Origin: an uncultured Flavobacteriales bacterium
GTDB taxonomy: Bacteria > Bacteroidota > Bacteroidia > Flavobacteriales > Schleiferiaceae
Reading direction: 5' to 3'
Assembly: GCA_950073045.1 (NCBI GenBank)
Contig: CATMQD010000009.1
Span: forward strand, 1-34,546
DNA: 34,546 nucleotides
Shown here: positions 1 through 34,546 of the stretch, piece by piece
How positions within the stretch are numbered: position 1 is the stretch's first letter
Layout of the letters: each line of letters starts with the position of its first letter
Notes under the pieces: model-generated
What the model was told of the DNA's origin: nothing
The model's database searches: none
Seen by the model: only the letters and a program-made list of their open reading frames with translations
Position numbers and translations under genes: made by a program

Positions 1-1
1 C

Positions 2-1114
2 TTGAGCAATGATCGAGCTTTATTGGCTCAATTGATAGACCAAGGCAATACACCACAGTTGGAGGCCCAAATACTATTCGCAAGCAATCAATTGGAATAC
101 CAAAAGCTCTATATCGATTTAATAAATATGGCGCCATTTGTGTCAACAGATAATCTGTTACAATTAATTCAAATCGATGATTATCCAGAGTTAGCTTTAC
201 GCAATGTCTTATTGGCGAATCCTCATGCTATTCGAGAAGGGGAGGTTTGGGAAGCAATAATAAACCGCAGCCCAGTATTAAGTCAACAAACTATAGATGA
301 CCTTGAAACAGGAAAACAGAGCATTACCGCAAGAGATGTTTTAGATCAACAAATTGCAGGTAATCAAGTTTTAAGTGAAAGGCTTAGTGGCCAGTTTCTA
401 CGCTATTATGCTGAGCATTCAGATACCAATGCCTTTGATGCAATAGCAATTATAAAACAACATCTCCAAAACAGAGATGAGTTGCATTATAAGTATGCTC
501 TAATCGACCTACATTTATCTCTTAATGAGTGGGCTTTAGCAAGACAGGAGCTGGAGGCCATCCCTCAGCAATGCGTAATGGGTGAGCAAGAAGAAATTGA
601 TTTTCAGAGCATTCAGTCCTACTACAATTTGTTCTTAGACGGTAATTTAGTTGAAAGCCAATTGGAAGGAGATGCTTTAGAAACCATACAGGAACTAGAA
701 GCAACTGGTAGCGGTTATGCAGTTGGGAAAGCAAGAGCCCTGCTTAAGTTAAATGGCTACAATGTTTCTTATGTGGAGCCAATTATCGATCAAAATGGGC
801 TTTTGCTTAATAAACGGGAAATGAATTTAGAACGTCCAGCGTTTCCTGTTCAAAGCTTTAGCCTCTTTCCCAACCCCGCTCGAGATAGAGTGGCCCTGCA
901 ATGGGAAGCCCCTTCCGAAGCTTTGTTTGAAGATGGTCTTAAAGTGCAAATCCGCAATAGCAGTGGCCAATTGGTTTTAGAGGAAAGCATCAGTGATCCT
1001 GCCCTTAATAGCCATTTGATAAGCATAGAAAACTGGAAGCCTGGTCTTTATCTAGTGCAAGTCCTTCAAGGTGAAGAAGCTATTTACCAAGAGAAATTGA
1101 TAAAACAACCTTAA
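2..1114 (+). CDS. C-terminal part of a T9SS-secreted protein (type A sorting domain), 5' end outside window
   Basis: The frame is open from the first bases of the window, so this is the 3' part (about 370 codons) of a longer gene; the TTG near the edge is not taken as a start. The last ~85 residues form a type A T9SS C-terminal sorting domain: a LFPNPARD motif opens it, GQLVLEE and PGLYLVQV strands follow, and it ends in a basic KLIKQP tail. Such domains direct export across the outer membrane by the type IX machinery and cleavage at the surface. The helical stretch before it contains a LRNVLLANPHA segment, which resembles the region preceding the sorting domain in large secreted Bacteroidota surface proteins. 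The role of the whole protein cannot be told from this fragment. It ends 10 bp before a strong terminator. Confidence 0.85.
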   Translation: MSNDRALLAQLIDQGNTPQLEAQILFASNQLEYQKLYIDLINMAPFVSTDNLLQLIQIDDYPELALRNVLLANPHAIREGEVWEAIINRSPVLSQQTIDDLETGKQSITARDVLDQQIAGNQVLSERLSGQFLRYYAEHSDTNAFDAIAIIKQHLQNRDELHYKYALIDLHLSLNEWALARQELEAIPQQCVMGEQEEIDFQSIQSYYNLFLDGNLVESQLEGDALETIQELEATGSGYAVGKARALLKLNGYNVSYVEPIIDQNGLLLNKREMNLERPAFPVQSFSLFPNPARDRVALQWEAPSEALFEDGLKVQIRNSSGQLVLEESISDPALNSHLISIENWKPGLYLVQVLQGEEAIYQEKLIKQP

Positions 1115-1124
1115 ATAAATGAGG

Positions 1125-1153
1125 GGGAGCCGGTTTTTACCGGCTCCCTTTTT
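1125..1153 (+). terminator. Rho-independent terminator after the T9SS protein gene
   Basis: GGGAGCCGG (1125-1133) pairs perfectly with CCGGCTCCC (1140-1148) around the loop TTTTTA, and five Ts follow. It starts 10 bp after the stop codon. This is the clearest intrinsic terminator in the window. Confidence 0.9.
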
Positions 1154-1193
1154 AGACTTTATTCTGTAAAGAGCTCTATTAAAGTCCCTAAAG

Positions 1194-1394
1194 GTCATTT
1201 TCAAATTGAGAGGGGTGCTTTTTGCGGAAAGCTAATACTTGATCGCGAATAGAGTTTTCCTTGAAGGCAGCAGAGCCTTGCCTCTAAGGCGCCAAGCCTT
1301 ATTCTCTAGTTTTAAACAATGCATAATCAAGAAAGTGCTATGCGTCCTTTTTTTTCTAATTTTTAGATGGTCGAATTTAGGGGAGGCTTGCAAT
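1194..1394 (-). repeat. Copy A of a ~200 bp dispersed element (decayed coding sequence)
   Basis: This segment aligns almost end to end, with few gaps, to 25592-25793; by eye roughly two thirds of the bases agree, with long exact blocks such as GTGCTTTTTGC and TTTCTAATTTT. It fills most of the gene-free gap 1115-1491 between two converging genes. On the minus strand both copies encode IRDQ(V/A)LAF(R/C)KKH followed by FEND; several differences there are synonymous (att/atc, caa/cag). Copy A has several in-frame stops and is dead. No terminal inverted repeats or target-site duplications were seen, so it is not shown to be a transposon. The family was not recognised. Confidence 0.7.
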
Positions 1395-1491
1395 CAGGTG
1401 CAGTCAAAGAATAGTTTCCCAGAAAGGAAAATGAAAAGGCCAGTGAGCTAAAGCGCCCCAATTCCGCTTGGTATTAGTTTTTCCATCTGGC

Positions 1492-2358
1492 TCAGCTTTG
1501 CTCTGTTTCACTTTTAAAAAATTCATACAAACGATGTCTACCGCAACGGGGGGCGACCTTGTTCATGGCCATGGCCGTCAGAAAAAACTCAATAGGGCCG
1601 TAGGTTTTAGAGGAAGTGAAGGTACGCAGTAGGCTGATGCTTAGTCGCCTGGTCCAGTCGGGAAGGTGGATGATTTTGACATCTTTGTACCAAGTGTCAA
1701 GGGCAAGGGCGGCAATTTCATTCTGCGTTAAAATATCGGGTCCGCCAAGGTTTATTTCCCTTTCTGTTGAGTGGATGGTATCAACTACAACTTCGGCTAC
1801 ATCTGCACCATGGATAGGGTTGAGGCGATACTGGCCGGAGCCAAAAAGGTATACCCGTCCTCGTTTCGCCATTTTCAAAAAATCAAGCATATCAGAAAAA
1901 AATCCATTTGGCCGCATCACCGTGTAATCAAGCCCCGACTTTTTTAATTCGTCCACAAAGGCCTCTTTGGCCTGGAAGATCTTCAGCTGGCGCATCTTAT
2001 CTCCATTAAAGGCCGAGATGTAGATAAACTTCTTTACCCCAGCTTTCTGAGCTTCGCGCAGAAGATTCAAATTCGCTTGATAATCCACATCCATATAGCT
2101 AAGGCCGTTCTTTTGACCAGTAATGCCAACCGTGCTGATCACCACATCCATGCCTGCGCAAATACCTCCTAGTGTTTCAGCTTGTGTCACTTCTGCTTTC
2201 ATAACCTGATCAGTTTCTAAAGCTATTAATTTCTGAGGACTGCTGGCGATGGCTTTATAGGCGATATTCTGTTCGGCTAATTCCTTAATAATGTATCCGC
2301 CCAGGTAGCCTGTAGCTCCTGCGACTAAGACATGCATATTTTTGAGTTCCGCCTTCAT
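1492..2358 (-). CDS. NmrA-like atypical SDR, NAD(P)-binding oxidoreductase
   Basis: This 288-residue protein starts with a Rossmann nucleotide-binding loop, VLVAGATGYLGGYI (about residues 10-23), the GxxGxxG form typical of NmrA/atypical short-chain dehydrogenases. Further on come VVISTVGITGQ and YISAFNG, and a MRPNGFFSDML segment that corresponds to the region after the usual YxxxK site; the canonical YxxxK pair itself is not evident. The family binds NAD(P)H; some members are reductases and others only sense the NAD(P) state, so no substrate is claimed. It is cytoplasmic, with no signal peptide. The second Met (codon 8) is an alternative start. It is transcribed alone from the motif promoter at 2402-2456. 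Confidence 0.85.
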   Translation of the reverse strand: MKAELKNMHVLVAGATGYLGGYIIKELAEQNIAYKAIASSPQKLIALETDQVMKAEVTQAETLGGICAGMDVVISTVGITGQKNGLSYMDVDYQANLNLLREAQKAGVKKFIYISAFNGDKMRQLKIFQAKEAFVDELKKSGLDYTVMRPNGFFSDMLDFLKMAKRGRVYLFGSGQYRLNPIHGADVAEVVVDTIHSTEREINLGGPDILTQNEIAALALDTWYKDVKIIHLPDWTRRLSISLLRTFTSSKTYGPIEFFLTAMAMNKVAPRCGRHRLYEFFKSETEQS

Positions 2359-2401
2359 ATTTGCTTTTAATTATGTTTCAGGTCATTCCAAAATGACAAG
2401 G

Positions 2402-2456
2402 CAAAAGTGCATAGGGAAGGGAGGCCAATCGTTCGTGATTATGATTTGGGACTTTT
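2402..2456 (-). promoter_or_regulatory. Motif promoter P6 (SDR gene)
   Basis: On the minus strand a CGAAC half-site (2431-2435) lies exactly 21 nt upstream of CACTTTTG (2402-2409), followed by CC. The -7 element sits about 43 bp from the start codon. At the position where promoters P1-P3 carry a second CGAAC there is AAAAGTCC instead, which matches TAAAGTCC of P5. A TTG lies a few bases after the half-site, where the Bacteroidota -33 box would be. Nothing further is seen in 2457-2609 apart from a short GC-rich patch at about 2531-2570. Confidence 0.6.
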
Positions 2457-2609
2457 TAGGCTATGAAAGCTTATTAGAAGAGGGGCGCCTTAAAAAGTGA
2501 TTTTCCCAACTAGCATATCATGGCATTAAGCCTTGCTCGGCTTGGCTCCGCGCAAGCTGCCTGCGAGGTATTTCCAAAGCATTTAGGGACTATTTAAAGG
2601 AATTTGCAC

Positions 2610-3863
2610 CTATTCTATTTCCGACTTAGCGGAAGAAGTGGCTTTGCGCGATATTTTCAGCATGAAAAATAGCGTGATCCCGAACAGCACTACTACAATA
2701 ATGGATAGTACAGGATAGTTCAGCATTATGCCATCTGCATTTTGAATAACAATCCAGCCTGCAGCAGAAGCTGCCAAACCAGCGCAAATTAGTTGAAGTG
2801 CTGAGTCGAAAGTCATAAAAGAACCTCGATCGGTGCTTTTGGGGATTTCTAAGCCAAGCGCTCCTGAGCAAATCATACGTGCGGCCATACCCGCAAAAAG
2901 AAGGGTATTGCATGCCACCACCCAAATAAATCCCGCCTCATGTAGCTGAGAAATTGTTATAACCATTATTGCGGCAAGCCCTGTCCCAAAGGCAAACACC
3001 TTATAATGACTGGTTTTATCTGCAAGTTTTCCTAGCAATGGGCTTAGTACTATTGTGGCAATCCCCGAAGCACCAAAAACCATGGCCAGTTGATCTTCAG
3101 ATATCAATTGGTTTTTTACGTAAAACACCGAGGCAAAGGTCATAAAGAGTACATCGGCAGCAACGATAGTGAGGTTATTGGCGAACACCAACCAGTAAGA
3201 AGAGGTATTGATTATAGCCTTGATTTTTGAAGTCATTTTTTCCTGTTCCCCAAGATGACTGGTTAAAGGCTTTATTATAAAAAGAGAAAGGCCATAAAAC
3301 AGCAAACCTGCTGAAAAGGTTAAAAAATAAGCCGTTTGCCACTGAAAGCGGGAAGCAATAAAAATAGCGGCCGGAAGGCCTAAAACCTGACAAAGTGCGA
3401 AAGCTACATGAAGGGAACCCATAGCCCTTCCTCGCTGTTGCAGAACGAATATTTCACTAACCATTGCATAACAAATGGCCGCAATTAAACCACCAAAAAC
3501 ACCGGCAAAAACCCTGGCGGCTATCAGCATCCAAAAGCCTTGCGCTAATGCTGAAAAGAGAATGCCCACTAAAAATCCCGTATAGATAAACATTAAGAGC
3601 TTTTTGCGCTCAAAACGATCAGCAAAGGCGCTGAAGATTAATGCAGAAGCTCCTGCACTAATGGAGTAGGTTGAAACTACATAGCCAAATTCCTTGGTGC
3701 TTAGATCTAGTGCTGGCATTACCATAGCACTGATGGCTGGCAAAAGCATAAAATCAAGTACTACTGTAAACAGCAGTCCTGCAATACATATTAGCAATAC
3801 TATTTGATAGGAACTGAATTTTTGGCTTTCTGCCGTTGAGCTTTTCATGGGCTTGGGATTCAT
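2610..3863 (-). CDS. MFS transporter
   Basis: This is a 417-residue, strongly hydrophobic protein with about 12 predicted membrane spans, the usual size and layout of the major facilitator superfamily. The loop after TM2 reads ADRFERKKLL, a good match to the MFS signature GxxxDRxGRR(K). The second half has LLGKLADKTSHYK at the equivalent place. The substrate is not deducible; the closest look is to drug/sugar efflux MFS proteins. The start codon overlaps the stop of the upstream DUF4386 gene (ATGA), so the two are translationally coupled and transcribed from P5. Met6 is a possible alternative start. Confidence 0.9.
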   Translation of the reverse strand: MNPKPMKSSTAESQKFSSYQIVLLICIAGLLFTVVLDFMLLPAISAMVMPALDLSTKEFGYVVSTYSISAGASALIFSAFADRFERKKLLMFIYTGFLVGILFSALAQGFWMLIAARVFAGVFGGLIAAICYAMVSEIFVLQQRGRAMGSLHVAFALCQVLGLPAAIFIASRFQWQTAYFLTFSAGLLFYGLSLFIIKPLTSHLGEQEKMTSKIKAIINTSSYWLVFANNLTIVAADVLFMTFASVFYVKNQLISEDQLAMVFGASGIATIVLSPLLGKLADKTSHYKVFAFGTGLAAIMVITISQLHEAGFIWVVACNTLLFAGMAARMICSGALGLEIPKSTDRGSFMTFDSALQLICAGLAASAAGWIVIQNADGIMLNYPVLSIIVVVLFGITLFFMLKISRKATSSAKSEIE

Positions 3864-4552
3864 CGTAAAAAGTTAGCCGGAAAGTGCTTTTCAGGTAGTG
3901 TACTTTTAATAGATGTAAATTCTGACTTGAGCTGAAAAAGAGCCCAGAGGGTAAAGAGGACCTCTCCTAAAAAGGTATAGTCTGATACCAATATCTTTTG
4001 ATCCCAGAGCAGATAAAACACGCTGTCGATCAAATAACCTAAACCAGAAATTATAAGCAAAAGGCCAATGAGCTTTACCCATCTTGATTGGAAAAGAAGA
4101 GCACAACCCACAGGCAGCAGCCATAGGCCCCAAAATAGGGTGGCTATGTAAACTCCTGCTTGGTAAAGATTTAAACGAAGGGCAGTCATTTCGAGATTTA
4201 CAGAGTTTTGTGAAATATGCAAAATGGAGAAACTATTGAGCTCATTGGCCAAGGAAACTATGGCACCGGTCAATAAAAGAAGTGCTGCACTTACAGCCAG
4301 TGTGGATGAGAACTTCCTTAACCAACGGTAGGTGAAAATGGCCAGAAAAAGACTGGAGGCATTCATAAATACCGTTGCCAATATACCGTAACGTAATAGC
4401 TGAGAATTGGCACTAACTTCGGCAACAGTGTTAAGGGCACTATTATAATCGTAGAGTTTTGAAGGAACATAGCCCATTCCGAAGAATCCAAAAACAAAGA
4501 GAAGCAAAAAGCTTATCCCCATTAGTTTAGCATAGTTGAAATATAGTTTCAT
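3860..4552 (-). CDS. DUF4386 family membrane protein
   Basis: This is a 230-residue integral membrane protein with about six spans. The pattern matches DUF4386: an N-terminal span, then a YVPSKLYDYNSA loop, then an LLRYGILATVFMNASSLFLAIFTY-type region continuing into a basic WLRKF segment. Function of the family is unknown. Its stop codon overlaps the start of the MFS gene by four bases, so the two form one operon and perhaps one functional unit. Promoter P5 lies just upstream. Confidence 0.75.
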   Translation of the reverse strand: MKLYFNYAKLMGISFLLLFVFGFFGMGYVPSKLYDYNSALNTVAEVSANSQLLRYGILATVFMNASSLFLAIFTYRWLRKFSSTLAVSAALLLLTGAIVSLANELNSFSILHISQNSVNLEMTALRLNLYQAGVYIATLFWGLWLLPVGCALLFQSRWVKLIGLLLIISGLGYLIDSVFYLLWDQKILVSDYTFLGEVLFTLWALFQLKSEFTSIKSTLPEKHFPANFLR

Positions 4553-4572
4553 CTCTTAATCTTTATTCTCCG

Positions 4573-4627
4573 CAAAACTGCCTCAAGGAGGTGGGTGGAT
4601 CGTCCAGCATTACAATTCAGGACTTTA
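4573..4627 (-). promoter_or_regulatory. Motif promoter P5 (DUF4386-MFS operon)
   Basis: On the minus strand TGGAC (4602-4606) lies exactly 21 nt upstream of CAGTTTTG (4573-4580), which is followed by CG. The half-site is the most divergent of the six, but resembles GGGAC in P2. Further upstream, TAAAGTCC and a TAAT match the same positions of P6. The -7 element sits about 21 bp from the start codon. Taken alone this site would be weak; it is included because of the spacing and the match to P6. Confidence 0.45.
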
Positions 4628-4669
4628 TTTTCGCTTATGAGATCATAGATTTGAGCACAATAAGGGCCT

Positions 4670-6664
4670 TTAATCCTCTCGTGATTTTAGCCATGCCCTT
4701 GGGGTAAGGCCGGTTGAGCGTTTAAAAAAATCGTTGAAAACTGTTTTGGAGTTAAAGCCACTGTCATAAGCTAAGCCCAAAAGTGTTATGTTGCTGTTTT
4801 CAGGATCAAGCGCTTTTCGCTGAAAAGCACTCAAACGCCAACTGTTTATGTATTCATTAAAATTTTGACCAAGATTTTCATTGATTAACCAGGACAGTTT
4901 GTTGGGGTGAATTTGTAGCGATTGTGCCAGATCTCTCAGGGAAAGTGAAGGGTTGAGATAGGTCTCATCTTCATCCATAAGTTGCTTTAATTGCTCAAGC
5001 GTGGCCAGCGTTTCGGGATCTGGACTACTGACTTTTTTATCTTCACCTAAAACTGGAAGAACTCTTTCTTTTATAGTTTGCTTATCCTTTTCACCTTCTG
5101 CTAAATTCATCCTTACCAGCATTTGCTGAAAACGTTCATCATCGCGAATACCGTCCCAAATCCAATAATTCTTGAGGGTAACCATCATTATAGATTTCGC
5201 TTTATATCCTTCTTCCAGCTTCGCAAAGGCTTTATCTTTAAGGCCCATCATGGTATAGAGCAGCGCAGGGTCCATGGGGTCCATAAAATCTTGACTTTCG
5301 ACACTTTGTATAACTTCTTTTTCTTTCCCTAGTAGTACTTTTAAAATGAGATGAGAAAAGTGCGTCCACGGATTATCTTCGCTTAATTCGAAGGCTTTTT
5401 GGGAGGCTAGCTTGGCTTCCTCAAACTTCTTTAGAAATCCAAGTGATATGCTCTTCCAGTGATAAGACTCGCTGTCAGAAGGCTCGAGCTCAATAGCTTT
5501 ATCAAAGGCATCAACAGATGCTTCAAAGCGGGCTGCAAAATAATAGCTGAGGCCAAGTTGCCAATGGCTTTTATAGTGGAGCGGGTCGCTTTCCAATATC
5601 TTTTTAGAAATGTCTATGGCTTTATCTGCATCATTTTCAAGAAAGATGTAATAATAGGTAATGAAGTCATTTTGATTAGGTAAGCCATAACGCACTGCCT
5701 TTTGATAGGACTCTAAAGCCGCGTCCCAATTCCAATCATAATACAAGTGGATAAAGGCGAGGACTTTATGCGCGCGTGGGTCGTATTGATTAAGTCCTAA
5801 AGCCGTGTAGGCATGGGCGCGAGCCTGCTCGTGCGCATCGATAGTGGAAATTATGCCAAAAGCGGAGTGGTGAATTAATGTTTCGCCCAAATAGGCATAG
5901 GCCTCTGCATAGTCAGGCGCCAATTCGATAGCCTTTTTAAAATAATCCAGTGCTTTTAGGGCGCCTTCAAAATCTCTTCTAAAAAAGTAGATTCCCTTTA
6001 AAAGTAATTGGTAAGCCTCGGTGTTTTGGGTGTAATTATTACTGGTAAAATTGACTTCTAACTTAAGTTGCAAACCCGCCAATACACAATTAGCTATATC
6101 ATCCTGAATAGCAAAAATGTCATCCAGCTCACGATCGTATTTTTCTGACCATATCCGATATCCGTTTTCGGTGGTAACCAATTGCACACTAATGCGCACT
6201 TTATTAGCGGCCTTCCTCAGGCTTCCTTCCAAAAGTAGGTTTACCCCAAGTTTATTTCCTATTTCACGCGCATCCAGATCCTTACCCTTAAGGGAAAAGA
6301 CACTTGTACGCGCAATTACTTTCAAACCCTTGATTCGGCTTAAGGCATTGATGATTTCTTCAGTAATTCCATCACTAAAATATTCATCCTCTGGATTGGA
6401 GCTTAGATTTAAAAATGGAAGTACGGCAATGGAGCGTTCCGGAATTTCGGACTTCATTGATTTTTTTGGTTGGTGCAACGGCGCTTTAAGGAGTAAATAT
6501 AGATGTAAAATCCATATTAGACAGAAGAGGCTTAAACCAAAAAAAACATAAGTCAGGAAAGCCCAACTTATGTTTTTGAAAATTTCAAATGCTGCTTGTT
6601 TAGCGCTATTTACTCCATCACTAAGGCATGTTGTGGGCTTCCAAAGGAGCTGGCCTGAAACCAT
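4670..6664 (-). CDS. Membrane-anchored FlgO/TolB-like + TPR + AraC transcriptional regulator
   Basis: The 664-residue protein has: one membrane span at about 32-59; a FlgO/TolB-N-like domain at about 75-205 (SIAVLPFLNLSSNPEDEYF, then FSDGITEEIINALSRI); TPR repeats at about 215-500 (for example YFKKAIELAPDYAEAYAYLG); and a C-terminal AraC-type HTH over the last ~110 residues, with ITLLGLAYDSGFNSKTVFN and the closing FKRSTGLTPRAWL. It is therefore a one-component regulator held at the inner membrane with the DNA-binding part in the cytoplasm. The signal sensed is unknown. The ATG start lies 55 bp inside the end of the DUF4249 gene, and no later start would keep the membrane span, so it is translated with the TonB-DUF4249 operon under P2. 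It is the best candidate to bind the CGAAC sites found at six nearby promoters. Confidence 0.85.
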   Translation of the reverse strand: MVSGQLLWKPTTCLSDGVNSAKQAAFEIFKNISWAFLTYVFFGLSLFCLIWILHLYLLLKAPLHQPKKSMKSEIPERSIAVLPFLNLSSNPEDEYFSDGITEEIINALSRIKGLKVIARTSVFSLKGKDLDAREIGNKLGVNLLLEGSLRKAANKVRISVQLVTTENGYRIWSEKYDRELDDIFAIQDDIANCVLAGLQLKLEVNFTSNNYTQNTEAYQLLLKGIYFFRRDFEGALKALDYFKKAIELAPDYAEAYAYLGETLIHHSAFGIISTIDAHEQARAHAYTALGLNQYDPRAHKVLAFIHLYYDWNWDAALESYQKAVRYGLPNQNDFITYYYIFLENDADKAIDISKKILESDPLHYKSHWQLGLSYYFAARFEASVDAFDKAIELEPSDSESYHWKSISLGFLKKFEEAKLASQKAFELSEDNPWTHFSHLILKVLLGKEKEVIQSVESQDFMDPMDPALLYTMMGLKDKAFAKLEEGYKAKSIMMVTLKNYWIWDGIRDDERFQQMLVRMNLAEGEKDKQTIKERVLPVLGEDKKVSSPDPETLATLEQLKQLMDEDETYLNPSLSLRDLAQSLQIHPNKLSWLINENLGQNFNEYINSWRLSAFQRKALDPENSNITLLGLAYDSGFNSKTVFNDFFKRSTGLTPRAWLKSRED

Positions 6665-7452
6665 CCTAGACCACCTTGAATATTAGAAGGCACATTGGCG
6701 GGTGTCCGGCCAAAAAGACCACCCTGCATGGGTGTCTCCGATAGGGCGCTTAAATACGCATAAGTTTCTTCGCTAATGCGGATAAACTGCACGCTTAGCA
6801 CATCACCCGTTTGCAGCTTTTCTTCCTCATCCAATTCATCTGCCCAGAAGGCAATCCTAAGCTCCAGCTCATCATTTTGATCATATAAACGATCTTCAAA
6901 AACTATTATATCAGAGGCGGTGCCCATCCTTTTTATTCCGTTCACATAAACCTCCGCCTGGTAATAGCTGTCTTCCTTCTGGTATTTGTCGATGGTAGCC
7001 ATTAGATGTTGGCCAGCTTCAAGGTAAGGGTGGCTAAGGTCTGCATTTATCACACTTACATTTTTTGCGAAAACAGTATCGCGCATAAGTGCTTGGGCTG
7101 AAATGCTTCCCTCATCATATTGCACATCCAGCGTATAGGTTTCACCAACTTCGCCTACAAAACCAGCTGGAGGAAGGTACATTTCTGGATTCTCTGCTAG
7201 TGTGAAAAGCGTAAGATTTCCTTTACTATCTCTCACACTAACTTGAGCGTCATTTACAAATTCAGGACTCTCAGAAGCCAAGTAGCCCTTGGTATAAGCC
7301 AGTTTCACAAAACTTCCCCCACTTTGGTTTGATATGATACCTTCTACGGCAATTTTGCTTTCGGGTTCCTTGAGCTTTAAATCTACCACCTTGGTGCAGG
7401 AACTAAGAATAGCAATTATGAAAGTCATTAAAAGTATGGATGGATTTTTCAT
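6610..7452 (-). CDS. DUF4249 family outer-membrane lipoprotein
   Basis: This 280-residue protein has a lipoprotein signal peptide (MKNPSILLMTFIIAILSSC, lipobox LSSC). The mature part begins KVVDLKL and ESKIAVEGIISN, the typical start of DUF4249, and ends with a SNIQGGLGWFQ segment also typical of that family. DUF4249 proteins are regularly encoded directly after TonB-dependent receptors and are thought to be surface partners of the transporter. That is the arrangement here: only 4 bp separate it from the receptor gene. The 3' end overlaps the regulator gene by 55 bp. Confidence 0.85.
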   Translation of the reverse strand: MKNPSILLMTFIIAILSSCTKVVDLKLKEPESKIAVEGIISNQSGGSFVKLAYTKGYLASESPEFVNDAQVSVRDSKGNLTLFTLAENPEMYLPPAGFVGEVGETYTLDVQYDEGSISAQALMRDTVFAKNVSVINADLSHPYLEAGQHLMATIDKYQKEDSYYQAEVYVNGIKRMGTASDIIVFEDRLYDQNDELELRIAFWADELDEEEKLQTGDVLSVQFIRISEETYAYLSALSETPMQGGLFGRTPANVPSNIQGGLGWFQASSFGSPQHALVME

Positions 7453-7456
7453 GGAT

Positions 7457-9760
7457 TTAAAATTTAATATTTAGGGTAAAGGCGGGTACGATGCTTCCTA
7501 TCAATGCGGTTTGTACCGCTTCGGTTTGTTTGGGATTGTCAGCATTTTGGCGCACTTGAATGCTGAAAGGGTTCTGACGAGCATATAGGTTGTAGATGGA
7601 GAAGTTATAGCTGTAGTCCCACTTGCGGCCTGGCTTCTTCTTGCCATCTAAGGTTAAGGACAAGTCCAGTCGGTGAGAGTCGGGAAGTCGGTAACCATTT
7701 TTTTCATCGTAAACCGGAACCACCACCCCGTTAAATTCATAAGAAGAAGTAGGCAGGCTTATTGGTGCTCCAGTAGAATAGGTCCAGGCTGCGGCCAATT
7801 GTAAGCGGGGCTTTAGCTGGTATGATGAAACAATATTGATAGCATGCGGGCGATCTTGATAGGGTAGATAAGATTTGCCATTATTTATTCCTGCTATAGT
7901 ACGCTCCGTGCGTGAAAGGGTATAGCTGATCCAACCGGTCAGTTTTCCGTCCGTTTTCTTTAGCATCAATTCCAATCCGTAAGCCTGGCCAAACCCCGAA
8001 AGGACTTCGTTTTCCAAATGTTTATTGAGAATGAGATTTGCATTGTCTTTGAAGTCTATTTGATTTTGCATGTACTTGTAGTAAACTTCAGCAGAAGCTT
8101 CATAGCTATTGTTATGAAAGTTTTGGAAGTAGCCTAGGGCGATTTGATCCGCAATTTGAGGCTTAATATCTAGCGGTGGTCCGGTGGTAGAGTTAGAAGC
8201 CAGTTGCAAATATTGCATCATTCGGTTGTATGACATTTTAATGGAACTGGAAGTGCCCAACATATGACGCATGCTTAGCCTTGGTTCAAAGCCCCCTTGC
8301 GTACCGTGAAATTCATTAGCATTATAATCTGTACTCGAATATGGTTCATCGGCGCCATTTTCATACTGGTTTACTCTGCCACCAATATTCTGAAACATTG
8401 AGAATCGAATACCCGCGTCAATTGTAAATTCATCGTTCACTTTGAGGGTAGAGCTCAGATAGGCCGCTGTTTCAAGGGCTCGCTGTGTTTCTAATTCAAA
8501 AGAGACATCAGATTCTGGGCCGCTAATGTTGATGGCTCCAGGGTTTATGTTGTAATAGGTAGAAGCAGCCCCCATCTTAAAGCTTAATTTTGAGCTCGAC
8601 AAATAGGTGAAATCAGCTTTTAAGGTTTCATTATTGATTCGGGCTTTCCATTCAAGCTGAGAATTTCCTGTAGAATTCACTCCTAAAGTGTAGTTGTAGT
8701 CGCTGTAGAGCGCAGAAACATCAGCAAATAACTTTTTCGAAAAGGCGTGTTTCCAATTGGCAGTGGCGGTGCGGTTGCCCCAGTTCCAACTCAGTTGCTC
8801 CTTGTTTTTTAAAACGTCATCTCCGTAATATCCCGAAAAGGTGAGAACATCTTTTTCGCCCAGCCTGAAATTCAATCTTCCATTGAGATCGTAGAAATAC
8901 ATCACACTGTTTTTCAAATCTTCCCTCGAACTCATGCGGGTAAACACATCTGCGTAAGTTCTGCGTCCTGCCAACAAAAACGAGCTTTGCCCTTTTTTAA
9001 TTGGGCCTTCCAAACTCAATCTGCTGGCTATAAGTCCTAAGCCAGCATTGCCAGTAAATTCTTCAGTATTGCCATTTTTCTGTCTGATGTCTAAAAGTGA
9101 AGCCGACCTTCCACCGTATTGAGCTGGAACCCCACCTTTATAAAGCTCTACCTCCTTTATCACATCGGCATTGAAAACCGAAAAGAAGCCCATTAAATGG
9201 CTGGGGCTGTAAACTGTTGCACCATCCAGTAAAACCAGATTTTGGTCAGCCGAGCCCCCACGCACAAAATAACCCGTGGTTCCTTCGCCACCGGATTGTA
9301 CCCCTGGCAGGGCCTGAATCGCTTTCAGTACATCAACTTCCCCCATAAAAGCGGGAATTTCTTTAATGGTTTTGAGGCTCAGTACTTCACTGCTCATCTT
9401 AAAATCCTCTACATGGGCTGCTTCAAGCTGGTCAGTTACCATAACTTCGGCAAGCTGGGTAGCAGAAGGGGTGAGGGTTATATTTTGCTTTTGCTTGCCA
9501 GCCACCCTAATTTCAATAGTTTTGGTTTCATAGCCAATAAAGCTAATCTGCAATTGGTGCTTACCTGTTGGTAAACTGATGGTATAAAACCCTTGGGCGT
9601 TTGTTGTTGCTCCTATCTGGAGCGCCGGAGCATATACCGTAGCTCCAATAAGGGTTTCGGAAGTGATTGCATCAGCGATATATCCACTGAGGGTGGCCTT
9701 TTCTTCGGCTTTGGCTATTAAGACCAATAGGGTCAAGATGACGGTTAGTACTTTTTTCAT
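7457..9760 (-). CDS. TonB-dependent receptor 1 with carboxypeptidase-regulatory-like N-terminal domain
   Basis: This is an outer-membrane active transporter. The start was placed at the ATG at 9760 (767 residues) because it opens a proper signal peptide (MKKVLTVILTLLVLIAKA) and follows promoter P2; the open frame extends 34 codons further but that part overlaps the promoter. Domains in order: signal peptide; CarboxypepD_reg-like beta-sandwich (about 25-100, TLSGYIADAITSETLIGA); plug domain (IPAFMGEVDVLKAIQALPGV, then YFVRGGSADQNLVLLDGA); and a beta-barrel to the C-terminus, ending in the aromatic residue FTLNIKF. The substrate is unknown. Receptors paired with DUF4249 are a distinct group from SusC/SusD pairs; no SusD is present. 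It heads the TonB1-DUF4249-AraC operon. Confidence 0.93.
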   Translation of the reverse strand: MKKVLTVILTLLVLIAKAEEKATLSGYIADAITSETLIGATVYAPALQIGATTNAQGFYTISLPTGKHQLQISFIGYETKTIEIRVAGKQKQNITLTPSATQLAEVMVTDQLEAAHVEDFKMSSEVLSLKTIKEIPAFMGEVDVLKAIQALPGVQSGGEGTTGYFVRGGSADQNLVLLDGATVYSPSHLMGFFSVFNADVIKEVELYKGGVPAQYGGRSASLLDIRQKNGNTEEFTGNAGLGLIASRLSLEGPIKKGQSSFLLAGRRTYADVFTRMSSREDLKNSVMYFYDLNGRLNFRLGEKDVLTFSGYYGDDVLKNKEQLSWNWGNRTATANWKHAFSKKLFADVSALYSDYNYTLGVNSTGNSQLEWKARINNETLKADFTYLSSSKLSFKMGAASTYYNINPGAINISGPESDVSFELETQRALETAAYLSSTLKVNDEFTIDAGIRFSMFQNIGGRVNQYENGADEPYSSTDYNANEFHGTQGGFEPRLSMRHMLGTSSSIKMSYNRMMQYLQLASNSTTGPPLDIKPQIADQIALGYFQNFHNNSYEASAEVYYKYMQNQIDFKDNANLILNKHLENEVLSGFGQAYGLELMLKKTDGKLTGWISYTLSRTERTIAGINNGKSYLPYQDRPHAINIVSSYQLKPRLQLAAAWTYSTGAPISLPTSSYEFNGVVVPVYDEKNGYRLPDSHRLDLSLTLDGKKKPGRKWDYSYNFSIYNLYARQNPFSIQVRQNADNPKQTEAVQTALIGSIVPAFTLNIKF

Positions 9761-9819
9761 TGGATTGGTTTTGCTTGTTTTTAGGATTGTGAGTTTCGCA
9801 ATCTTCACATTTACCGGGG

Positions 9820-9874
9820 CAAAGCTATTGGTAGGCCGAGCCCTGCAAGTCCCGTATCTCACTACTTAGGTTCG
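9820..9874 (-). promoter_or_regulatory. Motif promoter P2 (TonB1-DUF4249-AraC operon)
   Basis: On the minus strand TAGCTTTG (9820-9827) is a perfect TAnnTTTG -7 element, with a TTG (9846-9848) 18 nt upstream as -33 box. GGGAC (9849-9853) lies exactly 21 nt upstream of the -7 element, and CGAAC (9870-9874) lies 21 bp further up. The same two-site layout is seen in P1 and P3. If the AraC protein of this operon binds here, the operon is autoregulated. Confidence 0.7.
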
Positions 9875-9904
9875 GGATTATAATTGAAGACCAAAATGCG
9901 TTGG

Positions 9905-10897
9905 CTACTGTGCTTTAAGGAAAGGCTGGATTTGAACTATTCGTTTCTTAAAGTTTATTCTAACCAAGCCTGTGGCCATTAAATCGTAGCCTATAAATCC
10001 ATCTACATACATATCAAAGTCACTCAAGTGCTTAAGGTCAACCGCTACCGTGGTAACTTTTTTAAGGGTCACTCCCAAATCGATTTCGCCCAGTTCCCTG
10101 ACTTCGATACCTGATGTGGAGCCGCCAGTGCTAAGTAGTTCCTGCTTGCTAAGAATGTTGGTTTGGATCTTATCCTTAAGTAAAGCGTATTTATCGAATA
10201 GCAGTATTTCAGAACCCGTATCGAAGGCTATGCGGTAGGAGCGATTGTTTATTTTGGCTTCCAATTCTATCAAATGACCCCTGTATCGAAAAGGTATTGT
10301 TATGAGGTCCTTATTCTCAGTTGCTACTTTGGCTTGCACTCTTAAACCATTTTTATCTGTTTTAAAAACGCGAAGAACCTTTCTCTGCAAATCAATTTCC
10401 ACTTCTTCCCCCTGTAGGAGAGAAACACCCAATAAGCCCAGTATCTTGACCTTTCGCTTCTCTTCAATATGACTTAGGTCCATCACATCTGCCAGCTGTC
10501 TTTTAAAACCAAGATTTCCGAGTTTTAAGTTGCGCACGGAAATGACCCTAGCAGGGTGCAGTTGGCCGTTTACCCCGCTTACCTGTCGGTTTGGATCGAC
10601 CCTACCATTTTTAAAGTATTGATCGTTTAAAACTAGACCTGGTGCTCCAGTATCAAAAATTAGGTAGCCATGTTCACCATTCACCTCAGCTTTCACTAAA
10701 ATCAACTTGCCTGCTTTGTAAAGAGGAATAGAGTGAAAAGTGCTAGAATTATTTTCGGTGTTTGCCTCTGGCCAGGATACGGCACCTCGGTAAGCAGAAC
10801 AGCTGCATAAAAGAATAAGGGTACTGAGGATTAAAGGGAATTTTAAACGGATTTTTAAGCTGGTGCTGATATTTGGTTTCTTTGCCATTGGTCTCAT
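9905..10897 (-). CDS. Two-lobed retropepsin-like aspartyl protease, lipoprotein
   Basis: This 330-residue protein carries two copies of the aspartyl protease catalytic motif: FDTGAPGLVLND in the first half and FDTGSEILLFDKYALL in the second. Each is preceded by a hydrophobic strand (GYLIFDTG, YRIAFDTG). Two DTG lobes in one chain suggest a monomeric enzyme rather than the dimer formed by single-lobe retropepsins. An N-terminal hydrophobic stretch ends in LILLCSC, a lipobox, so it is probably anchored in the periplasm or at the outer membrane. Met4 is an alternative start. It is transcribed from P1 and lies just upstream of the TonB1 operon, but the two have separate promoters. The substrate is unknown. 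Confidence 0.82.
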   Translation of the reverse strand: MRPMAKKPNISTSLKIRLKFPLILSTLILLCSCSAYRGAVSWPEANTENNSSTFHSIPLYKAGKLILVKAEVNGEHGYLIFDTGAPGLVLNDQYFKNGRVDPNRQVSGVNGQLHPARVISVRNLKLGNLGFKRQLADVMDLSHIEEKRKVKILGLLGVSLLQGEEVEIDLQRKVLRVFKTDKNGLRVQAKVATENKDLITIPFRYRGHLIELEAKINNRSYRIAFDTGSEILLFDKYALLKDKIQTNILSKQELLSTGGSTSGIEVRELGEIDLGVTLKKVTTVAVDLKHLSDFDMYVDGFIGYDLMATGLVRINFKKRIVQIQPFLKAQ

Positions 10898-10925
10898 GGT
10901 AAAACTCTTTTGTGATTTGATGAGG

Positions 10926-10980
10926 CAAAAGTGACTGGAAACCAGGGTAAAGAAGTTCGGATTTCAAGGACTCAGGTTCG
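10926..10980 (-). promoter_or_regulatory. Motif promoter P1 (aspartyl protease)
   Basis: On the minus strand CACTTTTG (10926-10933) followed by CC is preceded at exactly 21 nt by CGAAC (10955-10959), and 21 bp further up by a second CGAAC (10976-10980). The sequence between the half-sites, CTGAGTCCTTGAAATC, resembles that of P2 and P3 (TTGA-AT core). The -7 element lies about 28 bp from the start codon. The remaining DNA up to 11085 shows nothing recognisable. Confidence 0.7.
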
Positions 10981-11085
10981 AGATTATATTTCTGAACATT
11001 TTTATATCGGATTAAAAAGATGCAGGGCAAAAAAAATCCGGCCCCAGCCGAAAGGTGAAAAGCTGATGAAAAACCTTTGAACAGG

Positions 11086-11342
11086 TTAAAAGAATGCCAA
11101 GTCTTTGTAAGGCGACTTAATCCTTTTCGCCTTTTTAGCTAAGCTTACTGCAAAACCCACTGAGGTCAAAACCATCGGGATAGCGATGATGGACTCAACT
11201 GGGTTCAAATGCTCCGAAATTAAAGGGAAGAAGAAGTATTCAAGCTTTTATCAAAAAGCCAGGGTTCAATGAAGAGAGAGATGATTGTACCAACAAATAA
11301 AGCATCTCTAAGGATGATTTTGCTTGTCTTATTCATCAACAT
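11086..11342 (-). pseudogene. Frameshifted small gene for a two-TM membrane protein
   Basis: From ATG 11342 (or the in-frame ATG 11336) the minus strand encodes NKTSKIILRDALFVGT, then IISLFIEPWLFDK, and then loses frame. One frame away, the text continues KLEYFFFPLISEHLNPVE, IIAIPMVLTSVGFAV and a basic tail ending SPYKDLAFF and a stop at 11086-11088. The two halves join smoothly if one A is added in the AAAAG run at the DKxLEY junction, giving about 82 residues with two hydrophobic segments and a lysine-rich end. Either the gene is dead by a one-base deletion or the base call is wrong. The family was not recognised. No ORF finder that requires one frame would show it. Confidence 0.55.
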
Positions 11343-11374
11343 CAAAAAAAATAGGGGTATCTAGAAATACACTT

Positions 11375-11593
11375 TCAGAAACGATACCCCATATTGAATT
11401 GAATGGCGAGCTTAAGACCGAATTCACGGAAAAGGGCATTTAAAGATTGACTTAGGGAGTGGTTTTCGGGGCTTTTTTGGTGGGTAAAAACTCCCAGGTT
11501 TACATTGGTTCCGATGTAAGCCCCTTTTAAAACATCGATTTGAAAGCCGTATCCCCGTTTAAATCTAGTTGTGAATATTGATGGCGATAATCG
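11375..11593 (-). pseudogene. Fragment of an outer-membrane beta-barrel protein (C-terminal part)
   Basis: The minus strand encodes FKRGYGFQIDVLKGAYIG, TNVNLGVFTHQKS and FREFGLKLAIQFNMGYRF followed by a stop. The alternating hydrophobic pattern and the final aromatic residue are those of the last strands of a beta-barrel; the intact neighbour ends in LRIGYRF. The frame has no start codon and runs into a TAG at 11594-11596. A neighbouring frame that overlaps the end of the intact barrel gene reads DFSNNLKRAIECVSDYRHQY and would join this one if a base were added near 11557-11563. This looks like the relic of a related, tandemly placed barrel gene. Confidence 0.5.
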
Positions 11594-11626
11594 CTAACAC
11601 ATTCAATTGCCCTTTTGAGATTGTTG

Positions 11627-12193
11627 CTAAAATCTATACCCGATTCGCAAGTGCATGTTTAATTCAAATCCACTTTCGTCTTCTGAGTATCCGGCGCGCT
11701 CAGCAAAGGTGTAGCTATATCCTGCGCCAATGCCTGCTTCATAATTAAAATGGTCTCCGATATTCCTTCTAATTCCCCAGGTAGGTATAATGGCGAAGTC
11801 GCTTACCACCGGAGCATCGTCCGTATTGAACAGCGCCAACTCTGGATGATAACTCGTTTTTAAAGCAATAAAATTGCCGGAATTTCCATCAATCCTCTTT
11901 GAATTTTGGAGGCGTTTTTGGAGGTTGTAATAAAACCGAGGCTCAATAACAATAACCGGAGTAAGAATAAAGGGAGAGTCATAATTATCATAATAGGTGG
12001 TTTCCCAAATACCAAAGTCAAAACCAAGCTCTGTTCTTAGTGCAATGCTATTTGATAGTTTAACTTCATTATAGGCCCAAAGCCCTAGAACCCCGGCTTG
12101 CACTCCAAATGTTGATTTTTCTACACTGGCGTTTTGAGACTTGGCGATTAATGATAGTCCGCACAAAGTCAAGATGAATGCTACTTTTTTCAT
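11627..12193 (-). CDS. Outer-membrane beta-barrel protein
   Basis: This is a 188-residue protein with a signal peptide (MKKVAFILTLCGLSLIAKSQ) and alternating amphipathic strands: FGVQAGVLGLWAYNEVKL, then IALRTELGFDFG, then PTWGIRRNIGDHFNYEAGIG, ending in MHLRIGYRF. The terminal Phe fits recognition by the BAM machinery. No enzymatic motif is present; a structural or porin-like role is possible but not shown. It stands alone, under motif promoter P4, with a fragment of a similar barrel directly downstream. Confidence 0.75.
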   Translation of the reverse strand: MKKVAFILTLCGLSLIAKSQNASVEKSTFGVQAGVLGLWAYNEVKLSNSIALRTELGFDFGIWETTYYDNYDSPFILTPVIVIEPRFYYNLQKRLQNSKRIDGNSGNFIALKTSYHPELALFNTDDAPVVSDFAIIPTWGIRRNIGDHFNYEAGIGAGYSYTFAERAGYSEDESGFELNMHLRIGYRF

Positions 12194-12297
12194 AGTTTTT
12201 TCTTTTAAGTTTTAATTTTTACAAAGCGTCTCCCGCTATTATCTTTTTTGCTTGGGAGAATAGGTTTTCCCTAGGCGGCCTTGTTAAGATTATGGGT

Positions 12298-12352
12298 CAA
12301 AAGTGAAGTGAATAGAATGGTGAGTCGTACGGAATTGTAATTCCGTTCTTAT
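12298..12352 (-). promoter_or_regulatory. Motif promoter P4 with an 18-bp palindrome (beta-barrel gene)
   Basis: On the minus strand CACTTTTG (12298-12305) is preceded at exactly 21 nt by CGTAC (12327-12331). The half-site overlaps a perfect palindrome, ACGGAATTGTAATTCCGT (12329-12346; 8-bp arms, 2-bp centre), which the other five promoters lack. The -7 element lies about 105 bp upstream of the start codon, so the transcript would have a longer leader than the others. Part of the gene-free gap 12194-12554. Confidence 0.55.
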
Positions 12353-12415
12353 ATAGAGCTATGTATCTCATTGGATTGGCTAAAGCATGATTAGATTTCA
12401 ATCCTAGCTTAGCTC

Positions 12416-12538
12416 TCATCCCTTTGATTTTCTAAAAAATCTATTGAATGCCGTTTTCGAGCCAAAGGAGCCTTCCTAAGCCAGCGTTATTGAAATAGCT
12501 GATTTAGACTGAAATGATTTGAAGAGATCTTCGATATT
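12416..12538 (-). pseudogene. Remnant of an AraC-family HTH regulator gene
   Basis: Within the gap between TonB receptor 2 and the barrel gene, one minus-strand frame reads SAISITLA, stop, EGSFGSKTAFNRFFRKSKG, stop. This is the second helix-turn-helix of an AraC-type domain; compare ITLLGLAYDSGFNSKTVFN in the regulator at 4670-6664. Two in-frame stops and the lack of any upstream domain show that the gene is dead. It sits directly after a TonB receptor gene, so it may be what is left of a regulator arranged like the one behind TonB receptor 1. Confidence 0.6.
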
Positions 12539-12545
12539 TCACCGC

Positions 12546-12567
12546 GGTCTATTTTCAGAAATAGACC
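12546..12567. repeat. Perfect 9-bp inverted repeat over the stop codon of TonB receptor 2
   Basis: GGTCTATTT (12546-12554) and AAATAGACC (12559-12567) flank the 4-base loop TCAG, which contains the stop codon of the minus-strand gene. No T-run follows on the minus strand, so it is not a standard intrinsic terminator; it may stabilise the 3' end of the message. Confidence 0.5.
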
Positions 12568-15101
12568 TTATACATGAGATTGGGAAATAGTCCAATCTGT
12601 GTAACATAGCCGATATTATGAGCTTCGCTTTCATCGTAATACTCCGATATTCTTCCTTCTGCAGCGGTGATATTGGAGATAGTAAAGTAAAGCTCCTGCG
12701 TTGTTTTTAGATTATTCCACTTGTAGCTCATGGAGAGATCAATCTGATACAGGTTGTCCAGGGACGATTCAAAGGCTTTGTTGTAGTCCCAATATAGATC
12801 ATTGGCTGGATCCACATCTAGCTGGCCTTGATCATTTCTCCTAAGCGGTATTATCTTTCTTCCTCCGCCCATAAAAACTCTTAGATTAATTGTGAGCGTC
12901 TGATTATTCTTTCTTCCAAGATTAAGGAATTCTTTCCCTACTAGTATATTGGCTATATACTCGCTATTATAAGGTGTATTACGCCACCTGTTTTCCAGGG
13001 TTTTATACTCCGATTGAAAGAGCGACATATTGATCAGGAAGTAATAACTGTTGTTGAAGAATTTCTCGATACTAAGCTCCACTCCATAATTTCTTCCTTC
13101 CCCTTCATTGACAAGATTTACGTAGTTATAGTCTATTCTTTCATTAATTGTGGCGTAATAGCTACTGTCTGTGGCGACTGGCAAATCATACAACCACTGG
13201 TAATACAGTCCCAATTTTGCTTTTAGATCAGACCGAAATCGTTTCTCTATCGCAAGCGAGTAATGGTCTGCTTTGAGCAGTCCCATATGGCGGTTGGGTT
13301 CTGTAAGTGCTCCATTGTCAATTGGTACCTTGGCAAAATAGTTATGAGCACTTTCCAGGGTGCTATGCTTACCATATCCAAGTGTCAGGTTAAGGGTAGG
13401 CCTAAGCTCCCAATCCATAGCAAATCGCGGCTCTATGGTTCGGTTTTGATTGTAGAAATCATTCATCTGATGAATACCGGTAATAATTGTGAGCTTGTTG
13501 AAGGGCTGATATTTCCAGCTGATGAAATTCCTGACTGTGCTCATCTGCTCATTAAAATCAGCGAGCAATCTTGGAGTGGATACCGTATCTCTCTGCAGAC
13601 TCTGGAAATAGTCATAGTTAAAATAGGCATATTTTAATCCTACTTGTAGCTTATGCTGATTATTGATTTTGTGATGAAAGCTTATGGCACCGCGGTAGCT
13701 TGATGTAATTAAATTTCCTTCGAAAAATCTGTAAGCTGAACCCAAGGCTTGGGTAGGGGAAATGGATCTAGCTTGTACATCATCATTAATACCATCTGTG
13801 GAGTAAAGGACAGAAGTATTGAGATAGCTATTTTTGGATAGGTTGATCCAGTGATTGACACCAGTGTTAAAAAGATAAGATCTCGTAGAATGATCTTTTG
13901 AGAGCCTGTTCAGCTGAGCGATATGACCCGGCGATCCCATGGATTCTATACCCGACATATTCTCTAGATCAAATCCACTATAACCACCTAAACCAAAGAT
14001 CGAGAAAGTACCTAGCTTTTCAGAAGGCAGCGTTATTTTGAAAGCACCATCTTGAAAATTTGTAGCTCCAGTGCGGTCCAGCAAGCCGAGCATGCTCATT
14101 AAAGTAATAGTAGAGTAGCGGTAGTTGACTAGGTAGGAGCCAGCATAGCCCTTTTTTAAGGGGCCTTCTAAGGTGATGTCTGTACCTAAGATTCCCAGTC
14201 CAAACACACCTTCAAAACGTTCATTGTTTCCGGATCTTAATTTAATATCATACACGCCAGATAAGACATCACCATATTCTGCCGGAAATGCGGAGGAGTA
14301 AAAATCTGAAGTAGCCAGCAGATTATTATTAAGGGCACTAATACCTCCCGTGCCGATCCCGCTTTGATTCGCGAAATGGTTTGGGTTGCTGATTTGTACC
14401 CCTTCCAATCTCCATTGTATAAATTTCGGTGAATTACCACGAACAATAATGTCGTTGCTGCCATCTTGCGTTGTGGCTATCCCTGCGTAGTTCGACATGA
14501 TTCGGGTAGGATCGTTAAAAGGTCCTGCATATCTGTTTGATTCCTCTGGAGAAATTGATCTGGCTCTAAGCAATGCCATATCATTGATCGGAGTTCCTTT
14601 GTCCATTTGTGCGACTACGGTCACCTCACCCATTTTGGTAGAATACTCATGCAGGGTAAGGTGTAGTACCACTTCCTTAGCTGAATTCACCACAATATTT
14701 GGGATTATTTTTTCCTCATAACCGATATATGAAAGTTGCAGATTTACACGCCCGACAGGCACCTCTTCAATCCGGAAATTACCATCAATGTTTGTAGTAG
14801 CACCAATAGGAGGAGAGGAGTCTTTAATCTTTACGCTTACTCCAAACAGGGGTAATTTGCTCTCCTCATCTATTACCTGTCCACGAATGGTTTGGCTTAG
14901 AGCTTTTGATTTGTTTCCCTTTGGTTCTTGATTAGGTTTTGATGAAATGATACTAGTGTCATTTAATTCCTGGTAGTTAAGCTTGTTGTCTTTCAAAACA
15001 TTAACTAAAGAACTTCCCGGCGACAGGCATGGCCTAAGAGAAATGAAGACTAGTATCCAGAAAAATCTCGACCTTATAATCTTGTTGGATAGATTCTTCA
15101 T
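12555..15101 (-). CDS. TonB-dependent receptor 2 with carboxypeptidase-regulatory-like N-terminal domain
   Basis: The start was set at ATG 15101 (848 residues); the frame extends six codons further only by using TTG. After a signal/anchor segment (about 10-30) there is a low-complexity stretch, then a CarboxypepD_reg-like domain (about 75-160, IRGQVIDEESKLPLFGVSV, then LQLSYIGYEEKI). A plug domain follows with DIIVRGNSPKFIQWRLEGV and AFPAEYGDVLSGVYDIKLRSG, and a barrel runs to the end at LMYKVYF. The long segment between signal peptide and first domain is unusual for the class. No SusD or DUF4249 partner is adjacent. The substrate is unknown. A dead AraC remnant follows it. Confidence 0.9.
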   Translation of the reverse strand: MKNLSNKIIRSRFFWILVFISLRPCLSPGSSLVNVLKDNKLNYQELNDTSIISSKPNQEPKGNKSKALSQTIRGQVIDEESKLPLFGVSVKIKDSSPPIGATTNIDGNFRIEEVPVGRVNLQLSYIGYEEKIIPNIVVNSAKEVVLHLTLHEYSTKMGEVTVVAQMDKGTPINDMALLRARSISPEESNRYAGPFNDPTRIMSNYAGIATTQDGSNDIIVRGNSPKFIQWRLEGVQISNPNHFANQSGIGTGGISALNNNLLATSDFYSSAFPAEYGDVLSGVYDIKLRSGNNERFEGVFGLGILGTDITLEGPLKKGYAGSYLVNYRYSTITLMSMLGLLDRTGATNFQDGAFKITLPSEKLGTFSIFGLGGYSGFDLENMSGIESMGSPGHIAQLNRLSKDHSTRSYLFNTGVNHWINLSKNSYLNTSVLYSTDGINDDVQARSISPTQALGSAYRFFEGNLITSSYRGAISFHHKINNQHKLQVGLKYAYFNYDYFQSLQRDTVSTPRLLADFNEQMSTVRNFISWKYQPFNKLTIITGIHQMNDFYNQNRTIEPRFAMDWELRPTLNLTLGYGKHSTLESAHNYFAKVPIDNGALTEPNRHMGLLKADHYSLAIEKRFRSDLKAKLGLYYQWLYDLPVATDSSYYATINERIDYNYVNLVNEGEGRNYGVELSIEKFFNNSYYFLINMSLFQSEYKTLENRWRNTPYNSEYIANILVGKEFLNLGRKNNQTLTINLRVFMGGGRKIIPLRRNDQGQLDVDPANDLYWDYNKAFESSLDNLYQIDLSMSYKWNNLKTTQELYFTISNITAAEGRISEYYDESEAHNIGYVTQIGLFPNLMYKVYF

Positions 15102-15336
15102 TGGTAGCAGATTACTCAAAAGCTGGCAAATTGGATAACAACAGAACTTTTAGCCCATTAATATTGGCTAGGTCATTTGTAATATTCTCAGTACTACCAT
15201 CACAGAAATATTCTTTCCTCCAATGGAAACTCCTATTTAAAAAGGGCTGTAGGGCCAGGGTGGTGGCTGGCATGGCGTCAGTTTAAAACTGCAAGATAGC
15301 CTAAGCTTTTTATAATGGAATAGGGGCTAGAACTAT

Positions 15337-15359
15337 GCTTAGCATAGAAAGCTAAGCAC
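15337..15359. repeat. Inverted repeat, 8-bp arms and 7-base loop
   Basis: TGCTTAGC (15337-15344) and GCTAAGCA (15352-15359) flank ATAGAAA. It lies in decayed intergenic DNA and has no T-tract on either side, so no terminator is claimed. Confidence 0.5.
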
Positions 15360-15430
15360 TGCTAGTAATTGTGAATCGGGTCGATAGTAAAATGGATGGG
15401 CCTGGCATAATTACCGACTTTGAAAACGAC

Positions 15431-15507
15431 AAACACCATTGATTTCTCTAAGCTGGTGCTATATGTAGTTTCATGGCTTTAAGTTTAGCCTGGCCCGATA
15501 AGCGTCA
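15431..15507 (-). pseudogene. Degraded second copy of the S8 protease tail
   Basis: These 77 bp align without gaps to 17578-17654, with 53 identical positions by hand count. On the minus strand the frame reads DAYRARLNLK, stop, NYI, stop, HQLREINGVCRF, against DAYRANLNLKEG and QLAGDINGVYKF in the other copy. It is therefore a decayed relative of the sorting-tail region of the S8 pseudogene. Confidence 0.6.
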
Positions 15508-15535
15508 TTAACTTGCTTTCCATTCCAAAAAGGCT

Positions 15536-16039
15536 TCAATTCTCAATATCATTAGGTCCCTTCGATACAGATTTCCTAGCTCGCAGGATAGCTATGGTTA
15601 TGGAACCAAGAATAAAAGCAGGTATGATTTGAACTAGAGCGCCATAAATAACATGGTTTAGGAGCGTTTGTGTCCAGTGATCAAAGTATTGTCCGTAATG
15701 AGTGCCAATTTCCCATCTTGTATCAAGCCACCAAGCAGCAACAACCGTAAGCCTGGAAACAGGTGAAAAAATGATTAAACCACCCAACAATAGGAGATAG
15801 GCTTTCTTTTCATCATAAAGTTTTATTCCCCAATAAACTGAAAAGGCTAAGGCTAGCCAGAGCAGTCCCAATATGAAAATAACATATTCAGGTAGACCGG
15901 CTAGTTCAAGTAAAAAACGAAAAGGGGTTAAAAAAAGACTAATAATTATCGGGACTTTGGCAAGATCAAGGGCCCGATGAAGAAGGCTTTGCTTTTTTTC
16001 TATTTCCTTTTCTATAATCATTGAATCTTTACTTTTCAT
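15536..16039 (-). CDS. Small integral membrane protein of unknown family
   Basis: This is a 167-residue protein with four likely membrane spans (about 27-46, 50-72, 80-102 and 125-152). A conserved-looking loop, WLDTRWEIGTHYGQYFDHW, faces the outside or the periplasm between spans 3 and 4. The ends are charged (KSKDSMIIEKEIEKK at the N-terminus). I do not recognise the family. The gene starts 69 bp after the S41 protease gene on the same strand and may be co-transcribed with it. Confidence 0.7.
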   Translation of the reverse strand: MKSKDSMIIEKEIEKKQSLLHRALDLAKVPIIISLFLTPFRFLLELAGLPEYVIFILGLLWLALAFSVYWGIKLYDEKKAYLLLLGGLIIFSPVSRLTVVAAWWLDTRWEIGTHYGQYFDHWTQTLLNHVIYGALVQIIPAFILGSITIAILRARKSVSKGPNDIEN

Positions 16040-16108
16040 TTTAGGCTTGTTGCCAGCGGTTTTTGCAAAAGGTCATTTTAATGCCCTTTACACGGTGCTA
16101 TCTGCACT

Positions 16109-17452
16109 TCAGCTTTCTGTCTTTAAGTTTTTATCTGAACTACCATTATCGTAATGCCCTTCAACTGCAAGGCTTTGTCCATTTTCAACAATGAATTTTA
16201 AGCGAAACGAATTATTTTTTTTTAGCATAAACTCCTTGTCGTTGAGTGGTATCATTTTGTATTGAATTTCTGTGCCTTCTCTCTGATAATACAAATTGTT
16301 GTCCTTCAAACTAATCATCCTCGGTCCATAATTCCCGATGTATGATTTAAGAATTGGAGTATCTACCAATACGGGTTCCATTATGGCCTTAAGCCCTTCC
16401 AAATGCCAGGTATAAAACCTTTGGTTGATTTCATTTTCTTTGTTTGCCTGTATTAAAGTTTCTAAGGCCTTAGTTTGTGCAAGTTCTAAGGCCTGGCTTG
16501 CTGGGATTTCTATATGTGGAGTTACACCGGTGCCTTCCCAGTTTGTTTTTGTGATTGGGTTTATGGCCCGACCGATGGGAATAGTTATCGAAAATTTATC
16601 GGTAGCACTAACTGGTCCGCTAGGATGAGCCCCACCCCCAGTTGTTTCACCAATTATTGTGGCTCGTTTTAAGTGTTTCAAATTGTAGCAAAACTCTTCT
16701 GCTGCAGAAAAGGTTCTGTTACTTGTTAATAGATATACTGGAGTATTTGGAACTCGCCTTCCTTGCACATATGGAAGGGTCCAGGTTTGCGTGGTCTCAT
16801 TGGAGGGTCTCCAATAAAAATTATTTAGATGTACAGGATTGCTGTTAAATAAGTAGCTGGTGATAAGTTGAATCATAGCCGGGCTGCCACCGCCATTCAT
16901 CCGTAAATCGATAATTATAGCATCAGTGTTGCTTAAAAAATTCATGACAGAAACGGCTGTTAGTCCAGCATATTCTACATCTTCAAAGCTTCTTAAATCT
17001 AAGTATCCAATGTTACCGCCCAATATTTTCAACTCTTTAAAACCAAAATTATCGCGTTTAATTTCATTGATGTATTGATTAAGATAACGCAAACTATCTT
17101 CAGCGCTCACAACTTCATTTCGGGCCTTAATATCTTCAGGGGCATAATCTACACGAATGTGCTTATCGTGGCTTATCGCTAAAAGATCAGCGGTAAGCTG
17201 GTACGCAAAATCATTGGGGTTATTAATAGAATTATACTTGCCTTTCTTAAGGTTTTCCCTGATTAAATTAGACATCTCCTTGGCCACTTCTGGGAAAATA
17301 TAGAACCCCAATAGCTTGTTGCTAATTGAATCTACAGTAATCGATTTCTCCTGATAGGTGAGTTCATCATATCCAGCCTGCGCATTGGCTTCATTGGTAA
17401 ATAGTATTGAAAAAAAAGTAATCACCAATAAAATTGAATTCGTTCGTTTCAT
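16109..17452 (-). CDS. S41 family (C-terminal-processing/IRBP-like) serine protease, secreted
   Basis: The start was set at ATG 17452 (447 residues): it opens a signal peptide (MKRTNSILLVITFFSILF, cleavage after ANA) and has a good ribosome-binding site, AGAGGA, 5 bases upstream. An N-terminal helical domain (SISNKLLGFYIFPEVAKEM) is that of IRBP-like S41 proteins. The catalytic core follows: GYLDLRSF, IIDLRMNGGGSP, the nucleophile serine in SNRTFSAAEEF, and IGETTGGGAHP. No PDZ domain is evident, as in other IRBP-like members. A C-terminal beta-rich domain (YIGNYGPRMISLKDNNLYY) ends the protein. It acts in the periplasm or outside the cell; the substrate is unknown. Confidence 0.9.
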   Translation of the reverse strand: MKRTNSILLVITFFSILFTNEANAQAGYDELTYQEKSITVDSISNKLLGFYIFPEVAKEMSNLIRENLKKGKYNSINNPNDFAYQLTADLLAISHDKHIRVDYAPEDIKARNEVVSAEDSLRYLNQYINEIKRDNFGFKELKILGGNIGYLDLRSFEDVEYAGLTAVSVMNFLSNTDAIIIDLRMNGGGSPAMIQLITSYLFNSNPVHLNNFYWRPSNETTQTWTLPYVQGRRVPNTPVYLLTSNRTFSAAEEFCYNLKHLKRATIIGETTGGGAHPSGPVSATDKFSITIPIGRAINPITKTNWEGTGVTPHIEIPASQALELAQTKALETLIQANKENEINQRFYTWHLEGLKAIMEPVLVDTPILKSYIGNYGPRMISLKDNNLYYQREGTEIQYKMIPLNDKEFMLKKNNSFRLKFIVENGQSLAVEGHYDNGSSDKNLKTES

Positions 17453-17566
17453 AATTTCCTCTTTAACTCTAAGCACCCGGTTAGCCACTGTTATTTAGTT
17501 TTAATTCTGTCTTTATAGCGTGCTTTACTACTTTATTCAACAGCTTTTAGCGCATCACTACCGCTT

Positions 17567-18331
17567 TTAAAATTTATAAACCCCATTGATATCACCAGCC
17601 AGTTGTAAAATCCAACTCCCTTCTTTTAAGTTTAGGTTGGCCCGATAAGCATCGAAAGCGGTTCCAACCAGAGTATCGGGAAGGTTTGCCGCCATAATAG
17701 ACAATACACTAGTGCCATGGCTGCCCCAGCCCGAAAACACGTTAGTGTCATTAGTTAGATAGTTAAAAGTTCCTAAAAGTCTTGGAGAGTTGCGCAGACT
17801 ATCAAAAGCAGGGCTTTGCAGGAAGCCTTCATATCCGGCATCAATTACAGCAATCCTAATACCCGTTCCGGTATGGCCCTTTTCATGCAGCAAATGACCA
17901 TTCAGCATTTCAATCTGCCCTCGGGCAAATCCATAATCCAAGGTGTCGCCAGAATTAACTCCACACTAGAAACTTTGATGTCTCTTAGGAAATTCAATAC
18001 GCTCCACAAAAGGTAAGGAGGCAATTAATTGGGCTTGTGGATGACGGACATATACATAGTTCAGCCATTTGGACTGCGCCAAGGGCGAAGCGCCTAAATC
18101 TTTCAGGGCCTGCAGGTACTCTTTGGCAATGGGTAAATGGCTCCTTTTAATGGGGATATTTTGGAGAGCCCGGCGGTTAAGAGCAGCGCTTGACAGGAAT
18201 CCTTCTGGGGAATCGAGTAAACCCAGACTGGAGCCTTTATCTTTTAGGTAAACTCTAAATTCAGTTTGGCCTTGAACTTTTAGGCTTAGGCAAAAAAGAA
18301 GTCCTGTTAAAACGTAGCTATATTTAAACAT
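17567..18331 (-). pseudogene. Dead subtilisin-like (S8) protease with T9SS-type tail
   Basis: ATG 18331 opens a signal peptide (MFKYSYVLTGLLFCLSLKVQ) and the usual N-terminal region of Bacteroidota S8 proteases (RRALQNIPIKRSHLPI, SKWLNYVYVRHPQ, LPFVERIEFPK). An in-frame TAG at 17966-17968 then breaks the gene; the same frame resumes DYGFARGQIEMLNGHLLHEK and contains the catalytic Asp (RIAVIDAGYEGF) and His (SHGTSVLSIMAAN). After VGTAFDA the text jumps to AYRANLNLKEGSWILQLAG and ends INGVYKF, a T9SS-tail-like end. The whole catalytic Ser region is missing, so an internal deletion is inferred as well as the nonsense mutation. The product cannot be an active protease. Confidence 0.8.
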
Positions 18332-18609
18332 GTTATTTTTTATTAATAGTTATCAGATTAGCAACTGATATATTGATTCTGAGCAGCCCTATTAGGTTCT
18401 TATTGCTGGTGTGAATATGGCCATTTCCAGATCAATGGATATCCCAAGAGAAATAGCAATACCGGGCTTATTCAAAGCAATATTTGGCGTAGAGCCCATG
18501 GCAAGTTTATTTGCTTTTTTTCTTCAAGGTCCTTTCGATATATCTTTTAGGGCCGCCGTAGATGTGTACTTGCAGGCCTTGCTGATCATTCTGTTGGTAA
18601 AATCCCGGC
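18332..18609. other. Gap with uncertain minus-strand coding traces
   Basis: No gene is called here. Just past the esterase stop, a minus-strand frame without start (18507-18614) reads YKPGFYQQNDQQGLQVHIYG and ends RTLKKKSK; a 35-codon ORF with ATG follows at 18392-18499. Both have protein-like composition but no recognised relatives, and each could be chance. The plus-strand 89-codon ORF here overlaps the esterase gene and was rejected. Confidence 0.25.
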
Positions 18610-19863
18610 TTATATCTTCTTTCCTAGCGCCTCCATTCTATCCTTGTGATATTGGCTGCCACTTAATGCATAGGCCTTAGAAACGGCCTTTAAAGCATTG
18701 GCCATATCATCCTGACTTTCGTAATAATCAGCCAAGGAATCAAAGGCATTGGCACTACTTGGATAGTACTCAATGCAAAGCTCAAAAAACATTTTAGCCT
18801 TAGCGACTTGCCCCATATCCAGGTACATATAGCCACTCATATTCATCAGCTCTTCAGGATAAGGTGGAACAGGATGGCCAAAATGAGTTTCGAGTTTTTG
18901 AGCCCGGTATTTCATAATTTCATACAAGTCGTCTTTGGGTGTGTCTGGCACATTGAACTTATCGGTTTGCTCCATTTGATACCATTGAAAAAGTGCCAGC
19001 ATTCCGTCTAACATGGAAGGTAATGGAACCGTTCCGTGTAAATCGTTTGGATAATGCTTCCAGTAGGATTTCAGCCCTTGACTCTTCTCCTTCAGCAGAT
19101 TTCTAAACTGCACATTGGAGCGTGAGAAAAGGGTGAAATCAGAAGTATCATGCATCAGATTGTCGATGGTTATCGTTGGATCTCGCATATGCAGTTGCCC
19201 GCTCATTGATATGAAAATGGCTTTGCCCTCGTGATCTGCGGTAGGCAATGATTTTTGGGCTTGCTTCAGCAGTTGTTGATCATCCCAGTCCAAGCTTGGG
19301 TCAATAGCCAAATAGTTGGCAAATTGCTTTGGGTCATTGATAAACTCATAGCAAACAAAAAGACCGCCATAGGAGTGGCCCACTAAAGTTCTGTAAGAGC
19401 TTGCCCGATATTTATGCTCCACAAAAGGAATGAGTTCTTCTTTTATGAATTTAGCAAATGTGGCGGCTTCGCCATTCTCTTGCTGAAAGGGCATTCCATG
19501 CTTGGAGGTGATGGTAGTTGGCGTCAGGTTTTTAGTGCGATCATGGTCATTGGAAATAGCAATGAGAATCATCTCGGGCATAAAACCACCGTAGTAGGTC
19601 TCATGAACGGTATTAAGTGCAGGAAGCAAGACGTCACCATCTAATAGATAAACTACCGGGTATTCTCTTTGGTTCTCAGGGTTGTAGCCATTTGGCAGTT
19701 GAACGTAAATGGTTCGTGTTTCACTGAGGGTCTTGGAGTAAAGGCTATCCTTTAAGCCTAGTTGTTGTAAATAGCTGCCTTCTTTTTGCGCCAGTGCACA
19801 AAAGTGAATGAGCAAACTAAAAACAAGGATGTGTATGCTTCTTAAATTGCTGGTTGTTTTCAT
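18610..19863 (-). CDS. Secreted esterase of the alpha/beta-hydrolase fold (EstD/IroE-Fes-like) with C-terminal TPR
   Basis: This 417-residue protein begins with a signal peptide (HILVFSLLIHFCALAQ). The hydrolase domain shows RTIYVQLPNGYNPENQREYP, the oxyanion-region YLLDGDVLL, the nucleophile elbow GHSYGG, and a late HGTVPLP that supplies the catalytic His; an Asp in the region AIDPSLDWDD completes the family pattern. This is the putative-esterase family that includes siderophore and feruloyl esterases. The last ~90 residues carry TPR-like helices (YMYLDMGQVAKAKMFFELC), an addition common in Bacteroidota members. It lies 26 bp after the YdeI-like gene and is probably co-transcribed. Confidence 0.88.
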   Translation of the reverse strand: MKTTSNLRSIHILVFSLLIHFCALAQKEGSYLQQLGLKDSLYSKTLSETRTIYVQLPNGYNPENQREYPVVYLLDGDVLLPALNTVHETYYGGFMPEMILIAISNDHDRTKNLTPTTITSKHGMPFQQENGEAATFAKFIKEELIPFVEHKYRASSYRTLVGHSYGGLFVCYEFINDPKQFANYLAIDPSLDWDDQQLLKQAQKSLPTADHEGKAIFISMSGQLHMRDPTITIDNLMHDTSDFTLFSRSNVQFRNLLKEKSQGLKSYWKHYPNDLHGTVPLPSMLDGMLALFQWYQMEQTDKFNVPDTPKDDLYEIMKYRAQKLETHFGHPVPPYPEELMNMSGYMYLDMGQVAKAKMFFELCIEYYPSSANAFDSLADYYESQDDMANALKAVSKAYALSGSQYHKDRMEALGKKI

Positions 19864-19889
19864 TTTCTTAATTTCTTTTTTTGATGTTA

Positions 19890-20465
19890 TTATCTTAAAT
19901 GTTCTGGCAGCACCTCTCTAGTGGCGTTCGCCGCGATTTCTATAATTCTTTTCTGTCTCGTTTCATCTCTTTTAGCCGAAACCACCCAGTACAAAAGCAT
20001 TTTTTTAGTAGAGTTTGATAGTGTCTTAAAGTAGTCCTCCGCCTTTTGGGATTTTGCAAGTTCTTCTTTTAAATCCTCAGGAATTATCAGGGCCTCAACT
20101 CCATCTAAGGTTGTCCAAGAACCATTCTCCTTTGCGATTTCGATGCTTTTGTAGCCGGCCTCTCGCATAAGTCCTTGATCGATTAAACTTCTTACTTTGT
20201 CTTTATTCACTTTAGACCAATTACTCTTTGCTTTCCTTTTAGTGAAGTATTGCTTGTACCTAGTGCTGTCTACGGTCCTTTTGGTACTGTCGATCCAACC
20301 GAAACACAAGGCTTCATCAACAGACTCGCTCCAAGTTAGGTTATGCTTTGGAGCATTCTTTTTGTAGAATATGACCCAAATAGCCTGCTTCTTTTCATGG
20401 TTTAAGTCGAGCCATTTACGCCAATCCTTCTTGCCCTCTGGACAAAATTCTTCAACCTTATTCAT
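19890..20465 (-). CDS. YdeI/OmpD-associated family protein
   Basis: This 191-residue cytoplasmic protein matches the YdeI/OmpD-associated family: RKWLDLNHEKKQAIWVIFYK near the start, then SVDEALCFGWIDSTKRTVD, then FTKRKAKSNWSKVNKDKV, and a C-terminal helical region ending EVLPEHLR. The biochemical role is not established; some relatives have been linked to peptide-antibiotic resistance. It is followed 26 bp later by the esterase gene on the same strand. Confidence 0.85.
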   Translation of the reverse strand: MNKVEEFCPEGKKDWRKWLDLNHEKKQAIWVIFYKKNAPKHNLTWSESVDEALCFGWIDSTKRTVDSTRYKQYFTKRKAKSNWSKVNKDKVRSLIDQGLMREAGYKSIEIAKENGSWTTLDGVEALIIPEDLKEELAKSQKAEDYFKTLSNSTKKMLLYWVVSAKRDETRQKRIIEIAANATREVLPEHLR

Positions 20466-20574
20466 CCCTTATTGTAGGTATTTAACATTATTTATTTCAA
20501 GACTAAAGGTCATTCGCTTTCCAATTTAAAGATGCATAGTGCAGTGCGCAGTTTGCTTCTATGCTAAGCTTAAA

Positions 20575-21480
20575 CTAAGCTTTAGCGCTATTAGACATTA
20601 ATCGATTTATGAGTTGGTTTAATGCCACTTTCGCTTCTCTCATCACAGGCAGAAATGGCCAAATATGCAGCATATTCTTCCCCAAGATTACTTCTACTTT
20701 AACACCTTCCGCTTCCATCTTTTTAACAGCCAATTGCTGGTCTGGATAGGTGATATCTTTTTCGGCCAGAAACAGTACAGTTTTCGGGAATCCATTAAAG
20801 CTAGCGTAGAATGGGGAGATGATTGCGTTTTTTAAATCTATCTCCCCAGCACACATTTTCTTGGCGCTTAGCACTCCTGCCTTTGACAGCATAGGGTCTC
20901 TTAGATCTACTTCCTCAATCTTTGGATTAGACATGCTAGCGTCCATAACGGGAGAAACCAAAACAAGCTTAGTAGGTAGTTCTAGATTCTTCTGAATTAA
21001 TCTTTGTGTTAGCGCAGTAACCAATGTTCCTCCTACAGAGTCACCCAAAAGGGTAATCTTATTCGCCGAGTATTCTTTTAGCGCTGTAGCATAAACTAGG
21101 TCAATATTATTGGAGATGCTTGCAATTTGGTTTTCAGGGGCTTTTGGGTAATCGCATAACCAAACGGTTTGCCCCGTTTTAGCGGCAATCTTTTTAAGCA
21201 CCTTCCAATGCAAATCGGTAGGTCCGGAAATAAAGGCGCCTCCATGTACCAACAGAATTAAACCTTTAGAAGCATCAGCTCCTTTTAGCTCAGTAATGGT
21301 GCTAGCTGCTATTTTGAAGATGCTAAGCTTTTTTCTAGGAAAAAAGGAAACTCCAGGAGCATGTATATCTCCATTTCTTATCCTTCGGAGATTTATGGGG
21401 TCCTGACTAAAGTCTTTTTTTACGCCCTTTAGTTTTAACACCAAAAGCAGCAAGTAATAGCTTAGGCTTTGCTTCAGCAT
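20575..21480 (-). CDS. Alpha/beta hydrolase, hormone-sensitive-lipase-like
   Basis: This 301-residue protein carries the HSL-family HGG oxyanion motif (LILLVHGGAFISGP) and the nucleophile elbow LLGDSVGGTLV, in which the usual GDSAGG has Val for Ala. The acid (VLFLAEKDITYPDQQ) and the His (NMLHIWPFLP) follow in the expected order. Enzymes of this family cleave short acyl esters. No signal peptide is evident; the N-terminus is hydrophobic (LSYYLLLLVLKL) and could be a weak membrane anchor. It starts 48 bp after the glycine-zipper gene and probably belongs to the same transcription unit. Confidence 0.88.
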   Translation of the reverse strand: MLKQSLSYYLLLLVLKLKGVKKDFSQDPINLRRIRNGDIHAPGVSFFPRKKLSIFKIAASTITELKGADASKGLILLVHGGAFISGPTDLHWKVLKKIAAKTGQTVWLCDYPKAPENQIASISNNIDLVYATALKEYSANKITLLGDSVGGTLVTALTQRLIQKNLELPTKLVLVSPVMDASMSNPKIEEVDLRDPMLSKAGVLSAKKMCAGEIDLKNAIISPFYASFNGFPKTVLFLAEKDITYPDQQLAVKKMEAEGVKVEVILGKNMLHIWPFLPVMREAKVALNQLINRLMSNSAKA

Positions 21481-21528
21481 TTTATATTAAATTTTAAACT
21501 TTCATTGAATTGGGACTGCTCGCATCTA

Positions 21529-21705
21529 TCAACTGGCATCTTCGTTTTTCTTTTTCTGCATGGAGTATCCAATAGCTGCTCCAATGGCAATACCTATGGG
21601 GATACCAACTGCGATGTTGTCCATTGCTACTCCTAGAGCTGCACCAATAGCAGTTCCAAGGGCGATGCCCTTAGCAATGTATTTCGATTCGTGTTCTTTT
21701 TTCAT
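21529..21705 (-). CDS. Small glycine-zipper membrane protein
   Basis: This 58-residue ORF (ATG 21705, stop 21529-21531) reads KKEHESKYIAKGIALG, then GAALGVAMDNIAVGIPIG, then IGAAIGYSMQ, ending KKKNEDAS. Regularly spaced glycines and alanines (GxxxG-type spacing) in two hydrophobic segments are those of glycine-zipper proteins, which form packed helical pairs or oligomers in membranes. Charged ends flank the zipper. It fits exactly between the two hydrolase genes, 26 bp after one and 48 bp before the next. The plus-strand ORF over the same bases is its shadow. Confidence 0.75.
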   Translation of the reverse strand: MKKEHESKYIAKGIALGTAIGAALGVAMDNIAVGIPIGIAIGAAIGYSMQKKKNEDAS

Positions 21706-21731
21706 CTTTATTGGTTTAACCTTAGGTCGAT

Positions 21732-22589
21732 CTAAGCTTCTAAAATCAGGTTTTCAATGAATCGATTGTCTTGAGCCGATTGAACATGCTTGGAGTTTTT
21801 CAGTAAAACACTTTCTTTTAAGGATGGAAATATTTGTCTGGCTCGCTTGATCATTTTTTCGCCCGGAAACAGAACATCTTGTTTCGCCGCAATCAGGTTT
21901 ATCGGGGTTTTTATAAGTTTCGCTTTTTGCTCTGGTATCAGCGGGACTGGAGTAAAGTCCATTGTAAAATGCTCAAATACTTTTGACAAGTACTTAACGG
22001 CAAATTCATCCTTATCGCTAAAGACCTCTTTCAAAAAAGATTCAACGAATTTAATTTTCCCTGTACTCATATACCTCCTCATGGGAATGAAGAATTTAAA
22101 CAGGGCTTTTAGCGGGTTTCCATTTACAATGTACGCTGGCGCAGATAGAAATACTTCCTTGATTTTACTTTCATCATACTCCAAGGTTTTTAAAATAACC
22201 AGTCCCCCAAACGAAAACCCGGCCAGCCTTACATCGGTAATATTGAGTTGGTCAATGACTTCATTCATCCATTTTCCATACGAGTCATCTTTCATACTCG
22301 GTCTAGTTTCTGCACTCTTGTTTGGTTGAGCAATTACATCTACCGCAAATACCCTGTATGACTTGCTTAAGTTCGGATAGGTTTCCAATGCAATGGGGGC
22401 ACAACCATTAGATCCATGCACTAAGATGATAGGAGGATTAGATGGATCTCCCGTAGCTATAATGTTTGTTCTGCCAAAGCTCGTTTCCACTTGAAGGTAG
22501 TCAGAGTCAATGTTGAGCTCATCCAGTTTTTGATCGTAAAGGCTTAAGATTTCTTGCTTGCCTTGGGGCGATTTAAATAGTGATTTCAT
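21732..22589 (-). CDS. Alpha/beta hydrolase
   Basis: The protein has 285 residues. The pattern of a single-domain alpha/beta hydrolase is clear: PPIILVHGSNGCAP supplies the oxyanion HG, RVFAVDVIAQPNKS the second strand, and VRLAGFSFGGLVILK the nucleophile elbow (GFSFGG). The acid is likely in LIAAKQDVLFPG and the His in LKNSKHVQSAQDN. No signal peptide is present, so it is cytoplasmic. The substrate is unknown; this group includes esterases and C-C hydrolases. The downstream glycine-zipper and HSL-type genes follow closely. Confidence 0.87.
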   Translation of the reverse strand: MKSLFKSPQGKQEILSLYDQKLDELNIDSDYLQVETSFGRTNIIATGDPSNPPIILVHGSNGCAPIALETYPNLSKSYRVFAVDVIAQPNKSAETRPSMKDDSYGKWMNEVIDQLNITDVRLAGFSFGGLVILKTLEYDESKIKEVFLSAPAYIVNGNPLKALFKFFIPMRRYMSTGKIKFVESFLKEVFSDKDEFAVKYLSKVFEHFTMDFTPVPLIPEQKAKLIKTPINLIAAKQDVLFPGEKMIKRARQIFPSLKESVLLKNSKHVQSAQDNRFIENLILEA

Positions 22590-22653
22590 ATTATTTATTC
22601 TTTACAGTTTTTAGGCAGGAATTGAAAGCCAATGTTTTTTGTGCATTTTAATT

Positions 22654-23040
22654 TTATTCTAAATTCCTCCAGGTCCATGCCGCCCAAAGAATATATAATG
22701 TTGCTGATATTTCTACTATACTGAAAAAGAGGTAGTGCAGGGTAAAGTCACCATCTAGTAATGTTCCAGCCTGAATTAGCGTGAATACAATTCCGCCAAT
22801 AATATTAAACCAACGATTTAAAGAATATTTTAAAACTCTGGATAGGACAATCATCACCATTGCAAACTCCATGATGATGGCAAAAGTTAGTAGGAAGCTT
22901 TGCGTCAGCTCAATGCCTCCAACTTTACCTTTTAGAAATTGGTTGAGGTCAGGAGCGTGAAAGAGCGTAAAAACATCACAAAAAATGTAATTTACTGTTA
23001 CAAATATCCATAGAGTGGAGAGTAATACTTTTTTATCCAT
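22654..23040 (-). CDS. DUF6326 family membrane protein
   Basis: This 128-residue protein has four predicted membrane spans. The beginning, STLWIFVTVNYIFCDVFTLF, and the following loop match the DUF6326 family (roughly 130-140 residues, function unknown). It lies 64 bp upstream of the alpha/beta hydrolase gene on the same strand and may head that operon. Confidence 0.75.
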   Translation of the reverse strand: MDKKVLLSTLWIFVTVNYIFCDVFTLFHAPDLNQFLKGKVGGIELTQSFLLTFAIIMEFAMVMIVLSRVLKYSLNRWFNIIGGIVFTLIQAGTLLDGDFTLHYLFFSIVEISATLYILWAAWTWRNLE

Positions 23041-23131
23041 GTTTATTATTTTGATTATTTAATGACGCACAAGCGGTTGGGCTATGCGCAGCAGATATGA
23101 TGAGTTTTCAGTTGTAATAATCTTTGATATA

Positions 23132-23166
23132 TCGAAACTTTTTTCCACTGGAAGCTGCCTCGAAAC
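23132..23166. promoter_or_regulatory. Possible operator: direct TCGAAAC repeats upstream of the DUF6326 gene
   Basis: TCGAAAC occurs at 23132-23138 and 23160-23166 (28-bp period), each next to an ATAT run (GATATATCGAAAC and TCGAAACGATAT). They lie about 90-125 bp upstream of the DUF6326 start codon in a 234-bp gap with no gene. No CGAAC-N21 motif is present here. Purely a pattern; no protein is proposed. Confidence 0.25.
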
Positions 23167-23274
23167 GATATGGAAATATTTAATTTTTTGATCATAGGTA
23201 ATGAGTATTCCCTGTTGGTTTTGAGGCTATTTTAATAGAGGTTTCGTGATAACTTAATTAAGGCGATAGATAGG

Positions 23275-24213
23275 TTAATGAGAAAGGGTGATGATGACAT
23301 TTCCCCGTTTATGACCTCGTTCCACATAATTGTGTGCATCGGCCATTTTTTCTAAGGGAAACACTTTATCGATAACAGGTTTGAATCTGCCACTTTCTGC
23401 TAAGTCCTTGAGTTTCAAAAATGCACTTTTCGGAGTTTTAGGAACCCCATTGTCGATGGACAGATATTTGCCACCTTCAGTAAGTGCCCCTTTGCTCTTT
23501 TCCTTTAAGGATGATGTCTTACTGTTTCCTACCGCGTCTATCACGTATTTATAAGCGCTCAATTCGTCTTCTGCATTTGCAAGGGTGTAATCAATTACCT
23601 TATCTGAGCCCAAGGAGCGAACCAGCTCAATATTTCTTGTACTGCACACACTGGTAACCTGAGCTCCGGCATTTTTGGCGAGCTGAACAGCTGCGGTTCC
23701 AATACTTCCTGATGCCCCATAAATGAGCACTTCATCTCCCTTTCGAATATCAGTCTGCTTGAGCAGGTGAGTCGCCAACAAACCTCCATAGGGAATGGCA
23801 GCGGCTTCTTCAAAGCTTAGGTTTTTAGGCTTCAGTGCGATGTTCCAATCCTGAGGCAAACAGATAAACTCTGCGTATGAACCAAAGCGATGTTTCAAGG
23901 ATGAAATGGAACCGTAGGCAAACACTTCATCTCCATTATTAAACGAACTAACATTAGCACCTTTATTTACCACCACTCCCGATGACACCATTCCTAAAAT
24001 CGGGTTTCTTGGTTTTCCGAAACCAAAGATGACTTGAAGTATAAATTTGGGTATTGGGGGCTCGTTTAATCTCCGCATGAGCACATCACTTGCGGTAACT
24101 GAAGTAGCTTTTATCTTTATCAGCACTTCATTTGCTTTAGGTGATGGCTTTTCAAAATTATCCATCACTAGGTTTTCAGAACCTCCGTATTTTAAGCATC
24201 TAATCGCTTTCAT
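23275..24213 (-). CDS. NAD(P)-dependent medium-chain dehydrogenase/quinone oxidoreductase
   Basis: This 312-residue protein is a medium-chain dehydrogenase: GroES-like N-terminal half (KATSVTASDVLMRRLNEPPI, then GMVSSGVVVNKG) and a Rossmann half with VLIYGASGSIGTAAVQLAKN. The PYGGLLATHLL segment and the absence of the structural-zinc cysteine cluster and zinc-ligand His place it with the zinc-free quinone-reductase/zeta-crystallin-like branch. It probably reduces quinones or enones with NADPH. It starts 4 bp after the epoxide-hydrolase-like gene, so the two form an operon under P3. Confidence 0.9.
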   Translation of the reverse strand: MKAIRCLKYGGSENLVMDNFEKPSPKANEVLIKIKATSVTASDVLMRRLNEPPIPKFILQVIFGFGKPRNPILGMVSSGVVVNKGANVSSFNNGDEVFAYGSISSLKHRFGSYAEFICLPQDWNIALKPKNLSFEEAAAIPYGGLLATHLLKQTDIRKGDEVLIYGASGSIGTAAVQLAKNAGAQVTSVCSTRNIELVRSLGSDKVIDYTLANAEDELSAYKYVIDAVGNSKTSSLKEKSKGALTEGGKYLSIDNGVPKTPKSAFLKLKDLAESGRFKPVIDKVFPLEKMADAHNYVERGHKRGNVIITLSH

Positions 24214-24217
24214 AATT

Positions 24218-25198
24218 CTATTTGTTTTTCAGCCAGTTAAGAATGGCTTGATTGGTTTCTTCCGGCTTTTCTTGCTGAATCCAATGACCACAGTTGATAC
24301 TTACTTCTTTTACATTAGGCACATAGGCTGGTAAGTCTTCAAACTTTGGAATCATATCCTGGTCACCGTAAATCATCAGGGCAGGATGCTTTATAATGGG
24401 GTTTGCTTCAGCCAGTAATTGCCAGTTTCTATCGAGGTTTCTGTACCAATTAATACTGCTGTTAAATCCTGATGATTTGAAGGCAGCAGTGAAAACGGCC
24501 AATTCTTCTTCACTCATAAGTGGTTCGCCCTGTGGGGCCTTGGCTTTCGCCAGATTTATCATGGCCATGCCTGGTTCGGGTGGCATTTGGGGTAAATTTT
24601 TTCGAAAAAGATTGTTTAGAAACTGATCGGTATTTTCATCGAGGATAGCATCGGCAACACCCGGTTTTTTATTAAAATGCACAAAGTAGTAGTCGCTCCC
24701 TAAGAAGGCTTCCATCCACTCGATCCAAGGAATATCTCCCCGAACTTGGTACGGAACGGCCAAGGCAACAAGTTGCTTTACACGGTGTGGATGCAATTGG
24801 GCCAGCCACCAAGTCACCATGGCACCCCAATCATGACCGATAAACGTTGCGCTTTTATAATTATAATAATCCAATAGGGCGATGAGGTCATTGCTAAGCT
24901 GTTCAATATCATAAGCGATAAGTTCAGAGGGTCGCGAGGAATTACCATAGCCCCTTTGGTTAGGTACTATTACATGGTAGCCGGCTTCAACTAATGCAGG
25001 AATTTGGTGGCGCCAGGTAAAAGCATGCTCGGGCCAACCGTGCAGCAGCACTATTGGTTTGCCTGCATTTTGTTTTCCTGCTTCAAAAACCTCTAGTTTT
25101 ATTCCATTGACGGAAATAATAGTCGATTCTGGGAACTCGCTTAGTACTTTGGGTTTTAGGACTGTTGAGGCCAAGCCTTTAGCGGTGACTGCCTTCAT
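24218..25198 (-). CDS. Epoxide-hydrolase-like alpha/beta hydrolase
   Basis: This 326-residue protein shows the hallmarks of soluble epoxide hydrolases: HGWPEHAFTWRHQIPAL (oxyanion HGxP), VPNQRGYGNSSRP, and the nucleophile Asp in FIGHDWGAMVTWW. The acid (IYGDQDMIP) and His (NCGHWIQQEKP) come in order near the end. The cap domain lies between (about 150-245); the two cap tyrosines that activate the epoxide were not assigned. Dehalogenases share the same core, so the substrate class is likely but not certain. No signal peptide. It is the first gene of the operon with the quinone oxidoreductase, under promoter P3. Confidence 0.88.
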   Translation of the reverse strand: MKAVTAKGLASTVLKPKVLSEFPESTIISVNGIKLEVFEAGKQNAGKPIVLLHGWPEHAFTWRHQIPALVEAGYHVIVPNQRGYGNSSRPSELIAYDIEQLSNDLIALLDYYNYKSATFIGHDWGAMVTWWLAQLHPHRVKQLVALAVPYQVRGDIPWIEWMEAFLGSDYYFVHFNKKPGVADAILDENTDQFLNNLFRKNLPQMPPEPGMAMINLAKAKAPQGEPLMSEEELAVFTAAFKSSGFNSSINWYRNLDRNWQLLAEANPIIKHPALMIYGDQDMIPKFEDLPAYVPNVKEVSINCGHWIQQEKPEETNQAILNWLKNK

Positions 25199-25226
25199 GA
25201 AAATTGTTTCTTTATGATTACTTCGG

Positions 25227-25280
25227 CAAAGGTGCAGCTTTGTTACTGCGCCAAGGTTCGCAATCTCAAGTGTGCGTTCG
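25227..25280 (-). promoter_or_regulatory. Motif promoter P3 (epoxide hydrolase-ADH operon)
   Basis: On the minus strand CACCTTTG (25227-25234), followed by CC, is preceded at exactly 21 nt by CGAAC (25256-25260) and 20 bp further up by a second CGAAC (25276-25280). The stretch between the half-sites contains TTGAGATT, like TGAGAT of P2 and TTGAAAT of P1. A TTG lies just after the proximal half-site. The -7 element is about 28 bp from the start codon. This site lies some 14 kb from P1, so the motif is not just a local duplication. Confidence 0.7.
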
Positions 25281-25343
25281 GAATTTCATTTGTAATCAAA
25301 AAAAATGGAGCGACCGGTATTTCACCACCGCTGATACGCGAGT

Positions 25344-25461
25344 CTTTTGGCCTTCCATCCTGTCGTTACTTCCAGTCAAGTCAATGAATCCACCAGCCAG
25401 CTTATAAGTCCACTAATTAAGTATACTGGAAGCCAGCTCCTGCTGGCGCGGGGGCCAAAAG
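25344..25461. repeat. Nested inverted repeat in intergenic DNA
   Basis: CTTTTGGCC (25344-25352) pairs with GGCCAAAAG (25453-25461). Inside it, ACTTCCAGT (25368-25376) pairs over 8 bp with ACTGGAAG (25425-25432), and next to that GCCAGC-TCCT-GCTGGC (25432-25447) is a hairpin of its own. The arms could fold into a ~118-nt structure in RNA or mark a small mobile element; neither is shown. The gap 25199-26036 otherwise holds P3, repeat copy B and no intact gene. Confidence 0.4.
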
Positions 25462-25555
25462 CCTTTCATCTTGCGCTCGACAAGGGGAAGGTTATTCTGA
25501 CCGTTTTGCGATTAGTACTGAGAACCGAGACCAGTCGCTTTACTCCCTTTTAGAT

Positions 25556-25793
25556 TTAATTGCGGCTAAGCGTTCGATTATTGTTCAAATAGTCATTTTC
25601 AAACCGGGCTGAGTGCTTTTTGCAGAAAGCTAAAGCCTGATCGCGGATATAGCTTTTCCGAAAATGCACTAAGGCATTGCCTTTCAAACACCAAACCTTT
25701 TTACCTAGTTTTGAAAGATTCAAAATTAAAAAAGAGCCTAACTGCTTGTCCCTTTCTAATTTTAATCGGTCGAATTTCGGGGAAGCTTACAAT
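25556..25793 (-). repeat. Copy B of the ~200 bp dispersed element, with an open minus-strand frame
   Basis: 25592-25793 aligns to copy A at 1194-1394. In copy B the minus-strand frame is open for about 77 codons without a stop, from near 25787 to a TAA at 25556-25558: PKFDRLKLERDKQLG, then KLGKKVWCLKGNALVHFRKS, then IRDQALAFCKKH, FENDYLNNNR. There is no ATG, so it is called a fragment of a gene rather than a gene. Copy A encodes the same IRDQ-LAF-KKH-FEND core but with stops. The family was not recognised. Confidence 0.6.
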
Positions 25794-25879
25794 TATCTAA
25801 GTCCCCCTAATAATCCAACCGATTAAAAGGGTATAAATTGAATCTCACCAACCGTGAATTCCTGATTTATCAATAAACC

Positions 25880-26017
25880 TCAAGATGACATCCCTTGCAC
25901 CCAAAACCTAAAATCATACCGTGATTTATTTAGCAGCGCATTGTTACGCTTTAAAGCACTTGGATTTTCTGGTGATAAGCCTTTCAAGCTTGGTCTGAAC
26001 GTACTAATTAGGAAATA
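25880..26017 (-). other. Open minus-strand frame without a start, possible gene fragment
   Basis: About 45 codons stay open here: YFLISTFRPSLKGLSPEN, then RNNALLNKSRYDFRFWVQG and a TGA, after which the same frame continues for some 20 codons. The composition is protein-like, but no relative was recognised and a chance ORF of this length is possible in this base composition. Confidence 0.2.
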
Positions 26018-26036
26018 CTAGCAGCAATGGTAATCT

Positions 26037-29000
26037 TTACTCCTCCATATTCAATATCAAATCATCCTGAGCTACCATGCTATTATCGCTAAGCTCCACA
26101 CTTTTTACGGTACCATCTTTAGTCGCTAAAACCGTGCTCTCCATTTTCATGGCCTCAATTATAAAGAGGGGATCGTTTTTATGCACTTTATCGCCGGCTT
26201 TAACCAGAACTTGCACGAGCTTGCCTTGCAACGGAGATCCTATCTCGTGGGCCTCAGTGGCTTTTCTGTTTTGAACGGTACTAACTTCAATGCTCTTATC
26301 CAAAACCTCTACATGGCGGTTTTGACCGTTAAGCTTGTAGTAAACTTGACGAATGCCATCTTCATTGGCTTCGGTAACCCCGAGGAAACGTACCAAAATG
26401 GTTTTACCCTGATCGATTTCCACCAAAAATTCCTCATTCTCTTTTAATCCGTACCAAAAGGGGAGGGTAGGAATACGCCAAACATCACCATATTCACGAT
26501 TAAACTGAATATAGTCCTTGTAAACTTTAGGGTATAGCTTATAGCTGATGAAATCTAGTTCCCCTAAATCCTCACCATACTCCTTTTGGAAAGCCTTGAT
26601 CTCCTGCTCAAAGTCGACCGGTTTTAAATGGGCATTCGGTCGATCTTTAAAAGGCTTTTCATTTTTTAAGACTAGCTTTTGGAAGAGAATCGGGAAACCT
26701 CCATGCGGCTGACCTAATTCACCTTTAAAGAAGCTGATTACCGAATCAGGGAAGGAAATCTCCTCACCACGAGCAATCAAATCATCCTTAGTATATCCAT
26801 TGGTAGTCATAAACATCGCCAAGTCGCCTACCACCTTAGAAGATGGTGTAACCTTCACCAAATCACCCATTAGGTGATTAGCATCTTTATAGTTCTTCTT
26901 AATGGTTTCAAACTTATCCTCAATTCCCAATCCACGGGCCTGGGGACGAAGGTTAGAGTATTGTCCGCCTGGGATTTCATGCTCGTATAGTTGGGCGCTT
27001 CCTGCTTTTAAACCCGATTCAAAAGGATAGTACCATTCACGTAAGTTTTCCCAATAGGTGCTAAACTCATTAAGTTTGGGCAGGTCCATAGGGTTTTCAC
27101 GCTCATGACCTTTTAAGGCCGCTAAAATGGAATTGAAATTAGGTTGCGAGGTGAGGCCACTCATGGAGTCAATGGCCACATCCACTACATCAACTCCTGC
27201 CTCGATAGCTTTTAAATAGGTAGCGGATTGAATACCAGCCGTATCGTGCGTATGCAGATGAATGGGTATGTCGATGCTCTTTTTTAATTCAGTGATGAGC
27301 TTTTCGGCAGCATAAGGTTTTAATAAACCTGCCATATCCTTAATAGCCAGGATATGTGCCCCCATGTCTTCAATCCGCTTGGCTAAGTCGAGGTAATAGT
27401 CAAGGCTATATTTAGGATGTTTTTCGGGGTCGCTTATATCTCCGGTATAGCAAATACTAACTTCTGCCAAACCTTGCGTGCGTTCCAAAACCGCTTTGGT
27501 AGAAACCTCTAATTGCTCGGTCCAATTTAGCGAGTCGAAAATGCGGAATACATCCACACCATTTTCCCAAGACTTTTCGATAAACTTCTCCACCAGATTG
27601 TCGGGATAGGCTTTGTAGCCCACGGCATTACTAGCACGAATCAACATCTGCGTAAGCACATTGGGCATAGCCGCTCGTAATAAACGCAGGCGCTCCCAAG
27701 GATCTTCTTTTAAAAAGCGCATGCAGACGTCGAAGGTGGCTCCACCCCAAATTTCGGCAGAGAACAACTGCGGAAAGCTTTTAGAATAGCTTTCGGCGAT
27801 ATTTAAGAGGTCGATGGTACGCACCCGAGTGGCCAATAGCGATTGATGGGCATCCCTAAAGGTGGTGTCGGTAAAATAGATCTTATTCTGATTTTTTAAC
27901 CACTGCGCGAATTCCTGCGGACCTAATTCGGTAAGCAAGTTTTTAGTGCCTGGGGTATGTGCGGAATGGCGGTCAAAGTCGGGAACAGGAGCTACTTGGA
28001 AGGTCTTCCGCGCTTCATGTCCCTTTACTTCCGGATTACCATTAACAATTACATCCCCCATGAAGCTTAAAATACGGGTTCCTCGGTTACGGGTTTTCTG
28101 GATTTCTAATAATTCAGGATGCTTTTCGATAAAGCTTACCCTTTGCTCGCCCGCTCTAAAAACCGGGTGGGCAATTACATTTTGTAAAAAAGGAATATTG
28201 GTTTGCACCCCACGGATTCGAAATTCCGATAAAGCTCTGCGCATCCGGTCGCTGGCTACATCCAAACTGCTGCCCCAAGCGGAGACCTTTACCAACATCG
28301 AATCGAAGAAAGGAGAGATTTTTACGCCGGGATAGCTGCTACCCTCATCTAGGCGAATGCCCATACCGGCAGCATTGCGGTAGGCGATTATAGTACCATA
28401 ATCCGGACTAAAACCATTGCTTGGATCTTCAGTGGTAATTCTACATTGGATGGCATGTCCATTAACTTTTATCGCCTCTTGATTAGGAATGCCGATTACA
28501 TCACCATCTAAACTTTCACCTTGCGCTACTTGAATTTGCGCTTTTACTAAATCATAGCCCGTAACTTCCTCTGTAATGGTATGCTCTACTTGTATACGAG
28601 GGTTCACTTCAATAAAATAGATGTTCTCCGCTTTATCTACGAGGAATTCCACTGTACCCGCATGGGTATAGTTCACGGCCTTTCCAATGCGCAAGGCGTA
28701 TTCGTGCAATTGGCTGCGGGTTTTAGCACTCAGGGTAGATGCCGGTGCAACTTCTACTACCTTTTGGAAGCGCCTCTGAACTGAGCAATCACGTTCATGC
28801 AAGTGCACGAGGTTTCCATAAAGGTCACCAAGGAGCTGTACTTCTATATGTTTTGGGTCTTCTACAAACTTTTCGAGGAAAATCGTGGGATCGCCAAAGG
28901 CTTTGGCTGCTTCTCCCGATGCCTCGCGATAAGCAGCTAAAAGGGATTTTTCATCGCGCACCACGCGCATACCACGACCACCGCCACCAGAAGCGGCTTT

Positions 29001-29477
29001 TAGCATAATTGGGAAACCGATCTTCTCGGCAGCGGCTAAAATTTCCTCTTCCGATTTTAGGCCATCTGCCCCTTCAATCATGGGCACCTCTACTTTTTTG
29101 GCTAGTCTTTTAGCAGCTACTTTATTGCCCAGCTGCTCCATTATACTCGCTTCTGGACCAATAAAGATGATTCCTTCTTCTTTACAGCGACGAGCAAATT
29201 CTATGTTCTCACTTAAAAAACCATAACCCGGGTGAATGGCATCGACCTTTTTTCGTTTGGCAATGCGTAAAATCTCTTCAATATCTAAATAAGGTCGCAG
29301 GGGCTCATTATCAGGGCCAACCTGGTAGGCTTCATCGGCCTTATAGCGATGGAGGGAATAACGATCTTCATAACTGTAAATCGCCACGGTGCGAATGCGA
29401 AGTTCAGTAGCGGCACGGAATACTCTGATGGCAATTTCACCACGGTTGGCGACCATCAGTCTTTCAATTTTGTTCAT
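26037..29477 (-). CDS. pyc: Pyruvate carboxylase
   Basis: At 1146 residues this is a full-length single-chain pyruvate carboxylase, which makes oxaloacetate from pyruvate, bicarbonate and ATP (anaplerosis and gluconeogenesis). Order of domains: biotin carboxylase at about 1-455 (MVANRGEIAIRVFRAA; ATP-grasp loop KAASGGGGRGMRVV; IEVNPRIQVEHTITEEVTGY); carboxyltransferase from about 535 (TDTTFRDAHQSLLATRVRT; metal-site HLHTHDTAGIQ); the tetramerisation region; and a C-terminal biotin carrier domain with the biotinyl lysine at residue 1111 in EAMKMES. All key motifs are intact. It is monocistronic and diverges from the TPR kinase gene across a 230-bp gap. Confidence 0.97.
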   Translation of the reverse strand: MNKIERLMVANRGEIAIRVFRAATELRIRTVAIYSYEDRYSLHRYKADEAYQVGPDNEPLRPYLDIEEILRIAKRKKVDAIHPGYGFLSENIEFARRCKEEGIIFIGPEASIMEQLGNKVAAKRLAKKVEVPMIEGADGLKSEEEILAAAEKIGFPIMLKAASGGGGRGMRVVRDEKSLLAAYREASGEAAKAFGDPTIFLEKFVEDPKHIEVQLLGDLYGNLVHLHERDCSVQRRFQKVVEVAPASTLSAKTRSQLHEYALRIGKAVNYTHAGTVEFLVDKAENIYFIEVNPRIQVEHTITEEVTGYDLVKAQIQVAQGESLDGDVIGIPNQEAIKVNGHAIQCRITTEDPSNGFSPDYGTIIAYRNAAGMGIRLDEGSSYPGVKISPFFDSMLVKVSAWGSSLDVASDRMRRALSEFRIRGVQTNIPFLQNVIAHPVFRAGEQRVSFIEKHPELLEIQKTRNRGTRILSFMGDVIVNGNPEVKGHEARKTFQVAPVPDFDRHSAHTPGTKNLLTELGPQEFAQWLKNQNKIYFTDTTFRDAHQSLLATRVRTIDLLNIAESYSKSFPQLFSAEIWGGATFDVCMRFLKEDPWERLRLLRAAMPNVLTQMLIRASNAVGYKAYPDNLVEKFIEKSWENGVDVFRIFDSLNWTEQLEVSTKAVLERTQGLAEVSICYTGDISDPEKHPKYSLDYYLDLAKRIEDMGAHILAIKDMAGLLKPYAAEKLITELKKSIDIPIHLHTHDTAGIQSATYLKAIEAGVDVVDVAIDSMSGLTSQPNFNSILAALKGHERENPMDLPKLNEFSTYWENLREWYYPFESGLKAGSAQLYEHEIPGGQYSNLRPQARGLGIEDKFETIKKNYKDANHLMGDLVKVTPSSKVVGDLAMFMTTNGYTKDDLIARGEEISFPDSVISFFKGELGQPHGGFPILFQKLVLKNEKPFKDRPNAHLKPVDFEQEIKAFQKEYGEDLGELDFISYKLYPKVYKDYIQFNREYGDVWRIPTLPFWYGLKENEEFLVEIDQGKTILVRFLGVTEANEDGIRQVYYKLNGQNRHVEVLDKSIEVSTVQNRKATEAHEIGSPLQGKLVQVLVKAGDKVHKNDPLFIIEAMKMESTVLATKDGTVKSVELSDNSMVAQDDLILNMEE

Positions 29478-29666
29478 TAGGTGAGAGGTTAATTGGCTTT
29501 GAAAATTACGAAATCTTTAAACGGATGCTTCTGGATTGTTTTTAAATAATGGGGGTGGACTAATTAAATTTGAGTTTAAATGGCAACTACTTATTGTAAT
29601 TTTTACAATTCTGGGGATTTTTCCCCTCATTACTCTATTTTTTTAGCATACATCCAGAAATACTGC

Positions 29667-29674
29667 TACTTTTA
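29667..29674 (+). promoter_or_regulatory. Possible -7 element for the TPR histidine kinase gene
   Basis: TACTTTTA is one base off the Bacteroidota -7 consensus TAnnTTTG and lies 33 bp before the start codon. A T-rich TTTTTTTAG run lies about 20 nt upstream. A perfect TAAATTTG exists at 29565-29572 but lacks a well-spaced -33 box. Weak evidence. Confidence 0.3.
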
Positions 29675-29707
29675 GAGGGATTACCACTTAACCTTATTTG
29701 AGTAATT

Positions 29708-31783
29708 ATGAGCTTTTGGCCATTAAAGCATTGCCTGCACATTAGTATTATTTTCTTTTTGTTAAGTCTTTCAGCTCCGCTGATGGGCCAATCTACCTTG
29801 GAAGAAATTCAAGAGTTCGAGAACAGCATTGATACTTTACAAGGCGAAGAACGTTATAGAGCCTATTTGCGTTTAGCCCAGTCTTATGCACAAGTGGATT
29901 TAGATCAATGCGTGGTTTATTTGGAAAAGAGCATTGATTTAGCAAAAGACCTAGGGCGCAGGGATTTAGAAGCAAGGTCATTAAATGGGATGGGAATTAG
30001 CCGATATATTTCAGGTGACCTTGAAGGGGCTTTAGAATACTATCAAAAATCCTTGAACATTAATGCGGCTAGCAACGATTCTTCAGGTTTAGCGCTTAAC
30101 TACAGCAATCTTAGCAATATCTATCTGGAGCTGGGTGATTATAATCAAGCGATAGACTTTTACTACAAAGGCTTGAATTTGGCCCGAAAGCAGGGGGACT
30201 CTCTTACTATGGGCGATATATATAATAATCTGGCCAATTTGTACAACTCCCTTAATGAGAATAAGAAATCCATACAGTACCTAAGGAACTCCATGGCAAT
30301 ATTTCGGGCTATTGATAAGGAGGATGTTCTTACCACCTATAATAATTTGGGAATTGCCTATGATAAGGCCAATAAGCCAGACTCGGCCCTTTATTTTTAT
30401 AAAGCTTGCATTGAAGCTTCTTATAAGTTTAACCAAAAGCCGTCGCGCTATTTAGCGATTGCCAATATTGTAACTACCTACCGGGATATAGATGATTTAG
30501 ATTCGGCGCGCTATTTTATGAATATAGCCCTAAATGATCCTAATTTAAAGGATTACGATCGCAGTATTTTGAAAGTAGGGATTACCGAACTACGGCTATT
30601 ATACGATGAGGGGGATTACCAAACAGGGGTGGAGAAATCTAGAAGCTTGATGGCCTTAGCTAAGAAGAGCGGGAGGATGAAAGAGGTAGTTGATATTTCG
30701 ATGATTGTGCAGAACTTTTATCGCGGATTGGGGAATACCGATAGCGCTTATTATTATCTGGTAACTTATGTGGAAACCAAGGACTCACTCCGAACCGATG
30801 CCAATATTGAAGAGCTGGCCAAAATGGAGGAACGCTATAAGTATCAGGTTGAAACCGAGCGTATTGAGAACAACTATAAATTAGAATTAGCCAAGGAAGC
30901 CCTGGCTCGGAAGTGGGCCTATGGCGTGGGGGCGGTTTTATTGGCTTTGGTTTTTGCTCTTCTGCATAATCTTAGGATTCGTCGTAAACGCAATTTGGTA
31001 TTAAGAACCAAGAATGCCCAGATTGAAGCCCAAAAACTTGAAATAGAGTTACAGGGTTCCGAATTAATTGAACAGAAGCATCGATTGGAATCGCTGAATG
31101 CCTTTAAAGACCGGATTATGGCAGTAATGGCGCATGACCTGAAATCGCCTTTAAACTCTTTACAAGGTCTTTTAGATTATAGTCAAGTTGAAGAAGAGAG
31201 CGACCCTAAAATGATTAAATCACTACTTGGAAAGCTTTCTACTCAATTGGTAATTCTTCGTCAAAGCGTAGAAAATCTGTTGCACTGGGCTCGCCTGCAA
31301 ATCGGAGCTACAGGGAGCTTTGATACTACCAATACCATTAGCATTGGTCAGGCTTTTAATGAAGTGCATAGTCTTTTTAATAACCTCATGAAGGATAAGG
31401 GCATTAGCATAGAAGAGAATTTAGAGGAAGCCCAAACGATAATTAATAGCGACCCTGAAGTCTTGAGGATTGTTCTTCGAAACCTCATGTCGAATGCCCT
31501 CAAATTTAGTCCGCAATCGGGTACTGTTTACTTAAAAGGCCATCGCGAGGAAGGCTACTATTATATGGAAGTTCAAGATGAAGGTCCGGGCATTGACCCC
31601 AAAAAGATGGAAGCCCTTTTTAAGGATATTGTAGATCCTTCGGTGGGCACTGCGGCGGAAAAAGGTACGGGATTAGGTCTTCATCTTAGTGGTGAGTTTT
31701 TACGCTCTAGCGGCGGAAGCATCGGCGTCAAGCATAATGAGGCTAAAGGGGCGATCTTTTGGGTTCAGTTGCCCATATCCTGA
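29708..31783 (+). CDS. TPR-containing sensor histidine kinase
   Basis: This 691-residue protein has a signal peptide or first span (HISIIFFLLSLSAPLMGQS), a periplasmic TPR array at about 45-370 (for example GDLEGALEYYQKSLNINA and GDYNQAIDFYYKGLNLARK), one membrane span at about 399-420 (WAYGVGAVLLALVFALLHNL), a coiled coil, and a cytoplasmic kinase. The phosphoacceptor is His476 in AVMAHDLKSPLNSLQG; N box LRNLMSNALKF, G1 box DEGPGIDPKK and G2 box GTGLGLHLS are all present. Such TPR kinases are common in Bacteroidota; the signal is unknown. It ends 42 bp before a response regulator gene on the same strand. Confidence 0.93.
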   Translation: MSFWPLKHCLHISIIFFLLSLSAPLMGQSTLEEIQEFENSIDTLQGEERYRAYLRLAQSYAQVDLDQCVVYLEKSIDLAKDLGRRDLEARSLNGMGISRYISGDLEGALEYYQKSLNINAASNDSSGLALNYSNLSNIYLELGDYNQAIDFYYKGLNLARKQGDSLTMGDIYNNLANLYNSLNENKKSIQYLRNSMAIFRAIDKEDVLTTYNNLGIAYDKANKPDSALYFYKACIEASYKFNQKPSRYLAIANIVTTYRDIDDLDSARYFMNIALNDPNLKDYDRSILKVGITELRLLYDEGDYQTGVEKSRSLMALAKKSGRMKEVVDISMIVQNFYRGLGNTDSAYYYLVTYVETKDSLRTDANIEELAKMEERYKYQVETERIENNYKLELAKEALARKWAYGVGAVLLALVFALLHNLRIRRKRNLVLRTKNAQIEAQKLEIELQGSELIEQKHRLESLNAFKDRIMAVMAHDLKSPLNSLQGLLDYSQVEEESDPKMIKSLLGKLSTQLVILRQSVENLLHWARLQIGATGSFDTTNTISIGQAFNEVHSLFNNLMKDKGISIEENLEEAQTIINSDPEVLRIVLRNLMSNALKFSPQSGTVYLKGHREEGYYYMEVQDEGPGIDPKKMEALFKDIVDPSVGTAAEKGTGLGLHLSGEFLRSSGGSIGVKHNEAKGAIFWVQLPIS

Positions 31784-31825
31784 TATCTTTAGCAAATCTT
31801 TAAATAGTCCTTTCATCTTTGCCCT

Positions 31826-32506
31826 ATGAAGATTCTGATTATTGAGGATGAACCTGAAATTGCCCGCTTCCTTCAGCAAGGTTTAAGTGAAGAAGGTTTT
31901 ACCGTAAGTTGGGAAGCTAATGGTAAAAAGGGTTTGGAACGAGCTCAGCAAGAGGCATTTGATTTGCTTTTACTGGATTGGATGTTACCCGAATTAAGTG
32001 GCATAGAAATTTGCCGTTCCTTTCGAAAATCGGATAGTCAGACGCCAATAATCATGCTTACCGCAAGAGATACTTCGGCCGATGTGGTGGAAGGCTTGCA
32101 AGCAGGCGCTAATGATTACATTCGGAAACCTTTCCATTTTGCAGAATTGTTGGAGCGTATTCGCGTGCAGCTCCGGAGCACCAGCCCATCAGCCGCAAAG
32201 GCACTTTTAAGACTAGGCGATATTGAGATGGACCTCGAAGCACATACGGTTTATAAGTCCGAACAAGTGGTGCAGCTTACTAAAAAGGAGTATGCCTTAT
32301 TAGAGTATTTGCTGCGACATCCCGGTAGGGTATGCGAAAGAGCCCAAATATTGGATAGCGTTTGGGACAGCAATTACAATTATAATGAAGGCATTATAGA
32401 TGTGTATATCAACAATCTTCGGAAGAAACTCGATGATCCAAATCAGCCTAGCTTTATAGAAACCATCCGCGGTGTCGGCTATATTACCCGCTCCCATGAA
32501 GCTTAG
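31826..32506 (+). CDS. OmpR/PhoB-family response regulator (CusR/CzcR-like)
   Basis: This 226-residue regulator has a receiver domain at 1-120 with the acidic pair in IIEDEPE, phosphoacceptor Asp51 in LLLLDWMLPELSG, the Thr in MLTARDT and Lys101 in YIRKPFHF. A winged-helix DNA-binding domain follows at about 128-222 (LTKKEYALLEYLLRHPGRV, ending NLRKKLDDP and RGVGYI). The next gene, its likely cognate kinase, overlaps it by 11 bp, and an RND metal pump follows; this order is typical of copper/zinc-responsive CusRS or CzcRS systems, so a metal response is inferred from context. A CATCTTTGCC sequence ends 3 bp before the ATG and could be a -7 element giving an almost leaderless transcript. Confidence 0.93.
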   Translation: MKILIIEDEPEIARFLQQGLSEEGFTVSWEANGKKGLERAQQEAFDLLLLDWMLPELSGIEICRSFRKSDSQTPIIMLTARDTSADVVEGLQAGANDYIRKPFHFAELLERIRVQLRSTSPSAAKALLRLGDIEMDLEAHTVYKSEQVVQLTKKEYALLEYLLRHPGRVCERAQILDSVWDSNYNYNEGIIDVYINNLRKKLDDPNQPSFIETIRGVGYITRSHEA

Positions 32507-33872
32507 TTTTAAAAATCGCATCGCCCTTAATTATCTATGGGCTACATCAGCGGTAGTAGCTATAGTCTTTCTTTTGGTGTACTTCATTGTAAGGCAAACT
32601 ATTTACGAGAATGTCGACCGTGTTTTAAGCATCGAGGCCTATAAACACACCGCTGAAGTGAGCATCCTTGGTGATAGCATTTTCTTTATCAATAAAGGCG
32701 AATGGGAAGAGCGTGAGCATCGGGAAGCTCAAGTACTGCCCGTATTTATTCAATTAATGGGCCCCCAAGGAAACTTGATGGATAAGTCTCCCAACCTTAA
32801 GGATCAGGCGCTTAAATTTTTGAATAATACCGATGAGGCCATTCATTTAGATGCCATGCTTAATGAGGAAGCCCTCAGGCAGATTCAAATTCCCCTGCAA
32901 AATAAAGGGACCACTAAAGGCTATATTATTGCAGCTATGTCCATGCAAGCTAATTATGAGGCCCTACGACGTTTGGCTTGGGTGGAGCTCATTAGCTTTC
33001 CGGTGGTTTTAGTGATTCTCTTTTTTATTACCCGCCGCTTGGCTGCGCGCAGTATTCGGCCTATTATGGAAATCACTAAAACCGCACGAAGAACTTCTCA
33101 GAAAAAGCTAGACGAAAGGGTGCCCCTACCGGAGACCGAAGATGAGCTATACGAATTATCAGAAGCGATTAATAATCTCCTTGATCGCATTCAACATGCT
33201 TTCCAAGGTGAAAAGCAGTTTACCTCCAATGCTTCGCATGAATTACGCACCCCTCTCGCTGCACTTAGAGGGAATTTCGAAGTTCTTTTGCGCAAGGATC
33301 GTGAGGTTTCCGACTATAAACAGAGTATAGAAAAGTCCCTGCAACAAATTGATCGCATGTCGGACTTAAGCGAACAATTGCTCACTTTAGCACGCATGGA
33401 TTCTGAAAGCGTAGAAAGTCAGAAACAAGCTATTGGGCTATTAATAGAAGAAAGTTTAAGTGATTACGAGGAGCTAATTGCATCGAAAGAAATACAAGTA
33501 AAACTTAAGTATCAAAACCTGGAAGCAGCTGAGGTTTCTGAGAATCTAGGCTTTTTGATTTTAAAGAATATTATCGGCAACGGGCTTAAGTATTCGCCAA
33601 TAGGCGGGAAACTTACAATTGAATTAAGAAGTCGACCCCATGCTTTGATTTGCACGGTTAGCGATGAAGGTCCGGGTATAAATACGGAAGAACAAAGTGA
33701 AATCTTTAAAGCCTTTTACCGCGCTGATGAGGCCCGTAAAAGTGATAATGTTGGATCGGGTTTAGGACTCTCTATCGCCAGCCGTGCGGCCGAAGCCATA
33801 AATGCTAGCATTGAACTGAAATCCAGGCCCGGAGAGGGCAGTAGCTTTAGCCTTATTTTTAATCATTCTTAG
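32496..33872 (+). CDS. HAMP-domain sensor histidine kinase (CusS/CzcS-like)
   Basis: The start was placed at ATG 32496 (458 residues), 11 bp inside the regulator gene; the frame extends eight codons further only via GTG. Two membrane spans (about 12-34 and 162-181) enclose a periplasmic sensor region of ~125 residues. A HAMP linker follows (RRLAARSIRPIMEITKTARR), then HisKA with His248 in SNASHELRTPLAALRG, N box LKNIIGNGLKYSP, G1 DEGPGINTEEQ and G2 GSGLGLSIASR. All catalytic motifs are intact. The order and overlap with the regulator and the RND pump 60 bp downstream point to a metal-efflux two-component system. Confidence 0.92.
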   Translation: MKLSFKNRIALNYLWATSAVVAIVFLLVYFIVRQTIYENVDRVLSIEAYKHTAEVSILGDSIFFINKGEWEEREHREAQVLPVFIQLMGPQGNLMDKSPNLKDQALKFLNNTDEAIHLDAMLNEEALRQIQIPLQNKGTTKGYIIAAMSMQANYEALRRLAWVELISFPVVLVILFFITRRLAARSIRPIMEITKTARRTSQKKLDERVPLPETEDELYELSEAINNLLDRIQHAFQGEKQFTSNASHELRTPLAALRGNFEVLLRKDREVSDYKQSIEKSLQQIDRMSDLSEQLLTLARMDSESVESQKQAIGLLIEESLSDYEELIASKEIQVKLKYQNLEAAEVSENLGFLILKNIIGNGLKYSPIGGKLTIELRSRPHALICTVSDEGPGINTEEQSEIFKAFYRADEARKSDNVGSGLGLSIASRAAEAINASIELKSRPGEGSSFSLIFNHS

Positions 33873-33934
33873 TTTCATCTTTCGGAAGTCTTTAGAATCG
33901 GGGTCTACTTTCGTTAAGGATTTCAGATCAGACC

Positions 33935-34546
33935 ATGCTTCAGAAAATCATTTCCATTAGTTTAAAGAATAAGCTGATTGTACTTCTATTCAGCTTATCT
34001 ATAGTAGCCTACGGTATATACGCGCTCTTTCAAATTCCGATTGGAGCAGTGCCTGATATTACCAATAATCAGGTGCAGGTGATTACCACCTCACGAAATT
34101 TAGCCACCGAAGATGTAGAGAAATATTTAAGCTATCCGGTAGAGCTGGAGATGGCCAATTTGCCAGGGGTAAAGGAAATTCGCTCGATCTCCAAGTTTGG
34201 TTTATCAGTGGTAACCATCGTTTTTGAGGATGATTTAGGAACTTACCTACCACGCCAACTAATTGCTGAAAAACTAAAAAGTGCTACCGCTGAAATTCCC
34301 GAAGGTTTTGGTACTCCTTTTATGGGACCGATAAGCACTGGTTTAGGGGAAATATATCAATATACTTTGGAGGTAGACTCCGCCTATGAAGGTCGTTACA
34401 GCATTACCGAATTAAGGACTATTCAGGATTGGATAGTACGACGACAGTTATCTGGAATTCCGGGTGTAGTAGAAGTAAATACCTGGGGCGGATATCTCAA
34501 GCAATACCGCGTAGCCCTAAATCCAGAGCTCTTACGTAGTCAGGGT
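33935..34546 (+). CDS. CusA/CzcA-type heavy-metal RND efflux pump, 3' end outside window
   Basis: From ATG 33935 the frame is open to the window edge (204 codons). It starts LQKIISISLKNKLIVLLF, the first membrane span of RND pumps, followed by GAVPDITNNQVQVITTS, the YLSYPVELEMANLPGVKEIRS region and TYLPRQLIAEKL; these match heavy-metal efflux RND inner-membrane subunits (CusA/CzcA), about 1000 or more residues when complete. It would export cations such as Cu(I), Ag(I), Zn(II) or Co(II) in a tripartite complex. Which metal cannot be told. It lies 60 bp after the kinase gene and is probably controlled by that two-component system. Confidence 0.9.
   Translation, partial: MLQKIISISLKNKLIVLLFSLSIVAYGIYALFQIPIGAVPDITNNQVQVITTSRNLATEDVEKYLSYPVELEMANLPGVKEIRSISKFGLSVVTIVFEDDLGTYLPRQLIAEKLKSATAEIPEGFGTPFMGPISTGLGEIYQYTLEVDSAYEGRYSITELRTIQDWIVRRQLSGIPGVVEVNTWGGYLKQYRVALNPELLRSQG

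What the first reader, a model, noticed from the sequence alone, without database searches (positions are those of the whole stretch)
2402..25280. Six promoters share a CGAAC-N21-CACTTTTGCC architecture: a candidate local regulon
Minus-strand promoters upstream of the SDR (2402-2456), DUF4386-MFS (4573-4627), TonB1 operon (9820-9874), aspartyl protease (10926-10980), beta-barrel (12298-12352) and epoxide hydrolase-ADH operon (25227-25280) all have a CGAAC-like half-site (CGAAC in four positions of proximal site or close variants GGGAC, CGTAC, TGGAC) exactly 21 nt upstream of a CACTTTTG-like -7 element, mostly followed by CC. Three (P1-P3) carry a second CGAAC 20-21 bp further upstream. Identical spacing at six unrelated genes over 23 kb is hard to explain by chance. 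The half-sites sit just upstream of where the -33 box should be, the usual place for an activator that replaces a weak -33. Direct repeats of ~21 bp are known for AraC-family sites (for example araI1-I2) and for LytTR sites. I know of no described Bacteroidota regulon with this operator.
Basis: partly seen in the sequence, partly recalled or inferred. Interest (0 to 1): 0.8.

Follow-up and report, generated by a model that had tools for sequence, protein, structure and literature searches.

The report
Phylum-wide AraC-type operator and regulon

Summary
All six promoters carry a G(R)AC half-site exactly 21 nt upstream of the -7 element; it is neither chance nor a general promoter form. The real half-site is longer (about TRATYCCGRACGATTG) and has two architectures. 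Class A is a head-to-head inverted repeat (SDR, DUF4386, beta-barrel promoters). Class B is a 20-21 bp direct repeat (TonB1, aspartyl protease, epoxide hydrolase promoters). Matrices trained on the window's own family found 84 sites with a -7 at exactly 21 nt in 58 of 79 loci encoding a homologue of the window's TolB-like/TPR/AraC protein (4670-6457); reversed sequence gave 1. Class A tracks one regulator clade, class B another. The operator base R co-varies best, of 574 protein columns, with residue 576 in the second recognition helix of the AraC domain. So there are two interleaved regulons, not one: the window's regulator most likely activates class A promoters, and a clade-2 paralogue, deleted from this cluster but present on contig C221, serves class B. 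Binding, activation and the signal are inferred. No description of this operator was found in the open-access library. Closest known: Bacteroides HTCS 21-bp direct-repeat motifs.

The parts
4670..6457 (-). Regulator, clade 1: TolB-like/TPR/AraC protein, 595 aa (start re-assigned from 6664 to ATG at 6457)
   Evidence: Pfam HTH_18 and TPR; orthologues begin at the same Met; model mean pLDDT 89 with poorly ordered linker before the HTH
2426..2454 (-). P1 operator, class A (inverted repeat), SDR promoter
   Evidence: PWM 32.8 bits with -7 at 21 nt; conserved in G018
2402..2409 (-). P1 -7 element CACTTTTG
1492..2358 (-). Target gene: NmrA-like SDR
   Evidence: Pfam
4597..4625 (-). P2 operator, class A, DUF4386-MFS promoter
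   Evidence: 36.3 bits; conserved in G018, G025, G027
4573..4580 (-). P2 -7 element CAGTTTTG
2610..4552 (-). Target operon: DUF4386 gene and MFS transporter
   Evidence: Pfam
9847..9882 (-). P3 operator, class B (21-bp direct repeat), TonB1-DUF4249-regulator operon promoter
   Evidence: 41.1 bits; conserved in G018, G025, G027
9820..9827 (-). P3 -7 element TAGCTTTG (inside the listed 7457-9862 ORF; true TonB1 start probably ATG near 9760)
6610..9760 (-). TonB-dependent receptor and DUF4249 genes, upstream partners of the regulator gene in one operon
   Evidence: Pfam; order conserved in G018; in G025 three extra ORFs lie between DUF4249 and the regulator
10953..10988 (-). P4 operator, class B, aspartyl protease promoter
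   Evidence: 38.8 bits; operator identical in G018
10926..10933 (-). P4 -7 element CACTTTTG
9905..10897 (-). Target gene: aspartyl protease
   Evidence: Pfam
12322..12350 (-). P5 operator, class A, beta-barrel promoter
   Evidence: 28.5 bits; conserved in G018 and G025
12298..12305 (-). P5 -7 element CACTTTTG
11627..12193 (-).
25253..25288 (-). P6 operator, class B variant with 20-bp spacing, epoxide hydrolase-ADH promoter
   Evidence: same 20-bp form upstream of hydrolase or ADH genes in G025, G005, G031
25227..25234 (-). P6 -7 element CACCTTTG
23275..25198 (-). Target operon: alpha/beta hydrolase (epoxide hydrolase-like) and zinc-type ADH
   Evidence: Pfam

Best explanation
The sites are operators of a family of AraC-type regulators whose sensor is a TolB-like domain plus a TPR superhelix. 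Each monomer reads an approximately 11-16 bp half-site (TRATYCCGRAC, followed by GATTG in class A). The promoter-proximal half-site is always in the same orientation, with GRAC at about -37 to -34, in the place of a -33 box, and contacts sigma/RNA polymerase to activate a weak -7 element (CA..TTTG). The partner half-site is either a direct repeat 21 bp upstream (class B) or abuts head-to-head (class A); a flexible linker between TPR and HTH could allow both. In this window the clade-1 regulator (4670-6457) most likely drives the class A promoters (SDR; DUF4386-MFS; beta-barrel). The class B promoters (TonB1-DUF4249-regulator operon; aspartyl protease; epoxide hydrolase-ADH) most likely answer to a clade-2 paralogue, encoded inside this cluster in relatives and on contig C221 here, which would therefore also control expression of the clade-1 regulator. 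Shown in silico: the sites, their conservation, fixed spacing, co-segregation with regulator clade, and base-residue covariation. Inferred: binding, activation rather than repression, the cascade, and an unknown signal.
For: Conserved at orthologous promoters in G018, G025 and G027, and upstream of the ADH next to the paralogous regulator in most other regulator-bearing genomes of the family. Test on 79 loci (one, L094, overlapping the training set): 96 class A sites of 15 bits or more in 62 loci, 89 intergenic; 84 sites with a -7 at 21 nt against 1 in reversed sequence, 42 of them directly 3' of the regulator gene. A..TTTG lies at one spacing (72 sites; no other spacing above 5). Class B has the same spacing (16 of 20). 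Phylum sample: operator near the full-length regulator in 12 of 14 further genomes fetched, 6 with the canonical -7 and 5 with a GATCATTG variant at the same place; the three pattern hits in genomes without a full-length regulator have no -7 there. Three more class A sites with correct -7, not used in training, at the second clade-1 locus of the same genome (L068). Class co-segregates with clade, Fisher p about 2e-9 ignoring relatedness. Residue 576 in the second recognition helix is rank 1 of 574 columns for coupling to the GRAC base (D/E with G, T with A) in 23 non-redundant pairs. No other transcription-factor family recurs in the neighbourhoods.
Against: No experiment. About 17 of 79 regulator loci show no class A site at 15 bits; G202 and G248 of the phylum sample show none convincing. 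G026 has a strong site but no detectable regulator (assembly about 92% complete). The clade-class link is partly phylogenetic, and four clade-2 rows are scored A. Some other operator positions couple about as strongly to scattered columns outside the HTH, so covariation alone is not proof. In several class B promoters the -7 is a poor match (TTCATTTG).
Confidence: 0.75

Rival explanations
1. One regulator, the window's AraC protein, binds all six promoters, using both direct and inverted half-site pairs.
For: The half-site and its placement relative to -7 are the same in both classes; a poorly ordered linker before the HTH would allow both arrangements; it is the only such regulator encoded in the window.
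Against: Class B never occurs with clade-1 regulators (0 of 59 assigned rows). In G018 and G025 a clade-2 gene lies inside the cluster, and in the window exactly that segment is missing. GAAC-type sites go with T576 regulators while this one has D576.
Confidence: 0.2
2. The regulators repress rather than activate: the operator covers the -33 region and blocks RNA polymerase.
For: The operator overlaps the -33 region.
Confidence: 0.15
3. A LytTR-type or other regulator (TetR, HxlR, sigma factor) binds the sites and the AraC gene is only a neighbour.
For: GAAC cores with 21-bp spacing resemble some LytTR sites (own knowledge); inverted repeats suit many regulator families.
Against: No other regulator family recurs near the sites; base-residue covariation points to the AraC recognition helix; architecture follows the AraC protein's phylogeny.
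Confidence: 0.04
4. Chance resemblance or a general Bacteroidota promoter form.
Against: Full operators: 12 against 0 controls in 88 genomes, 84 against 1 in test loci, 0 in 72.6 kb of control DNA from the same genome.
Confidence: 0.01

Closest known systems
Bacteroides hybrid two-component systems (HTCS) with AraC-type output (PMC3878776)
   Same: AraC-type DNA-binding domain; predicted motifs are direct repeats with an average 21 bp between half-sites; regulators control adjacent genes including TonB/SusC-type receptors
   Different: HTCS have a periplasmic sensor, histidine kinase and receiver; here a soluble TolB-like/TPR protein. No inverted-repeat class was reported there. Targets here are hydrolases, oxidoreductases and outer-membrane proteins, not polysaccharide loci
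E. coli AraC at araI1-I2 and other class II AraC/XylS activators
   Same: Two half-sites 21 bp apart, the proximal one overlapping the -35 (-33) region (own knowledge); HTH alignable to AraC (2k9s)
   Different: No arabinose-binding domain; TPR sensor; inverted-repeat variant; Bacteroidota -7 TAnnTTTG promoter
CadC
   Same: The predicted TolB-like/TPR part has the CadC periplasmic domain among its Foldseek hits (3ly8, 3ly9)
   Different: CadC is membrane-bound with an OmpR-type winged helix; here no membrane segment and an AraC-type HTH. Foldseek TM-scores are low and TPR-dominated

Membership tests
AraC/XylS-family regulator and operator | AraC-type double HTH in the regulator | tested here: met
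   PF12833 E 1.6e-12; AraC and Lin2118 HTH structures aligned
AraC/XylS-family regulator and operator | Direct repeat of about 21 bp | tested here: met
   Class B sites, 21 bp (20 in one variant); class A is inverted, so met for three of the six window promoters only
AraC/XylS-family regulator and operator | Proximal half-site overlaps the -33/-35 region at fixed distance (class II activation) | tested here: met
   A..TTTG at one fixed spacing; numbering from PMC6847099
AraC/XylS-family regulator and operator | Recognition-helix residues specify the half-site bases | tested here: inconclusive
   Residue 576 rank 1 of 574; statistical only; equivalence to MarA Arg96 is from own knowledge
AraC/XylS-family regulator and operator | Protein binds the site and activates transcription | not testable with these tools
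   needs bench work
Bacteroides HTCS | Histidine kinase and receiver domains in the same protein | tested here: not met
   Pfam finds only TPR and AraC HTH
Bacteroides HTCS | Periplasmic sensor and membrane segment | tested here: not met
   Orthologues start at MKSEIPERS/MISEIPERS with no N-terminal hydrophobic segment
LytTR regulon | LytTR regulator associated with the sites | tested here: not met
   No LytTR among window proteins scanned or among the 25 commonest families of 148 neighbour proteins
General Bacteroidota sigma-ABfr promoter form | Present at most genes genome-wide | tested here: not met

The most novel reading that the evidence does not exclude
A phylum-wide, so far undescribed regulator-operator family: TolB-like/TPR/AraC proteins of two old clades use the same half-site in two geometries (inverted or direct) at one invariant distance from the Bacteroidota -7 element; one recognition-helix residue (576) sets the readable base (D/E for G, T for A); and the clades can be wired into one gene cluster so that one paralogue controls the gene of the other.
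Probability: 0.6. Interest if true: 0.75.

Novelty: new variant of a known kind. Interest (0 to 1): 0.62.

Why it matters
Few operators are known for Bacteroidota outside gut Bacteroides sugar regulons. This gives a recognisable operator, its regulator family, a predicted base-specificity residue and a promoter geometry that can be searched in any Bacteroidota genome. It assigns regulators to many uncharacterised genes (NmrA-like SDR, serine beta-lactamase/esterase family, zinc ADH, DUF4386, outer-membrane proteins), and makes testable how an activator replaces the -33 element of the unusual Bacteroidota sigma factor.

Tried and rejected
The one-mismatch hit on contig C47 lies inside an ORF and scores nothing with the operator matrices: rejected. 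A strict class A consensus over 247 phylum genomes was insensitive: 7 genomes hit, three without the full-length regulator and without a -7. The idea that trailing CC after the -7 matters was dropped. A membrane anchor for the regulator was dropped: it depended on a wrong start codon. Autoregulation by a site directly upstream of the regulator gene: 0 cases in the test loci. A third half-site about 20-21 bp further upstream in many class A operators is visible in the consensus, but only 6 of 84 pass a 4-bit cut: left open. A first -7 test on class B used an offset wrong by one base (one search counts class A only); corrected. Ten literature searches found no description of this operator.
Full report
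Observation. The only two exact matches in the 3.47 Mb genome are both in the window.

True motif. Comparing orthologous promoters in G018, G025 and G027 shows conserved sequence well beyond CGAAC, in two architectures. Class A (SDR, DUF4386, beta-barrel) is AAGTCCtGAATYRTAATcwCGGACGATT, two abutting half-sites TRATYMVGRAC head to head. Class B (TonB1, aspartyl protease, epoxide hydrolase) is TATAATYCCGAACCT-N6-TRARATNCSGAACTT, a direct repeat with 21 bp (20 in the epoxide hydrolase type) between half-sites. In both, the promoter-proximal half-site has the same orientation and distance to the -7. Scanned over 88 genomes of the family, class B gave 7 hits in 5 genomes, all beside homologues of the window's AraC protein, and class A 5 hits in 4 genomes; the reversed patterns gave none.

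Regulator. The AraC protein of 4670-6664 probably starts at 6457 (orthologues begin MISEIPERSIAVLPF), so it has no membrane segment. It has a TolB-like N-terminal domain, a TPR superhelix, a poorly ordered linker and an AraC HTH (Foldseek hits are TPR proteins and the CadC sensor domain). It is the third gene of the TonB1-DUF4249 operon.

Independent test. Position matrices built only from the window's family were run on 79 loci from other Bacteroidota and neighbouring phyla that encode a homologue. One locus, L094, is the same assembly as G015, whose close relative supplied a training site; the G027 copy was left out. Class A: 59 matches of 20 bits or more against 0 in reversed sequence; 96 sites of 15 bits or more in 62 loci, 89 intergenic. 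The distance from GRAC to A..TTTG takes essentially one value (72 sites; no other spacing exceeds 5). Requiring the -7 at that distance leaves 84 sites in 58 loci against 1 in the control. 42 lie directly 3' of the regulator gene, at the promoter of the next gene, and none directly upstream of a regulator gene. Class B, with a corrected offset, has the same spacing in 16 of 20. In a phylum sample of 247 genomes chosen without regard to the regulator, loci around full-length regulators in 14 further genomes were fetched. Twelve show operators of 18 bits or more: six with a canonical -7 at the right place, five with GATCATTG there, one with a poor -7. The three pattern hits in genomes without the full-length protein lack the -7. 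In the window's own genome a second locus (contig C151) has four class A sites with correct -7, three not used in training, while 72.6 kb of that genome away from regulators has none.

Who binds. A tree of 106 regulators splits into two halves with 99% SH-aLRT support: one has 59 rows assigned class A and none class B; the other has 10 B, 4 A and 14 unassigned (Fisher p about 2e-9 ignoring relatedness). The base R in GRAC and its mirror base in the other arm co-vary most, of 574 protein columns, with residue 576 of the regulator (23 sequences below 60% identity). D or E goes with G, T with A. Residue 576 lies in the recognition helix of the second HTH (model helix 562-573 in 586-residue numbering). 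By my own knowledge it is equivalent to MarA Arg96, a base-contacting residue. With all 57 pairs it ranks first for the left arm and second for the right arm, behind residue 581 of the same region. No other regulator family recurs nearby.

Consequence for the window. The window's regulator is clade 1 and so most likely serves P1, P2 and P5. P3, P4 and P6 are clade-2-type operators. In G018 and G025 a clade-2 regulator gene is inside the cluster between the beta-barrel and protease genes. In the window about 8.8 kb including that gene is missing relative to G018: window 11225-11233 joins positions 17351 and 8539 of L061. A clade-2 paralogue on contig C221 has its own class B site before its ADH. 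Since P3 drives the operon containing the clade-1 gene, a cascade from clade 2 to clade 1 is implied. This is inference.

Mechanism. With F. johnsoniae numbering (-7 element T-12, A-11 to G-5; PMC6847099) the GRAC core lies at about -37 to -34, in the place of the -33 element. A TTG near -33 is absent in most sites (present right after the half-site in 23 of 84) and the -7 usually has C at -12 (59 of 84). Repression is not excluded. The signal is unknown. The 69 target genes scanned are most often serine beta-lactamase/esterase family (10), NmrA-like SDR (7), zinc ADH (4), outer-membrane beta-barrels (4) and TonB receptors (3).

Known systems. Bacteroides HTCS proteins have AraC-type output and predicted direct-repeat motifs averaging 21 bp (PMC3878776). 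The direct-repeat class works like these, but the regulator lacks kinase, receiver and periplasmic sensor and is not an HTCS. I found no report of the inverted class, of this regulator family's operator, or of the fixed -7 spacing in the library available. Most subscription journals are not covered.

Limits. Nothing was measured. Seventeen of the 79 loci lack a class A site at 15 bits; G026 has a site without a found regulator. Covariation and clade-class association are partly confounded by relatedness, though ranking against all other columns of the same protein controls for much of it.

Noticed in passing
1190-1420 and 25592-25793: A roughly 200-nt direct repeat (73% identical) that occurs only twice in the genome and brackets the whole 24-kb gene cluster; it may mark the ends of a mobile or duplicated segment.
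   Followed up: partly
17567-18331: Two short ORFs match parts of a single ORF of about 525 aa in G018 and G025 that is intact there; in the window an internal piece is missing, so the gene looks like a broken remnant.
   Followed up: partly
15160-15301: A 140-nt stretch upstream of the TonB2 gene is 76% identical to the 5' end and upstream region of the clade-2 regulator gene of G018, a possible relic or shared promoter segment.
   Followed up: no
11225-11233: Junction of an approximately 8.8 kb segment present in G018 and absent here that holds the clade-2 regulator, an ADH and a DUF4386 gene.
   Followed up: yes
L182:728 (G026 contig C27): Strong class A operator with correct -7 in a genome where no regulator of the family was found; either assembly loss or an orphan site.
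   Followed up: partly
L195-L197, L199, L200: In one family (f24) the -7 after the operator reads GATCATTG at the same spacing, suggesting a lineage-specific -7 variant.
   Followed up: no
L122: A clade-1 regulator with its class A operator on a contig binned as Thalassobius (Pseudomonadota); a binning error or a transfer.
   Followed up: no
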